Shown: positions 1-57,368 of the stretch, piece by piece
How positions within the stretch are numbered: the stretch's first letter is position 1
Layout: each line of letters opens with the position of its first letter
Assembly: GCA_937959125.1 (NCBI GenBank)
Contig: CALGQU010000047.1
Span: 1 to 57,368, forward strand
Direction: 5' to 3'
From: an uncultured Croceitalea sp.
GTDB lineage: Bacteria; Bacteroidota; Bacteroidia; Flavobacteriales; Flavobacteriaceae
Length of the DNA stretch: 57,368 nt
Program-made: the position numbers and the translations under genes
Notes under the pieces: model-generated
The model's database searches: none
What the model was told of the DNA's origin: nothing
What the model saw: only the letters and a program-made list of their open reading frames with translations

Positions 1-705
1 GGCATCTCCTCCATCCTAATTGCAGCGGAATTGATGGCTACCACAGGGAACGGCAACGGATTGATGTTCGGGAATATCAGTGGGGTGCCCCCCGTAGAAG
101 TTGTTATCATTGGTGCTGGAACCGTAGGCGAATTTGCAGCGCGTTCCGCACTGGGGTTAGGTGCTAACATCAAGGTATTTGACAATTCCATTACCAAACT
201 GCGCAACATACAGACCAATTTAAAGCAGACGATCTATACCTCCACCATACAACCTAAAAACCTCTTGAAATCCCTAAAACGTTGTGATGTGGCCATCGGC
301 GCTACACGGGGCAAAGACCGCTCTCCTGTTGTAGTTTCGACCGATATGGTGGAAAACATGAAAAAAGGGGCCGTTATCATTGATGTGAGTATCGATATGG
401 GCGGTTGCTTTGAAACCTCGGAAATTACGACCCATAAAAAACCTACGGTAGAAAAATACGGCGTAGTACATTATGGGGTGCCCAATATTCCATCACGATA
501 TCCGCGGACATCCTCAATTTCCATCAGCAATATCTTTACACCCTATCTCTTAAAAATTGGGGAAGACGGTGGTTTGGAAAATTCACTCCGTTTTGACAAA
601 GGCCTACGAAACGGACTGTATATGTACCATGGTATCCTGACCAATAAATCGGTTGGGGATTGGTTTGGATTGGCGTATAACGATATTAATTTCTTGATTT
701 TTTAA
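1..705 (+). CDS. ald: Alanine dehydrogenase, C-terminal part (5' end outside window)
   Basis: The reading frame is open from the first base, so the N-terminal part lies upstream of the window. The visible 234 residues carry a Rossmann NAD-binding loop (GAGTVG, about 40 residues in) followed by the acidic residue expected at the end of beta-2. Near the C-terminus is the HYGVPNIPSRYPRTSS segment, matching the family's HY-x-V-x-NMP-x-x-x-PRTS motif. Alanine dehydrogenases interconvert L-alanine with pyruvate and ammonia using NAD in the cytoplasm. The stop codon overlaps the next start codon by one base (TAATG), which implies translational coupling. A related NAD(P) transhydrogenase-alpha type domain is the main alternative. 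Confidence 0.85.
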   Translation, partial: GISSILIAAELMATTGNGNGLMFGNISGVPPVEVVIIGAGTVGEFAARSALGLGANIKVFDNSITKLRNIQTNLKQTIYTSTIQPKNLLKSLKRCDVAIGATRGKDRSPVVVSTDMVENMKKGAVIIDVSIDMGGCFETSEITTHKKPTVEKYGVVHYGVPNIPSRYPRTSSISISNIFTPYLLKIGEDGGLENSLRFDKGLRNGLYMYHGILTNKSVGDWFGLAYNDINFLIF

Positions 706-1079
706 TGGGGTTTCTAAAACGTTTGGGTTGGTATTTGGTAGGGCTTTCTATTGGCATTGTTTTTTTGGCTTTCTTTTTCAAAAAAAAATCGGAAGAAACC
801 GGAACCAGCTTCTGTTATTTTCCCAATTGTCGGGTGTTAAAGGATATCCGCTCCAAACCTATTGCCTTTTCAGCTAACGAAAAGGACACTGTTCGGTTTG
901 ATGCATTGGAAACCAACATCCAAAGTGTTTTGCGGGACGGTTCTATAGACTTTGGGAAAAGCGATACCAAATCCGAGCCTTGTAAAACGTACTTCATTAC
1001 CAAAGACGATATCGAGCTGCAGCTTAAAAACTGTCCGGATAGGGCTATTATTGAAAAGGTACGAGATATCCAGGATTAA
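705..1079 (+). CDS. Small membrane-anchored protein, possibly DUF4258
   Basis: A 124-residue protein with one N-terminal membrane segment (about residues 8-26) followed by Lys-rich residues and a soluble domain of about 90 residues. The domain has two cysteine regions (FCYFPNC and EPCKTY) and a layout of short helix, strand and helix that resembles DUF4258, but I can only say this from memory of the family. It is coupled to the alanine dehydrogenase gene by a one-base stop/start overlap, so the two are probably co-expressed. No catalytic motif is visible and no function can be assigned. Confidence 0.6.
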   Translation: MGFLKRLGWYLVGLSIGIVFLAFFFKKKSEETGTSFCYFPNCRVLKDIRSKPIAFSANEKDTVRFDALETNIQSVLRDGSIDFGKSDTKSEPCKTYFITKDDIELQLKNCPDRAIIEKVRDIQD

Positions 1080-1090
1080 AAGACAGGCCT

Positions 1091-1431
1091 CGTCATGCTG
1101 AACTCGTTTCAGCATCGCATTATCCATTTCCAATTCAACTGAACAACTCGTGAGACCCTGAAACTAGTTCAGGGTGACGTACGGTGAGTTATTCCAAAGT
1201 AGTGATATGAAATACACTCGTCATACCGAACTCGTTTCGGTATCACATCACCTTTTTCAATCCAATCGCGCAACTTGTGGGACCCTGAATCAAGTTCAGG
1301 GTGACGGTACGTTACAATATAATCTGACTACTAAGAAAACGGCGTCATGCCGGACTTGTTTCGGCATCGCATCACCTTTTTCAATCCAATCGCGCAACTT
1401 GTGGGACCCTGAAACTAGTTCAGGGTGACGT
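1091..1431 (+). repeat. Three tandem copies of a paired-palindrome intergenic repeat
   Basis: Copies lie at about 1091-1180, 1219-1306 and 1343-1431. Each begins CGTCAT followed by an inverted repeat whose arms vary between copies but stay complementary (for example ATGCTGAA/TTCAGCAT in copy 1, ATACCGAA/TTCGGTAT in copy 2). About 35 bases later comes a second inverted repeat with arms ACCCTGAA/TTCAGGGT, then GACG. Copies 2 and 3 share a long identical spacer. The compensating changes in the arms show that the structure is conserved, not the sequence. The block sits between two converging genes and its last copy ends one base before the proline dehydrogenase stop codon. A weak reading frame through the block is a by-product of the repeats. 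Confidence 0.85.
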
Positions 1432-2598
1432 CTAAATTTTCCTACGGGCCTTTTCTTTTTTCAAAAGCTCTAATTCCCTTGAGGTCTGTCCGGCAACGGA
1501 AGTGTTCTCCTCTGCCCTCCGTATTAAATAGGGCATGACGTCCCGCACAGGTCCGTAAGGCAGGTATTTGGAAACCTTGTATCCGTTTTGGGCCAGGTTA
1601 AAACTAATATGATCGCTCATGCCCAACAGCTGTCCGAACCAAATCTTATCGCTATCGTTGGGAATACCCTTGTCCGACATTAATTGGATGAGCTTATAAC
1701 AACTCTCCTCATTATGGGTACCGGAAAAAATGGTAAATATCTCCAAATGTTCCAGCATATAGGCCACGGCGGCATCAAAATTACTATCCGTTTCTTGTTT
1801 GGATGCGCAGATAGGGGTTTTGTAACCCAACTCCTCAGCACGGTCGTTTTCCTTGTCCATATAAGCACCCCGCACGGCTTTGACACCTACCTTGAAACCG
1901 GATTGCTTAGCTTGTTTATGAAGTTGCTTCAGGTACTCCAATCGGTCCCATCGGTACAATTGGGCGGTATTGAAAACCACGGCCTTTTCTGTATTGTACT
2001 TTTGCATCATCTGCAAAGCAAGCATATCGGCGGTATCCTGAATCCAACTCTCCTCGGCATCGATCAATAAGGCAACATCCAAATCAAAGGCTTTTTTACA
2101 GACCAAATCATAGCGGTTTACAATGCGTTCCCATTCTTCTTGCTCCAAAGGGGTCAACGCTTCCTTATTGTTCACTTTTTCCAACAGGGCAAACCTACCA
2201 AAAGCGGTAGGCTTGAACACCGCAAAGGGTATGGCTTCTTTTTCCTTGACAAAATCCAATACCTGAAGCACTTTTTCCAGTGCATTGTCCAATTGATTTT
2301 CCACGCTTTTCCCTTCCACGGAATAATCCAAAATGGAGGTAACCCCAGCTGCGAACATCTTATCGATCATGGGCATACAATCCTCTTCATTGACACCACC
2401 ACAGAAATGATCAAATACGGTAGCCCTTATCAATCCCTCTACGGGAAGATGGGCATTTATGGCAAAATTGGTCACGGCCGTTCCTATTTTAACCAAGGGT
2501 TGGTTGGCAATCAACCGAAACAGAAAATAAGCCCGTTCCAATTCTGAATCCGTCTTAAGTTGGAATGCTGTTGCGGTATCTTCAAAAATTCGCTTCAT
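1432..2598 (-). CDS. Proline dehydrogenase (monofunctional)
   Basis: A 388-residue FAD enzyme that oxidises proline to pyrroline-5-carboxylate, the first step of proline use, passing electrons to quinone at the inner face of the membrane. Family motifs are clear: LLIDAEES, the VRGAYM loop of the TIM barrel, FGQLLGMSDH, and the C-terminal YLPYGPVRDVMPYLIRRAEEN segment that binds substrate through its two arginines. It has no fused pyrroline-5-carboxylate dehydrogenase domain, unlike proteobacterial PutA. A perfect palindrome (TTCATAATTATGAA, 2594-2607) covers the start codon. A TATCTTTG box lies about 22 bases upstream of the start. Confidence 0.93.
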   Translation of the reverse strand: MKRIFEDTATAFQLKTDSELERAYFLFRLIANQPLVKIGTAVTNFAINAHLPVEGLIRATVFDHFCGGVNEEDCMPMIDKMFAAGVTSILDYSVEGKSVENQLDNALEKVLQVLDFVKEKEAIPFAVFKPTAFGRFALLEKVNNKEALTPLEQEEWERIVNRYDLVCKKAFDLDVALLIDAEESWIQDTADMLALQMMQKYNTEKAVVFNTAQLYRWDRLEYLKQLHKQAKQSGFKVGVKAVRGAYMDKENDRAEELGYKTPICASKQETDSNFDAAVAYMLEHLEIFTIFSGTHNEESCYKLIQLMSDKGIPNDSDKIWFGQLLGMSDHISFNLAQNGYKVSKYLPYGPVRDVMPYLIRRAEENTSVAGQTSRELELLKKEKARRKI

Positions 2599-2620
2599 AA
2601 TTATGAATTTCTCAAAGCCG

Positions 2621-2628
2621 CAAAGATA
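2621..2628 (-). promoter_or_regulatory. -7 promoter box TATCTTTG for proline dehydrogenase
   Basis: Read on the minus strand, the bases are TATCTTTG, a full match to the Bacteroidota -7 consensus TAnnTTTG. It lies 22 bases before the proline dehydrogenase start codon. I did not find a -33 TTG at ideal spacing. Confidence 0.6.
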
Positions 2629-2665
2629 AGACGGCCCTAAGCATTCTTTTCATCAAAATATGTCT

Positions 2666-2673
2666 TTATTTTG
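2666..2673 (+). promoter_or_regulatory. Likely -7 promoter box for aroB
   Basis: TTATTTTG matches five of the six fixed positions of TAnnTTTG. It lies 18 bases before the ATG at 2692, and this favours that ATG over the upstream in-frame TTG at 2671, which falls inside the box. Confidence 0.4.
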
Positions 2674-2691
2674 CACACAATCAGAAAATGT

Positions 2692-3747
2692 ATGAAGTCT
2701 GTTACGAGTGGAACCCATGAAGTCCATTTTGGGGAATTGGCCAAAGCGGCACTCAATCAATTTTTAGGGAAACATTCCTATTCCAAGATTTTTATTTTGG
2801 TGGATGAAAATACCAAAAAACACTGCTTGCCTTTTTTTGAAAGCCTGTATACCGGCACCGTTGAAAAACCCATTTGCATTAAAGCTGGGGAAGTCCATAA
2901 AACCATAACAAGTTGTGTAGCGGTTTGGGAAGAGCTCTCTGTTGAAGGTGGGGACAGGAAAAGTATCCTTATCAACTTGGGTGGGGGTGTCGTTACGGAT
3001 TTAGGCGGCTTTGTAGCATCGACCTTTAAGAGAGGTATTGATTTTATCAACATCCCTACAACCTTGCTTTCTATGGTAGATGCTTCCGTAGGCGGGAAAA
3101 CAGGCGTAGATCTGGGGGTCCTTAAAAATCAGGTTGGGGTGATCAACCAACCCAAGATGGTATTGTTGTTCCCAGAGTTTCTTAAAACGCTTGAGCAAAG
3201 ACAATTGATCAGCGGGTTTGCAGAGATGTTAAAACACGGCCTCATCAGTGATCGCCGTTACTGGGAAGCACTTAGCACGACCATGGATTTTTATGATATG
3301 GACGCCATCCAGAAATCAGTAGCTATTAAAAATGCCATAGTAGAAAAAGACCCCACGGAACAGAACGTACGCAAAAAACTGAATTTTGGGCATACCTTGG
3401 GCCATGCGATCGAGTCTTATTTTTTGGATACCGAGGATAAACCCACTCTTCTGCACGGCGAAGCCATAGCTGTTGGTATGATTTTGGAAGGCTATCTATC
3501 CCATGCACTTACCGGGTTAAGTATGATGGAACTTGATGCTATTAAAAAGACTTTTTTTAAGCACTTTAAAAAGGTGGTTTTTACCGATGTAGATATTGAG
3601 GTTATTTTGGATTTGTTACAGCATGACAAAAAGAATTCCCATGGGGCCATTAACTTTGTACTCTTGCAAGAAATAGGCAATACGGTATTGGATGTTAAAG
3701 TTCCTACAGAACTTTATGTCCAAGCGTTCGCTTACTACAAAGAATAA
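2692..3747 (+). CDS. aroB: 3-dehydroquinate synthase
   Basis: Converts DAHP to 3-dehydroquinate in the shikimate pathway, using NAD and a divalent metal in the cytoplasm. With the ATG start the protein has 351 residues, normal for the family. Visible signatures are the GGGVVTDLGG nucleotide-binding loop, the IPTTLLSMVDASVGGKTGVD segment around the substrate site, and LNFGHTLGHAIE, which supplies metal-ligand histidines. A TTG start 21 bases upstream is possible but overlaps the probable promoter. The gene stands opposite proline dehydrogenase, with a shared control region of under 100 bases. Confidence 0.96.
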   Translation: MKSVTSGTHEVHFGELAKAALNQFLGKHSYSKIFILVDENTKKHCLPFFESLYTGTVEKPICIKAGEVHKTITSCVAVWEELSVEGGDRKSILINLGGGVVTDLGGFVASTFKRGIDFINIPTTLLSMVDASVGGKTGVDLGVLKNQVGVINQPKMVLLFPEFLKTLEQRQLISGFAEMLKHGLISDRRYWEALSTTMDFYDMDAIQKSVAIKNAIVEKDPTEQNVRKKLNFGHTLGHAIESYFLDTEDKPTLLHGEAIAVGMILEGYLSHALTGLSMMELDAIKKTFFKHFKKVVFTDVDIEVILDLLQHDKKNSHGAINFVLLQEIGNTVLDVKVPTELYVQAFAYYKE

Positions 3748-3842
3748 ATGCTTCATATACTAAAAAGCAAGTTTTACAACTCTTTGAAAAATCGATACGG
3801 ATATTTGACTAGCTTAGGTATATCAAACCTAACACACCTACT

Positions 3843-4154
3843 ATGAGACGAATTATTATCGATTACAAGAAACTGGACCACGACACTGCGGCATTATTAA
3901 TAGACCTCTACCCCCACGGTTATGGCGATGATGACATTATTGTACTCAAAAAACCGAATGGCGAGCTTATAGAAGCTGTAGAGGTGAAAACTGCGGATAC
4001 CATTTACTTGGTAAAAATAAGCAAGAGCCTGTCCAACTTCATCGCTAATTTTGAAGAGAATATGGAACGGGAGCTGGAGGATAAGTCCGAAAACCCAGTA
4101 TTAGAACAAGAATTTGATTCCGAAACCGATAGGGACCAAGAGCCTATTGATTAA
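3843..4154 (+). CDS. Conserved small acidic protein of unknown function
   Basis: A 103-residue protein with no signal peptide or membrane segment. The first two thirds (MRRIIIDYKKLD..., a predicted alpha/beta domain with the GYGDDDIIVL stretch) look folded. The last 25 residues are almost all acidic or polar and are probably disordered. Its start follows aroB by 95 bases. Its stop overlaps the converging DinB gene by four bases. I do not recognise a family and see no catalytic motif. Confidence 0.7.
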   Translation: MRRIIIDYKKLDHDTAALLIDLYPHGYGDDDIIVLKKPNGELIEAVEVKTADTIYLVKISKSLSNFIANFEENMERELEDKSENPVLEQEFDSETDRDQEPID

Positions 4155-4678
4155 GCATATATCCCCGTATAAAGCGTTTTGAACAATTTATGATGATGTG
4201 CTTGGTGCGCGCTGATCATAAAACCCAGAGCCCTTACGCTCATCACACTCCCGCTGGCCGTACCCATGCGTAAAAGTTTTTCCGTATCAAAAGATTCAAA
4301 AAGGGATATGGAGGCGTTCCGCACCGTTTTAAATTCCTTGAGCAACTGTCCTTTACTTCTACTACCTGCATCACTTTGCAGTGTAAACGCATCTTGGTCA
4401 AAACCCATTAAGTTGGTTTGATCGTTCCTAGCGAACCGCAGTGCCCTGTATTGAAAAATACGCTCCGTATCGATCAGATGCAAAACCACTTCTGCGACCG
4501 TCCATTTATCTTTTGCATAACGATAGGAAAGTTTGTCTGGCTCCAAGGGCGAAAAAAAGGCTTCCATGTCATCCAAACCCTGTCGTAGGGAAGCTAACAA
4601 CTCCGCATCTCCAAGTAAACTTAAATATTGTTTGTAGTACGAATGGTATTCGTTATCCTTGAGTTCCGTAGCTTTCAA
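4151..4678 (-). CDS. DinB/YfiT-like four-helix protein
   Basis: A 175-residue cytoplasmic protein of the DinB superfamily. These are four-helix bundles that bind a metal through three histidines; many transfer thiols or act in detoxification. The expected histidines are visible in EVVLHLIDTERIFQ (second helix) and in the C-terminal ISAHQAHHH. The segment FQYRALRFARND is also typical. It begins just downstream of the Lrp-type regulator on the same strand (10 bases apart), so the two may share a transcript. The substrate cannot be told from sequence. Confidence 0.82.
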   Translation of the reverse strand: MKATELKDNEYHSYYKQYLSLLGDAELLASLRQGLDDMEAFFSPLEPDKLSYRYAKDKWTVAEVVLHLIDTERIFQYRALRFARNDQTNLMGFDQDAFTLQSDAGSRSKGQLLKEFKTVRNASISLFESFDTEKLLRMGTASGSVMSVRALGFMISAHQAHHHKLFKTLYTGIYA

Positions 4679-4688
4679 ATCGAAATTC

Positions 4689-5168
4689 CTAAAGCTCGTT
4701 GAAAATCGTGTGCATCAAACGTTTCTTGTCGTTGATACTTTCTTCCAAAGAAATCATGGTTTCCGTTCTGCTGATACCGTCAATATCATCAATTTTAAAA
4801 ATGATGTTCTTGGCATGATTGGTATCCTTTGCCCTTATTTTACAGAAGATATTAAATTTCCCTGTAGTGATGTGTGCGACGGTTACGTAGGGAATTTCAG
4901 TAAGGCGTTCCAAAACAAACTTGGTCTGGTGCGTTTTCTCCAAGAATATACCCACGTAAGCAATAAAGGAATAGCCTAGTTTCACATAATCCAAAGTCAA
5001 GGAAGAACCTTTTATGATTCCCGCTTCTTCCATCTTTTTTACACGCACATGTACCGTACCCGCGGATATCAATAATTTCTTGGCAATATCCGTAAAAGGT
5101 GTTCTGGTATTGTCAATTAACATATCCAAAATCTGGTGGTCTATCTCGTCAAGCTTTACTTTGTTCAT
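4689..5168 (-). CDS. Lrp/AsnC family transcriptional regulator
   Basis: A 159-residue regulator with an N-terminal helix-turn-helix (LDEIDHQILDMLIDNTRTPF, then DIAKKLLISAGTVHVRVKKMEEAGII) and a C-terminal RAM ligand-binding domain (VTVAHITTGKFNIFCKI and following). Such proteins sense amino acids or related metabolites and form octamers. I chose the ATG at 5168 because the longer frame, from 5189, would start inside a full-match TAnnTTTG promoter box. The family often controls genes nearby, so the amino-acid genes around it are candidate targets, but that is inference. Confidence 0.92.
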   Translation of the reverse strand: MNKVKLDEIDHQILDMLIDNTRTPFTDIAKKLLISAGTVHVRVKKMEEAGIIKGSSLTLDYVKLGYSFIAYVGIFLEKTHQTKFVLERLTEIPYVTVAHITTGKFNIFCKIRAKDTNHAKNIIFKIDDIDGISRTETMISLEESINDKKRLMHTIFNEL

Positions 5169-5186
5169 TTTCAATAGTATTTTCAA

Positions 5187-5194
5187 CAAAATTA
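5187..5194 (-). promoter_or_regulatory. -7 promoter box TAATTTTG for the Lrp-type regulator
   Basis: Minus-strand TAATTTTG is a full match to TAnnTTTG and lies 18 bases before the ATG at 5168. It decides the start, since an upstream in-frame start codon would overlap it. A second, weaker box (TTATTTTG) lies 15 bases further upstream. Confidence 0.55.
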
Positions 5195-5565
5195 ATCATT
5201 TGCAAAATAAAATCTAAAAGAAATGCCTTTTTTTTAAATATCATACAAAATAGTAGTCAGATTTAAGAAATAAAACTGGGTCAAGCCCTATACTGTTAAA
5301 ATTGAACCTATTAAAGAAAAAAATCATCCTTACTACTTGTATATAGTTTTACATAAGTAAACAAAAAAAGAATAGGCAAACCTAGATTTACTAGGGTAAA
5401 CCTCTTGATTTTTTTACAATTGTATACTACGATTCAAAATTTTATTTAAAAAACTATAAATCAATCTATTAATTAATTTAAAATAAACTATTACTTTAAT
5501 TTTGTGGTTCCTTTTTCAAGTAGTTTCTGTTAAGTTCCTCTAAATTCTTTGTTTACATTTGTAAT
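5195..5565. other. AT-rich intergenic region without a gene
   Basis: About 370 very AT-rich bases separate the divergent Lrp and XRE regulators. Apart from the promoter boxes at either end I see no coding frame, no clear palindrome and no terminator. Such a long AT-rich stretch between two regulators is a plausible site for Lrp-type multimer binding, but no motif supports a specific claim. Confidence 0.5.
5497..5504 (+). promoter_or_regulatory. -7 promoter box TAATTTTG for the XRE regulator
   Basis: A full TAnnTTTG match that would start transcription about 55 bases before the XRE start codon. A second full match (TACATTTG, 5554-5561) ends four bases before the ATG and would give a leaderless message. 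The first is the more conventional choice. Confidence 0.45.
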
Positions 5566-5979
5566 ATGGCTATCGCAAAACGAATACAGCAGGTTATTAC
5601 GTATTTTGAAATGAGTGCTTCCGCTTTTGCAGATGAAATTGGCGTGCCTAGATCCAGCATCTCCCATATCCTTTCTGGTCGCAATAAACCTAGTTTGGAT
5701 TTTGTCATTAAAATGGTCAACGCCTTTCCCCAAGTAAACCTATATTGGCTACTGAATGGAAAAGGCAGCTTTCCATCCCCTACCGATGATGGAGCGCCAA
5801 TTCATAACGCAGCCTCGGAGATACGACAACAATTGGATACCGCCTCAAAGCGAATTTCAAATGCCGACGCTAATACAACAACAAAAAGAATACCTCCTAA
5901 ACAGATTGATAAGGTCCTTATCTTTTACACGGATGGTACTTTTGAATCCTTCATAGAAAAATCCTATGGCCTAGGGTAG
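5566..5979 (+). CDS. XRE-family helix-turn-helix regulator
   Basis: A 137-residue protein with an N-terminal HTH of the Cro/C1 type: MSASAFADEIGVPRSSISHILSGRNKPSLDFVIKMVNAFP, about residues 16-55, including the recognition helix RSSISHILSG. The remaining 80 residues are rich in Thr, Gln and Lys and end in a short domain (VLIFYTDGTFESF) that I do not recognise. It stands alone in front of a lipoprotein/TerC pair on the same strand. Its targets cannot be told from sequence. Confidence 0.88.
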   Translation: MAIAKRIQQVITYFEMSASAFADEIGVPRSSISHILSGRNKPSLDFVIKMVNAFPQVNLYWLLNGKGSFPSPTDDGAPIHNAASEIRQQLDTASKRISNADANTTTKRIPPKQIDKVLIFYTDGTFESFIEKSYGLG

Positions 5980-5998
5980 TTTTTAGTATTTTGCACCC

Positions 5999-6373
5999 AT
6001 GTTAAAGAAGCTTTGCTATTCCACTTTCATTTTGATTATTTTTTCCTGCCAAGAACCACCGGAACGTCATTGTAGCGACTTTAAAACCGGGGAGTTTCAA
6101 TCTGTTTTGGTAGTAAAGGACACGTTTAGGTCTTCTTTTGTACGTCAGAACGACCTTCAAATAGAACAATTTAAAGCCTCTGTGGATTCCTTTAAAATTA
6201 GATGGATCAATGATTGTGAATATATCCTTAAGAAGATACATCCTAAAAACAGGGAAGAAGAAAAATCCAATCACATAAAAATTTTGACTACTACGGATAG
6301 TTCTTATACATTTGAATTTAATACGGTTGGGGATTCCAAAAAAATAAGGGGAACCGCTTTTAAAATAGATTGA
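5999..6373 (+). CDS. Small lipoprotein of unknown function
   Basis: A 124-residue protein with a signal peptide ending in the lipobox IIFSC (Cys17), so it should be lipid-anchored on the periplasmic side. The mature part is a predicted beta-rich domain with Cys, Trp and Asp near RWINDCEYIL. The stop codon is directly followed, one base later, by the TerC start, so the two genes are co-transcribed. I see no motif that gives a function, and a role tied to TerC is inferred only from this spacing. Confidence 0.75.
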   Translation: MLKKLCYSTFILIIFSCQEPPERHCSDFKTGEFQSVLVVKDTFRSSFVRQNDLQIEQFKASVDSFKIRWINDCEYILKKIHPKNREEEKSNHIKILTTTDSSYTFEFNTVGDSKKIRGTAFKID

Positions 6374-6374
6374 T

Positions 6375-7187
6375 ATGTTTGAAATTTTTGCCAGTCCAGA
6401 TGCTTGGGTCGCCCTATTGACACTTACGTTTTTAGAAATTGTCTTGGGGATTGACAACATTATCTTCATTTCCATAGCTGCCGGAAAATTGGAGCAAAAA
6501 GACCGCAAGAAAGCAACCAACCTTGGTCTTGTATTGGCCATGGTCATGCGTATCGTACTATTATTTGGGATTACATGGTTGACCTCTTTAAAGAAACCTT
6601 TTTTGGTATTGAACGAGTCTTGGTTGCACGGCGGAATAAGTTGGCAGGCCCTAATTTTATTTATGGGCGGGCTTTTTCTTCTGTACAAGAGCACCAAGGA
6701 AATACATGAAAAAGTGGAAGATCGTGGTCATGATGAAAGAGAGGTGAAAAAAGGACGTTCCAGCTCCTTGACCAATGCCATTGTCCAAATTACAATTATC
6801 AACATCGTATTTTCTTTTGATTCCATTCTAACAGCCATTGGTATGACCAATGGAATATCCCCTAACCCCAATGACGCCCTAATTTTGATGATTGTGGCCG
6901 TAGTAATATCAGTAATCATCATGATGTTATTTGCCAATCCTGTGGGCGAATTCGTGACCAAACATCCATCCATACAAGTGTTAGGCCTTTCATTCTTGAT
7001 CCTCATTGGTTTTATGCTTATTGCCGAAGCTGCGCACCTATCACACTTGGTCGTCCTAGGAAACGAGGTAGGCACGATTCCCAAAGGATACCTTTACTTT
7101 GCCATCGCCTTCTCCTTGATGGTAGAGTTTTTGGATATGCGGATGCGGAAGAACAAAAAACCTGAAGACGAGCTAATTGAGGAGTAA
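6375..7187 (+). CDS. TerC family integral membrane protein
   Basis: A 270-residue inner-membrane protein with about seven hydrophobic segments. The TerC signature acidic residues in the membrane are present: TFLEIVLGIDNIIFIS near the N-terminus and the repeat-related IVFSFDSILTAIGM in the second half. Members are linked to metal homeostasis (manganese export) and tellurite resistance, and often help to metallate exported enzymes. A charged cytoplasmic loop of about 30 residues (KEIHEKVEDRGHDEREVKKGR) separates the halves. It is probably expressed with the preceding lipoprotein. Confidence 0.93.
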   Translation: MFEIFASPDAWVALLTLTFLEIVLGIDNIIFISIAAGKLEQKDRKKATNLGLVLAMVMRIVLLFGITWLTSLKKPFLVLNESWLHGGISWQALILFMGGLFLLYKSTKEIHEKVEDRGHDEREVKKGRSSSLTNAIVQITIINIVFSFDSILTAIGMTNGISPNPNDALILMIVAVVISVIIMMLFANPVGEFVTKHPSIQVLGLSFLILIGFMLIAEAAHLSHLVVLGNEVGTIPKGYLYFAIAFSLMVEFLDMRMRKNKKPEDELIEE

Positions 7188-7362
7188 CTCCGGGTTGCCT
7201 GTTGTTGGATAAAAAGCAGTAAAACAATCCGCATTAAGCTTGAACACTATTACCGCGCGTTAAAAGGAGGTTCCGCAAATAAGTTGGAAGTATTTGTTAT
7301 ACCATAAAACCCACTATATTTAGAAATTTGTTTTCTGAAACCTTCATGTATAAAAACGCATT

Positions 7363-8025
7363 ATGACCATTTCAATCATCAAAAGCACTAAAAGATCAAT
7401 ATTCATTTTAGTGATACTAGCGCTTGTTGGCTGCGCTGAAAAAGCAAAGAACCTTCCTAAAGAATTTGATTACGGAACAACTGAAAATGGGTTATACGAA
7501 AACTCCTTTTTCGATCTGGAAATTTCTTTTGATCCAAATTGGACAATCCAAAACAAACAACAAACTGAAAACATAGCGGAACAAGGCAAAAAATTGATTG
7601 TTGGTGACGATTCCAACTTGGAGGCGGCAGTTGAAGCTTCAGAGATAAATGTGGCTTATTTGCTCACCGTATTCAAGCATAAAGTTGGTGCTCCTGTTGA
7701 TTTTAACCCCTCTTTTATTGCTATAGCAGAAAACGTCAAGAATTTACCGGGTATCTCCAAGGGAGAAGACTATTTGTTCCATACAAAAAAGTTATTGGAG
7801 CAGGCACCTGTTAACTACAATTTTAACAAAGACATCTCTAAAGAGGAAAGAGGAAATCACGATTTCTACATTATGGAAACCCAACTTGAATATGCCTCCA
7901 AAAATATAATCCAAGAGTATAGAACTACAATTACAAACGGCTTCAGCCTATCGTTTATAATTTCCTATGCAAATCCCGAGCAGAAAGCGGAACTCTACGA
8001 AATACTCGATAATATCAAGATTTAA
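7363..8025 (+). CDS. Lipoprotein of unknown function
   Basis: A 220-residue protein with a signal peptide and lipobox ALVGC (Cys24), so it should be lipid-anchored in the envelope. The mature domain is mixed alpha/beta with no cysteine and ends in a segment (YRTTITNGFSLSFIISYANPEQKAELYEILDNIKI) of the form often seen in flavobacterial stress or PsbP-like lipoproteins. I cannot assign a family with confidence. It stands alone between TerC and a converging hydroxylase gene. Confidence 0.7.
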   Translation: MTISIIKSTKRSIFILVILALVGCAEKAKNLPKEFDYGTTENGLYENSFFDLEISFDPNWTIQNKQQTENIAEQGKKLIVGDDSNLEAAVEASEINVAYLLTVFKHKVGAPVDFNPSFIAIAENVKNLPGISKGEDYLFHTKKLLEQAPVNYNFNKDISKEERGNHDFYIMETQLEYASKNIIQEYRTTITNGFSLSFIISYANPEQKAELYEILDNIKI

Positions 8026-8153
8026 CTTAGTCATCTATCATTGGGTCAGCTAGTAGAAAAACAGTACTTCGTATAAATCAAAATTGTCTTGAAGTTTTAT
8101 CCGTATTTTGCAAACATTCTTTGATTTACGCAAAGACTTAAAACAACGAACAG

Positions 8154-9110
8154 CTAGTTAGGCCTGCTAAATGCCATTTTAGGATTGGCGTTCTTTTGCT
8201 TTTGAAACAAGGCTTGTTGCTGCTTTACCGTCATAGTGCTGCCGTCATGGCTCCATCCTGGAGGGCCAAAAACGTACATCAACTTATGGGAAAGCTTAGG
8301 GGATTTCTTCATATCATTCCAGATGTCCTTAAATTCATGGGTAAGAATGACCATAGGATTATAAGATTCCGGGGCGTGTATCACACCATACTTTACATCA
8401 ATATCATCGTCCAATTCCTTCCAAGTACCAAAGAGTTTGTCAAATATGTTTAAAAAGCCACCGTGGTTCTTATCCAGATACTCCACGTTCTGCGCATGAT
8501 GTACTTGGTGCATGGTATGGGTATTAAAGATTTTTTCAATAAAACCCATCTTAGGCACATATACCGAATGTAATTGGAACTGCCAAAGTGCTTCAATCCC
8601 TAAACAGACGACCACCATTTCTGGCGGAAAGCCTATTGCCGTCATCCAAACATAAAAAAGGGGCTTGTACAGAATGGTAAACCAGCCGTTTCTAATGGCC
8701 GTGCCCAAATTGAAGTTGTCCGAAGAGTGATGCACAATATGCGCGGCCCATAACAACCTAATTTCATGGTTGGCCCTATGGAACCAATAGTACGTAAAAT
8801 CATCGGCCAACATACAGAGCAACCAAACGTACCATACATACCCAAAAGATCGGTACCCCAAAAAATTCTGACGGACACCGTCTACCATAGGGTTGCACAA
8901 TTCATACACACCCTCAAAAAGTACGATGGCAAAGACAACCTTAAACAAAGGGCCCAGAATTGCGGATCCAATCCCCATAAATCCGCTAGCGGCCAAATCC
9001 TTCCAATCGTAAAGATCATGGTCCCCATGGGATTTGCTATAGGTAAGTTCAAATAGGATAAAGGCAATAAAAACGGGTACTCCGTATACTAACGGGTTGG
9101 TAAAATCCAT
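8154..9110 (-). CDS. Sterol desaturase/fatty acid hydroxylase family membrane protein
   Basis: A 318-residue membrane protein with several hydrophobic segments in the first 160 residues. It has the three histidine boxes of the diiron hydroxylase superfamily: HRANH (HxxxH), HIVHH (HxxHH) and HTMHQVHH. These ligate two irons that activate oxygen to hydroxylate or desaturate a lipid, carotenoid or sterol-like substrate at the membrane. Length and spacing fit the bacterial ERG3/C5-desaturase-like clade. The substrate cannot be told. It follows parC on the same strand after about 67 bases and could share its transcript. Confidence 0.88.
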   Translation of the reverse strand: MDFTNPLVYGVPVFIAFILFELTYSKSHGDHDLYDWKDLAASGFMGIGSAILGPLFKVVFAIVLFEGVYELCNPMVDGVRQNFLGYRSFGYVWYVWLLCMLADDFTYYWFHRANHEIRLLWAAHIVHHSSDNFNLGTAIRNGWFTILYKPLFYVWMTAIGFPPEMVVVCLGIEALWQFQLHSVYVPKMGFIEKIFNTHTMHQVHHAQNVEYLDKNHGGFLNIFDKLFGTWKELDDDIDVKYGVIHAPESYNPMVILTHEFKDIWNDMKKSPKLSHKLMYVFGPPGWSHDGSTMTVKQQQALFQKQKNANPKMAFSRPN

Positions 9111-9177
9111 CTAATTAATTTAAGTTAAAAGGTTAGCTTTAGTTATGTGCTTCAGGTAATATAGGTGGAAAAACCAT

Positions 9178-11805
9178 CTAAAACAATCTTGTTTGATCAG
9201 AACTTTCATCATTTTTCTTTATGTCACCATCAGGTTTTACAACACTCTCTTCATCTACAACTTCAATTTCATTGGTTTCTTGCATTGTTTTTTCTTCATA
9301 TGGCAATGGTTCCAAGGCATTTACCTGTTTTACCTTTTCTGCGGTCAGTTGGTTGCCCAAAGCTTTTATTCCCTTGACGGATATAAAGTTTTCCACATCT
9401 ACCGTAAGATTGGGTTTTGTTTCTTTGCCCCGCGGTTTAACAAACTCCAAGGTTATCATAGGACGCCAATCCGTCACAATGAGCTCCAATTGCGATTTTG
9501 GATGTTCCGTGATGATCAATTCTTCCTTGCCCGGACTTTCTATTAAAAACCGCTTTAAATAATAACGCTCTTTTTCCCCATCATAATATATAACGGAAAT
9601 AGGTTTGTTGGGAACCCATTTTTCCAGTACGATCATATCATCATCAAACCGGGTATTGAGTTCTGGGGTGATTGTTTTTATGTATCCTTTCTGGTTGGTC
9701 ACTAAAAGCATATCATCCGGTCTAAACTCCCCTAAAAGTTCCCCACGTTCATCTACGTTAAGACGCTGCACAATATCATCGAACCAAATTTTTCGCGGTT
9801 TAAGGGTTGAAAGACCCTTCTCCTTAAGTTCAATGCGCTTTACAGGATATTTGGTCACAATGTTTCCTTTGGACCCCCTACCCTTTATAAGAACGTCCGC
9901 AAAATCCAAATCCCATTTTAGTTTTTTAATACTTCCGGATTGCCGCAAATGTATCGTGACCACCTCTGCTTCACCATTAGGGTTGGCCGTAAAATACAAC
10001 ACCTCAGAGCTTGCTTTGCCCGTTGTCAAGGGGTACAATTTGTCGCGGGTAATGCTCGTTACGTTAAATCGTTTAATATAACTTGGTCCGCCGCGGCCAT
10101 CTTTATAAATCATATTAAAGGTGGTACGCTTGTCCTTTTTCTTGAAAACGGCTACATGGATAATGTTTTTGTCCACAAAGATTTTGGAATCCACCTTGGT
10201 TACCATCATTTCGCCTTTTTTGGTAAATACGATGATATCATCAATATCACTACAATCCGTAACGTACTCGTCCTTACGTAATGAGGTGCCCACAAATCCT
10301 TCTTCCCTATTTACATAGAGCTTGGTGTTTCTTATAACCACCTTGGTGGCCTCTATATCGTCAAAAATTCTGATTTCGGATTTGCGCTCCCTGCCCTTTC
10401 CATACTTTTTCTTAAGTTCTTGGAAATAGGCGATGGCAAAATCAATCAGGTTTTCCAGATGGTTCTTGGTTTCCGCAATACGCTCTTCCAAGGTTTCCAA
10501 ATACTGTTTGGCCTTATCCAAATCGAACTTGGAAATCCGTTTTATCCGTATTTCCGTCAGTCTGGTAATATCTTCTACGGTAACGGCCCTTCTTAAATGT
10601 CCAACATGCGGCTTTAGCCCTTTGTCTATAGCTTCTAGAACACCTTCCCAAGTTTCTTCTTCTTCAATTTCCCTGTAAATGCGGTTTTCGATAAAGATAC
10701 GTTCCAAGGATGCAAAATGCCACTGCTCCTCTAACTCGTTCAGCTGGATTTCCAGTTCTGCCTTGAGCAATTCCACGGTATTATCCGTAGAACGCCGCAA
10801 CATTTCCGTCATCCCCATAAAAATGGGCTTGTTGTCCTCAATGATACACCCTAAAGGTGAAATGGAAGATTCACAAGCCGTAAAAGCATATAAGGCATCA
10901 ATGGTCTTGTCCGGTGATATCCCACTGGGCAGATGCACCAAAATTTCAACCTCAGCAGCGGTGTTGTCCTCTATTTTTTTGATTTTAATCTTGCCCTTAT
11001 CGTTGGCCTTTAAGATAGAATCAATTAAAGTGGAAGTATTGGTTCCGTAAGGTATCTCCTTTATAACCAATGTGTTTTTGTCAAAAGTTTCTATTCTAGC
11101 GCGTACCCGTATCTTTCCACCTCTAAGTCCGTCATTATAGTTGGTAACATCTATGATCCCAGAGGTTGGGAAATCTGGAAATAGCTTGAAACTTCTTCCT
11201 TTTAAATGCTTTATGGAAGCATCTATAAGCTCTAGAAAATTATGTGGCAAGACCTTGGTGGACAGTCCTACGGCGATACCTTCCGCTCCTTGTGCCAAAA
11301 GCAAGGGGAATTTTACGGGAAGGTTGACCGGCTCCTTTTTTCTGCCATCATAGGAGAGCTGCCATTCCGTAATTTTTGGACTAAAAATAACGTCCAACGC
11401 AAATTTTGAGAGTCGTGCTTCAATGTATCGGGAGGCCGCAGCACGGTCCCCGGTAAGGATATTTCCCCAATTCCCTTGGGTATCGATAAGCAAATCCTTT
11501 TGCCCTATCTGCACCATGGCGTCTGCAATACTTGCATCCCCGTGCGGGTGATACTGCATGGTATGGCCCACCACATTGGCCACTTTATTGTAACGTCCGT
11601 CATCCAACTCTTTTAGCGAGTGCATAATCCGCCGTTGTACGGGCTTAAAACCATCCTCAATAGCGGGAACGGCCCGTTCTAGAATTACATAGGAGGCATA
11701 GTCCAAAAACCAATCTTTATACATGCCCGTCACTCGGGTCAGCGCATCTCCAGAACTTCCTTCTTCCTTAGGAAAATCCGCAGCCAACTCTTCATTCTCT
11801 TCCAT
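9178..11805 (-). CDS. parC: DNA topoisomerase IV subunit A
   Basis: An 875-residue type IIA topoisomerase A subunit, which cuts and rejoins DNA to separate sister chromosomes. The breakage-reunion domain starts near residue 30 (ERAVPAIEDGFKPVQRRI), the catalytic tyrosine is Tyr127 in AAASRYIEA, and the Greek-key C-terminal beta-pinwheel occupies roughly residues 490-840. The quinolone-site loop reads HPHGDASIADAMV, with Ala where E. coli ParC has Ser80 and Asp where it has Glu84. An acidic tail ends the protein. It lies 26 bases downstream of parE in the same orientation, which supports ParC over GyrA. Confidence 0.93.
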   Translation of the reverse strand: MEENEELAADFPKEEGSSGDALTRVTGMYKDWFLDYASYVILERAVPAIEDGFKPVQRRIMHSLKELDDGRYNKVANVVGHTMQYHPHGDASIADAMVQIGQKDLLIDTQGNWGNILTGDRAAASRYIEARLSKFALDVIFSPKITEWQLSYDGRKKEPVNLPVKFPLLLAQGAEGIAVGLSTKVLPHNFLELIDASIKHLKGRSFKLFPDFPTSGIIDVTNYNDGLRGGKIRVRARIETFDKNTLVIKEIPYGTNTSTLIDSILKANDKGKIKIKKIEDNTAAEVEILVHLPSGISPDKTIDALYAFTACESSISPLGCIIEDNKPIFMGMTEMLRRSTDNTVELLKAELEIQLNELEEQWHFASLERIFIENRIYREIEEEETWEGVLEAIDKGLKPHVGHLRRAVTVEDITRLTEIRIKRISKFDLDKAKQYLETLEERIAETKNHLENLIDFAIAYFQELKKKYGKGRERKSEIRIFDDIEATKVVIRNTKLYVNREEGFVGTSLRKDEYVTDCSDIDDIIVFTKKGEMMVTKVDSKIFVDKNIIHVAVFKKKDKRTTFNMIYKDGRGGPSYIKRFNVTSITRDKLYPLTTGKASSEVLYFTANPNGEAEVVTIHLRQSGSIKKLKWDLDFADVLIKGRGSKGNIVTKYPVKRIELKEKGLSTLKPRKIWFDDIVQRLNVDERGELLGEFRPDDMLLVTNQKGYIKTITPELNTRFDDDMIVLEKWVPNKPISVIYYDGEKERYYLKRFLIESPGKEELIITEHPKSQLELIVTDWRPMITLEFVKPRGKETKPNLTVDVENFISVKGIKALGNQLTAEKVKQVNALEPLPYEEKTMQETNEIEVVDEESVVKPDGDIKKNDESSDQTRLF

Positions 11806-11831
11806 GTATTTTTAAAATCTTATCTATTGGA

Positions 11832-13688
11832 TTATAGTTGGTTTTCTTCAACTAAATCAAGTTCTACTTTAAGGTTGTTAATGATAAATTCTTGCCTGTC
11901 CGGGGTGTTCTTGCCCATATAGAATTTAAGGAGTTCCTCTATGGACATCGCCTTGTCCAGCATCACAGGTTCCAAACGGATATCATCGCCGATAAAATGT
12001 TTAAACTCGTCCGGAGATATTTCACCCAGTCCTTTAAAGCGGGTGATTTCTGGTTTTCCACTTAGTTTTCCAATAGCGTTTCTGCGTTCTTCATCACTAT
12101 AACAATAAATGGTTTCTTTTTTATTGCGAACCCTAAATAGTGGGGTTTGCAGAATATACAGGTGGTTTTCCTTTATCAATTCTGGAAAGAACTGTAGAAA
12201 GAAGGTAATGAGCAGCAAACGGATGTGCATACCGTCCACATCCGCATCCGTAGCAATGACGATATTGTTATACCGCAGGTCTTCCATGGAGTCCTCAATA
12301 TTCAAGGCGGCCTGCAACAAATTGAACTCCTCGTTTTCGTATACGATTTTTTTGGACATCCCATAGGAATTCAATGGCTTTCCCCTGAGGCTAAAGACCG
12401 CTTGGGTATTGACATCCCTGGATTTTGTAATGGAACCGGAAGCGGAATCTCCTTCCGTAATGAACAAGGTACTCTCCAAACGCCTGTCCTTTTTCATATC
12501 TTGCAAGTGTACCCTGCAATCCCGGAGCTTTTTGTTATGTAGGCTGGCTTTTTTGGCGCGATCCCTTGCCAGTTTCCGGATACCAGAAAGTTCTTTACGC
12601 TCCTTCTCTGCCTGAATTATTTTTCGCTGAAGAAGGTCCTTGGCATCTGGATTCTTATGAAGGTAGTTGTCCAAATACCGCCCAATAAAGTCGTTGATAT
12701 AGGTTCTCACCGTAGGGAGGGTGCCCCCCATTTCCGTAGACCCCAATTTGGTTTTGGTCTGACTTTCAAAAACAGGCTCCATGACCTTAATGGCGATTGC
12801 GGAAATAATGGATTTACGAATATCCGAAGCATCATAATTCTTACCAAAATGCTCGCGTACCGTTTTGACCAGAGCTTCCCTAAAAGCCGCCTGATGCGTT
12901 CCTCCCTGGGTAGTATGCTGCCCGTTTACAAAAGAATGGTATTCCTCGCTATACTGGGTTTTACTATGTGTCAACGCTACCTCAATATCATCACCTTTAA
13001 GGTGTATGATCGGATACAAAAAGTCTTCTGTATTGTTATTGTCCTCCAGTAAATCCTTAAGTCCATTTTCTGAATGGAATTTTTCACCATTAAAAACAAT
13101 GGTAAGCCCAGGATTTAGGTACACGTAATTTTTGAGCATGCGTTCCACATACTCGTTCCTATACTTGAATTTCTTGAAAATGGCTTCGTCCGGCACAAAA
13201 CTGACCTGGGTACCCCGGCGTTTGCTAGAATCTACAAGTTCTTCATTGACCAAATTACCAGCTTTGAACTCTGCTGCCTTGGCCTTGCCGTCCCTTATGG
13301 ACTCTACCTTAAAGTAATTGGAAAGGGCGTTGACCGCTTTGGTCCCTACACCATTCAATCCGACCGATTTTTTAAAGGCACGGGAGTCGTACTTACCACC
13401 GGTATTCATTTTGGAGACCACATCCACTACTTTTCCCAAGGGAATACCGCGGCCGTAATCACGCACCCGTACTTCACTTTCCTTAATGTTGATCTCAATG
13501 GTCTTACCGGCACCCATGACAAACTCATCGATACAATTATCAATGACTTCCTTTAATAAGATATAAATACCATCATCTGCAGAAGAGCCGTCACCAAGCT
13601 TACCAATGTACATCCCGGGGCGCATACGAATATGCTCCTTCCAGTCCAGCGAACGGATGTTGTCTTCTGTATATTGGGTATTTGCCAT
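11832..13688 (-). CDS. parE: DNA topoisomerase IV subunit B
   Basis: A 618-residue ATPase subunit of topoisomerase IV. GHKL ATPase motifs are visible ([35 protein letters not shown]), followed by the transducer domain and the TOPRIM motifs TEGDSASGS and [13 protein letters not shown] that bind magnesium. It lacks the extra insert found in many GyrB proteins. It is the first gene of the parE-parC unit, and the 280 bases upstream, shared with the end of ychF, must hold the promoter. I found no full TAnnTTTG match there. Confidence 0.95.
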
Positions 13689-13970
13689 GTGTTTTGTTGA
13701 TAGTCCTTGTTAATGGTCGTTAGTGCAATGGTTCCGTAATACTGGTCACCAACTAAAAACCGTCACGTATAACTATTTAAAAGCTAAATATAAAATTTAG
13801 GGTGAAAAATCAAAATGCTAGCCAAGGAAAGTAATCAACAAATACCTTTTTGTTTTGTTAATAGTTCTTTAACATGATTTTTCATGTCCCGTTTTAGCAC
13901 TATAGATTGTACAGCATCACACTTTGCGCAACGTTACTAAAAATAGTTTTTTCTAAGCCCCGTAAACCTA

Positions 13971-15065
13971 TTAGACATTGAACCTAAAATGCATTACGTC
14001 TCCATCCTTAACAACATACTCTTTTCCTTCGACACGCATTTTTCCCGCTTCTTTAACCTTGGTCTCACTACCATATGCCACATAGTCACCATATGATATC
14101 ACCTCTGCCCTAATAAATCCTTTTTCAAAATCCGTATGGATGACCCCGGCAGCTTGCGGTGCCGTTGCCCCAATAGGAATGGTCCATGCCCTGACTTCTT
14201 TTTCCCCGGCGGTAAAGTAAGTCTCCAAATTCAATAAACGGTACGCTCCTCTAATGAGCTTTGCGGAACCGGGTTCTTGCAAGCCTAAATCTTCCAAAAA
14301 TAACTGACGCTCTTCAAAGGTTTCCAATTCTGTAATATCCGCTTCCGTGCCTACGGCCAAGAAAATCACCTCGGCATTTTCATGGGCTACCGTCGCTTTT
14401 ACTTTTTCTACATAGGCATTTCCTTCTGCTGCCGCATCTTCATCCACATTACAAACATAGAGTACGGGTTTATCGGTTATTAATTGCAAAGGTTTTACAA
14501 ATTCCGTTTTTTCATCGTCGGTAACGGCAATGGCCCGTACAGAAGTACCCGCTTCCAAACCGTCTTTTAAGGTTTGTAAAACTGCAGCTTCCTTTTGGGC
14601 GTCCTTATTTCCTGTTTTAGCGGCGCGTTTAACCTTATCCAGTTTTTTATCTACACTTTCCAAATCCTTTAGCTGGAGTTCCATATCAATGGTTTCCTTA
14701 TCCCTTATAGGGTCTACGGATCCATCAACATGGACAATATTATCATTGTCAAAACAACGCAAAACATGGAGAATGGCATCGGTCTCCCTAATATTTCCTA
14801 AAAACTGGTTGCCTAATCCCTCGCCCTTGCTGGCCCCCTTGACCAAACCGGCGATATCAACGATCTCTACGGTAGCGGGAATCACTTTCTCTGGATTGAC
14901 CAAAGATTCCAGTTTTTCCAATCTAGAATCCGGTACGTTGACCACCCCAATATTGGGTTCTATGGTACAAAAAGGGAAGTTCGCACTTTGCGCTTTGGCA
15001 TTGGACAAGCAGTTAAAAAGGGTTGATTTGCCCACATTGGGCAATCCTACGATACCAGCTTTCAT
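13971..15065 (-). CDS. ychF: Redox-regulated ATPase YchF/OLA1
   Basis: A 364-residue P-loop protein of the Obg-like family that binds the ribosome and prefers ATP. The Walker A motif GLPNVGKST, the switch segment NFPFCTIEPNIGVV and the DIAGLVKGASKGEGLGNQFL G3 region are clear. A coiled-coil insert (about residues 130-170) and a C-terminal TGS domain ending in GDVMHFRFNV complete the family layout. The gene is alone on its strand, with a full-match -7 box just upstream. Confidence 0.96.
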   Translation of the reverse strand: MKAGIVGLPNVGKSTLFNCLSNAKAQSANFPFCTIEPNIGVVNVPDSRLEKLESLVNPEKVIPATVEIVDIAGLVKGASKGEGLGNQFLGNIRETDAILHVLRCFDNDNIVHVDGSVDPIRDKETIDMELQLKDLESVDKKLDKVKRAAKTGNKDAQKEAAVLQTLKDGLEAGTSVRAIAVTDDEKTEFVKPLQLITDKPVLYVCNVDEDAAAEGNAYVEKVKATVAHENAEVIFLAVGTEADITELETFEERQLFLEDLGLQEPGSAKLIRGAYRLLNLETYFTAGEKEVRAWTIPIGATAPQAAGVIHTDFEKGFIRAEVISYGDYVAYGSETKVKEAGKMRVEGKEYVVKDGDVMHFRFNV

Positions 15066-15083
15066 TCTTTAATTTTTAAGGCT

Positions 15084-15091
15084 GCAAAGAT
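15084..15091 (-). promoter_or_regulatory. -7 promoter box TATCTTTG for ychF
   Basis: Minus-strand TATCTTTG is a full match to TAnnTTTG and is identical to the box before proline dehydrogenase. It lies 18 bases before the ychF start codon. Confidence 0.6.
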
Positions 15092-15217
15092 AAGTCTAAC
15101 TTTTTTGCTTTTAATGGTCAAAAAGAAACACTTCATCGAAGAGTCACTATTTTTTAAAAGATAACCACAATAAAACTGGGGAATTTATTGTTAATTATAG
15201 CAAATAGCCCCCAAAAA

Positions 15218-15646
15218 ATGCAGAAAGCCTACTTTGACGTTGCTTACGTGATAGATGACAGTAAGATTGCCGGTAAGATACACTCCAAAATAGTCCAAAA
15301 ACTACAATTAGCGAGGGAAATCAAAAACTACCACAACCCAGTGTACGGTCTTAAAAACTTGGTCCAAGATTTGGTAGATCAAAAGAAAGTCCTTCTACTC
15401 GTAGATTTGGACATGCCCCATCTCAATGGGACGGATTTACTGGAAGTTCTTTCCAAAATGCGTGTTGATTCACAACAACTTAGCGTTTATATTATAAGCT
15501 CCACCCTTGGAGAACATTTGCATAAAGAGATTTTGTATAACCGATTTGTAAGAAGACACTTGACCAAACCTTTAAAAAAAGAGGAGCTTGTCGTCCATCA
15601 ACTTAAACTGTTGTACAAGAGAAATGTCCAACGTAAAGTGGGGTAG
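15218..15646 (+). CDS. Stand-alone response regulator receiver domain
   Basis: A 142-residue single-domain receiver. The acidic pair is in VIDDSK, the phosphorylated Asp is in LLLVDLDMPHLNG, and the conserved Thr/Ser and Lys follow in IISSTLGEH and LTKPLKKEEL. There is no output domain, so it should act by protein contact or in a phosphorelay, as CheY- or Spo0F-like proteins do. I chose the ATG at 15218 since the only upstream start is a TTG adding ten residues that do not fit the fold. No histidine kinase is nearby. Confidence 0.85.
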   Translation: MQKAYFDVAYVIDDSKIAGKIHSKIVQKLQLAREIKNYHNPVYGLKNLVQDLVDQKKVLLLVDLDMPHLNGTDLLEVLSKMRVDSQQLSVYIISSTLGEHLHKEILYNRFVRRHLTKPLKKEELVVHQLKLLYKRNVQRKVG

Positions 15647-15675
15647 CCCAATACAAAGGGAACAACAATATCTTT

Positions 15676-15801
15676 TTAGAGTCCACTAAAAAATTGGTAG
15701 GCCATAAGTATGATAAAAGCCAGGATGCCAAGGATGGCCAAAGCGGATAAGACACATCCAATGTCCTTCCAAATACCATGATATTCTTTTTCTTCTTCCA
15801 T
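15676..15801 (-). CDS. 41-residue single-span membrane protein
   Basis: A short frame, MEEEKEYHGIWKDIG followed by a hydrophobic helix (about residues 15-37) and a short tail ending SGL. The acidic N-terminus and the clean membrane helix suggest a real gene. Its start codon lies immediately after the T-run of the ferredoxin terminator, so it would be expressed by read-through or from a promoter overlapping the hairpin. I do not recognise a family. Confidence 0.5.
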   Translation of the reverse strand: MEEEKEYHGIWKDIGCVLSALAILGILAFIILMAYQFFSGL

Positions 15802-15829
15802 AAAAAAACCCGAATCCTTTAGATTCGGG
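15802..15829 (-). terminator. Rho-independent terminator of the ferredoxin gene
   Basis: A perfect 8-bp stem (CCCGAATC/GATTCGGG) with a 5-base loop, followed on the minus strand by seven Ts. It lies 25 bases past the ferredoxin stop codon. Confidence 0.85.
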
Positions 15830-15854
15830 CTAAAATACTTGTTTTCTTTCTGGT

Positions 15855-16208
15855 TTATCCCTCAGGATGCATAAAACGTTGTTTTCCCAAAAGCTCTTCT
15901 TCTGTTTCTACCCTATCCTCATCTGGGACACAACAGTCCACGGGACATACGGCGGCACATTGGGGTTCTTCATGGAAACCCATACATTCCGTACACTTAT
16001 CCGGGGAAATGTAGTATATCTCGTCACTTACAGGCTCTTGGACCTCATCTGCATTGACTGCTTTACCGTCTGGTAAAACGACATCCCCTTCTAAGGATGT
16101 TCCATCGCTATAACGCCATTCATCGGCACCTTCATAAATTGCCGTGTTTGGACATTCCGGTTCGCAAGCCCCACAATTGATGCACTCATCCGTTATAATA
16201 ATCGCCAT
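15855..16208 (-). CDS. 4Fe-4S dicluster ferredoxin
   Basis: A 117-residue electron carrier. The first cluster motif is [12 protein letters not shown]. The second is [21 protein letters not shown], with the long spacing typical of the 7-8Fe ferredoxins of Bacteroidota. An acidic insert of about 40 residues ([15 protein letters not shown]...) lies between the motifs. It is divergent from the LuxC-like acyl-CoA reductase, and the two may be co-regulated from the compact region between them. A terminator follows closely. Confidence 0.94.
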
Positions 16209-16222
16209 ATCTATAATTTTTC

Positions 16223-16243
16223 ATGCCAAAATCCCTTTGGCAT
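16223..16243. promoter_or_regulatory. Perfect inverted repeat in the ferredoxin leader
   Basis: ATGCCAAA-N5-TTTGGCAT is a perfect 8-bp inverted repeat. It lies inside the predicted 5' leader of the ferredoxin message, 15 bases before its start codon, and just upstream of the -7 box of the opposite gene. It could be an operator for both genes or an RNA hairpin that controls ferredoxin translation. Confidence 0.5.
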
Positions 16244-16246
16244 TGC

Positions 16247-16264
16247 TACTTTTGCACAAAAATA
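16247..16264. promoter_or_regulatory. Back-to-back -7 boxes for ferredoxin and acyl-CoA reductase
   Basis: TACTTTTG on the plus strand (16247-16254) and TATTTTTG on the minus strand (16257-16264) are both full TAnnTTTG matches, two bases apart and pointing in opposite directions. They would serve the acyl-CoA reductase and the ferredoxin respectively, and polymerases could not occupy both at once. Confidence 0.55.
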
Positions 16265-16292
16265 AACCCTAGTAAATTAGTATACAACTATA

Positions 16293-17339
16293 ATGACGGT
16301 ACAGACCTCCATTTTAGATGCTTTTCACCGGCTTGGCACTTTTTTAACGGAATTTTGTGAAGATAGTCACCCTGCCGATTCCCAATGGGCGCAAGAACTT
16401 AAGGATACCGTTTTAAAAGCTGGGCAACAGAATAGCTGGTTTACCCAGGAAAACGTTCACTACGCCTTACGCCAATGGGGAGGGTTATTACAACGGGAAA
16501 ACCTAACATATTGGTTGGGCAGCTATAGGGGCAAAGCACCTAAAAAACCAAAAACCATTGCCGTCATTATGGCGGGGAATATTCCGCTAGTGGGGTTTCA
16601 TGACTTTCTTTGTGTACTGTTAAGCGGAAATTCCGTCTTGGTAAAACCCTCTTCCAACGATAGTCATTTGCTTCCCTTTCTTTCCAAGTTTTTAGTGGGC
16701 CAAGCACCAGAACTGGAAAATCGTATTCGTTTCACTGAAGGGAAACTATCGGATTTCGAGGCCGTAATCGCCACGGGAAGTACCAATACAGGGCGTTACT
16801 TTGAGTATTATTTTAAAAAATACCCCTGTATCATCCGTAAGAACAGAAATTCCGTTGCGGTACTCACAGGTACCGAAACCCAAAAGGAGCTAACGGCTTT
16901 AGGCCAAGACGTATTCCGGTATTTTGGATTGGGTTGTCGCAGTATATCTAAACTAATGGTCCCAAAAGGATATGATTTCGCCTCTTTTTTTGAAGCCATT
17001 TACCCCTATAACGAAATCATTAACAACCATAAATACGCCAATAACTACGATTATAACAAGGCCGTTTTCTTAATGTCCGATTTTAAGATTCTCGACAATA
17101 ACTTTCTCCTTATCAAAGAAGATGGGGGCTTTGGTTCCCCCATTGGCACCTTGTTCTATGAATTTTATGAAGACACCGCTTCATTAACACAATATCTAGA
17201 GGACGCTAAAGAGAACTTGCAATGCGTTGTTGGCAAGATCAATATTCCAAATACCATACCGTTGGGGAGTACCCAGTTACCACAGCTTAATGACTATGCA
17301 GATGGCGTGGATACCCTAAAATTCCTGATGGAACTCTAA
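16293..17339 (+). CDS. LuxC-like acyl-CoA reductase
   Basis: A 348-residue member of the LuxC/acyl-CoA reductase family, related to aldehyde dehydrogenases, which reduces acyl-CoA or acyl-enzyme to aldehyde with NAD(P)H. Visible features are IAVIMAGNIPLVGFHDFLCVLLSGN near the N-terminus, the VIATGSTNTGRYFEYYF nucleotide region, RKNRNSVAVL, and FRYFGLGCRSISKL with the cysteine expected as nucleophile. It heads a run of plus-strand genes with serC and the serA-like gene, 64 bases before serC. No light-emission genes are nearby, so a luminescence role is not implied. Confidence 0.85.
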   Translation: MTVQTSILDAFHRLGTFLTEFCEDSHPADSQWAQELKDTVLKAGQQNSWFTQENVHYALRQWGGLLQRENLTYWLGSYRGKAPKKPKTIAVIMAGNIPLVGFHDFLCVLLSGNSVLVKPSSNDSHLLPFLSKFLVGQAPELENRIRFTEGKLSDFEAVIATGSTNTGRYFEYYFKKYPCIIRKNRNSVAVLTGTETQKELTALGQDVFRYFGLGCRSISKLMVPKGYDFASFFEAIYPYNEIINNHKYANNYDYNKAVFLMSDFKILDNNFLLIKEDGGFGSPIGTLFYEFYEDTASLTQYLEDAKENLQCVVGKINIPNTIPLGSTQLPQLNDYADGVDTLKFLMEL

Positions 17340-17403
17340 TTTTTGCCTCCAGTTTTTCCTTTTCCTTTTTTTTCAGACCTTTATCGCTTAACTATTTTAA
17401 AAG

Positions 17404-18468
17404 ATGAAAAGACATAATTTTAGTGCAGGACCTTGTATTTTGCCTCAAGAGGTCATGAAAAAAGCTGCCGAGGCCATTGTAGAATTGGATGGTAGCGGAC
17501 TTTCATTAATAGAAATATCGCACCGCAGTGCTGCTTTTGTTGAAATTATGGAAAATGCCCGTTCCCTTGCCTTGGAACTTCTTGATTTAAAGGACAAGGG
17601 CTATGTTGCACTTTTTTTGCAAGGAGGCGCCAGTACCCAGTTTTTACAAGTTGCCTATAATCTTCTGGAAAAGAAAGCCGGCTATATCAATACGGGCACA
17701 TGGAGTTTAAAGGCCGTAAAAGAAGCCCGTTTGTTTGGAGAAGTTGTAGAGGTAGCAAGCTCTCAAGAGAAAAACTTTAATTTCATTCCAAAAAACTATA
17801 CCGTTCCAAACGACTTGGATTATTTACACCTAACTTCCAATAACACCATTTTTGGAACACAGCTAAAGTCCTTCCCAAAAACAGATTGCCCATTGGTTTG
17901 TGATATGAGTTCCGATATCTTCTCCAGACAATTGGATTTTGAACAATTTGATTTGATTTACGCCGGTGCCCAAAAGAATATGGGCCCCGCTGGCACCACA
18001 TTAATTGTGGTCAAAGAAGCCGTTCTTGGACAAGTGACACGTAAAATACCTTCTATGTTGGACTATAAAGTACATATTGGTAAGGATAGTATGTTCAATA
18101 CGCCACCAGTTTTTGCGGTATACGTCTCCATGCTTACCATGCAATGGCTTAAGAATCTGGGAGGAATAGCGGCTATTGAAGAAATCAATGCTAAAAAGGC
18201 CAACCTGATCTATTCAGAAATAGATTTAAATCCGGTATTTTCCGGTTTTGCGGCTAAAGAGGACCGTTCAACCATGAACGCCACATTTAATATCACGGAC
18301 GATACCTTAAAGGAAATTTTTGATGCCAATTGCAAAGAAGCGGGAATCAATGGCATTAATGGTCATCGTTCCGTTGGTGGGTACCGGGCCTCCATGTATA
18401 ATGCACTTTCTTTAGAAAGCGTGGGAACCTTGGTAGATATCATGAGCGAATTGGAACGAAAAGGATAA
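17404..18468 (+). CDS. serC: 3-phosphoserine/phosphohydroxythreonine transaminase
   Basis: A 354-residue PLP enzyme of the second step of serine synthesis, also used for pyridoxal phosphate synthesis. It opens with the diagnostic HNFSAGPCILP. The PLP lysine lies in YAGAQKNMGPAGTT, and the phosphate-binding GGYRASMYNALS sits near the C-terminus. It is followed after three bases by a serA-like dehydrogenase, so the pair forms a serine operon in which the product of one is the substrate of the other. Confidence 0.96.
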   Translation: MKRHNFSAGPCILPQEVMKKAAEAIVELDGSGLSLIEISHRSAAFVEIMENARSLALELLDLKDKGYVALFLQGGASTQFLQVAYNLLEKKAGYINTGTWSLKAVKEARLFGEVVEVASSQEKNFNFIPKNYTVPNDLDYLHLTSNNTIFGTQLKSFPKTDCPLVCDMSSDIFSRQLDFEQFDLIYAGAQKNMGPAGTTLIVVKEAVLGQVTRKIPSMLDYKVHIGKDSMFNTPPVFAVYVSMLTMQWLKNLGGIAAIEEINAKKANLIYSEIDLNPVFSGFAAKEDRSTMNATFNITDDTLKEIFDANCKEAGINGINGHRSVGGYRASMYNALSLESVGTLVDIMSELERKG

Positions 18469-18471
18469 TGT

Positions 18472-19422
18472 ATGAAAGTATTGGCAAATGACGGCATTTC
18501 TGTCGCTGGAGTGGAACAATTGGAAGCTTCTGGTTTTGAAGTGATCACCACCAAAGTGGCCCAAGAACAACTTCAGAATTTTATAAATACCAATAACATC
18601 ACCGCTCTCTTGGTCAGAAGTGCCACGGAAGTGCGGAAACCCTTATTGGACAAATGCCCATCGCTACAACTTATTGGTCGCGGTGGTGTGGGTATGGACA
18701 ATATTGATGTAGAGTATGCAAAATCCAAAGGACTTCATGTGATCAATACCCCAGCGGCCTCTTCCCTATCCGTTGCGGAACTGGTGTTTGCCCATCTTTT
18801 TGGTGGTGTTCGTTTTTTGTACGATGCCAATAGAAATATGCCATTGGAAGGGGATAGCAAATTCAAACAACTGAAAAAGGCCTACGCCGGTGGGTCGGAA
18901 TTACGCGGCAAAACAATCGGTATCATCGGTTTTGGCAGAATTGGACAAGAAACCGCTAAAATTGCCCTAGGTTGTGGAATGCAGGTACTTTACCATGACC
19001 CCGTAGCGGATCAGCAGAGCGTTACCTTACAGTTTTTTGATGGACAAGAAGTGTCGTTTCCTCTTAAGAGTTCATCCATGGAGGTGTTGCTTGGAGCTTC
19101 AGATTTCATCAGCTTGCATGTGCCGGCGCAAAAGGACTATATCCTAGGTTCCCATGAATTCAATAGTATGAAGGATGGTGTTGGTATTGTTAATGCTTCC
19201 AGAGGGGGCACTTTAGATGAAGTTGCCTTGGTAGAGGCTTTGGAATCTGGTAAAGTTGCCTTTGCAGGTTTGGATGTTTTTGAGTCGGAACCCAGCCCAG
19301 AGATCCGCATTTTAATGCATCCCAATATTTCCCTAAGTCCGCATATTGGAGCTGCCACCAAGGAAGCCCAAAACCGTATTGGATTGGAATTGGCATCCCA
19401 GATAATCACACGCCTTGGGTAA
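18472..19422 (+). CDS. serA: D-3-phosphoglycerate dehydrogenase-like enzyme
   Basis: A 316-residue D-2-hydroxyacid dehydrogenase without a C-terminal ACT domain, that is, the short form. The Rossmann motif IGIIGFGRIGQE is central. Catalytic residues are in NASRGGTLDE (Arg), FESEPSP (Glu) and SPHIGAAT (His). Its position three bases after serC strongly supports 3-phosphoglycerate as substrate. Without the ACT domain, feedback inhibition by serine is not expected. Confidence 0.9.
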   Translation: MKVLANDGISVAGVEQLEASGFEVITTKVAQEQLQNFINTNNITALLVRSATEVRKPLLDKCPSLQLIGRGGVGMDNIDVEYAKSKGLHVINTPAASSLSVAELVFAHLFGGVRFLYDANRNMPLEGDSKFKQLKKAYAGGSELRGKTIGIIGFGRIGQETAKIALGCGMQVLYHDPVADQQSVTLQFFDGQEVSFPLKSSSMEVLLGASDFISLHVPAQKDYILGSHEFNSMKDGVGIVNASRGGTLDEVALVEALESGKVAFAGLDVFESEPSPEIRILMHPNISLSPHIGAATKEAQNRIGLELASQIITRLG

Positions 19423-19495
19423 ATACTTTGGAGGTCACGTTAACAATAGTGGTACTTTTTGTACATTGTCATTTCATTTTAAAACACAATAGAAA

Positions 19496-20137
19496 ATGTC
19501 AGGATTATTGGATTTGATAAATAGCCCAATGGGCAAACAATTGATAAGCGGTGTTTCTGGTCAAACAGGACAATCCGAAAGCAAAACAGCGGATGTATTG
19601 TCCATGGCCATGCCTTTGCTTATGGGTGCCATGAAAAAAAATGCGGCCAGCCCGGGAGGGGCACAAGGTTTGATGAACGCGCTATCTTCCAAGCATGATG
19701 GAAGTATCCTAAACGATTTGGGCGGTTTGTTTGGTGGCGGTGTGGACCAATCCGTTATGGATGATGGTGCAGGCATCCTAGGACATGTCTTTGGACAAAA
19801 GCAGCCCCAAGTAGAAAACGCCTTAAGTAGCAAAACGGGTATCGATGCCGGTTCCGTAGGCCAAATTCTAAAAATAGCGGCCCCTATCCTTTTAGGCTTT
19901 TTGGGAAAACAAACACGCCAACAAAATGTTAGTAGTCCAGATGCCCTTAGCGGACTCTTGGGCGGGTTAATGGGTGGTAACAGCGCGGCCAATAAACAAC
20001 AATCCCTCATCGAATCTTTTTTGGATTCTGATGGTGATGGTAGTGTTATTGATGATTTGGCCGGAATGGTATTGTCCGGTGGCGGACAGAAAAAAGGAGG
20101 TCTTGGTGGACTTCTAGGCGGATTATTTGGAAAGTAA
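19496..20137 (+). CDS. DUF937 family protein
   Basis: A 213-residue cytoplasmic protein rich in Gly, Ser, Ala and Leu, with repeats of the GGLLGGLFG type at the end and helical segments of the form VGQILKIAAPILLGFLGKQ. This fits DUF937, whose members (for example YidB-like proteins) lack a known biochemical role. A perfect 10-bp terminator hairpin follows, so it is a single-gene unit or the end of the ser operon, with 73 bases between. Confidence 0.85.
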   Translation: MSGLLDLINSPMGKQLISGVSGQTGQSESKTADVLSMAMPLLMGAMKKNAASPGGAQGLMNALSSKHDGSILNDLGGLFGGGVDQSVMDDGAGILGHVFGQKQPQVENALSSKTGIDAGSVGQILKIAAPILLGFLGKQTRQQNVSSPDALSGLLGGLMGGNSAANKQQSLIESFLDSDGDGSVIDDLAGMVLSGGGQKKGGLGGLLGGLFGK

Positions 20138-20160
20138 TTACAAAGCATATTGATTTAACA

Positions 20161-20191
20161 AGCCATTTAGACTTTCTAAATGGCTTTTTTT
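20161..20191 (+). terminator. Rho-independent terminator after the DUF937 gene
   Basis: A perfect 10-bp stem (AGCCATTTAG/CTAAATGGCT) with a 4-base loop and a run of seven Ts, 23 bases after the DUF937 stop codon. Confidence 0.9.
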
Positions 20192-20204
20192 ATACTTTTA
20201 AAGT

Positions 20205-20663
20205 ATGATGGGGAAACTTCTTTTTAAATATGGTAGTACATTGGTTTTAAGCCTATTTATCATGGGTTGCGGTGCGCAGAAGGGAGCTTTGGATATTTCT
20301 GAAAAAGAACAACAGGTTTTCGAATCCAAAAACGAAGAACCAGTTGAAATTGCAGATGAGGAATCGGAATATGAAATCATCATTATGGAACCTGGCTTTA
20401 ATACATGGTTACAAAGTATTGCAAGGCCTCCCGGATATTATTCCCAATCATTTTTGGAAAGTCGCAATAATATTTTGGTCATTAATTGGAATCAACGCGC
20501 ATTGAATCCGCTGCAATTTGACCCCAACCTCTATCAACTTCAAATTGATTATGACCCTACCATTGATTACGGGTATGAGGTCAACTACAAACTCTATAAC
20601 TACTTTATTTTTTTCCAAAGAAGGTTCAACCAAAGGCTTGGTCCTTTTTTACCTCGGATTTAA
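20205..20663 (+). CDS. DUF6146 family lipoprotein
   Basis: A 152-residue protein with a signal peptide and lipobox FIMGC (Cys22). After an acidic linker (about residues 30-58) comes a conserved domain with FNTWLQSIARPPGYYSQ and DYGYEVNYKLYNYFIFFQRRFN. I know this pattern from DUF6146, a flavobacterial family without assigned function. It is 30 bases upstream of a DUF6787 membrane-protein gene, and the two families seem to travel together, so a joint envelope role is likely but unproven. Confidence 0.78.
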   Translation: MMGKLLFKYGSTLVLSLFIMGCGAQKGALDISEKEQQVFESKNEEPVEIADEESEYEIIIMEPGFNTWLQSIARPPGYYSQSFLESRNNILVINWNQRALNPLQFDPNLYQLQIDYDPTIDYGYEVNYKLYNYFIFFQRRFNQRLGPFLPRI

Positions 20664-20693
20664 TCTTGTAGATTTGCTATCGAATTCGATCAG

Positions 20694-20996
20694 ATGGAAA
20701 AACTAAAGCAACGTTGGGGCATCAGTTCCAACTTTCAAATAGCCATAATATTTATTGTTTTTGCCATTACGGGAAGTGCCTCTGCCAAACTAGCGGGACC
20801 CGTTATGGATGTCTTAGGAATCACCAAAGAGAGTGTTTCCGGATGGGTATACTGGCCCTTGCGCATTTTGCTCATTTTTCCCATTTATCAGGTTCTCCTC
20901 GTGTTTTTTGGATGGCTGTTTGGGCAACATAAGTTCTTTTGGGCCTTTGAGAAAAAAATGTTGAAGCGTATTGGCCTTGGCTTTTTGTTGAAATAG
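20694..20996 (+). CDS. DUF6787 family small membrane protein
   Basis: A 100-residue protein with an N-terminal amphipathic part (MEKLKQRWGIS) and two membrane helices (about residues 15-35 and 52-78), with a conserved aromatic tail (FGQHKFFWAFEKKMLKRIG). The pattern matches DUF6787 as I remember it. It is probably an inner-membrane protein made with the preceding lipoprotein. No function is known. Confidence 0.75.
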   Translation: MEKLKQRWGISSNFQIAIIFIVFAITGSASAKLAGPVMDVLGITKESVSGWVYWPLRILLIFPIYQVLLVFFGWLFGQHKFFWAFEKKMLKRIGLGFLLK

Positions 20997-21052
20997 AATT
21001 ATGATTTTATTAACAAGTGCGCATGTCGTAAAAAGTATAATTTAGCGAAATT

Positions 21053-21352
21053 ATGAGGGAATTCTCCAAAATAGCAATGTCGTTCATCTTTATAGCCTTA
21101 ATGGCTTTTAAGGTATCTGCCGTGCATATCTATTCCCATCACGATACCGAAGGAGACGAAATTGAGAATTGTACCTCTTGCGAGCTAGCTATACAACAGC
21201 AATTAACATCGTTTACCCCTACCCTTACTGTTACTTTACCAACGGCAATTCTGGAAACTTTTGATACAACTATCAATACGTCCACTACAGATGTCATCCA
21301 AGAGTATCTAGGGTATGGTTTCTTTTCCAGACCTCCTCCCCAGCACATTTAA
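21053..21352 (+). CDS. Small exported protein with His and CxxC residues, before a TonB receptor
   Basis: A 99-residue protein with a signal peptide (about residues 1-23, cleavage after VSA). The mature part starts with a His/Asp-rich cluster (HIYSHHDTEGDE) followed by CTSC, and ends with FFSRPPPQHI. These residues could bind a transition metal. The gene lies 75 bases before a TonB-dependent receptor. Together with the lipoprotein after the receptor this suggests a three-gene metal-uptake or metal-sensing unit, which is inference. Confidence 0.6.
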   Translation: MREFSKIAMSFIFIALMAFKVSAVHIYSHHDTEGDEIENCTSCELAIQQQLTSFTPTLTVTLPTAILETFDTTINTSTTDVIQEYLGYGFFSRPPPQHI

Positions 21353-21427
21353 TATTCCGTTCAGAAGACTGCGCATCCAGTGCTTGGTCTTACCTAGTAT
21401 TTATACGTTATCTAGTACGCTACAACA

Positions 21428-23836
21428 ATGCGAATTGTTATTCTCTTATTATTTTCAATGGTTTCTTTTACCCAAATACATGGGCAGTGCAGGCTGAACT
21501 TAAAGGGAAAGGTCTTGGATTACCATAATAAAACGGTTTTGGCAGGTGCCAGCATAACCATATATGGCACCACTATTTCCGTTATCTCCGATAGTGGGGG
21601 AAATTATGAATTCACAGCACTTTGTCCCGGGAAAATAGAATTAGAAATAGCACATCCAGAATGCAACACCACTTTTCTACCTATTAACATAGAAGGGAAT
21701 ACGGAACTGGATATCACTTTGGAACACCATTTAGAATTGTTGGAAGGCGTAACCCTTTTTGGAGCGGATAAAGAACCTCATGCCACCAGCGTTACCTCGG
21801 CCAGTGTGGACAAAGTGGTTTTAGAAAAGTATGCCAGTGGTTCTCTTGGGGATGCGTTAAAGGAGTTAAGCGGGGTTTCTTCCCTCACCACGGGAAGCAC
21901 CATAGTAAAACCGGTTATCCAAGGGTTAAATGGGAGCCGTATCGTTTTAATTACCAATGAAGTACGATTACAAGACCAAGAATGGGGATCGGAACATGCC
22001 CCCAATGTAGATTTGAATGCTACAGATAGAATTACGGTGGTCAAGGGTTCAGGGGCTTTAAAATATGGCGGTGACGCCATTGGCGGTGTGGTCATAGCCC
22101 TCCCCAAACCCTATAAGCAAAAAGATACCTTAACCGGATCGACCTTGGCTTCTGCTTCCTCCAATGGTAGAGGTGGTGTGCTTACCACTCATTTGGAAAA
22201 AGGTTTCGCCAATGGTTTGGGAATACGGGCCCAAGCTACCTATAAACGCTTTGGCGATTTTAGGGCTCCAGATTATTTTTTGAACAATACCGGTACGGAG
22301 CAAATTGGGTTTACCCTAGGTGGCGGCATCAATAAATTTACGTATGGCGGTGAACTTTTTTATAGCTTTTTGAAAAACGAGCTTGGTATTCTTAGGGCTG
22401 CGGATTTTGGCAACGTTACGGACCTAGTAGCGGCTATCGATAGTCCCATACCACCACTTACCGGGCCATTTTCATATACTATTGCGGCACCTCGGCAACA
22501 GGTTACCCATCATCTGGTCAAGGCAAAAGGCTTTTATAGATTTCCCGGCTTGGGTAAATTGACAGCGCAATACGCCTTCCAATTTAATGATAGGCAGGAA
22601 TTTGACAATCGTCGTGGGGGACGTAATTCCATCCCGGTTGTGGATTTGGAGTTGACCTCGCATCAGCTGGATTTGGATTTGATCATAGATACCAAAGAAA
22701 AAATAACCTGGAATATAGGTATAAACGGATACGCCCAGGAAAATTTTGCGAGTCCGGATACCGGCGTACGAAGGATCATCCCAGATTATAAACGTTTGGG
22801 ACTTGGGGCTTATGCCGGTATGGAGTATGCCATAAGCGACGATTGGAATTTTGATGTTGGTACAAGATTGGATTTTTCGCAAATAGATGCCCAAAAATTT
22901 TATAGGACCAGTTTTTGGGAAGCCAGAAGCTATAATCTTGATTTTGGCAATACCGTGGTTGAGGACTTTGGAACACAGCTATTGACCAATCCTGTTTTTG
23001 ATTTTGTGAATTTTTCATTGGTAGCGGGGCTCCAACACCAACTATCCAAAACTATGGAAGTTAGCTTCAACTATGGTTTGGCGAGTAGACCACCGAACCC
23101 TGCAGAATTGTTTAGCGAAGGGCTTAACCAATCTTCCTTGGCATTTGAATTGGGAGACCTGCGTATCGACAGTGAAAACTCCAATAAATTTTCCCTTAAT
23201 ATCGCATATCGTTCAAAAGATGACAAATTTGGACTCTCCGTTTTGCCCTATATCAACCTGGTTTCTGATTTTATTGCGCTGGAACCGACCGGTATTACAA
23301 CGACAACTAGGGGAAGTTTTCAAGTCTTTGAATATGTGCAGAACGATGCCCAATTCTTTGGTGTGGATGTGGATCTTGATTATCACTTCTTAAATTCATG
23401 GGATTATACCTCCAGCTTTTCCTATTTAAGAGGTACCGATGTTACTAGGGATGAACCCGTAATCAACATTCCGCCACCTAATTGGACCAATACTCTTGCC
23501 TATTCCAACCCTACACTAAGAAACCTCAAGCTTGCCCTAAAAAGCGAACTACACTTGGAGCAGACACGGTTTCCGGACAATAATTTTACCGCTCTGATCG
23601 TGGAGAACAATACACAAACTTCGGTCTTGGTAGATGTAAGTACACCACCACCTGCTTATCATTTATTGCATCTTACCAGTAGTATAGATCTATCCAAAAC
23701 CCCAGGAAACATTGTTCTAGGTTTTGGCGTGGACAATATTTTGAATACCCAGTACAGGCAGTATCTCAATCGATTCCGGTTATTTGCGGATGAACTGGGA
23801 AGAAACTTTAGTCTTAATCTTAAAATTAATTATTAA
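21428..23836 (+). CDS. TonB-dependent outer membrane receptor
   Basis: An 802-residue receptor with a signal peptide (about residues 1-19), a carboxypeptidase-D-like beta domain (KGKVLDYHNKTVLAGASITIYG, about residues 27-100), a plug (ALKELSGVSSLTTGSTIVKPVIQGLNGSRI and EWGSEHAPNVDLNATDRITVVKGSGALKYGGDAIGGVV) and a 22-strand-type barrel ending in FSLNLKINY. The plug resembles that of the zinc/copper receptor clade (ZnuD-like), but I cannot rule out another substrate. No SusD partner is present. It energises import across the outer membrane through TonB. Confidence 0.9.
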   Translation: MRIVILLLFSMVSFTQIHGQCRLNLKGKVLDYHNKTVLAGASITIYGTTISVISDSGGNYEFTALCPGKIELEIAHPECNTTFLPINIEGNTELDITLEHHLELLEGVTLFGADKEPHATSVTSASVDKVVLEKYASGSLGDALKELSGVSSLTTGSTIVKPVIQGLNGSRIVLITNEVRLQDQEWGSEHAPNVDLNATDRITVVKGSGALKYGGDAIGGVVIALPKPYKQKDTLTGSTLASASSNGRGGVLTTHLEKGFANGLGIRAQATYKRFGDFRAPDYFLNNTGTEQIGFTLGGGINKFTYGGELFYSFLKNELGILRAADFGNVTDLVAAIDSPIPPLTGPFSYTIAAPRQQVTHHLVKAKGFYRFPGLGKLTAQYAFQFNDRQEFDNRRGGRNSIPVVDLELTSHQLDLDLIIDTKEKITWNIGINGYAQENFASPDTGVRRIIPDYKRLGLGAYAGMEYAISDDWNFDVGTRLDFSQIDAQKFYRTSFWEARSYNLDFGNTVVEDFGTQLLTNPVFDFVNFSLVAGLQHQLSKTMEVSFNYGLASRPPNPAELFSEGLNQSSLAFELGDLRIDSENSNKFSLNIAYRSKDDKFGLSVLPYINLVSDFIALEPTGITTTTRGSFQVFEYVQNDAQFFGVDVDLDYHFLNSWDYTSSFSYLRGTDVTRDEPVINIPPPNWTNTLAYSNPTLRNLKLALKSELHLEQTRFPDNNFTALIVENNTQTSVLVDVSTPPPAYHLLHLTSSIDLSKTPGNIVLGFGVDNILNTQYRQYLNRFRLFADELGRNFSLNLKINY

Positions 23837-23854
23837 TCAATTAGAATTCCTGTT

Positions 23855-24427
23855 ATGAAACATTTTAAATTTTTATTAGTCTTTGGTTTGTTAGTATCAA
23901 TAGCCTCATGTTCGGATGATGATGATACTACCCCAGAAATTGTTAATGAAGAAGAGGTAATTACAACAATCACCGTTTCTTTGACCCCTGTAGGTGATTC
24001 GACTCCAATAGTGTTTAGAAGTCAGGATTTGGACGGGGATGGTCCAAATGATGCGATGGTTACGTTTGGCACGTTGACCGCCAACACCACGTATTTAGGT
24101 ACCGTGGAACTCCTAAACGAATTGGAAGACCCTGCGGAAGATATTACCGAAGAAGTGGCCCTGGAAGACGACGAACATCAGATGTTCTATACCCCTATAA
24201 ACGGTGCGGAGAGTTCCATTATGGTGATGTATACGGACGCTGATGATGATGGTAATCCTATTGGGTTGACTTTTAGTTTGACCACGGGAGATGCCGCTAC
24301 CGGTAACTTAAGCGTGGTACTTCGTCATTTATTGGATAAAAACGCGAGTGGTGTTGCCGAAGGTGATATTACCAACGCGGGCGGAGATACGGATATTGAA
24401 GTATCATTCCCTATCACCATCCAATAG
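23855..24427 (+). CDS. Surface-exposed lipoprotein paired with the TonB receptor
   Basis: A 190-residue lipoprotein: signal peptide, Cys19, then SDDDD. That Cys-Ser-acidic run is the export signal that directs Bacteroidota lipoproteins to the cell surface. The mature domain is acidic and beta-rich, with Asp-rich turns (DADDDGN, DLDGDGPND) that could bind calcium. The gene begins 18 bases after the receptor stop and a strong terminator ends the unit, so it is the receptor's partner. A substrate-capture role is likely. The family is not recognised with confidence. Confidence 0.75.
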   Translation: MKHFKFLLVFGLLVSIASCSDDDDTTPEIVNEEEVITTITVSLTPVGDSTPIVFRSQDLDGDGPNDAMVTFGTLTANTTYLGTVELLNELEDPAEDITEEVALEDDEHQMFYTPINGAESSIMVMYTDADDDGNPIGLTFSLTTGDAATGNLSVVLRHLLDKNASGVAEGDITNAGGDTDIEVSFPITIQ

Positions 24428-24467
24428 TTTAGGTACGATATGATGTTATTCTAAAGTAGGATATACA

Positions 24468-24496
24468 AAAAACGCCCTGAAAATCAGGGCGTTTTT
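24468..24496. terminator. Bidirectional terminator
   Basis: A perfect 13-bp stem (AAAAACGCCCTGA/TCAGGGCGTTTTT) with a 3-base loop. It has A/T tracts on both sides and can end both the TonB-receptor unit from the left and the converging DUF2911 gene from the right. Confidence 0.92.
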
Positions 24497-24516
24497 ATAT
24501 CGTATGGACACCTATA

Positions 24517-25620
24517 TTAATTGATGTCTTCTCCGTTTTTAAGCTTTTCCAAGCTCTGCTCCAAACGGGGTTTAAAATTTGCGGGTGCTACCTTCATTGA
24601 TTGGTTTAACGATTTTATAGCGTTCTTAAAGTCTCCTTTAGCGGAGTAAGCCCTTGCCAGTCCATAGTTGCTTGGCCAAGCTCCTTTATTTTGCTTTACG
24701 TTGGCCTTTAAGATACTAAGGGCCTTAGTTTTATCGGTTGCCAACAATTGCGTTCCCGCACCATAAATTTCCCGCGCATTGCCCAAGGCAATGGCCTTAT
24801 CCAGAAACTGATATGCTTCCTCTTGCTTTCCTTGCTTAGCCAGAATCCGCGATTTTAAAGAAAGGTTGGAGAATGATTCCTTACTAAAAAAGTTACCGCT
24901 GATAGAAGCGTTTGCCCATTCTAAAGCTTTATCCAAATCCCCGGCACCAAAGGCGTAATTAGCCGCCTGATCCCAATTGGTCTGTCTAAACCCTTTTGGG
25001 TTACGTAGGTCATTGGCAATTCCTTTCATTACGATATCCTTTACATTCACCTCAATGGTGAAAGGGATTTCTTTCTTTTCCCATTTTAGACTTGCAACGG
25101 CACTATTGGCTTCAACAGTGTCAAAACCAAAAGTCAATAGCTCTACGGAAGTTTCCAAATCTTTGGCTTTTACGTTAAAGCGAAGGACATCTTCTGCTTC
25201 ATCATAAAAATAACTGCCCCAAGAAGTCGTATTACTGGAAAGGATTCCGGTAACGTCCCCATTTTCCTCAATGGCGAAGAACAAGGCATACTTTCCGGCA
25301 GATACCGCATTGCCTTCAATTGTAACGTCATCCGTAAACTCAATAGTAGTGTTATAATCTGCCCCAGCTCTCCATGGTGCCGATTTTGACGTTCCAAAAC
25401 CAAGATCATTAAATCCATAAGGGACCAATTTTCCCCAAATCTCACGTCCTTTTACATAGGGCCTGTTGTAATGTATGGTAATATCCGTTATCCCAACACG
25501 TTGGGTTACCTCAGCTTCTGGACTCCCTGCCGGAAGTGTCAACTGTGCATCCAAGGTCGTTGTAAAAAAAACTGCTAACAGCAGTAGTCCTAATTGGCAT
25601 TTTGCGTACATTTTTTTCAT
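24517..25620 (-). CDS. DUF2911 protein with TPR repeats
   Basis: A 367-residue exported protein with a signal peptide (cleavage near LDA-QL at about residue 25). Residues 30-180 fit DUF2911 (RVGITDITIHYNRPYVKGREIWGKLVPYGFNDLGFGTSKSAPWRAGADYNT). Residues 215-360 form tetratricopeptide-like helical pairs (ALEWANASISGNFFSKESF, GLARAYSAKGDFKNAIKSLNQS). DUF2911 has no known activity, and TPRs bind partner proteins. It is a single-gene unit ended by the bidirectional terminator. Confidence 0.88.
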   Translation of the reverse strand: MKKMYAKCQLGLLLLAVFFTTTLDAQLTLPAGSPEAEVTQRVGITDITIHYNRPYVKGREIWGKLVPYGFNDLGFGTSKSAPWRAGADYNTTIEFTDDVTIEGNAVSAGKYALFFAIEENGDVTGILSSNTTSWGSYFYDEAEDVLRFNVKAKDLETSVELLTFGFDTVEANSAVASLKWEKKEIPFTIEVNVKDIVMKGIANDLRNPKGFRQTNWDQAANYAFGAGDLDKALEWANASISGNFFSKESFSNLSLKSRILAKQGKQEEAYQFLDKAIALGNAREIYGAGTQLLATDKTKALSILKANVKQNKGAWPSNYGLARAYSAKGDFKNAIKSLNQSMKVAPANFKPRLEQSLEKLKNGEDIN

Positions 25621-25818
25621 TTTAAGTTGTATTAGTATTCTTATCCAAATATGGTCGTAAAAATTAAGCTTGCACTACCATAGTTATGTTAGAAGTGTGT
25701 TAAAATATTAAAGGGAATCCATATTAGTTTTTTATCAGGACCGATCATTGAAAATATCCTTATGAAATAGGTCTGGCTTGGGTAAGGTAGGAGAATATGA
25801 AAATTTTACTGCCCTAGC

Positions 25819-27009
25819 TTATGGAACAACAACTATTTCCGTCCCTTCTGCATTGAATGCTACCCTTTTGTTCTTCCAATAAGCGGATACCGCCAAATGG
25901 GAAGGTTTTACGGCATCTAAACCAACTTGAATATCTGCAGAAGGTTTCTTTCCAGTTTTAATCGCTTCGATAAAATTGTGGATATGCGCTAAATCCAAAT
26001 CCTCCTCATTTTGATATGTCTTGGCATTTCCATCATGGGGTGTATAGATATATCCCGACCTAAAAACTTCGAGGTTTCCTTTGGTACCCTTGAAAAGGAC
26101 AGCGTCGTGCGTGTTTTTAACGGGCATTATGGAACATTCGAAAGAAAAATTCCAGTTATTGTATTGGATAATGGAATTCACGGTGTCCGGATTGGTCCTA
26201 CCATCTTTTAAATGATAAATACCTCCTGTAGTGACTGCGTTAAGAGGAGTAGTGTCATCCAGCATCCATTGGGCTACATCCACCCAATGTGTCAATAAAT
26301 CGGACAAAATCCCAGCACCGAACTCTTTATAATTCCGCCAAGCATCGTATCGTTTCCAATCGTAAGGGATATTGCCAGATTCCCCAAGAAAGGTATCCCA
26401 TTTAAAATTTTTTGGTTTCGAGCGAGGTTTTACTTCTCGTCTTTGCCAACCAAAATCACTCCAAGCGGCATCCACGAAAACAATTTCGCCAAGCTTATCA
26501 GATCCATTAAAAAATTCTTCCTTGATTTGGTTATACATTTGACCACTGCGCTGTTGGGTTCCCGTTTGGCATACAACACTAGTGTTTTCCAGTGCGCTTT
26601 GTAATAAACTACCCTCTTCATAGTGCAGGGTCACCGGTTTCTCTAGGTAGAGGTGTTTCTTTGCGGCCAGTACTTTTAATGCATACGATGTGTGAAGATG
26701 ATCGGGTGACGCCAAAAGCACTACATCCACATCCTTACGGGATAAAACATCGTTTATATCAAAGGTTTCCGCTACTTTTTCTAGTTGCAGGAAGTCTTTG
26801 GTACGCTTAATTTGTTCATCCCAAACATCACATAAAATCACAGGATGAAACGAGCCTGTCCCCAGCATTTTCTTGAGTACCCACCTTCCCCTTCGGCCGG
26901 CACCTACCAAGGCCACCCCCAATTTATCGTTTGCACCAAGTATATGACCATAGGATGCCGCCGATAATAAGGCGGCCCCAGTACCAATTACAAAATCCCT
27001 ACGTTTCAT
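25819..27009 (-). CDS. Gfo/Idh/MocA family oxidoreductase with Tat-like signal
   Basis: A 396-residue NAD(P)-dependent oxidoreductase. It begins MKRRDFVIGTGAALLSAAS, a twin-arginine export signal. The Rossmann motif VALVGAGRRGR, the family EKP motif (HLYLEKPVTLHYEEG) and the C-terminal domain with DLLTHWVDVAQWML, which carries the catalytic Asp and His, follow. Exported members usually act on sugars or inositols, often with a tightly held cofactor. It lies 47 bases after an alpha/beta hydrolase on the same strand and is probably co-transcribed with it. Confidence 0.9.
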   Translation of the reverse strand: MKRRDFVIGTGAALLSAASYGHILGANDKLGVALVGAGRRGRWVLKKMLGTGSFHPVILCDVWDEQIKRTKDFLQLEKVAETFDINDVLSRKDVDVVLLASPDHLHTSYALKVLAAKKHLYLEKPVTLHYEEGSLLQSALENTSVVCQTGTQQRSGQMYNQIKEEFFNGSDKLGEIVFVDAAWSDFGWQRREVKPRSKPKNFKWDTFLGESGNIPYDWKRYDAWRNYKEFGAGILSDLLTHWVDVAQWMLDDTTPLNAVTTGGIYHLKDGRTNPDTVNSIIQYNNWNFSFECSIMPVKNTHDAVLFKGTKGNLEVFRSGYIYTPHDGNAKTYQNEEDLDLAHIHNFIEAIKTGKKPSADIQVGLDAVKPSHLAVSAYWKNKRVAFNAEGTEIVVVP

Positions 27010-27056
27010 TGATTTGGTTTTTATTATTTACACTTACGTTCCTAGAATTTTTACCA

Positions 27057-28367
27057 CTACTTATTTGGTGTAGCATGCCTAAGCTCCATCCCAATGGACG
27101 TTCTTGGTTTAAAACCCTTCCAATTTCCTGTATTGGCGTCCTGTGCTAGCTCTAGATAACTGCCTAAATCCTGGTTTTTTAGGTGTATGCCAAAAAAGGC
27201 CGTTACAAAATGTTGGTTTACATTATTGATTCTTCTCATGTCCCAAACAGAATCCGCATAACGCAAATACTCGTCAATATTGAGTCCTGGAGCCATAGTA
27301 GCTTCCGCAGGTGGATTAGGGGCCACGTTATGTCTTGCATTAATATAAGTCAGCAGGTACCTGTTACTGTTTACGGCACCTTCATAAATTGCTTTGACCC
27401 CATTTTCATACATAGAAATATCGTCCTCACTGCCCGATACAAAAAAAGTAGGTGTTTTTAGTCCCGCAAGTCCTTTTTCATCCCAAACGTCATTGGCCAT
27501 TCCCCATGGGGCCAACGCTACAAATGCTTTTATCCTATCATCTGTAAAGCTTTCATAGGCTTTGCTACCCATCGTTCGTCCATCCAGGGCCGTATTGCCG
27601 CCCGTGGCTGTTTTATAAAAACTTACAGCCTTCTCGCTATATCCCGCTCCACAGGTATTTAATCCTCCGTAGCCTCCCATGGAATAGCCTACCAGACCCG
27701 TATTGTTGGCGTCTACACGATTAAACAAAAAGCTATCTTTTGCAGACTCTGACAGCCTTGCCATTTCATTTAAAACGAACAACTGGTCCAAGGATCTATT
27801 CACCAAAGTACTGGTAAAGTTTGCCGCATCTTTATAGGTAGAATCCGTATGATCTATGGAAACCACAACATAGCCTTTAGAAGCCAAATTTTCAGATAAA
27901 TAAGTAAATAGGTAGCGAGAACCTACATAACCATGGGACAGGATGATCAATGGAAACTTGTGGTCCGTGTCTATAATTTTAGCATTCCGTAACGCCCTTC
28001 CTTCAAATGTAAACGGCACCAAGGGTCGGCCCTCGGTTCCGTTCCTTCCAAGCATTTGGGTATATGATACTATCTCTTCCTTGCCGTCCGGGATTACTGC
28101 GGGATACCAAACCTCTACGGTAATAGGTCTATCATATGTGGGCGCCTTTCCATTATCTATCCTTAAGATATCCCATTGATTTTTATTTACAAGCTCTAAC
28201 GTTGTTACGCCAACACTAAAATCGCCTCTATACGCTAGTTCTGGAGCATCTGGCAGGGGATCGCCAAATACATAGGCATGTGAATCTTGGTTTTTAAAAT
28301 TAGTAACATTCCATCCCATGAGCAATACGCCTATTAAAACAAGAATTATTTGTGTGCTAGTTTTCAT
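27057..28367 (-). CDS. Alpha/beta hydrolase (PAF-acetylhydrolase/dienelactone hydrolase-like)
   Basis: A 436-residue hydrolase with an N-terminal signal or membrane anchor (about residues 7-24). The nucleophile elbow is GYSMGGYGG (Ser), with an oxyanion segment LIILSHGYVGSRY. A late Asp (SGSEDD) and His (NARHNVAP) complete the triad. Length and the long N-terminal beta part (residues 30-120) suit the PAF-AH isoform II or chlorophyllase-like group of lipid/ester hydrolases. It is first in a two-gene unit with the Gfo/Idh/MocA enzyme. The substrate is unknown. Confidence 0.82.
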   Translation of the reverse strand: MKTSTQIILVLIGVLLMGWNVTNFKNQDSHAYVFGDPLPDAPELAYRGDFSVGVTTLELVNKNQWDILRIDNGKAPTYDRPITVEVWYPAVIPDGKEEIVSYTQMLGRNGTEGRPLVPFTFEGRALRNAKIIDTDHKFPLIILSHGYVGSRYLFTYLSENLASKGYVVVSIDHTDSTYKDAANFTSTLVNRSLDQLFVLNEMARLSESAKDSFLFNRVDANNTGLVGYSMGGYGGLNTCGAGYSEKAVSFYKTATGGNTALDGRTMGSKAYESFTDDRIKAFVALAPWGMANDVWDEKGLAGLKTPTFFVSGSEDDISMYENGVKAIYEGAVNSNRYLLTYINARHNVAPNPPAEATMAPGLNIDEYLRYADSVWDMRRINNVNQHFVTAFFGIHLKNQDLGSYLELAQDANTGNWKGFKPRTSIGMELRHATPNK

Positions 28368-28676
28368 TGTTCTGCTATTTCCTTATCTACTAAAAGTAAG
28401 GAACTTTAGTCCTACTTTAATGGAAACGATGCTATTTTCAGCATAAAATCCTAAAAATCAGAAAACTAGATCCTCCAACCTCCCTTTTCTCCTGACTAAC
28501 AATGGGAATGCATTCACCAGCGTCGGACAGACTCTCCTTGCTGAAGGAGGGGAGCTTTTGGCTTATAAGAATGTTGATCGATAGTTGGAGCACTTAAAAA
28601 ATGATTTGAAACATCAATAAAAACAAACGGGCCAACCTATTCAGATTGGCCCGCTTGTTTTAATACTTTTGTTTGC
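28368..28676. other. Intergenic region with a REP-like hairpin
   Basis: This stretch between the hydrolase start and the trxB stop has no gene. It holds a near-palindrome close to the hydrolase start (AAAGTAAGGA/TCCTACTTT, 28393-28418), a hairpin of the CTCCTT-gctg-AAGGAG type (28532-28554) in a C-rich tract like the degenerate intergenic repeats of Bacteroidota, and the trxB terminator. Confidence 0.5.
28621..28660 (-). terminator. Rho-independent terminator of trxB
   Basis: Two 15-base arms (AAACAAACGGGCCAA and TTGGCCCGCTTGTTT) pair with one mismatch around a 10-base loop. A T-rich tail follows on the minus strand. It lies 16 bases past the trxB stop codon. Confidence 0.85.
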
Positions 28677-29654
28677 CTAATTCCAGCGCGCAGTGGTTTC
28701 TTCCGCAGAGCCTACTTCCGCTAGGTAGCGTTCCGCATCCAAAGCTGCCATACAGCCGGTACCGGCTGCGGTTACTGCCTGTCTGTATTCCTTGTCCTGT
28801 ACATCGCCACTCGCAAATACGCCGGGTTTGTTGGTTTTTGTGGATTTTCCTTCGGTAATGACGTATCCGGTATCGTCCATTTCCAATTGCCCTTTAAAAA
28901 TATCGGTATTGGGTTTGTGTCCAATAGCGATGAAAAGTCCGGTTATGGCAATATCTTCTTTCTCCCCGCTTTGGTTATTGACCATACGTAGCCCTTCCAC
29001 CACTTGGTCGCCTAAAACTTCGTCCACCTCCGTATTGTAACGTACCTCAATATTCTTTAAGCTATTGACACGGTGCTGCATGGCTTTTGAGGCCCGCATA
29101 TGATCTTTACGCACCAACATAGTTACTTTACTACAAATATTGGCCAAGTAAGAAGCTTCTTCCGCTGCCGTATCCCCGGCACCCACTATAGCCACATCCT
29201 GTCCTTTATAGAAAAAACCATCACAAACGGCACAGGCGGAAACACCACCACCACGAAGTCGCTGTTCACTAGGGATATTCAAATACTTTGCGGATGCTCC
29301 CGTGGAAATAATTACACTTTCCGCTTCAATGGTTTTGTTATTGTCCACCGTTACCTTATGAATCCCCCCTACCTCATCGCTAAAATCCACAGCGGTCACC
29401 ATACCAATACGCACCTCTGTTCCAAAGCGCTCTGCTTGCTGCTGTAATTGGACCATCATGGTTGGACCATCGATCCCTTCTGGATAACCCGGAAAGTTAT
29501 CTACCTCGGTAGTGGTCGTTAACTGTCCGCCAGGTTCCATCCCTGTGTACATTACCGGTTTTAAATCTGCCCTTGCCGCATAAATTGCCGCGGTATAGCC
29601 CGCAGGACCAGAGCCTATAATCAATGTTTTAAGTCGTTCTATTTGTTCTGACAT
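28677..29654 (-). CDS. trxB: Thioredoxin-disulfide reductase
   Basis: A 325-residue flavoprotein that reduces thioredoxin with NADPH. The FAD motif is LIIGSGPAGYTAA, the redox pair is Cys141/Cys144 in CAVCDG, the NADPH motif is VAIVGAGDTAAEEA, and the second FAD motif is GVFASGDVQD. I use the ATG at 29654; an in-frame GTG 15 bases upstream is less likely. A full-match -7 box lies 31 bases upstream and a strong terminator follows, so it is a single-gene unit. Confidence 0.96.
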   Translation of the reverse strand: MSEQIERLKTLIIGSGPAGYTAAIYAARADLKPVMYTGMEPGGQLTTTTEVDNFPGYPEGIDGPTMMVQLQQQAERFGTEVRIGMVTAVDFSDEVGGIHKVTVDNNKTIEAESVIISTGASAKYLNIPSEQRLRGGGVSACAVCDGFFYKGQDVAIVGAGDTAAEEASYLANICSKVTMLVRKDHMRASKAMQHRVNSLKNIEVRYNTEVDEVLGDQVVEGLRMVNNQSGEKEDIAITGLFIAIGHKPNTDIFKGQLEMDDTGYVITEGKSTKTNKPGVFASGDVQDKEYRQAVTAAGTGCMAALDAERYLAEVGSAEETTARWN

Positions 29655-29684
29655 AATTGTTTTGTTCACTGTATTGTGTGACTA

Positions 29685-29692
29685 CAAAAGTA
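29685..29692 (-). promoter_or_regulatory. -7 promoter box TACTTTTG for trxB
   Basis: Minus-strand TACTTTTG is a full match to TAnnTTTG, 31 bases before the trxB ATG. Confidence 0.6.
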
Positions 29693-29882
29693 GGTTTTTT
29701 GGCAGATTCCTTACAAAAATCCATAAGAGCTTATAAACAACCCGTATTGCACCTAAACTAGAGCCGCTATTATGGTTTTTAATGCATAATATGGGTTAAA
29801 AGGTTGAAGTGGATATGAAATAAACAGTCGGTATCTTCTTAAATTTATTTTCTGGTATTTTAAATGAAGCCCGGTTGCACCA

Positions 29883-32027
29883 TTAGTCTTTCATCAATTC
29901 CAAAATCTCGATAGCGGCATCTGCTATTTTGGTTCCCGGTCCAAAAACACCAACAGCACCGGCCTCATAGAGATAGTCATAGTCTTGCTTTGGGATTACC
30001 CCCCCTACAATCACCATAATGTCTTCCCTATTGTATTTCTTGAGTTCTTCGATAACTTTTGGTACCAAGGTTTTGTGTCCGGCCGCCAAGGAAGATACCC
30101 CAAGGATATGTACGTCGTTTTCCACTGCTTGTTTTGCTGCCTCTTCCGGGGTTTGGAACAAGGGACCTATATCTACATCAAACCCAATATCGGCATAACC
30201 CGTTGCCACGACCTTAGCCCCACGGTCATGACCGTCCTGACCCATTTTTGCGATCATGATACGGGGTCTCCTTCCCTCCTGCTCCGCTATCTCGTCGGAC
30301 AGTTGTAAGGCTCTTTCAAATGAGGGGTCTTTCTTCACTTCTTTTGCGTATACTCCTGTAAAACTTTTAATGACGGCTTTGTGCCTGCCAAATGCTTTCT
30401 CCATGGCATCACTTATCTCTCCCAAAGTAGCCCTGTTTCGAGCGGCCTTTACGGCCAAATCCAACAAATTGGGACCCTTTCCTTCCAACTTCTCCTCGGC
30501 AGCCTGCGTCAATGCTTCCAACGCTAAAGTTACTGCTTTTTCATCCCTATCCTTACGTATTTGCTCCAAACGTTCTACTTGCTGCTTTCTTACCGCATCA
30601 TTATCGACTTCCAATATCTGCAGGTCATCCTCTTCTTCCAATCTGTATTTATTGACCCCAACGATAACATCTTGGGTGCTGTCAATGCGGGCTTGTTTTC
30701 GTGCCGCAGCTTCCTCAATCCGCATTTTTGGGATTCCCGCTTCTATAGCTTTTGTCATTCCGCCCAATTCTTCGACTTCCTGCAGTAAATCCCAAGCTTT
30801 ATGCACCAATTCATGAGTCAAATACTCTACATAGTAACTGCCTGCCCAAGGATCTACCGTTTTGGTAATCTTGGTCTCTTCCTGAATATAGATCTGCGTT
30901 TCCCTTGCGATACGTGCCGAAAAATCGGTAGGTAAGGCAATCGCCTCATCTAGGGCGTTGGTATGTAAACTCTGTGTTCCTCCCAATGTTGCGGCCATCG
31001 CCTCAATAGTCGTGCGCGCTACATTATTAAAGGGGTCTTGTTCGGTCAAACTCCACCCACTGGTTTGACAATGGGTCCGTAAGGCCAAAGATTTTTGGTT
31101 TTTGGGATTGAATTGCTTTACCAACTTGGACCACAGCATACGTGCGGCACGCATTTTGGCGATTTCCATAAAATGGTTCATGCCGATTCCCCAGAAAAAG
31201 GAAAGTCGTGGTGCAAAATTATCGATCTCCAAGCCTGCTTTTAACCCGGTTTTAATGTATTCCAGACCGTCTGCCAAGGTATAGGCGAGTTCAAGATCCG
31301 CGGTTGCCCCCGCCTCATGCATATGATAACCCGAAATGCTGATACTGTTGAACTTAGGCATCAACTGACTTGTATATTCAAAAATATCGGCCACGATTTG
31401 CATGGAGGGTTTGGGGGGATAGATATAGGTATTCCTCACCATGAACTCTTTTAGGATGTCGTTCTGTATGGTTCCCGCCAACAGGGCTTTATCCACTCCC
31501 TGTTCTTCCGCGGCTACAATATAAAATGCCATAATGGGCAGCACTGCCCCGTTCATAGTCATGGAAACGGACATTTTATCCAACGGAATGCCATCAAACA
31601 AAATCTTCATATCCTCTACGGAATCAATGGCCACCCCTGCTTTTCCAACATCGCCAATAACCCGTTCGTGATCACTATCATAGCCCCTATGGGTGGGCAG
31701 ATCAAAGGCTACGGACAGTCCTTTTTGACCCGCCTTTAAATTTCTCCTATAAAAGGCGTTGCTCTCCTCAGCCGTTGAGAATCCGGCATACTGCCGTATG
31801 GTCCATGGCCTGCGTACATACATGGTGGAATAGGGCCCGCGTAAATAGGGCGGAATCCCAGCCGCAAAATCCAAATGGGAAACTTCTTTGATATCGTCTT
31901 CGGAAAATTGCGGTTTTACTGCAATATTCTCCGCAGTTTGAAAAGTACCTCCGTCCTTCCCTTGCTGTCTTTTTTTAGAAGATGTAACTTCAATGGTCAA
32001 CTGTTGTACGTCTTTCCTACTCATCAT
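29883..32027 (-). CDS. scpA: Methylmalonyl-CoA mutase large subunit
   Basis: A 714-residue cobalamin enzyme that interconverts methylmalonyl-CoA and succinyl-CoA. The substrate TIM barrel has [18 protein letters not shown] and [12 protein letters not shown]. The C-terminal B12 domain has the DxHxxG motif in [10 protein letters not shown] and the GGVIPKQD loop. Its start overlaps the small-subunit gene by 11 bases, so the two chains are translationally coupled. With the carboxylase genes upstream it completes the propionyl-CoA to succinyl-CoA route. No epimerase or B12 chaperone gene was recognised in the window. Confidence 0.96.
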
Positions 32028-33384
32028 CCAACCTTTTTTGTTCTACTTCTTCCGCCAAACGTCTGGAGATAATGGGTGTGATCAACGTTTTGCGTTTATT
32101 GGTCTTTACAAATGGAAAAAGCTCCAGGTCACCCTTCATCTTATCCATAGGGTTGCTATACACATTTGTCCCTACCAAAACCTCCTCCCTAGCTTTAAAT
32201 TTAGATTGTTCTTTGGCTGCACTCTCGGCTATTTTCTTCTGAATGGTATGGTCCATCAACTGCTTTAAAAAACCGCCTCCTTTTTCTATCGATTTAAATA
32301 AAACCAAAGCCTTTTGCGCCAGTTGCTGGGTGAGTTCTTCTATATAATAGGAGCCATTGGCAGCATTGTCTACTTTATCAAAATAACTTTCGTTTTTAAG
32401 CAAAACCAGTTGATTTAAGGAAATGCGGTCCCCAAATTCATTGTTCTTATGGTAAATACCATCATAGGGCATATTGACAACGGTATCGCTACCGCCTAAA
32501 ACTGCGGACATGCATTCCGTAGTAGTGCGGAGCATATTGGTATTGTAATCGTAAAGGGTTTTGTTACGTCGCGTTGGTTGGGCAATGATATGACAATCAA
32601 CTTCTGATCCGTAGGTTTTGGCCAATGTTCCCCAGAGTATCCGAAACGCCCTAAGCTTGGCAATTTCAAAGAAATAATTGGTGCCAACAGCTATTTTAAA
32701 GGTTATTTTTTGGCTGGCCATCCCAGCATCCCCCAAATGGTTCAAATATTCATTGGCATGTGCCAACCCATAGGCCAATTGCTGTACCCTATTGGCCCCT
32801 GCATTTTGGTAAACCGTAGTATCTACAGTAAGGGTGTTGCGCATATCCATAGCAAGAATGGCATCAAGTTCCTTATGGTCTTCCTCCTTACTTTTGAACC
32901 AGTTCCCGGTTTTGGCCAGATTCCCCAAAAGATCGTTATTCAAATAGATGTTATGGGAATGCTCCTTGGCATAATCCGCAACGGTGTTGATATAGGCCGA
33001 TGATAGAAATTGAAGGTTCAAATAAATTCGCGATGTTTTTAGATCGATGCCTTCCAGTAGGGTAGCAATAGCTATGGCTTCGGAAGGAACTTGAAATACA
33101 ATGCTTTCCGCTCCTTTGGTTAAAAATTCCTTGGCCTTTATATTGGCGGCCCCAGCATCACCTGCATATAGCGCCTGTCCGATATGCCACCCCCGTTCTT
33201 TGCTTATCGAAAATTGCTGAACAGCATCATCAGAATGATAAAAGGGTTTTACCTTGATACCTTCTGGGGATTCCCAAACCAAGGTCTCGTTATAATCCGC
33301 ACCTTTTAAGTCAAATTGGATTTTCTGTTTCCACTCTTTTGCAGAAACCGGATTAAACGCTTCAAATAAATTTTTTGTACCCAC
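32017..33384 (-). CDS. Methylmalonyl-CoA mutase small subunit
   Basis: A 455-residue non-catalytic partner of the mutase. It keeps the barrel ([26 protein letters not shown] at the N-terminus, [16 protein letters not shown] in the middle) but has lost the B12-binding motif and is cut short at the C-terminus, as usual for this subunit. The start is uncertain because there is no nearby ATG: a GTG at 33384 gives the expected N-terminus ([17 protein letters not shown]), and a TTG at 33417 abuts the MITE-like element. Confidence 0.9.
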
Positions 33385-33417
33385 TATTCGGTCTATTTGG
33401 TTACCGTTGTTCTGCAA

Positions 33418-33512
33418 ACTACCCCAAAGGCTGGCCTATTAAGCATTTGCAAGAAACAAGATTTAAATTTCAAGGCAGTCCCTCCTGCCGTTCGGGCATG
33501 TCTTGGGGTAGT
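33418..33512. mobile_element. 95-bp MITE-like element with 10-bp terminal inverted repeats
   Basis: The stretch is bounded by perfect 10-bp inverted repeats, ACTACCCCAA at the left and TTGGGGTAGT at the right. Inside is a sequence (33445-33480) that recurs in altered form near 48.5 kb. It has no coding capacity. It lies just before the mutase small-subunit gene, whose first possible start codon abuts the element, so it probably forms part of the leader or separates the gene from its former promoter. I saw no clear target duplication. Confidence 0.5.
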
Positions 33513-33576
33513 ATACCCTATGGCGTTGCCCATAAATTCCTTTGCAAATTAATGCATCTTATACTTCCACCCTAGT

Positions 33577-35118
33577 TTACAAAGGAATGTTCCCGTGTTT
33601 CTTCTTAGGAAGGGTGGCCACCTTATGTTGGAGCATGGTATAGGCTTTGATCAATTTACGTCTTGTATCTTTTGGTAAGATGACTTCGTCTATAAAACCC
33701 CGTTGTGCCGCACTATAGGGGTTGGCAAACAAATTGGCATATTCTGCCTCTTTTTCAGCCAACTTGGCCTCAGGGTCATCCGCAGCATTAATCTCTTTTC
33801 TAAAAATAATCTCACTAGCACCTTTGGCGCCCATAACCGCAATCTCCGCTCCCGGCCAGGCATAATTCAAATCTGCTCCAATATGCTTGGAATTCATCAC
33901 GTCATACGCCCCTCCATACGCTTTACGGGTAATAACGGTCACCTTAGGTACGGTAGCTTCGCTTAAGGCATATAACAGTTTTGCACCATTGGTGATGATA
34001 CCGTTCCATTCTTGGTCAGTACCAGGAAGGAATCCAGGAACATCCACCAAAACCAAAAGTGGAATATTGAAACAGTCGCAAAAACGGGTAAAACGTGCCG
34101 CTTTTTTGGAACTCTCCACATCCAAAACCCCGGCCAAACTCATAGGTTGGTTGGCTACGATACCGATACTTTTTCCGCCCAAACGTGCAAAACCGACCAC
34201 AATGTTCTCCGCATAGTCCTTATGAATCTCAAAAAAGGAATCGGCATCGATAATCCCATTGATTACGTGGCGCATATCATAAGGGGTACTTGCGTTTTCC
34301 GGCACAATGGTATCCAATACGTCCCGCACTTCTTCGCCCACTTCATAGGTTACATCTTCTGGGAGTTCCTCGCAATTCTGTGGCATATACCCGATCATTT
34401 GTTTGATCTGCGCAATGCATTGCATATCATTGGCCGCCGTTAAATGCGTAACCCCGGATTTTGTAGCGTGGGTAGAAGCACCGCCCAATTCTTCTGAAGT
34501 CACTTCTTCATTAGTTACCGTTTTGACCACATTAGGCCCCGTAACGAACATATAACTGGAGTTCTCGACCATTAGGGTAAAATCTGTCATGGCAGGTGAA
34601 TACACCGCTCCGCCGGCACAAGGTCCCATAATGGCCGAAATCTGTGGGATTACCCCAGAGGCCATTACATTACGATGAAAAATATCGGCATACCCCCCTA
34701 AAGATCGCACGCCTTCTTGGATTCTGGCACCACCACTATCATTTAACCCAATAACGGGCACGCCAATTTTCATGGCCATATCCATGATCTTGCAAATCTT
34801 CTCTGCATGGGTTTCGGACAGTGCTCCTCCAAAAACGGTAAAATCTTGGGCAAATACGCAAACCTGCCTGCCGTTAATAGTGCCATATCCGGTAACCACC
34901 CCATCTCCATAGAAACGTTGTTTTTCCATGCCAAAGTCCTTGGTCCTATGGGTCACCAAAGCACCAACTTCTTCAAAGGAACCTTCATCCAATAAAAAAT
35001 GGACCCGTTCCCGTGCGGTTAATTTGCCCTTAGCGTGTTGTTTATCAATCCTGTCCTGTCCTCCACCAAGTTTGGACTGCGCCAGTTTATCTTCAAGTAT
35101 CTGTATTTTATCTTTCAT
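33577..35118 (-). CDS. pccB: Acyl-CoA carboxylase carboxyltransferase (propionyl-CoA carboxylase beta)
   Basis: A 513-residue carboxyltransferase that moves the carboxyl group from carboxybiotin to an acyl-CoA. Family features include [20 protein letters not shown] at the N-terminus, the acyl-CoA site [19 protein letters not shown], and the oxyanion region [20 protein letters not shown] with [18 protein letters not shown]. It sits 22 bases after the biotin carboxylase gene and before the mutase genes, so propionyl-CoA is the likely substrate. Methylcrotonyl- or acetyl-CoA cannot be excluded by sequence. Confidence 0.9.
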
Positions 35119-35140
35119 GTCTGTATGCTACGATTTTGGA

Positions 35141-36613
35141 CTACGCCCTATTTTTTTGCCATTCCGAAATTGGATTTTCCGGAATTTTCAGCTTCTTTTT
35201 GTCGTCCAGATAGAGTTTTAAAGCCACCATAGCGGCCACTTTTTGTTCCTCTTCATATTCCGCCTGCAATTGCTCCGGCTCGTAATAGTTCTTTACAAAA
35301 TGGGTGTCAAAATTCCCCGAGGTAAAGGCTTCATGCTGGCAAACATATTTACCAAAAGGCAATGTAGTGGCCACACCTTCTACCTTATAGGCATTAATAG
35401 CTTCGATCATCAATTGAATGGCTTCCTCCCTATTTTTTCCGTAGGTAATCAATTTAGACAGCATGGGATCGTAATAGATAGGTACTTCCATACCTTCCTC
35501 AAACCCATCGTCTACCCGAATACCTTCCCCTTCGGGAGCTTTATAGGTCGTTAAAGTGCCAATACTGGGCATAAAATTTTCCAACGGGTCTTCTGCATAG
35601 ACCCGTAATTCCAAGGCATGGCCATTAATGCTAAGCGCTTCTTGACTCATGGCCAAGTGCTCCCCTCTCGCAACCTTGATCTGCTGTTCTACCAAATCGA
35701 CTCCGGATATCAGTTCCGTAACCGGATGCTCCACTTGCAAACGGGTGTTCATTTCCAAAAAATAGAAATTCTTGTTTTCGTCCAATAAAAATTCCACGGT
35801 TCCCGCACCTACATAATCACAGGCTTTGGCTACCTTAACGGCTGCCTCGCCCATAGCCTGTCTAATTGCCGGGGTCAACACCGCAGAGGGGGCTTCTTCC
35901 ACTACTTTTTGATGACGACGTTGTACGCTACATTCCCTTTCGAATAGGTGCACCACATTGCCATGGGTATCTGCCAACACCTGAATTTCGATATGTCTTG
36001 GCGAGCCCACGTATTTTTCGATAAAAACGGAACCGTCCCCAAAGGCGGAGGTAGCTTCCCCAATGGCCCTATTCATTTGTTCTTCCAAGTTTTCTATGGC
36101 ATCCACCACCCGCATTCCTTTTCCACCACCACCGGCGGCAGCTTTGATCAAAATAGGAAAACCTATTTTCTTGGCTATTTTCTTGGCAAGTGCGATATCG
36201 GTAATGGCCTCATCAATACCGGGTACCATGGGAATGTCATAGTCCTTTACCGCTTCCTTGGCCGCTAATTTGTTTCCCATAACCTCAATGGCATGGGGTC
36301 TTGGCCCAATAAACGTAAGTCCGTTGTCTTCTACCAATTGGGCAAAAACGGCATTTTCACTTAAGAACCCATAGCCGGGGTGAATCCCTTCTGCCCCGGT
36401 ACTTTTGGCCGCCGAGATCACCTTGTCCATCACTAAGTAAGATTCTGAAGATGCTGCCGGGCCCAGGCAAACAGCTTCATCCGCAAATTTTACATGTGGC
36501 GAATGTCGGTCCACTTCAGAATAGACGGCAACCGTCTTTATTCCCATTTTCTTGGCCGTACGCATGACCCGTAGCGCGATTTCCCCGCGATTGGCAATGA
36601 GGATTTTTTTCAT
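35141..36613 (-). CDS. Biotin carboxylase subunit of acyl-CoA carboxylase
   Basis: A 490-residue ATP-grasp enzyme that carboxylates biotin with bicarbonate and ATP. It starts MKKILIANRGEIALRVMRTAKKMGI, has the glycine-rich KAAAGGGGKGMRVV loop, the ERECSVQRRHQKVVEEAPS active-site segment and the EMNTRLQVEHPVTE motif. About 40 extra C-terminal residues follow the usual AccC end. The biotinylated domain is encoded separately just upstream. This is the three-chain arrangement with a free carrier protein. Confidence 0.93.
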   Translation of the reverse strand: MKKILIANRGEIALRVMRTAKKMGIKTVAVYSEVDRHSPHVKFADEAVCLGPAASSESYLVMDKVISAAKSTGAEGIHPGYGFLSENAVFAQLVEDNGLTFIGPRPHAIEVMGNKLAAKEAVKDYDIPMVPGIDEAITDIALAKKIAKKIGFPILIKAAAGGGGKGMRVVDAIENLEEQMNRAIGEATSAFGDGSVFIEKYVGSPRHIEIQVLADTHGNVVHLFERECSVQRRHQKVVEEAPSAVLTPAIRQAMGEAAVKVAKACDYVGAGTVEFLLDENKNFYFLEMNTRLQVEHPVTELISGVDLVEQQIKVARGEHLAMSQEALSINGHALELRVYAEDPLENFMPSIGTLTTYKAPEGEGIRVDDGFEEGMEVPIYYDPMLSKLITYGKNREEAIQLMIEAINAYKVEGVATTLPFGKYVCQHEAFTSGNFDTHFVKNYYEPEQLQAEYEEEQKVAAMVALKLYLDDKKKLKIPENPISEWQKNRA

Positions 36614-36680
36614 TTACATTAATTTACTTGGTTCTTGGAACTTCATCCGTCCAACTTTTCGCTTTTTACATCAAAATGGA

Positions 36681-37160
36681 TTACTCCATTTCTATGATCA
36701 ATTGTCCTTTATCTACGGCATCGTCTTTTTTAACCACAATGGTTTTGATCGTACCCTCACCTTGGGACAGGATAATGTTCTCCATTTTCATTGCGGACAA
36801 CACCAACAACGGGGTTCCTTCTACGATTTCTTGTCCCACTTCTACCATAATATCTAAAATGAGCCCTGGCATTGGCGCTTTTATTTCGTTTATCTTGCTA
36901 GAGGCATTGGTCAAAAGTCCCATTTCCTTCACCATTTGATCATATCCATCCGCAATGGCTACGGCATAGGTATTTCCGTTTACCAAAACCTCCATGGTTT
37001 TCTGGTTAAAGTCAGCCTTTAAAAGCTTGATATTAAAGGCTTTGTTTTCTTGCAGCAAATGATAACTGCTATTGTCCAAGGATAGAATATCCAAGTTTTC
37101 CGCCTTGCTTTTACTGATGGTGAACTCATTGCCGTTTACCGTAATACTATAGTCTGCCAT
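36681..37160 (-). CDS. Biotin carboxyl carrier protein of acyl-CoA carboxylase
   Basis: A 159-residue protein with an N-terminal beta domain and a C-terminal biotinyl domain. The biotin-accepting residue is Lys125 in SAMKMENI, and the proline-rich entry KAPMPGLILDI precedes it. It carries the biotin between the two catalytic subunits encoded downstream. It lies 63 bases after the MDR reductase on the same strand. The gap holds no terminator and no full-match promoter, so read-through from the reductase, and hence from operator A, is possible. Confidence 0.93.
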   Translation of the reverse strand: MADYSITVNGNEFTISKSKAENLDILSLDNSSYHLLQENKAFNIKLLKADFNQKTMEVLVNGNTYAVAIADGYDQMVKEMGLLTNASSKINEIKAPMPGLILDIMVEVGQEIVEGTPLLVLSAMKMENIILSQGEGTIKTIVVKKDDAVDKGQLIIEME

Positions 37161-37223
37161 AGTGCTGTTCCAGTTTGATTTTGGTAATCTCTTACTTTTT
37201 TTTGATAAAACATAGGATTGCTA

Positions 37224-38234
37224 TCAGCTAATTTTTACCAACTGTTTTCCAATATTCTTACGTTCAAATAATCTATTAAGGGCTACGGGCATGTTCTCCA
37301 GTCCCTCTAAAATATCTTCTTGATATGTTAATTTTCCTTCTTTGATCCATCTGGCCATTTCCTTTTCCGCTACAGGGAAGTCTTCTTCAAAATCATAAAT
37401 AAAGAACCCTTGCATTTTAGAGCGCGTAGCTCCAATTTTATGCCAGTTCAATAAACTATAATTGGAATTTTCCCTATCCTCATACTGTGAAATCCTACCA
37501 CAGCAGACGACCCTTGCATACCGTCTTAATTTAGTAAGGGCAATATCCAACAATTCCCCGCCAACATTATCAAAATAAACATCAATTCCTTTAGGAAACA
37601 AGGCGTCCAAACGTTCGGAAACGTTTTCCGTTTTATAGTTGATGGCCCCGTAATAGCCCAATTTATCGGTAAGCAGCTTGCACTTTTCATCCGTACTGGC
37701 CATACCTACGGCCCTTGCCCCTTTAATCTGCGCAAGCTGGCCAACATTGGAACCTACGCCTCCTGCTGCGGCAGATACCAATACGTTGTCCCCTTGTTGC
37801 AATTCGCCTACCTTATATAATCCAAAATAGGAGGTAAAACCGGTCATGCCAAGAATACCTAAGGCCGTGGAATACGACAATCCCCTTTGGTTAACCTTAT
37901 ACATCATATGATAAGGACTACCGTCACAAACCACATATTGTTGCCATCCACATTTGCCCTGTACGATGTCCCCTATCTGGAAATCCCTGTTTTTACTTTC
38001 AATAACTTCGCCTACCCCACGTCCGCGCATGGTATCACCCAAGTCCATAGGATTTTCGATACCAGCGCCATCCAACATATAAAACTTCATCACCGGGGCA
38101 ACGGAAAGAAACAATACCTTAATAAGAAACTCACCTTCTTTTAAAGGCGGAAGATCAACGGACTGCATTACAAAATCAGATTTTTTAATGTAGTTTCCCG
38201 GCCTTGCCGCAAGTGTTAGTCGGTTGTTTTTCAT
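37224..38234 (-). CDS. MDR family NADPH-dependent oxidoreductase (copy 1)
   Basis: A 336-residue zinc-free medium-chain reductase of the leukotriene-B4 dehydrogenase/alkenal reductase type. These enzymes reduce alpha,beta-unsaturated ketones or aldehydes with NADPH. The cofactor loop is SAAAGGVGSNVGQLA, followed by GINYKTE-like and GIDVYFDNVGGELLD segments typical of the clade. It is a paralogue of the gene at 49028. It is divergent from the amidohydrolase gene across operator A and may lead the carboxylase genes downstream. Confidence 0.88.
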   Translation of the reverse strand: MKNNRLTLAARPGNYIKKSDFVMQSVDLPPLKEGEFLIKVLFLSVAPVMKFYMLDGAGIENPMDLGDTMRGRGVGEVIESKNRDFQIGDIVQGKCGWQQYVVCDGSPYHMMYKVNQRGLSYSTALGILGMTGFTSYFGLYKVGELQQGDNVLVSAAAGGVGSNVGQLAQIKGARAVGMASTDEKCKLLTDKLGYYGAINYKTENVSERLDALFPKGIDVYFDNVGGELLDIALTKLRRYARVVCCGRISQYEDRENSNYSLLNWHKIGATRSKMQGFFIYDFEEDFPVAEKEMARWIKEGKLTYQEDILEGLENMPVALNRLFERKNIGKQLVKIS

Positions 38235-38282
38235 AGTGATACTGCAAATTAACCTTATAAAACCATATTAGTTAATCTAATT

Positions 38283-38305
38283 AATAGTTAAATATATTAA
38301 CTATT
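38283..38305. promoter_or_regulatory. Palindromic operator A (AATAGTTAA-N5-TTAACTATT)
   Basis: Perfect 9-bp arms with a 5-base centre (ATATA), between the divergent MDR reductase and amidohydrolase genes. The same 9-base left arm, the same TTAACTAT right arm and a flanking T-run recur at operators B and C. A looser TTAGTTAA/TAATTAA pair lies just to the left and may be a second site. Palindromes of this kind suit a dimeric winged-helix repressor such as MarR, which is inference. Confidence 0.75.
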
Positions 38306-38339
38306 TTTTAGATACCCATAATTTTTAAAATTTAATACG

Positions 38340-38370
38340 TAGTTTTAGTTCCGGACCTGCACTAAAACTA
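38340..38370 (+). promoter_or_regulatory. Perfect inverted repeat abutting the amidohydrolase start
   Basis: TAGTTTTAGT and ACTAAAACTA are perfect 10-base arms around an 11-base loop, ending two bases before the ATG. The left arm also contains a near-match to the -7 box (TAGTTTTA). It may be a second operator over the promoter or a translation-blocking RNA hairpin. There is no T-run, so it is not a terminator. Confidence 0.6.
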
Positions 38371-38372
38371 TC

Positions 38373-39785
38373 ATGAAAAGCCTCCTGTATTTCTTGTCTT
38401 TTGCACTACTCCTTATAGGTTGTACCAAAAAACCATACTATTTAAAGGATGCTTTGATCATTGATAAAGTTACACTTATCGATCCAATTGATGGGGCTAC
38501 GGAAAACCAAACCGTGATTATCACAGATGGTAAAATTCTTCGCATTGTACCATCCGAAACGATCATCTTGGACCAAAGAAACCAGATCATTGACGGATCG
38601 GGTCACTATTTGATGCCCGGTTTATGGGACGCCCACGTCCATTTTGCCTATTTGGAGGCACTTGCCCCAAGTATGTTTGACTTGTTCCTCCGTTTTGGGG
38701 TCACCAGTGTGCGGGACACCGGGGGAGAACTTTCATTTGTAAACAAATACAGGGACATGTCTTTAGCGCAACCCACTAAGGCCCCAAGGATGATGATTGC
38801 CGGTCCCCTTTTGGACGGTGCCCCCAATGTTTATGATGGCAGTAGCCCGCGGCTTCCCCCACTATCCGTTAAAGCGGATGATGTGGCCCGTATCACAGAA
38901 AATGTAAAAACATTGATTAAGGGCAAGGTAGATTTCTTAAAGGCCTACGAGATGCTATCACCGGAACAACTGCAAAAAATTATTGCAATTGCGGATGCCA
39001 ACCATTTAAAAGTCACGGGGCATATTCCGTTGAGTATGGATGCTGTGGCTGCCTCCAAGGCTGGGATGGACAGTTTTGAACATCTAAGGAACCTTGAAGT
39101 TTCCTGTGCATCCAATGCAGAAGCCTTACTTGAGGAACGAAGGGAACTCCTCCATTCCGGACAACTAAAGCAAGGCGTTGAGCTACGGGCACAGATCCAT
39201 AAACAACAGCAAGAAATCGCTATTGCGAATTATAGCGATAGCAAAGCAGATAGCATATTGGCCGTTTTAAAGGCCAATGATACGTGGCAAGTGCCCACCC
39301 TCGCTTTAAATACCTTGTTCACGGAACAGTACTTCGCAGACGTAGCTTACCAAAAGAGTTATGAGCTGCTCCCAGATTCCATAGCGACCTATTGGATGGA
39401 ACGTTCCCAAGCCTTAAAAGACTATCCAATTACCACCTTTAGAAGGGATTATGATGCTTGGAACTTTATGATGGTAAAGAAAATACAGGATGCCCAAATT
39501 CCGATTATGGCAGGAACCGACACCCCAATAGCCTTTTTAACCCCGGGCTTAAGCTTACATGTAGAGTTGGCAACGCTCGTAAAGGCAGGGCTCTCACCCA
39601 AAGAGGCCATACAAACGGCAACCGTAAACCCTGCTGCTTATTTTGACCTGGACCACGAACTAGGAAGGATCAAAAAAGGATTTTGGGCGGATTTGGTACT
39701 GCTGACGGATAATCCTCTGGAGGATATTGCACATACCAAACATATCAATACGGTTATAAAGCAAGGGGAAGTTTACATCCCATAA
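38373..39785 (+). CDS. Lipoprotein amidohydrolase (imidazolonepropionase-like)
   Basis: A 470-residue exported hydrolase: signal peptide with lipobox LLIGC (Cys17), then an amidohydrolase-superfamily barrel. The binuclear metal ligands can be placed: His88 and His90 (DAHVHF), Lys190 (DFLKAY), His217 (TGHIP), His237 (EHLRN) and Asp383 (GTDTP). Family members cleave amide or ester bonds of small cyclic or peptide-like substrates. It is the only gene on the right side of operator A before the next operator, so it forms a single-gene unit within the inferred regulon. Confidence 0.88.
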   Translation: MKSLLYFLSFALLLIGCTKKPYYLKDALIIDKVTLIDPIDGATENQTVIITDGKILRIVPSETIILDQRNQIIDGSGHYLMPGLWDAHVHFAYLEALAPSMFDLFLRFGVTSVRDTGGELSFVNKYRDMSLAQPTKAPRMMIAGPLLDGAPNVYDGSSPRLPPLSVKADDVARITENVKTLIKGKVDFLKAYEMLSPEQLQKIIAIADANHLKVTGHIPLSMDAVAASKAGMDSFEHLRNLEVSCASNAEALLEERRELLHSGQLKQGVELRAQIHKQQQEIAIANYSDSKADSILAVLKANDTWQVPTLALNTLFTEQYFADVAYQKSYELLPDSIATYWMERSQALKDYPITTFRRDYDAWNFMMVKKIQDAQIPIMAGTDTPIAFLTPGLSLHVELATLVKAGLSPKEAIQTATVNPAAYFDLDHELGRIKKGFWADLVLLTDNPLEDIAHTKHINTVIKQGEVYIP

Positions 39786-39873
39786 CATAAAAAGTACAAT
39801 TTTAGGGTCATTTGATGTTCCGTATTCCTAAAAAGAACACTTTGTGGACTAAATAACGTCGTGCTTTGAAAAA

Positions 39874-39896
39874 AATAGTTAACTTTATTAACTATC
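39874..39896. promoter_or_regulatory. Palindromic operator B (AATAGTTAA-N5-TTAACTATC)
   Basis: Arms AATAGTTAA and TTAACTATC (8 of 9 paired) around CTTTA, with a flanking run of A (T on the other strand) as in the other two copies. It lies only 21 bases before the forced GTG start of the cytochrome c gene, so it should overlap the transcription start. That position fits repression of the whole 39.9-50.0-kb operon. Confidence 0.75.
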
Positions 39897-39917
39897 AACC
39901 TTATAAACTAATTTTAA

Positions 39918-40397
39918 GTGATTACCATTCGCTATCCATCCATCCTTGATATAGGTGTATGCCTGGGGGTTTTATTCTTGGTATCCTGCGGCGGACAAAA
40001 CAAAAAGAAAGAAGAAAAACCCGTTTTTAATACTAAGGAAACTACCACCTTTAAAAAGACCGAGGAAATGGTTTCCACCATTCCCAAATCCGAAAACGTA
40101 CTTGGGCGGCGGGTCTTTTTGCTCTGTGCTGCCTGCCACAATGTGGTTAAGGGAGAACCACACAAAGTGGGGCCCAACCTCAATGGTTTCTTAGGAAACA
40201 AGGCAGCATCCAAAACGGATTATATATACTCTGAGGCACTTAAAGACAAAGATATTATTTGGAGTGAGGCAACCTTAAGGGCATGGTTGGATAATCCTGC
40301 AGGTTATGTCCCTGGAACAAAAATGGCATTCGTAGGTGTTGCCAAAAAGGAGCAACAAGACGCCCTAATTGCTTATTTGGAAGAAGTCACCCAATAA
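39918..40397 (+). CDS. Class I cytochrome c lipoprotein
   Basis: A 159-residue protein with a signal peptide and Cys24 lipobox (FLVSC), a Lys/Glu-rich linker, and one haem site, CAACH (Cys70, Cys73, His74). The sixth ligand is probably Met136 in GTKMAF. It is a small soluble-type cytochrome tethered to the envelope. The GTG start is forced by an in-frame stop just upstream. It is followed after 21 bases by a Tat-exported flavoprotein, so it is the likely electron acceptor for that enzyme, as CycN is for NicA2 in Pseudomonas. Confidence 0.92.
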   Translation: MITIRYPSILDIGVCLGVLFLVSCGGQNKKKEEKPVFNTKETTTFKKTEEMVSTIPKSENVLGRRVFLLCAACHNVVKGEPHKVGPNLNGFLGNKAASKTDYIYSEALKDKDIIWSEATLRAWLDNPAGYVPGTKMAFVGVAKKEQQDALIAYLEEVTQ

Positions 40398-40418
40398 TCT
40401 ACTGCAAAAACGAGAACT

Positions 40419-41924
40419 ATGAAAACGAACAGGAGGAACTTTATTAAGGGAATTACCGGAGCATCAGCAGGGATGTTGTTGCCTACGGCTTGCATTTCAA
40501 AATCGGATGGTAAGGAGGAGGCCGCTACCGGACCTTATATTCCCAAAAAGAACAGACCGGTAAAATCCAATCATGATGTCGTTGTCGTAGGTGCAGGATT
40601 ATCTGGTTTGCATGCTGCCATGTTATTGGAAGAACAAGGTTTTGACGTGCAGGTCATTGAAGGCCGCCAACGCTTGGGCGGACGCATTTATACCTTAAAC
40701 AATGTACCTGGAAAACCAGAAGCCGCCGGAGAGTTTATTGGTGCCAATTATGCACGCATGATAAACACCGTGCACAAATTGGGATTGGAAATGCACAATC
40801 CAGATTCTGGAAATTCCATCAACCGGCCATGGCTTTACAACATTAAAGGGGAATACATCACCGCAGAGAATTGGGAATCCCACAAACTTAACCCTCTGGA
40901 AGGGGAAGATCGGAGCTTATTGCCACATCGTTTTCTTTCCGCAATTTCACATCGGGACAATCCGCTTCAAGGAAAACCGCTAAACGCTTGGTTGGAACCA
41001 GAATATCATCAATATGATATTCCTCACGATCAATACTTACGGGCCAAAGGGGTCAATGAAGAAACCATTAAGCTCATGAACGTGGTCATCCATGCCGGTG
41101 GTATGCCCAACACTTCCGCCATGAACGAGCTGCGTAGGTATCATGTAATGAATTTTAGCAATGGAAAAATAAGTTTCCCAGATGGTACTGGCTGGAAAAT
41201 GATTAAAGGAGGCAATTCCTTACTTCCGGAAGCTATGGCCAATAGCATGAAGAATGAAGTGCAATTGGGCAGGACCGTTGTAGGATTTATAGAGGAAAAC
41301 GGGACGGTAACGGTAGGTTGTGCCGATGGTAGTGAGTATAAGGCAAAGCATGTGGTATGTAGCATCCCCATAACCGTTTTAAGAAACATCACCTTTGAAC
41401 CTTACATTTCCGGAATTTCCAAAGAAGCTATAGGTAATATGGATTATGGCCTTTCCGTGCAAGCCCATTTTATTATTAAAGAACCTTTTTGGGAAAAAGA
41501 TGGTATGGAACCCAATATGTGGACGGACGGACCCTTGGAGCGTTTTGCAATTCGCAGCAAACGGGAAGAGGGAGATCCCTATGCAGGCCTAGCGTTCATT
41601 AACGGACCGGAATCCTTAAAGTTTAGGTTAATGACGGATGAACAGGTCTTTGATTATGTTGAGCAAAAACTAGCGGAAATACGCCCTTCGACCAAAGGAG
41701 TTTTAAAACGATTAATGATACAGTCCTGTGAACGTGATATCCATGGTGCAGGCGATTGGGTATACTGGCAACCCGGTCAGGTAAAAAAGTTTGGCAACCA
41801 TATGCGAAAGAACCATGGGAACATCCATTTTTGCGGCGAGCATACGGCCATCATGGAACGGGGCATGGAAGGGGCATTTGAATCTGGGGAGCGTGCTGCC
41901 TTGGATATTATTTTAAACGCATGA
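40419..41924 (+). CDS. Tat-exported flavin amine oxidase family lipoprotein (copy 1)
   Basis: A 501-residue FAD enzyme of the monoamine oxidase superfamily. The N-terminus has a twin-arginine motif (RRNFIKG) and a lipobox-like PTAC (Cys25), so it is folded before export and lipid-anchored. The dinucleotide motif is VVGAGLSG (residues 57-63) with Glu81 after beta-2, then RLGGRI. The C-terminal FAD segment is IHFCGEHTAIMERGMEGAFESGERAA. Such enzymes oxidise amines, but also polyenes and other C-C or C-N bonds. Stop and next start overlap (ATGA). Confidence 0.9.
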   Translation: MKTNRRNFIKGITGASAGMLLPTACISKSDGKEEAATGPYIPKKNRPVKSNHDVVVVGAGLSGLHAAMLLEEQGFDVQVIEGRQRLGGRIYTLNNVPGKPEAAGEFIGANYARMINTVHKLGLEMHNPDSGNSINRPWLYNIKGEYITAENWESHKLNPLEGEDRSLLPHRFLSAISHRDNPLQGKPLNAWLEPEYHQYDIPHDQYLRAKGVNEETIKLMNVVIHAGGMPNTSAMNELRRYHVMNFSNGKISFPDGTGWKMIKGGNSLLPEAMANSMKNEVQLGRTVVGFIEENGTVTVGCADGSEYKAKHVVCSIPITVLRNITFEPYISGISKEAIGNMDYGLSVQAHFIIKEPFWEKDGMEPNMWTDGPLERFAIRSKREEGDPYAGLAFINGPESLKFRLMTDEQVFDYVEQKLAEIRPSTKGVLKRLMIQSCERDIHGAGDWVYWQPGQVKKFGNHMRKNHGNIHFCGEHTAIMERGMEGAFESGERAALDIILNA

Positions 41925-41950
41925 TAATCTACCGAGATAAAGCTTACAAA

Positions 41951-42955
41951 ATGAAGAAAAAGTCACCCCTAGTGTTTGTTTGTGTGATTGCAGGCATCTT
42001 CCAATGCCTGGGAATGCATATGAACCCATCTGCAGACCCTAACCTACGGGACCTACAACTTTTGGCCAAATGGTTTGAAGGGGCTTTTGACAATGATGAG
42101 CAACTCTGGGTAGAAAATAGAAGTGACTGGCAGGGGAATCCAGAGGAAAAGCATGATCGCCTGCACAGCATGCATAAAAGGGTTTTGGCGGATAGTATAG
42201 GCAACTATGTGTTCTATGTGGAAGAATTTTTAAACGATGACCCAAAAAAGATAAGCAGACAACGTTTGGTATCGTTTGAAAGTGCGGTAGATACCCTAGG
42301 TATCATCATGAAAATCTATTTTCTTAAGGATGCTCCCAAGTTTGCCTTAAACGCGCCAACGCATGGGCAAGCGATTTCCAATATCACCAAGGAGGATTTG
42401 TTTGGATTGGAAGGTTGCGATGTCATCTTCCAACGCATCGGAGATCAATTTCATGGCAGTATGCGCAACAAAACATGTCAATTTGGAAAAGACGACGCGC
42501 TTCGATACTCCGTTCATGATCTCATCCTTTCCAAGGACAAGTATTGGCGTGTAGACCGCACCTTCTTGGTCAAGGACGATTCTTTTTGGAAAGGGCATCC
42601 CAATAACGAACCGCATAAACTAAGACGGGTAAATTATTATACTTGCGATGTTTCCTTTTATGAAAAGGCGTATTATTTACCCAGCGAAAAGGATAAGAAG
42701 TACCAAGGACTTCGAGTGCACGATCAAGGGGGTACCGCAGTGGTGGAAAACCCTATTGATGGCAAAACCTATTTTATTCAATTGCGGAACAAGCAGTATC
42801 CGTTCTACGCCTTGGAAGACTCCAATTTTTTCTTCTTACGATTTAAAGAAGAAGGGGCACAAGCTTCAACAGCACTAGCCTTTGGAGAACCCATGGCCAA
42901 AACTATAGGTTTCCAAATGAATTGGGTATCTGCCGTTTGTGAGTGTAAAGAATGA
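41951..42955 (+). CDS. Exported CpcT/CpeT-like protein (copy 1)
   Basis: With the ATG at 41951 the protein has 334 residues. It opens with MKKK and a hydrophobic signal segment; an upstream ATG (41921) overlapping the previous stop adds ten residues. The body resembles the CpcT/CpeT family: LLAKWFEGAFDNDEQ, then NYVFYVEEFLNDDPKKISRQRLVSF, the LEGCDVIFQRIGDQFHGSM segment and DLILSKDKYWRVDRTF. Cyanobacterial members attach linear tetrapyrroles and have a calyx-shaped beta barrel. No phycobiliprotein genes are here, so I infer a binding or processing role for a hydrophobic ligand. Confidence 0.65.
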   Translation: MKKKSPLVFVCVIAGIFQCLGMHMNPSADPNLRDLQLLAKWFEGAFDNDEQLWVENRSDWQGNPEEKHDRLHSMHKRVLADSIGNYVFYVEEFLNDDPKKISRQRLVSFESAVDTLGIIMKIYFLKDAPKFALNAPTHGQAISNITKEDLFGLEGCDVIFQRIGDQFHGSMRNKTCQFGKDDALRYSVHDLILSKDKYWRVDRTFLVKDDSFWKGHPNNEPHKLRRVNYYTCDVSFYEKAYYLPSEKDKKYQGLRVHDQGGTAVVENPIDGKTYFIQLRNKQYPFYALEDSNFFFLRFKEEGAQASTALAFGEPMAKTIGFQMNWVSAVCECKE

Positions 42956-42987
42956 ACTATTATGATAACGGACTTCAACTTTTAATT

Positions 42988-43152
42988 ATGAAAAGTAACT
43001 ACGGTCGCTATTGTGTTTTAAGCATCTTAAACCTGTTACTATTTTCAAATTGTAATGCTGGTGCCACAGAAGCCCAAGCAGATAAAACCTATGTAACCAA
43101 GGCAAAACCGGTAGATGTATTTTCTAAACCCCTAACATGTGGAAAGGAGTGA
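42988..43152 (+). CDS. 54-residue small lipoprotein-like protein
   Basis: A short frame starting MKSNYGRYCVLSILNLLLFSNC, which looks like a signal peptide with a weak lipobox, followed by about 30 polar residues. An ATG at 42952 overlaps the previous stop (ATGA) and would add 12 residues. Its end overlaps the next flavoprotein start by 16 bases, so it is tightly packed inside the operon. No family is recognised. It could also be a degenerate remnant, but the packing argues for a gene. Confidence 0.5.
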   Translation: MKSNYGRYCVLSILNLLLFSNCNAGATEAQADKTYVTKAKPVDVFSKPLTCGKE

Positions 43153-44642
43153 AAAAATCCACCAAAATAAAAACAGTTGGGCGTCGCCAGATGCTAAAAA
43201 AAAGTTCGTTGCTTCTAGCTGCTGCTCCTTTTTACTTTGGGCTCCATAGCTGTGTTAACCCGGGTAAAAAATCTTATGATGCCGATGTGCTCATTATTGG
43301 CGCAGGATTATCTGGACTACATGCTGCGCTCCTTTTGGAGGAAGCAGGGTTTAGCGTCAAAATCATTGAAGCTACCAATCGCATTGGAGGGCGTGTTTTT
43401 TCTGCGCCAGAAGACAAAGTTCCCGGGCATCCAGAATTAGGGGGCAATGGTATTGGAGGAGGATATGCGAGAATTCTGAATACAGTAAAAAAATACAATC
43501 TTGAAATGGGCCCGTTCAGACCTCGATCAACACCGCGGAAAGGGGAAATCTATTTTTCTATAAACAACCAAAGTATTTTAGAAAAGGACTGGACCAACCA
43601 TAGCCTGAATCCCTTTCCTGAAGGATTTAAAAAAGGTTTTCCATCTTCCCAGCAATGGGGCATTTATCAAAAATTGAATCCGCTTCCTAAAAATGATTTG
43701 GTCGCTTGGCGTAAAAAGGAATTTTCCCAATGGGATAAATCCATCTATACCGTACTCAAAGAAAATGGCTTTTCCGATAGGGCAATCCATTTAGGGGCAG
43801 GCACTAATTCTGGCTATGGTACGGATGAGCATTCGCTCTCTGCTATGATGTACTTTCAGATTCTGAATTTTGTGGGTCATCAATCCACATTTAAAGACGA
43901 AGGCGGCGGGGTCGTTAAAGGCAATCAACGTATACCGGAAGCCATGGCGGCAGATTTCAAACAAGACATCGTAATGGAATCTCCCGTAAAAGCCATTATG
44001 GATGAGAAAGACCATGTAAAGGTCACGTTGCAAAATGACCGAACCATGCAGGCCAAATACGCACTATCAACCTTGCCCATTCCCGCATTAGGCCGTATAG
44101 CTATGTCACCCCTTTCAAACCAAACACAACGAAAGGGCTTTGATGAGCTTTCCTATACCCCCAATTTGCAAATTCATTTTATTCCCACCAAAAACTATTG
44201 GGAAGAAGACGGAATGCCTCCAAGTATGTGGTCAGACCAACTATTCGGTCGTTTTATGGCGATGAAAAATGATGTTTCAAATCCGGATAAGGTAACCAGT
44301 TGTGTTGCATATATCGCCGGAAATCAAGCTCTTCAAATGGATAAAATGGATAAAAAAGAAGGGTTGGCGACCGTAGTTAAACTGTTGGAAGCAACACGGC
44401 CCAGTTTAAAGGGAGCCTTACAATTCGCGCATTATTGGTCATGGATTGGCAATCCGTATGCCGGCGGCTCGTATGCGTATTGGAAACCTGGACAGATTAC
44501 TTCATTTTCAAATGAATTGGCGCAACCCAATGGAAGAATTCATTTTGCAGGTGAACATACCGCTCTCATGATGCGCGGTATGGAAGGCGCTATGGAATCT
44601 GGTGAACGTGCCGCTTTTGAATTAATGGAATTATTAGGATAA
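43137..44642 (+). CDS. Tat-exported flavin amine oxidase family lipoprotein (copy 2)
   Basis: A 501-residue paralogue of the 40.4-kb flavoprotein. It has a twin-arginine motif GRRQMLKKS (Arg16, Arg17), a lipobox-like LHSC (Cys39), the FAD loop IIGAGLSG (residues 53-60), Glu78, and RIGGRV. The C-terminus, GRIHFAGEHTALMMRGMEGAMESGERAA, matches copy 1 closely. The substrate-side middle part diverges between the copies, so the two probably act on different substrates or in sequence. A GTG 12 bases downstream is an alternative start. Thirteen bases separate it from the sulfurtransferase gene. Confidence 0.9.
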   Translation: MWKGVKKSTKIKTVGRRQMLKKSSLLLAAAPFYFGLHSCVNPGKKSYDADVLIIGAGLSGLHAALLLEEAGFSVKIIEATNRIGGRVFSAPEDKVPGHPELGGNGIGGGYARILNTVKKYNLEMGPFRPRSTPRKGEIYFSINNQSILEKDWTNHSLNPFPEGFKKGFPSSQQWGIYQKLNPLPKNDLVAWRKKEFSQWDKSIYTVLKENGFSDRAIHLGAGTNSGYGTDEHSLSAMMYFQILNFVGHQSTFKDEGGGVVKGNQRIPEAMAADFKQDIVMESPVKAIMDEKDHVKVTLQNDRTMQAKYALSTLPIPALGRIAMSPLSNQTQRKGFDELSYTPNLQIHFIPTKNYWEEDGMPPSMWSDQLFGRFMAMKNDVSNPDKVTSCVAYIAGNQALQMDKMDKKEGLATVVKLLEATRPSLKGALQFAHYWSWIGNPYAGGSYAYWKPGQITSFSNELAQPNGRIHFAGEHTALMMRGMEGAMESGERAAFELMELLG

Positions 44643-44654
44643 AAATGATATCGC

Positions 44655-45629
44655 ATGGTTATGAAGACAACAATGGTATTCGTATTTCTTTTGTTATTTG
44701 GATGCAACACAAATAAGAACGAGCAAAAATCAGTAGACAACCAAAACAATTCTAAAACGGAAGTTATGTCACCAAAACAAAATACATCACCGCTTATTTC
44801 TGCCTCAGAATTATTGCGCATTTACCAAAATGAAGCTATTGTTTTAATAGATACCCGAATGGGCAAAGACATCAAAAACACCTATCAACAGAGACATTTA
44901 TCTGGAGCATTGCATGTAAACCTAAATGAGCAATTGTCCGATATAAAAGAGGATGCCGCAAATGGCGGAAGACATCCGTTGCCCAGTATGGAAAAATTTT
45001 CCAAAACATTGACAAGTCTTGGTATTTCACCTGAAAGCCATGTCATACTTTATGATGATACGAATGGTGCTATTGCTTCTGCACGTTTTTGGTGGATGTT
45101 AAAAGCAATTGGCCATAAGAAAGTGCACGTACTAGATGGTGGTCTTCAGAAAGCTGAAAAAGTTGGTTTTCCAATGGGGTCATCCGTAGAAACCCCCAAA
45201 ACGGTTTCGCCTTATAAGGTATATGAATGGAAATTACCGATGGCGACTATCGATGAAGTTGAAAAAATTTCCCAAGATAAAGAACACCTTGTCATTGACG
45301 TTCGGGCCCAAGAGCGCTATAATGGGGAAACCGAGCCGATCGATTTAGTGGCAGGTCATATTCCTGGAGCGGTAAATGTCCCTTTTAGCACCAACTTGGA
45401 TGAAAACGGCCTGTATTTATCTCCAGATAGCTTAAAAGAAAAATACCAAAAACTAATAGGCTCACGGTCCATTGAAAATGTTACGGTGCATTGTGGTTCC
45501 GGTGTTACTGCCTGTCATACCATACTGGCAATGGCCCATGCCGGTATTGAAATTCCCAATTTATACGTGGGTTCATGGAGTGAATGGTCTCGAAACAATA
45601 AAACCATTGCAACAAATTTAAAAGAGTAG
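44655..45629 (+). CDS. Lipoprotein 3-mercaptopyruvate/thiosulfate sulfurtransferase
   Basis: A 324-residue two-domain rhodanese. The signal peptide ends in LLFGC (Cys17), so the enzyme is lipid-anchored in the envelope. The first domain (about residues 48-175) has lost the active cysteine (DDTNGAIASARFWWML). The second carries the loop CGSGVTAC (280-287), the signature of mercaptopyruvate sulfurtransferases, with Cys280 as the persulfide carrier. It fits an operon that handles a sulfur-containing intermediate or detoxifies cyanide or thiols, which is inference. An ATG two codons in is an alternative start. Confidence 0.9.
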   Translation: MVMKTTMVFVFLLLFGCNTNKNEQKSVDNQNNSKTEVMSPKQNTSPLISASELLRIYQNEAIVLIDTRMGKDIKNTYQQRHLSGALHVNLNEQLSDIKEDAANGGRHPLPSMEKFSKTLTSLGISPESHVILYDDTNGAIASARFWWMLKAIGHKKVHVLDGGLQKAEKVGFPMGSSVETPKTVSPYKVYEWKLPMATIDEVEKISQDKEHLVIDVRAQERYNGETEPIDLVAGHIPGAVNVPFSTNLDENGLYLSPDSLKEKYQKLIGSRSIENVTVHCGSGVTACHTILAMAHAGIEIPNLYVGSWSEWSRNNKTIATNLKE

Positions 45630-45654
45630 AATCTTATTAAAATACCTAAATAGT

Positions 45655-46263
45655 ATGAAGCATTTATTAGCCATTACCGTACTCGTTTTACTTGCTATTA
45701 GTAGTTGTAAAGAACAAGTTACTACCAACTCAACAAAAGAGCCGGAGAAATACCTTGAAGAAAGTGAGCTTGTACAGCCTAGAGATTTGCCGTTGATATT
45801 TCGTAGAACTACGCTTATAGTCAGAGACGTTAACGAATCTTTAAAACTATACCGGGATGTGATTGGTATGGAAGTCATCTATGACAATCTTATAAAAAGA
45901 CCGCACCCTGATGCCCCGGAACGGGAACAGGTACTTCGCCTGGTTTTTCTTAAAGCTACAACGCAATTCTCTGGCGTACTGGGCTTGTTGGAATATGATT
46001 ACAAAAGTGAGTATAAAGTAGACAAACCTGTGCGTAAAGAAGGCTTCACTCCCCAGAATATTGTTTTGCTTTTTAATAGTAAGAACCAAGCGGAGCAGTT
46101 TGAAAAAATAAAAAAACTCCCCAATATTGAAATACTGGGAGCACCCACTTTAGTGGAATATCCATCCTATGATGGTAAAAACATTACGCGGGTAATGGTT
46201 AGCAAGTTTTACGATGCCGATGGATTTATTGTAGAATTCAACAAACTTTTAGACGATTTATAG
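45655..46263 (+). CDS. Lipoprotein VOC (glyoxalase/dioxygenase-fold) protein
   Basis: A 202-residue protein with a signal peptide and lipobox AISSC (Cys18), followed by a VOC domain: FRRTTLIVRDVNESLKLYRDVIGMEV as the first beta-alpha-beta unit and YDADGFIVEFNKLL as the last strand, whose Glu is a usual metal ligand. VOC proteins isomerise, epimerise or oxygenate small molecules using a divalent metal. Envelope-anchored VOC proteins are uncommon. It sits 25 bases after the sulfurtransferase. Confidence 0.82.
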   Translation: MKHLLAITVLVLLAISSCKEQVTTNSTKEPEKYLEESELVQPRDLPLIFRRTTLIVRDVNESLKLYRDVIGMEVIYDNLIKRPHPDAPEREQVLRLVFLKATTQFSGVLGLLEYDYKSEYKVDKPVRKEGFTPQNIVLLFNSKNQAEQFEKIKKLPNIEILGAPTLVEYPSYDGKNITRVMVSKFYDADGFIVEFNKLLDDL

Positions 46264-46308
46264 CAATTGGATACAAGGAATTTCAACAATTAATGAATCA
46301 AAAATTTC

Positions 46309-47319
46309 ATGGAAAAGTATAAACGTAATCTAGAGTTTGGAGCGGATGATTCTTCGCTAAAGGGATTTCACGAAGTCGTTTTTAGTGTTTCCAATCTAGA
46401 GCGGGAAATCACTTTTTATAAAAATACTTTTGGTTGGGAGTTGGCCCATAAAGGACAATTGGATCCACCAATGTATCCCTTTTGGCAACTAGATACTTCA
46501 ATAAAGATTGAGGAAGCCTTGCTGGTAAACAAGGGAGATACCAAAGGCTATTTGCGATTGGTAAAATTCCATGTCGAAAGACAACAACAAATTAGATCAG
46601 GAGCACAAATTTGGGATTCTGGCGGTATATATGATATCAATGTACGGGTAAAGGATATGGACCATATGTACCGTAAGGTACAGAAACAAGGTTGGAACGG
46701 TACTACAGATCCAACCCGATTTACATTTGGGAAATTTGAGGTTACCGAAGTTTTGACCAAAGGCCCCGACGGAGTTGTAGTTGCCATGATGCAACGGCAT
46801 AAACCTACTTTGGAAGGTTTTGAATTTGAAAAGGCCAGTCGTATTTTCAATTCTACCACCATTTGTGCGGATTATGGAAAAACCAAGGATTTTTTTATAA
46901 ATGGACTAGGATTTCAACTGTATTTTGAAACGGATGGCAAAAGCCGGTCCCACGGTCCCAACGTAATTGGAATCCCCCCAAATATCAATGGGAACATCAA
47001 TGTACCTGTATGCATTGTACATCCCAATGGAAAAAATGAGGGCTCTTTGGAACTATTGCATACTAGGGAATTAACAGGTAAGAATTGCTCAGCATTGGCA
47101 CAACCACCAAATCTTGGAATCCTAATGTACCGTTTTCCGGTTAGGGATGCGCATGCTTACGCAAATCAACTTAAAAAACGGGGGATTGTCTTAAATACTG
47201 AAGTACAGCAAGTAAACATACCCCCTTATGGTGCTGTTTTCCTTTTCTCCGTTCGAAGTCCGGATGGTGTTTGGATCGAATTTATTCAACTGCTAAAAAC
47301 AACAGATGAAAACAACTAA
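46309..47319 (+). CDS. Two-domain VOC family protein (copy 1)
   Basis: A 336-residue cytoplasmic protein made of two VOC modules: FHEVVFSVSNLEREITFYKNTFGWEL begins the first, and STTICADYGKTKDFFINGLGF begins the third half-unit. The last strand, SPDGVWIEFIQLL, offers a metal-ligand Glu. It is a close paralogue of the gene at 55510, sharing the KNCSALAQPPNLGILMYR type of segment. The size and double-module layout resemble extradiol dioxygenases such as 4-hydroxyphenylpyruvate dioxygenase relatives, but catalysis is unproven. Its end overlaps the nitrilase-like gene by 14 bases. Confidence 0.8.
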   Translation: MEKYKRNLEFGADDSSLKGFHEVVFSVSNLEREITFYKNTFGWELAHKGQLDPPMYPFWQLDTSIKIEEALLVNKGDTKGYLRLVKFHVERQQQIRSGAQIWDSGGIYDINVRVKDMDHMYRKVQKQGWNGTTDPTRFTFGKFEVTEVLTKGPDGVVVAMMQRHKPTLEGFEFEKASRIFNSTTICADYGKTKDFFINGLGFQLYFETDGKSRSHGPNVIGIPPNINGNINVPVCIVHPNGKNEGSLELLHTRELTGKNCSALAQPPNLGILMYRFPVRDAHAYANQLKKRGIVLNTEVQQVNIPPYGAVFLFSVRSPDGVWIEFIQLLKTTDENN

Positions 47320-48466
47320 TAGAAATTTAAAATTACTGTTTGCAACTACCATCCTAGTAGTATTTGCCATATCCTGCAAACAAACTACGCCCGCGTCATC
47401 TTCGATGCCCACGGATGAAACACCTAAGACCCTGTTGGTAAAGGCAGATGGCACTTATGATAAAGTCTCTTTGGAGAAGGATTCCATTGTTATAAAAGTG
47501 ATGCAGACCAGGGTAAAGTCCCTTTCCAGTTTTCCGTCCATAGCAGAAGGGTTGGAAGAAAACCTGTTGTACATGGAAAAAATGGCGGACCAAGCCCAAA
47601 ATGAAGGGGACAGTCCAGATATCATTCTTTTCCATGAATTTCCATTAACTGGATATTCCTCTGGAACACGGCAAGAAAAATTACCGTTCACCATTGAAGT
47701 GCCGGGTCCAGAAACGAAACGCATTGGCAAAATTGCCAAGGCTTGCGATTGCTATGTGATTTTTGGGAGTTATGTGCGGGACGCCCAATGGCCAGATCAT
47801 ATTTTAAGTATCAATACCGTAATGGGACGGGACGGAAACATTGCCAAGACCTTTTGGAAATCCAGGAACATCAAACGCATTTACAGTGACCGGGAAATTA
47901 CTACTACCACCATTGAAGCGGTTAGGGATACCTATAGGAAAACCTACGGATTGGAAGAGGAATTTCCGGTATTACGTACGGAGTTTGGCAATATTGCTGT
48001 AAGTACGGTTCAGTTTGACCCTTTTATTTTTTCTGCTTTTGCCATGCGGGGTACAGAAATCATGCTGCGTACCGCCACCCTTTTTGCCGAAGAGGATGTA
48101 GTGTATACCGCTTGGGTAAACGATTATTATTCTGCCATGGCCAATTTTACGCTTCCGGTCAGCACGGGATACAATGCTGGGGAATCGGTGATTGTTGGAC
48201 CAGATGGTAAGATTCTGGCAAAGCATCCTAGCAAGGAAGAAGACGGTATCGTTTCTGCCAAAATTCCGATCGCGGCATTTAGAAAAAATCGCACCATTCC
48301 TAATTACGCTTTAGAAATGACCAAGCCTGTCTTTTCACAATACAAGCAGGAGATTCCCATCAACCATTTAGAAATGGAAAAATCAAAGTTGCCCAAAACT
48401 GGCACTGAAATGAAATTGCTCTTGGATAGTATCAGCAGATATGATCCGCCTAAGACCGCAAATTAA
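47306..48466 (+). CDS. Lipoprotein nitrilase homologue lacking the catalytic Cys
   Basis: A 386-residue carbon-nitrogen hydrolase fold with a signal peptide and lipobox FAISC (Cys24). The family's Glu and Lys are present (Glu111 in FHEFPLTGYSSG, Lys185 in KTFWKSRN). The nucleophile position, normally GxxxxxxCYD, reads GNIAVSTVQFD, so Gln236 replaces the catalytic Cys while the following aromatic-Asp is kept. Classical amidase or nitrilase chemistry should therefore be lost. It may be a binding protein, or may use another mechanism. It starts inside the end of the VOC gene. Confidence 0.82.
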   Translation: MKTTNRNLKLLFATTILVVFAISCKQTTPASSSMPTDETPKTLLVKADGTYDKVSLEKDSIVIKVMQTRVKSLSSFPSIAEGLEENLLYMEKMADQAQNEGDSPDIILFHEFPLTGYSSGTRQEKLPFTIEVPGPETKRIGKIAKACDCYVIFGSYVRDAQWPDHILSINTVMGRDGNIAKTFWKSRNIKRIYSDREITTTTIEAVRDTYRKTYGLEEEFPVLRTEFGNIAVSTVQFDPFIFSAFAMRGTEIMLRTATLFAEEDVVYTAWVNDYYSAMANFTLPVSTGYNAGESVIVGPDGKILAKHPSKEEDGIVSAKIPIAAFRKNRTIPNYALEMTKPVFSQYKQEIPINHLEMEKSKLPKTGTEMKLLLDSISRYDPPKTAN

Positions 48467-48484
48467 CCCGTAATCAATAAACAA

Positions 48485-48544
48485 CCTCTGGGCAAGCCCA
48501 CGGAGGTATTTGTAAGAACCAAAAGTTTAATTTCAAGGTAAGTC
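48485..48544 (+). repeat. Dispersed intergenic repeat with hairpin, inside the operon
   Basis: An imperfect hairpin (CCTCTGGGC-aa-GCCCACGGAGG) is followed by a stretch (48508-48544) that aligns, with few changes and small gaps, to the core of the MITE-like element at 33445-33480; both contain TTTCAAGG and end in AGTC. Short inverted ends (ACAACC at 48481, GGTTGT at 48564) frame it. It separates the nitrilase-like gene from the next VOC gene and may carry or interrupt a promoter. Confidence 0.55.
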
Positions 48545-48585
48545 AAAAGGTATAATATCCTTTGGTTGTGCCAATAAAAACAAAA

Positions 48586-49026
48586 ATGATGTCAGTATTA
48601 TTTAAACGAACCACTTTGACCGTAGCCAATTTAGAACGTTCCTTGGGAATTTACAGGGATATTTTAGGATTCACCATTAACTATATACAAGAGTCGGAGC
48701 CGGACTCCTACTCCTACCCTGTATTTCGTATCCCAAAGGAGGCAAAACTCAACTTTGCCACTTTGGACAGTCCCACACAGGAGCGCACTTTGGCCCTTAC
48801 CGAGGTAACCGGGGTTGCTTTACCCAAGCAAACCGGTATTATCATGGCCGCTTCGGTGATTAAAGTGGATGACTTAAAGAAGGTTATCGCTCAAATCGAA
48901 GGACTGGGATTGGAAACTACGGAACCTAAAATGGATGGTAACGAACAGTATGAGTTTTTGGAGCAAGCCTTTATCGATTACGACGGCCACCTTATCGTGC
49001 TGTACGAGTTGATGGAAAAGAAATGA
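48586..49026 (+). CDS. Single-domain cytoplasmic VOC protein
   Basis: A 146-residue VOC protein (FKRTTLTVANLERSLGIYRDILGFTINY at the start, FIDYDGHLIVLYELM at the end) with no signal peptide. It is a close paralogue of the exported VOC protein at 52975, sharing LTEVTGVALPKQ and EQAFIDYDGH. So the same module occurs once in the cytoplasm and once in the periplasm. I use the ATG at 48586; a TTG 24 bases upstream is unlikely. The next start is one base after its stop. Confidence 0.82.
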   Translation: MMSVLFKRTTLTVANLERSLGIYRDILGFTINYIQESEPDSYSYPVFRIPKEAKLNFATLDSPTQERTLALTEVTGVALPKQTGIIMAASVIKVDDLKKVIAQIEGLGLETTEPKMDGNEQYEFLEQAFIDYDGHLIVLYELMEKK

Positions 49027-49027
49027 T

Positions 49028-50038
49028 ATGAAGCAATGGGTCGTGGCTAAACACCCTAAAGGACTGGTAAAACACACCGACTTTAGGTTAGCGGAAGTAC
49101 CTGTTCCCATTCCGGGTGATGGGGAAGTTCTGGTTAAAACCCTATACTTAGGGGTTGCTCCCGTTATGCTCCGTTATATGACCAATGAAACCAGCTTTGA
49201 ACGTCCCTTACGTATTGGCGATGTGATGATCGGACGAGGGGTTGGAACGGTCATAGAAAGCAATAGCCCAGCTTTTAAAAAAGGAGAGCTTATACAGACC
49301 AAATTAGGTTGGCGTGAGTATAGCATTATCAAAGATGACCCATACTACATGACCTATAAAATGCAAAGCAAGGATTTGAGTCCTTCTTTTGGTGTTGGTG
49401 CCCTTGGGATGAACGGTTTTACCGCTCTTATTGGCATGCAGGATATTTGTAAGGTAAAGGCAGGGGACAACGTATTGGTTTCCGGAGCTGCGGGAAGCGT
49501 GGGCAGTATGGCGGGATATGTAGCAAAAGCTTTAGGTTGTGGAAAATTGGTGGGTATAGCCGGAGGGGCCGAAAAATGTGGGCTGTTGCTAGATAAATTA
49601 GGTTACGATATTGCTTTGGACTACAAACAACCCGGATTGTATGAAAAATTGGACGCTCATTTCTCAGACGGTATCGATGTTTTTTTCGATAACGTAGGCG
49701 GTATTTTATTGGATGAAGTTTTAGGGAGAATCAATAGACGGGCCAGAATAGCCATTTGCGGGCGTATTTCTGAATATTTGATTCCACCGGAGGAATACCA
49801 CAGACCCAGAAACTTATACCGCATTGGACTTAAGGATGCCAAAATGGAGGGTTTCTTTGTGTACGATTATCAAGAACACTATGCCCACTATGAACTGCAA
49901 TTGGCCCAATGGATACGTGAGGGAAAATTAATTCCCTTAGAAGATATTGGTCATGGTTTGGATGCCATGCCCGAAGCATTGATAAGTCTTTACAACGGGA
50001 CCAATGGCGGTACACGAATGGTTAAGGTAGCACCTTAA
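49028..50038 (+). CDS. MDR family NADPH-dependent oxidoreductase (copy 2)
   Basis: A 336-residue zinc-free MDR reductase of the same length as the 37.2-kb copy and clearly paralogous (GDNVLVSGAAGSVGSMAGYVA cofactor loop, IDVFFDNVGGILLDEVLG). It should reduce an alpha,beta-unsaturated carbonyl compound with NADPH in the cytoplasm. It is the last gene of the operon that begins at 39.9 kb. Its stop overlaps the stop of the converging MFS gene by four bases, so no terminator fits between them. Confidence 0.88.
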   Translation: MKQWVVAKHPKGLVKHTDFRLAEVPVPIPGDGEVLVKTLYLGVAPVMLRYMTNETSFERPLRIGDVMIGRGVGTVIESNSPAFKKGELIQTKLGWREYSIIKDDPYYMTYKMQSKDLSPSFGVGALGMNGFTALIGMQDICKVKAGDNVLVSGAAGSVGSMAGYVAKALGCGKLVGIAGGAEKCGLLLDKLGYDIALDYKQPGLYEKLDAHFSDGIDVFFDNVGGILLDEVLGRINRRARIAICGRISEYLIPPEEYHRPRNLYRIGLKDAKMEGFFVYDYQEHYAHYELQLAQWIREGKLIPLEDIGHGLDAMPEALISLYNGTNGGTRMVKVAP

Positions 50039-51288
50039 TCATCTTTTTCAACATCCAACTGTTCTTCTTTAATGATTTCAGCATCCTGGGGTGAGATTTT
50101 TTTAATAAAAAAACTGATCATAAAAGCGATGCAAAGCAGACCAACGATAACCCAAATACTCATACTATACGAACCAGTTCTATCTGCGATAAAGGCCGTA
50201 AGATAGATACCCAAGCCAGAGCCTAAGCCTTCAAAGAAAGAAATCAACCCACCTATTTTTCCTGCGGATTTCACACCAAAAGTGGTAATGATGATATAAT
50301 TGAACAAGGTATATAAGCCTCCCCAACCCAAACCGATAAAGATAAGGGACGGCCACACAAGACTTACCGAGTTTATGGCCAAAAGTGCTGCCCCAACAAT
50401 CATCAATACCAATTGTATTTTAAAGAGTAGGTGTTCATTGATGAAGTCCGTTACAATGCCGGAAGACAGTTTCGCAACAAGGATGATGGCAAAGAAAATA
50501 CTGAACGCGTTGGTAGCTTGACCATTGTCATAACCTAGTTCGCTCAAATATAAAAACAGGTTGTCTATGATACCTAATATGCTGTAAAAACAGAAAATGC
50601 CGGCGAAACAAATTGCCCAAAAAACCGGGGTTTTAATAGCTTCTTGCATTGAAAATTCCGTAAGGCCAGTTTCTTCATCCTTAGCTACCTTTTGTTCCAC
50701 TTTCTTTTTGTAGTTCACCGGTTTTAAAAAGATAAAGATGATCACGGCAATAACCATGGGAACAATGGTCTCCCATTGAAAGGCTCCTCGCCACCCAAAA
50801 TTTTCCAATAAGCGATACCCTATTTGAGGCACAATAATACCTCCCAAAGAGGTACCCGCCAAGGCAATACCTATAGCCGTTCCCCTATTGTTTTTGACCC
50901 GTTGTGAAACCATAATGATAACTGCTAAAGTGCCCGCCCCGGAAACCGCAAAAGCAAACAAGAAGTGAATAGCATACATCTGCCATGCGGCGTTAATGAT
51001 AGAGTAAGAATATAAAAGTCCGGCAATAAAGACCAACCCAATAATAAGCATTCGTTTGACACCAAAACGATCGATTACCGCACCAACAAAAGGCATAATT
51101 ACGGAGGAGGCCACCAAATTGATAAGTCCCCTAAGTTTTAATTCTGATCGTGACCAGCCAAATTCCTCCAAAAGGGAGGTGTCAAAGACCCCAATACCGG
51201 AGATGGTCATACCATTGGTTACCACCAAGGTTATGGTACCTAAAATTGCTATTCCCAATAACGTCCAAAACGATTGTTTCTCACTCAT
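50035..51288 (-). CDS. MFS transporter
   Basis: A 417-residue inner-membrane carrier with about twelve helices and a charged central loop (VNYKKKVEQKVAKDEETG). The loop between helices 2 and 3 has GAVIDRFGVKRML, the MFS signature. The N-terminus (GWSRSEL after helix 1) suggests the monocarboxylate/oxalate-formate group, which carries small organic acids. It is the last gene of the minus-strand unit and the only carrier in the locus. I infer that it moves a pathway intermediate across the inner membrane. Confidence 0.9.
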   Translation of the reverse strand: MSEKQSFWTLLGIAILGTITLVVTNGMTISGIGVFDTSLLEEFGWSRSELKLRGLINLVASSVIMPFVGAVIDRFGVKRMLIIGLVFIAGLLYSYSIINAAWQMYAIHFLFAFAVSGAGTLAVIIMVSQRVKNNRGTAIGIALAGTSLGGIIVPQIGYRLLENFGWRGAFQWETIVPMVIAVIIFIFLKPVNYKKKVEQKVAKDEETGLTEFSMQEAIKTPVFWAICFAGIFCFYSILGIIDNLFLYLSELGYDNGQATNAFSIFFAIILVAKLSSGIVTDFINEHLLFKIQLVLMIVGAALLAINSVSLVWPSLIFIGLGWGGLYTLFNYIIITTFGVKSAGKIGGLISFFEGLGSGLGIYLTAFIADRTGSYSMSIWVIVGLLCIAFMISFFIKKISPQDAEIIKEEQLDVEKDD

Positions 51289-51860
51289 GATTCCTTCTTA
51301 ATATAGTGGATTGGAGTACTGTAAGGTGTAATTTGTACGCCATCTTTTTTTATACATTCCATCACAAAAAGTTCACCTTCTTTTAGGGTCTCTGTTAGAC
51401 GGAACGTCATTCCAGGGCCAATAGGGTCCTCATGGTCCGTTTTAAAACACTGCTCCGCATCATGCCAAACATAGGGTGCGGGACCCCATGGTCTCATTTC
51501 TAACGTATTCCAATCAAATACCAAATCATCATTGGCGTTGATCACATCCTTTGGGTCATGTTCTTCTGGCACCTGCATGGAATGCAAGAGTGCCGTATTT
51601 TCTCCAGAAGCAGTTATATAAAAAAACAAGGGTTTTAACTGGACATCATCTTGCCCGGGTTGCATATAATAACTTTCCTCTAAAATATAGATACCTGGAT
51701 GATCAGCCGGTCTGTTTCGTATTTTATGATCACAGACATCGGTTACATGTTTGGCATACGGATGTATCTGCTTTCCTGCCGCTATTTCCGCATCGATCTG
51801 TTCTTGGTTGTCCAAGGTTCCGCAAAGGATGTCAGCAAATCTTTTAAGTACTTTTTCCAT
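51285..51860 (-). CDS. Cytoplasmic CpcT/CpeT-like protein (copy 2)
   Basis: A 191-residue protein without signal peptide. FADILCGTLDNQEQ at the N-terminus, GIYILEESYYMQPGQ and QLKPLFFYI in the middle, and GMTFRLTETLKEGELFV near the end follow the order of the CpcT/CpeT family (short helix, barrel, Glu/Tyr-rich strand). Its length equals that of the cyanobacterial lyases. Together with the exported copy it places the same barrel on both sides of the inner membrane. It overlaps the MFS gene by four bases and abuts the preceding VOC gene, so the three are coupled. Confidence 0.6.
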   Translation of the reverse strand: MEKVLKRFADILCGTLDNQEQIDAEIAAGKQIHPYAKHVTDVCDHKIRNRPADHPGIYILEESYYMQPGQDDVQLKPLFFYITASGENTALLHSMQVPEEHDPKDVINANDDLVFDWNTLEMRPWGPAPYVWHDAEQCFKTDHEDPIGPGMTFRLTETLKEGELFVMECIKKDGVQITPYSTPIHYIKKES

Positions 51861-52862
51861 TTAGTTTGGTTGAAACAGTTCAATATACATACCATTGGGG
51901 CTTTCTAACAAACAGGCTTGTCCATCACCCAAAATATAATCGGAAACATACTGTACGGGTGATACTATCTTAATCTTGTTCTCCTTTGCCCTTTTGACCA
52001 CTTCCTCAATATCACTGGTTTGGAAACTGTACATACCCAAACCCTGGTTGGGAATACAGCTCTGCACCCCGGTATCTATCATATTACCATCCTTGAAATC
52101 CAATAGAAGGTAATGATTCTGTTTTGCTTCGGGCGCATAGATACCACAAAATCGAAATGGAGTGCCGGGGTTGACCCCTAACGCACCGCCCTCTGCAGCT
52201 TCCCAAACGGAATCAAAGAGTACATAATGGCCCAGAACTTCGGTAAAAAACGCAACTTCTGCATCGGAGTCTTTGGCAACGAAAGCGGAGTACCCAGGTC
52301 CGCAAAATCCATCATTGGGATCACAGGGGGCCAGTTGCGGATAATTTACCCGTTCTATACCCACGCAATGCAGAAAATCCGGGCCTTGATATATTGTTTC
52401 CAAGTACTGTCCCTTATCGCCATTGGCCCTTACAATATCACCCAATTGCATAGGTGCCATAGCACCTACTTTATACTCCTGCATTCTTTTGTCCATTGCT
52501 TTGGCATTTGAAGTGGGAAAACCCAAGGAGAAGGTTCCCAATTCATAAGAACTATAACTATTGTGGATATGCGGTGTTGGACGCTTTACATGGAGTATAC
52601 GCAACTGGATCAAACTAGGTACGGTTGGTCGATAACAGTGGTATAGGTCATAATCCAAATCCTCCGGAATATGCCAAAACCTTCGTTGTTGTTCCTTTTC
52701 GGTTGGCGTTAATGCAATGGAATCCAATTGCATTTTCATAACCTTTCCATAAAAATGCCTGTAGGCTTCCAAATCCTCAGTACACAAGGTTGCCGTATGT
52801 ATATATCCGGTAAGTGCATCTTTACCGATACCTGTAGGGATGTTGTTTTTTTTATTTTCCAT
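51861..52862 (-). CDS. Two-domain VOC family protein (divergent type)
   Basis: A 333-residue cytoplasmic protein with two VOC modules (YIHTATLCTEDLEAYRHFYGKVM and AFVAKDSDAEVAFFTEVLGH), ending ESPNGMYIELFQPN, where the Glu is the usual ligand. It differs clearly from the other two double-module proteins of the locus. Between modules it has a Cys/Pro-rich loop (APCDPNDGFCGPGYS). It is co-transcribed with the CpcT-like and MFS genes. The 112 bases upstream hold a perfect 16-bp palindrome and may carry an extra promoter. Confidence 0.8.
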   Translation of the reverse strand: MENKKNNIPTGIGKDALTGYIHTATLCTEDLEAYRHFYGKVMKMQLDSIALTPTEKEQQRRFWHIPEDLDYDLYHCYRPTVPSLIQLRILHVKRPTPHIHNSYSSYELGTFSLGFPTSNAKAMDKRMQEYKVGAMAPMQLGDIVRANGDKGQYLETIYQGPDFLHCVGIERVNYPQLAPCDPNDGFCGPGYSAFVAKDSDAEVAFFTEVLGHYVLFDSVWEAAEGGALGVNPGTPFRFCGIYAPEAKQNHYLLLDFKDGNMIDTGVQSCIPNQGLGMYSFQTSDIEEVVKRAKENKIKIVSPVQYVSDYILGDGQACLLESPNGMYIELFQPN

Positions 52863-52932
52863 TGTTATTCACTGTCCGTTAATCTTATTTATCAAACTAA
52901 ATTTTTAAAATCCTTACCATCAAAACCAACTA

Positions 52933-52948
52933 AAAAGAATATTCTTTT
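52933..52948. promoter_or_regulatory. Perfect 16-bp palindrome AAAAGAATATTCTTTT
   Basis: A gapless perfect palindrome in the 112-base gap between two minus-strand VOC genes, 71 bases before the downstream start. It differs from operators A-C. It could be an internal operator. It is AT-rich, so chance is possible, and there is no T-run on the coding strand to suggest a terminator. Confidence 0.4.
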
Positions 52949-52974
52949 CCTTAAAAAGTACTTATTTGACACAG

Positions 52975-53520
52975 TTAAAGCAGTTGATATAGGGCTATAC
53001 GATGACCATCAAAATCCGTAAATGCTTGTTCAATATAGGATATCCTACCCTCCACGGTGTGCTCTTCCGTGGTTTTCAACCCAAGTGCCTTTACCTTTTT
53101 AATAACCCCTATAAGGTCATCCACTTTGATAAGGAGTACTCCCATGATAGGTGTTTCCTGCTGTTTTGGCAGATCAACCCCGGTAACTTCTTTTAAATTG
53201 ATGATTCTTTTTTGATCCGTTGAGCTTAATGCGGCAACCCGTATGGTCGCTTCTTTTGGCACATTAAAAACTTGATACGCATAATTATCCTTTTCATAGG
53301 TGCCAATGGCCCCTACCTCAAAACCAAGAACATCTTGATATAGTTTTAAGGATTGGTCTAAATTGGAAACCAAAATGGAACTTCTCCTAAGATGTACTTC
53401 TGCGCTTTCTTTTTCCGAACCATCGTCTTGGGCATGGATAGCGGAAAATGGTAACCCAATTCCAATCCAAAATAGGAGACCCGGCAAAACCCTATTGATA
53501 TGCTTAAATCGTATATTCAT
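52975..53520 (-). CDS. Exported single-domain VOC protein
   Basis: A 181-residue protein with a signal peptide (cleavage after AIHA, about residue 30) and one VOC domain (LRRSSILVSNLDQSLKLYQDVLGFEV to AFTDFDGHRIALYQLL). It is the periplasmic paralogue of the cytoplasmic VOC protein at 48586. Eleven bases separate it from the preceding VOC gene in the unit. The substrate is unknown, and the shared segments suggest that both copies act on the same or related compounds. Confidence 0.82.
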   Translation of the reverse strand: MNIRFKHINRVLPGLLFWIGIGLPFSAIHAQDDGSEKESAEVHLRRSSILVSNLDQSLKLYQDVLGFEVGAIGTYEKDNYAYQVFNVPKEATIRVAALSSTDQKRIINLKEVTGVDLPKQQETPIMGVLLIKVDDLIGVIKKVKALGLKTTEEHTVEGRISYIEQAFTDFDGHRIALYQLL

Positions 53521-53531
53521 AAGACCTCCTT

Positions 53532-54095
53532 TTATTTAACGTACTCGTACAACTGTATTCGCACCCCATTGGGATCAAGCACCGTTAAAGTAAGTGATTT
53601 TCCTGTTGCGGAAGGCGTTAAGGGCACTACAACCCTTATCCCTGCGTCCCTCATCATCGTTTCAATCTTACGAAGACCGGTTACGGAAAACGCCATAATC
53701 AGTTCACTTGCAAAAGGGGTGCGCTGTACATCTTGATCGTAGATGGAGCTTTGGGCGTTGGGCACAGCCACCAAATTAATTCCGGGGGCAATCTCCCCCC
53801 CTTTGCCCCAACCTGTGGGAAGCAAGGAAATATAATCCACCTTTTCAACATCCGTCAGGCCAAAAACGGCCAGGGAATTCTTATCATTTATCTCAAACCT
53901 TCGGTTTTCTTTAAAACCTAGCATGTCCACATAAAATTGGACCGTAGCGGTAACATCCTTGGTCAGAAAGGTAGTTGCGGAAAGTCGTGTGCTGATTTCA
54001 GGTGCTGCCACGCTATCACTCTTCTGGTTCTGTGCCGCAACCACCAGTGTCATTAACAAAAAATACAGCGGCAATAGCCTTGACTTAAATCTCAT
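53532..54095 (-). CDS. Exported single-domain VOC protein (second type)
   Basis: A 187-residue protein with a signal peptide (cleavage near VVAA-QNQ, about residue 21). The VOC domain runs from RLSATTFLTKDVTATVQFYVDMLGF to LDPNGVRIQLYEYV. At the usual last metal-ligand position it has Gln (RIQLY) instead of Glu, so metal binding may be altered. Its start overlaps the end of the peroxiredoxin gene by 11 bases, so the two are translationally coupled. Confidence 0.8.
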   Translation of the reverse strand: MRFKSRLLPLYFLLMTLVVAAQNQKSDSVAAPEISTRLSATTFLTKDVTATVQFYVDMLGFKENRRFEINDKNSLAVFGLTDVEKVDYISLLPTGWGKGGEIAPGINLVAVPNAQSSIYDQDVQRTPFASELIMAFSVTGLRKIETMMRDAGIRVVVPLTPSATGKSLTLTVLDPNGVRIQLYEYVK

Positions 54096-54552
54096 CTAAT
54101 GTTTTTTTTATGTTTTCAAAACTTGGTAAACTCTTGCCATCCGTGACTTCGGCATACTGCACCACGCCCTCTTTATCGATAACGAAAGCGGAACGCTTGG
54201 CAAAATGGGTCATTCCCGCAAAATCATCCTCGAACAATACCTTGTAGGCCTTGCTAACTTCCCTATTGAAGTCGGACCCCAATTTAAAGTTAAGGTCGTT
54301 CTCTTTGGCAAATTTGTCCAAAACAAAAGGGGAATCTACAGAAGCACCCACGACCTCCGCGTTTAAACTACTATAGTCACTTTCGTTTTCATTTGCCATG
54401 CACATCTGGGTGGTACACACACTGGTAAATGCCAAGGGGAAAAAATGTAAAATCAGGTTTTTTCCTTTATAATCGTTCAAGGTAATCGGTTGTAAATCCG
54501 TACCCACCAGTTTAAATTCCGGTGCTTTTTGTCCTTTGTTCAGTATATCCAT
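54085..54552 (-). CDS. Peroxiredoxin (AhpE/Tpx-like)
   Basis: A 155-residue thiol peroxidase. The active-site segment is FPLAFTSVCTTQMC, with peroxidatic Cys46 and a second Cys51 that could form an intrachain disulfide. The Arg expected in the active site is in HFAKRSAFVID. No signal peptide is present, so it works in the cytoplasm. In this unit it would remove hydrogen peroxide or organic peroxides produced by oxygen-using steps, which is an inference from context. Confidence 0.92.
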   Translation of the reverse strand: MDILNKGQKAPEFKLVGTDLQPITLNDYKGKNLILHFFPLAFTSVCTTQMCMANENESDYSSLNAEVVGASVDSPFVLDKFAKENDLNFKLGSDFNREVSKAYKVLFEDDFAGMTHFAKRSAFVIDKEGVVQYAEVTDGKSLPSFENIKKTLDEI

Positions 54553-54599
54553 ATCAAATGTGTTGTTTTTAATTATGTCTTGGACGGTGATACATCCCC

Positions 54600-55499
54600 C
54601 TATTCTTCACCTTCCTTTGCCTTCGGTTCTTTATCCGCTAAAAACTTTTTGAATACCGTCCAAGAAGTTTCATTGGGGCGTTTATCCTTTTTATTTGGCG
54701 GGGTATTGTATTCTGGATAGCGTTCATCCAATATTTTTTGGATACGCGGCCATATGTTCTCTTTACCCAAAACGGATTCTCCCGTAGCATTGGCAATGAT
54801 CCAACCTGGTCTGCTGCCCATTTCCATCCATGGTAGCCATTGGGACATGCGCTGCCAAGAGATATTGGACTGGCTTAAATCCTTAATATTGGAATTGGTC
54901 AATTCCTCTGCTTTGTAGTAGGTGTTGAAAATTTCCATGGCATGGTAGGTACCCCCAACATATTTTTGGTAATCACCTGCAAGTGGGTTTTTGTAGAACA
55001 AGGGAATCTCGTACGAGGTCACCGCAACATCGGCATACTTTCTAAAGCTTGTTTTTACCGTTGGGATTCCGTCCTCATCGTTTTCATATACATAGCGTCG
55101 CATATTCACGGGGTCGTTGGCCACGTGGACTACATCTACCGTTTCTCCGGTCCAAGGGTTTTCCCAAGTATCTAAAATCTCGTTGGTTTTTGGGTCCAAA
55201 TACATCATAATCTCCCTACTTACACTTCTAAACCCTTTTCCGCGAACATCATCCTCAACACAATCGCATTGGCGTACATTGATCCCCACCACATTAAAAA
55301 GGTGGCGGTCTTTTTCACCCTGTACCCTACTGTAAATTTTACCTTCCCACATACCATAGGAAGTTTTTCCCTCTATCAAGGTACTACAGGTCGTTTTTTG
55401 ACGAATTTCCAAGGCTTTTTCGCCTTCAAATTCCATGGTTTGGGCTTGTAGTGTCACTACGACCGTAAAAGCCAACATTAAGATAATCTTTGTTTTCAT
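54600..55499 (-). CDS. Exported DUF1838 protein (copy 1)
   Basis: A 299-residue protein with a Sec-type signal peptide (cleavage near LQA-QT, residue 20). The DUF1838 pattern is visible: YGMWEGKIYSRVQGEKDRHLF, then SREIMMYLDPKTNEILDTW-ENPWTGETVDVVHVANDPVN, and PWMEMGSRPGWIIANATG. Two close cysteines (RQCDCVEDD) stand in the mature part. DUF1838 has no established function. It follows a VOC gene by ten bases under operator C. Confidence 0.78.
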   Translation of the reverse strand: MKTKIILMLAFTVVVTLQAQTMEFEGEKALEIRQKTTCSTLIEGKTSYGMWEGKIYSRVQGEKDRHLFNVVGINVRQCDCVEDDVRGKGFRSVSREIMMYLDPKTNEILDTWENPWTGETVDVVHVANDPVNMRRYVYENDEDGIPTVKTSFRKYADVAVTSYEIPLFYKNPLAGDYQKYVGGTYHAMEIFNTYYKAEELTNSNIKDLSQSNISWQRMSQWLPWMEMGSRPGWIIANATGESVLGKENIWPRIQKILDERYPEYNTPPNKKDKRPNETSWTVFKKFLADKEPKAKEGEE

Positions 55500-55509
55500 T
55501 TGTTTGTAA

Positions 55510-56466
55510 TTAAGTGTTTCTCTCTAAAAATTCCCACCAGACACCGTCGGGACCCAATACTGCAAAGCAGGGTACCTTTCCATAAGGTGCTATTTCCAAT
55601 TGTTGCAGTTCTTTGTGGATTTGGACGCCATTTCCCTGTATCCATTCATAATATGACTTTATGTCCTCCACTTCGCAGCGATACATAAGCAAGCCCCTAT
55701 TTGGCGGTACGGCCATAGCCGAAAAATCTTTACCGACCACCCCATTAAACTCACAGGTTTGGAACATCACATCCCGGGTACCATCCAATGAAAACATATT
55801 CACGTTACAACTTACCTCGGTAATGACATTCATAGGAATACCGAACATGTTTTCCATGGGTGCTTCTTTTTTAACGCTATACTCGTTCATTAAGGTGAAG
55901 CCCATTTTATGCTGATAAAAATCTTTTGATACTTGCAGATCGGTAACCGTTAATGAGGAATTATAGACATGGGAAGGTATCTTATACCCTTCTTTTAGTT
56001 CCAAAGGTGGTTGCAGCCGATGCGTAAAGGCAATAATAATATCATCATACCCTTTCATAAGGATGTCATATAGCTTGAAGGGTCCCATTTCTTGTAAAAG
56101 CGGGTCGCTTAGTCCATGAAAACCCAAATCCCTTAAATCATCAAAGGTCTGCGCCACCTCCGGAACCCGTAAATTGATATCCATAATACCCCCAATATCC
56201 CATGGTTTTTGGGAGGAGCGAATGTATTGTTGTTCCGCACCTTCGTATTTTATAAGACGCAATAAACCTGTTGGGTGGTTATCAAACTGTATTAGTTTTT
56301 CAGAAGCACTAACTGTTGATGTAAGACCCCAAAAGTCCAATACACTCCTATCCGTATCATAGGTGTCTACTAGGGAAAGTCCACCGTAATCACAAAGAAA
56401 ATGGGTGACTTTGTCCATATTTCCAACACTATAAACAACTTCTAAGATGGTTTTTAGTTGATGCAT
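55510..56466 (-). CDS. Two-domain VOC family protein (copy 2)
   Basis: A 318-residue cytoplasmic paralogue of the double-module VOC protein at 46309. Shared segments are KDFSAMAVPPNRGLLMYR and APYGKVPCFAVLGPDGVWWEFL, with the final Glu kept. The first gene after operator C on the minus strand, it leads an eight-gene unit down to the MFS gene. I use the ATG at 56466; an in-frame TTG at 56493 would start ten bases from the operator and add nine unlikely residues. Confidence 0.8.
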   Translation of the reverse strand: MHQLKTILEVVYSVGNMDKVTHFLCDYGGLSLVDTYDTDRSVLDFWGLTSTVSASEKLIQFDNHPTGLLRLIKYEGAEQQYIRSSQKPWDIGGIMDINLRVPEVAQTFDDLRDLGFHGLSDPLLQEMGPFKLYDILMKGYDDIIIAFTHRLQPPLELKEGYKIPSHVYNSSLTVTDLQVSKDFYQHKMGFTLMNEYSVKKEAPMENMFGIPMNVITEVSCNVNMFSLDGTRDVMFQTCEFNGVVGKDFSAMAVPPNRGLLMYRCEVEDIKSYYEWIQGNGVQIHKELQQLEIAPYGKVPCFAVLGPDGVWWEFLERNT

Positions 56467-56502
56467 GGATAAGGTTGTTGTTATTTTTAACAAGATACAA
56501 AA

Positions 56503-56525
56503 AATAGTTAACTATATTAACTATT
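56503..56525. promoter_or_regulatory. Palindromic operator C (AATAGTTAA-N5-TTAACTATT)
   Basis: Perfect 9-bp arms around CTATA, 37 bases from the VOC start on one side and 52 from the DUF1838 start on the other. On the minus strand a run of six Ts follows the right arm, as at operators A and B. A possible -7 box for the right-hand gene (TATATTTA, 56543-56550) starts 18 bases from the operator. Confidence 0.75.
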
Positions 56526-56576
56526 AACTTGATTAATAAAATTATATTTATTCTTAGGAATCTTAAAACAACACCT

Positions 56577-57368
56577 ATGGAACAGGGTAACGGAAGGCGC
56601 AGTTTTTTAGAAAAAGCATCCTTATTGGCAATGACCACTTTACCCACCTTTGGCTTGGCCAACCCAGCATTAAATACCAATGAAGCACAGTACGTCCCCA
56701 ATAACGAAGCTAATGGCAAGAATTACTTACGTCTCATTGGCAGTCTAACTCCCCGTACTCTATACAGTTGGTTTTCCGGTCATTTATGGGGCATTGTTCC
56801 CGGGGAGGTGCCAAAAGCCTTGACCACCTTACAAGGCTTGGCAAAGAGCAATTGGGACGTTGAAGGGGAACTACTAACCAAACAAAGTTTTGATCTGGGA
56901 TTTTTTGGCGATTTGGAAAACGGAACCTTATTGGAAGAATGGACCAATCCGTATACTAAGGAAAAAGTGAAACCCTTCCCCTTTATGTATGGAGGCGGTG
57001 CAAAAACCAGCTATGGACCAAACGGGAAGTTACAAGGGGATACCGTAGAGGCTTACCCCAACACTTGGGTACGTTCTGGAAATCAAGTTTGGTTGGATGA
57101 ATACGGTTCCTTTGCGTTTAAAAATCCGCTACAGCCAGAGGAATGGCCCCATTCTTCCGCTGGGGAAGAATTGTTGTTTGGATCTTCCACCACCTACAGC
57201 GCCAACGCGGATGAACTGTTTGATGAAAAAGCCACCACTTGCGGAAATACCTTCTTTTGGACCGCCATAAATTCTTGGGAGCCTTGGATGCGTATGGGAC
57301 AGCGGCCAGGTTTTGTGATGTGGCGCGCTACGGGAAGAAAAATTTTTAATAGTGATGATATTCCGCCC
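56577..57368 (+). CDS. Tat-exported DUF1838 protein (copy 2), 3' end outside window
   Basis: The frame stays open for 264 codons to the window edge. The N-terminus has a twin-arginine motif (GRRSFLEKASLLAMTTL), so this copy is exported folded, possibly with a cofactor, unlike the Sec-type copy at 54600. DUF1838 segments align with that copy: LEEWTNPYTKEKVKPFPF against LDTWENPWTGETVDVVHV, and PWMRMGQRPGFVMWRATGRKIF against PWMEMGSRPGWIIANATG. It is divergent from the VOC gene across operator C. More genes of the unit may follow outside the window. Confidence 0.75.
   Translation, partial: MEQGNGRRSFLEKASLLAMTTLPTFGLANPALNTNEAQYVPNNEANGKNYLRLIGSLTPRTLYSWFSGHLWGIVPGEVPKALTTLQGLAKSNWDVEGELLTKQSFDLGFFGDLENGTLLEEWTNPYTKEKVKPFPFMYGGGAKTSYGPNGKLQGDTVEAYPNTWVRSGNQVWLDEYGSFAFKNPLQPEEWPHSSAGEELLFGSSTTYSANADELFDEKATTCGNTFFWTAINSWEPWMRMGQRPGFVMWRATGRKIFNSDDIPP

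Follow-up and report, generated by a model that had tools for sequence, protein, structure and literature searches.

Gene content of the island and its continuation

The window, a stretch of 57,368 nucleotides, holds a dense gene island in its last 20 kb (37224–57368). Its left end is an MDR reductase of the CurA/prostaglandin-reductase type (MDR reductase 1, 37224–38234, reverse strand; PF16884, 102.9 bits, and PF00107), and in Maribacter vaceletii, too, the island ends at its orthologue (76%). A forward-strand run follows: a predicted exported amidohydrolase (38373–39785; PF01979; LIGC lipobox), a predicted cytochrome c lipoprotein (39918–40397; PF00034) 21 bases upstream of Tat-type flavin amine oxidase 1 (40419–41924; PF01593, 161.9 bits; RRNF motif), a CpeT/CpcT-family protein that overlaps this oxidase by 4 bases (41921–42955; PF06206, 74 bits, cut-off 21), Tat-type flavin amine oxidase 2 (43137–44642; PF01593, 165.7 bits; RRQM motif), a predicted exported sulfurtransferase (rhodanese; 44655–45629; PF00581 in two stretches; LFGC lipobox) and VOC protein 1, a predicted lipoprotein (45655–46263; PF12681, 31 bits, cut-off 30.1) with best-match relatives at 35–73% in other loci. 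The run continues with the two-module VOC protein 2, in which no signal was seen (46309–47319; PF00903 in two stretches), a predicted nitrilase-family lipoprotein (47306–48466; PF00795; AISC lipobox), VOC protein 3, likewise with no signal seen (48562–49026; PF00903), and MDR reductase 2 (49028–50038; PF16884, 107 bits, and PF00107; NCBIfam CurA, 299 bits, below the cut-off of 440).

The next genes lie on the reverse strand: an MFS carrier (50035–51288; PF07690), a protein with no Pfam or NCBIfam match and no signal peptide seen, assigned to the T-type bilin-lyase fold by an AF2 model and a motif (51285–51860), VOC protein 4 (51861–52862; about 330 aa; PF00903), VOC proteins 5 (52975–53520; PF00903) and 6 (53532–54095; PF00903), both with a signal-type N-terminus, a peroxiredoxin (54085–54552; PF00578), DUF1838 protein a with a signal-type N-terminus (54600–55499; PF08894, 239.5 bits, cut-off 25) and VOC protein 7 (55510–56493; about 330 aa; PF00903). 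The contig end cuts the last gene, which encodes DUF1838 protein b (56529–57368, forward strand; PF08894, 62.9 bits, cut-off 25; RR motif).

Gene calls and Pfam matches bear out the families that a first-pass annotation had listed for this stretch, with some details corrected. Its six VOC proteins are seven (starting at 45655, 46309, 48562, 51861, 52975, 53532 and 55510), three of them 327–336 aa long. Its reading that nearly every family is present twice holds for the MDR, amine oxidase, CpeT, DUF1838 and VOC families and fails for all others. The paired copies have diverged (45% identity for MDR, 34% for amine oxidase and 23% for DUF1838). Export was judged by rule-based RR, lipobox and signal-type N-terminus patterns, and these agree with the suggested split into two compartments: one set of proteins carries signal or Tat motifs, the other none, and exported VOC 5 is 48% identical to signal-less VOC 3. 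Both amine oxidases, described earlier as Tat-exported lipoproteins, have clear RR motifs, and the lipobox pattern matched neither.

The contig end overlaps contig C155 by 141 identical bases, and the locus runs on there for up to 21 kb, completing DUF1838 protein b at 320 aa. With ten of its proteins scanned against Pfam, C155 adds a methyltransferase and its 120-aa partner, another CpeT (270–1364; PF06206, 61.9 bits, above the Pfam cut-off), a third amine oxidase, caprolactamase-like HyuA/HyuB (3371–4990 and 6527–8599, with a FAD_binding_2 gene between them), an SDR, an HpcH aldolase and LeuC/LeuD. FAD_binding_2 and SnoaL proteins were found among the island proteins scanned with Pfam/NCBIfam. 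About half of a probably catabolic gene set of some 40 kb lies in the window. The set is common to bacteria of at least two phyla, and the best pointers to its chemistry are the lactam and diacid enzymes of C155.

Conservation and co-occurrence across phyla

In M. vaceletii DSM 25230, the best matches to 32 of the 38 island genes lie on one contig stretch, and CpeT2, DUF1838b, VOC7 and DUF1838a stand in a row in seven Flavobacteriaceae loci. Among 395 Bacteroidota genomes, the methyltransferase and above-cut-off DUF1838 occurred in the same six (6/6; Fisher p 2e-13). Across 150 genomes of Hirschia's order, the methyltransferase was present in 21/21 genomes with DUF1838 (p 1.6e-17) and in 21/26 with CpeT (p 6.5e-13), both values ignoring shared ancestry. 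The association of these genes exceeds chance. A single system, as first proposed, is well supported by co-occurrence in two phyla and by the gene order kept in Flavobacteriaceae, and the predicted conservation in distant phyla without phycobilisomes was found for DUF1838 and CpeT together with the hallmark methyltransferase. The units do face different ways, the families lie far apart in some Alphaproteobacteria and DUF1838 can be found with none of the others close by (locus L028), as a chance assembly of unrelated operons would have it; against the co-occurrence counts and the conserved order, we give that explanation almost no credence.

Among 84,980 species genomes scanned, at least 569 stretches had conserved methyltransferase peptides and encoded a relative with an E value no higher than 1e-3, a loose limit, such that some of them may lie outside the system. 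The best 80 of these showed 49–98% identity and came from Bacteroidota and Proteobacteria, apart from two records, one listed under Nostoc and one under Acidobacteria. The methyltransferase was the most constant gene (80 loci). Judging by record titles, the carriers of the system include named strains that have DSM numbers.

Lyase-type folds and the exchange of lower-pathway enzymes

Of the two proteins previously called CpcT/CpeT-like, 41921–42955 scores over the PF06206 cut-off; alone it reached CpcT only at E 0.0072, and its family profile (A5) matched CpcT 4o4o at E 3.9e-12. For 51285–51860 the likeness lies in the fold and a short N-terminal motif. Its AF2 model (pLDDT 94.8), the one CpeT-type protein covered by the CpcT fold comparison, aligned with 4o4o at Z 16.4 (rmsd 2.8, 171 of 191 residues; next group 10.8), with overlaps of 171–172 residues for 4o4o/4o4s, and reached Z 15.8 to CRL and 14.7 to phage CpeT; Foldseek was weak (best E 0.012, CpeS). 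The motif G-x-[FL]-D-N-x-x-Q was present in 14/14 aligned relatives, and the T-type N-terminal motif G-x-x-x-N-x-x-Q in 10 of 15 CpeT-type proteins and 0/5 of those from other phyla. A 172-aa island protein is linked to DUF3598. For the DUF1838 protein a model (pLDDT 87.2), the best fold match was BFA1 (Z 8.1), with CpeS (7.0) and nitrobindin-type proteins (6.2–7.5) scoring among outer-membrane barrels.

In cyanobacteria and red algae, relatives of CpcT/CpeT act as chromophore lyases, according to PMC10254012. Together with the constancy of the methyltransferase, this could point to synthesis or modification of a compound (chromophore attachment, or a bilin-like pigment) rather than to degradation. 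However, phycobiliproteins (PF00502) were found in 0/36 system genomes searched, the genome of the window included (the control Synechococcus elongatus matched), which speaks against bilin attachment to a host phycobiliprotein; the presence of carriers, hydratases, aldolases and acyl-CoA enzymes favours breakdown, and no synthase or carrier-protein family was seen among the scanned proteins. We regard a biosynthetic role as very improbable.

Across 80 loci (38 from Bacteroidota and 42 others, mostly Proteobacteria), HyuA/B occurred in 32/38 Bacteroidota loci versus 1/42 others, whereas a PuuE-like cyclic-amide hydrolase (0/38 versus 30/42), MaoC (0/38 versus 15/42) and CitE (0/38 versus 14/42) showed the opposite distribution. 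Bacteroidota loci combine HyuAB with LeuCD and HpcH; the others have the PuuE-like hydrolase, often with a CoA-transferase/MaoC/CitE route. By family, both sets would fit the opening of a lactam or cyclic imide, then hydration and cleavage of a diacid. Genes no more than 400 bases apart include 25 SDR–HyuA pairs and nine pairs of an SDR with the PuuE-like gene; in four loci, CpeT lies within 62 bases of the PuuE-like gene.

The nearest model for HyuA was caprolactamase alpha (565 bits, versus 334 for acetophenone carboxylase), and HyuB likewise favoured caprolactamase (206 versus 111 bits); both scores fall far below the NCBIfam equivalog cut-offs for CapA/CapB, 1000 each. The nearest PDB chain to the PuuE-like protein was the PuuE allantoinase 3cl6 (201 bits); at 227 bits against an NCBIfam cut-off of 424.6 it was not accepted as PuuE allantoinase, and it is likely a relative with another substrate. 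CitE was nearest to RipC (232 bits), below the equivalog cut-off of 375 for that itaconate degradation lyase, and was not assigned to it. VOC, CurA-type MDR, FAD_binding_2 and SnoaL families are found in aromatic and steroid catabolism, and the many VOC proteins, CurA-type MDR reductases, FAD_binding_2 and SnoaL proteins here would suit a substrate without an N-heterocycle (phenolic, carotenoid or terpenoid), in which case HyuAB would be an ATP-dependent carboxylase akin to acetophenone carboxylase, and the VOC proteins would be dioxygenases that cleave a ring or chain. Yet HyuA and HyuB both score higher with caprolactamase, and a carboxylase role leaves the swap with the PuuE-like hydrolase unexplained, making such a substrate distinctly unlikely.

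A proposed pathway and its relation to known systems

Starting from the observed gene content, co-occurrence in two phyla, exchange of lower halves, export motifs and CpcT fold, we read the island as aerobic catabolism of an N-heterocyclic compound, most likely tetrapyrrole-derived, with confidence a little short of even; we infer the substrate, the direction of flow and every reaction. A hydrophobic compound would enter the envelope, where CpcT-fold barrels may hold or carry it and exported flavin amine oxidases, VOC enzymes, nitrilase, sulfurtransferase and DUF1838 proteins would break or trim it, with the cytochrome c encoded next door as electron acceptor of the amine oxidases. After import of the pieces by MFS carriers, MDR and SDR enzymes would adjust double bonds and hydroxy-lactams in the cytoplasm. 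The lactam or cyclic imide would be opened by caprolactamase-like HyuA/HyuB in Bacteroidota, or by the PuuE-like hydrolase in others. This would release a substituted diacid of the maleate type, which would then be hydrated and split into pyruvate and an acid, by LeuC/LeuD and HpcH aldolase in Bacteroidota and by CoA-transferase, MaoC hydratase and RipC-like lyase in many other loci.

Oxidation of bilin and chlorophyll rings typically yields alkyl-maleimides, which makes a linear tetrapyrrole or its fragments, perhaps from algal and cyanobacterial pigments, the most likely substrate. The chromophore-like compound suggested by the first-pass annotation draws on fold and family (CpcT/CpeT, DUF3598) and on lactam/imide-type downstream enzymes, the compound itself being our proposal. 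More tentatively, the island may represent a bacterial pathway that takes linear tetrapyrroles (bilins or chlorophyll catabolites) all the way to central metabolites, in which bilin-lyase-type barrels have turned substrate-binding, methine bridges are cut in the envelope, alkyl-maleimides or pyrrolinones are opened and cleaved to pyruvate and acids, and two lower halves are interchangeable across phyla.

Several findings count against the tetrapyrrole reading. Heme oxygenase was found in only 3/36 system genomes and CpeT in only 19/35 searched; the T-type motif is missing from all five CpeT-type proteins of the other phyla, and the CpcT-fold barrel may bind other ligands; system genes are scattered in several Alphaproteobacteria; TonB receptors of four loci scored higher with siderophore models (149–161 bits) than with hemin models (84–109 bits), all below cut-off; the HyuAB, PuuE-like and RipC-like proteins all fall below equivalog cut-offs; the PuuE-like protein reached only 38 bits with HpPgdA, which among solved structures is closest to the characterised imidase HxnM; and the one acyl-CoA dehydrogenase tested was nearest FadE3, not glutaryl-CoA dehydrogenase. 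The methyltransferase has a place in none of the proposed steps, which also counts against this reading. Staygreen was found in 0/36 system genomes by a search that matched nowhere.

Breakdown of another nitrogen-ring compound, such as a nicotine-type alkaloid or secondary metabolite, with nicotine-oxidoreductase-like amine oxidases and cytochrome c and CpcT-fold proteins that merely bind a hydrophobic substrate, appears rather unlikely. It would account for the lactam/imide-type enzymes and for the twin-arginine amine oxidase beside the cytochrome c gene, a pair that is also close in Maribacter and Hirschia (the cytochrome c match adjoins amine oxidase 1 in M. vaceletii, 51%, and lies nearby in Hirschia, 36%). 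The PDB chains closest to this oxidase are MAO-B and other amine oxidases; 6-hydroxynicotine oxidases rank lower. Against it stand the T-type lyase fold proteins and the DUF3598 relative, for which we know of no role in alkaloid catabolism; moreover, no pyridine-ring enzyme was seen among the Pfam-scanned proteins, which cover part of the genes.

With at least 569 stretches in 84,980 species genomes, the system may be a catabolic capacity that is common but has gone unrecognised. Should its substrate derive from tetrapyrroles, the system would show how bacteria recycle algal pigment carbon and nitrogen, and would give a function to the DUF1838, DUF3598-type, VOC and CpeT proteins of non-photosynthetic bacteria.

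Parts of the island resemble known systems. Periplasmic nicotine oxidoreductase works with its own cytochrome c, and here too a Tat-type flavin amine oxidase (RRNF) adjoins a cytochrome c gene, although its best PDB relative is MAO-B. The ATP-dependent lactam hydrolase caprolactamase (CapA/CapB) is the nearest curated model for HyuA and HyuB, which are expected to act on another lactam. Itaconate/mesaconate degradation (CoA transferase, mesaconyl-CoA hydratase, RipC/CitE lyase) has the same three steps, by family, as the proteobacterial loci, but here the lyase genes adjoin the PuuE-like hydrolase, and Bacteroidota use LeuC/LeuD and HpcH instead. In the fungal nicotinate pathway, as outlined in PMC9304392, the dehydrogenase HxnW makes a cyclic imide that the related imidase HxnM opens; the parallel is the neighbouring SDR and PuuE-like genes, with another substrate and organism and an island protein much nearer PuuE than HpPgdA. 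Finally, the T-type phycobiliprotein lyases CpcT/CpeT and plant CRL share sequence family (41921–42955 and C155 270–1364) and fold (51285–51860) with the island proteins, some of which differ in having signal-type N-termini or C-terminal extensions of more than 100 aa; unlike the lyases, these relatives sit among catabolic genes, in hosts without phycobiliproteins (0/36 searched).

An island spanning two contigs

The source genome is 98.9% complete (3.5 Mb in 234 contigs), and the window is one whole contig of it. Gene calls place 21 genes at 37224-57368 in four directional blocks: a reverse-strand block at 37224-38234, 11 forward-strand genes at 38373-50038, eight reverse-strand genes at 50035-56493 and a forward-strand block from 56529 onward. 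The families listed for this region by the first-pass annotation were borne out by Pfam with small corrections. There are seven VOC proteins rather than six, and of the two proposed CpcT/CpeT-like proteins, one (CpeT1, 41921-42955) is a CpeT by Pfam and the second (51285-51860) lacks a Pfam match and is CpcT-like in its modelled fold. The proposed split of the products between envelope and cytoplasm also agreed with rule-based calls of signal, lipobox and Tat motifs. The members of its gene pairs share only 23-48% identity (48% for the exported VOC protein at 52975 and the one without a signal at 48562), too little for recent duplicates.

The window's final 141 bases are identical to the first 141 of a second contig of this genome, C155. 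There, the remainder of a DUF1838 gene (DUF1838b, 56529-57368) is followed by a second CpeT (CpeT2, C155 270-1364), a SnoaL protein, a 120-aa protein and a 395-aa methyltransferase; then HyuB, an FAD_binding_2 flavoprotein, HyuA, an SDR, an HpcH aldolase and a LeuD-like subunit; then a third MDR reductase, an eighth VOC protein, a third amine oxidase with an RR motif and LeuC; and finally a 172-aa DUF3598-like protein and two MFS carriers. The MDR, VOC, amine oxidase and MFS genes of C155 were named by likeness to window proteins, the others by family search. Beyond the second MFS gene lie genes for an AraC-type regulator and an isochorismatase-like protein, which were named from sequence reading alone and are excluded from the island gene count. 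The join between the contigs is supported by seven Flavobacteriaceae loci (L032, L035-L040) in which CpeT2, DUF1838b, VOC7 (55510-56493) and DUF1838a (54600-55499) are consecutive. A single ~40-kb stretch of Maribacter vaceletii DSM 25230 supports it too: of the 38 genes compared (37224-57368 plus C155 as far as the second MFS gene), 32 have their best match there. Gene order on that stretch is as here except for the sulfurtransferase gene, with a few genes extra or missing.

We placed the island end at 37224. Nine flank proteins (24517-37160) had no match in a 60-kb Maribacter stretch, which extends 5.9 kb beyond the island end, or in ten stretches of five other Bacteroidota genomes; a control protein matched. 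We considered the propionyl-CoA genes at 29883-37160 as part of the pathway, which was unsupported: no match to them was found in these stretches. Also outside the island, a hydrolase at 27057-28367 has PETase-like and PAF-acetylhydrolase-like Pfam matches.

Co-occurrence and mobility of the gene set

The gene set is a system rather than a coincidence, as the single-system idea of the first-pass annotation had it: the methyltransferase co-occurs with DUF1838 in Bacteroidota and with both DUF1838 and CpeT in the order of Hirschia. DUF1838 is rare, with a match in only 1 of 196 genomes from the order to which the window belongs and in 7 of 395 in a sample of the Bacteroidota phylum, six of them above cut-off. 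The methyltransferase profile matched exactly these six of the 395, which belong to three genera; the remaining genome, whose DUF1838 match is marginal (G403, 20.4 bits), gave none. In the five of the six that are not our own genome, the two genes lie 13 to 17 kb apart. Among 150 genomes of the order of Hirschia, 33 have the methyltransferase and 21 have DUF1838, all within those 33; CpeT occurs in 26, of which 21 are among the 33 and five (G604, G624, G629, G667 and G675) lack the methyltransferase. Fisher tests on this co-occurrence ignore shared ancestry. The association rests on more than linkage, because the genes are widely separated in some genomes of this order (in G578, methyltransferase at 0.16 Mb and DUF1838 at 2.41 Mb).

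Hirschia maritima has a second cluster resembling the start of the locus in the window, with cytochrome c (36%), a DUF1838b-like protein (23%), amine oxidase 1 (53%), CpeT1 (38%) and VOC (28%) side by side. In four other genomes of the order (G651, G674, G684 and G723) the methyltransferase matched three times, the third match being partial. In three of the four these matches lie within ~20 kb on one contig; none of the four has a DUF1838 or CpeT match. These genomes possibly carry a variant system.

Some of the system's genes can be mobile, since the Novosphingobium resinovorum plasmid pSA1, typed as conjugative, carries two copies each of the methyltransferase and the 120-aa partner together with amine oxidase, SDR, LeuC, DUF1838 and the 172-aa family. 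DUF1838 alone is no proof of the system: on plasmid pP6W1 of Novosphingobium sp. P6W, a DUF1838 gene lies beside an annotated alpha/beta hydrolase (L028 13809-15840) and the other query genes are absent within 15 kb of it. The same pair occurs on another contig of our genome (C140), where a third DUF1838 gene adjoins an alpha/beta-hydrolase-like gene, the latter named by sequence reading (7546-8499 and 6668-7501). Matches to the C140 pair are 74-75% identical in M. vaceletii and H. maritima, and this identity across two phyla suggests transfer. Separately, methyltransferase, 120-aa partner and SnoaL genes were seen on a contig of low coverage in a record assigned to Nostoc sp. LEGE 12450 (L053 1382-3391), possibly from a heterotroph contaminating the culture.

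Core genes and two alternative lower halves

We compared the best 80 of at least 569 loci fetched with the methyltransferase (38 Bacteroidota, 42 other), a sample biased towards that gene, scoring presence by tblastn at E 1e-10; the counts are lower bounds because many loci are short or cut. The 120-aa partner was found in 36/38 Bacteroidota and 40/42 other loci, and the SDR in 29/38 and 23/42. Amine oxidase (21/38 and 9/42), DUF1838 (14/38 and 11/42), Pfam-type CpeT (13/38 and 12/42) and VOC (14/38 and 15/42) are each absent from at least about half of the 80 stretches. The remaining counts were 10/38 and 13/42 for the 172-aa family, 6/38 and 12/42 for MDR, 2/38 and 5/42 for nitrilase, 0/38 and 1/42 for cytochrome c, and 13/38 and 0/42 for the family of 51285-51860. 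Only the C-terminal domain of the methyltransferase matches solved methyltransferases; among NCBIfam models the protein scores best with a corrinoid-protein-associated methyltransferase, at 71 bits versus 180.

Bacteroidota loci carry HyuA/B (32/38, versus 1/42 of the others), LeuC/D (28/38 versus 4/42) and HpcH (27/38 versus 0/42); the other loci carry a PuuE-like hydrolase (30/42 versus 0/38), CoA-transferase III (17/42 versus 2/38), MaoC (15/42 versus 0/38) and CitE (14/42 versus 0/38). No more than 400 b separate the SDR from HyuA in 25 pairs and from the PuuE-like gene in nine; in four loci, CpeT and the PuuE-like gene are at most 62 b apart. The nearest curated model for both HyuA and HyuB is caprolactamase, and the nearest relative of LeuC is isopropylmalate/citramalate isomerase. 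The PuuE-like protein matches the Pfam polysaccharide deacetylase model, yet it is nearest to PuuE allantoinase and far from HpPgdA (38 bits); PMC9304392 describes imidases as relatives of PuuE. One MaoC matches mesaconyl-CoA hydratase, and one CitE is nearest to RipC of itaconate degradation. In either set, a lactam or cyclic imide would be opened by HyuA/B or the PuuE-like hydrolase, an unsaturated diacid would be hydrated, and the product would be cleaved to pyruvate and an acid. That two unrelated enzyme sets share this predicted logic is the strongest hint to the chemistry.

Upper-half proteins and candidate substrates

The closest solved relatives of the amine oxidases are monoamine oxidases. 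Their Tat motifs, and the cytochrome c gene adjoining one of them, suggest by analogy dehydrogenases that would feed the respiratory chain; nicotine oxidoreductase is an amine-oxidase-type dehydrogenase that passes electrons to this chain. In profile searches, the CpeT group matched CpcT (E 3.9e-12) and plant CRL (2.4e-4). The confident predicted model of 51285-51860 overlays CpcT with and without phycocyanobilin (Z 16.4), with much lower scores for CpeS (10.8), DUF3598 (10.0) and nitrobindin (9.0); its Foldseek match is weak by itself. Profile comparison with CpeT gave probabilities of 37 for this protein, 30 for DUF1838 and 0.5 for the 172-aa protein, whose family matches a solved DUF3598 protein (E 3.3e-5). 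DUF1838 has a confident predicted beta-barrel model, with weak and mixed structural matches to beta-barrels and no clear relative among them. The cysteines at residues 166 and 186 of CpeT1 are invariant in 15 of 15 aligned CpeT-type proteins, a possible disulfide or ligand site. Phycobiliproteins had no match in the 36 system genomes searched, so a phycobilisome role of the CpcT/CpeT-type proteins is improbable in these hosts.

Judged from sequence, the lactam/imide enzymes with the diacid hydratases and lyases would fit alkyl-maleimides or pyrrolinones. Because of these lower-half enzymes and the bilin-lyase folds, our leading, tentative guess for the substrate is a linear tetrapyrrole or the fragments that its oxidation yields; to the broader mechanism, with a linear tetrapyrrole as likeliest substrate, we give a little under an even chance. 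To judge by their titles, many source records of the loci seem to be algal, cyanobacterial or mat-associated. Several observations count against the tetrapyrrole. Among the 36 genomes, heme oxygenase (3/36) and Staygreen (0/36, in a search in which no control matched either) showed no association, and the TonB receptors of the loci are not specially heme-like. A route from hematinic acid to glutaryl-CoA was unsupported: the acyl-CoA dehydrogenase of one alphaproteobacterial locus (L099), the one enzyme examined, is nearest to FadE3, and glutaryl-CoA dehydrogenase ranks last among the 18 listed. Another nitrogen heterocycle, such as an alkaloid, is a plausible though less probable substrate.

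Searches of open-licence PMC papers listed none that describes such a gene set; DUF1838 is mentioned in one of the papers listed. The lower half varies on the known chemistry of lactams, imides and itaconate, whereas these searches yielded no described counterpart of the upper half or of T-type lyase-fold proteins in a degradation locus.
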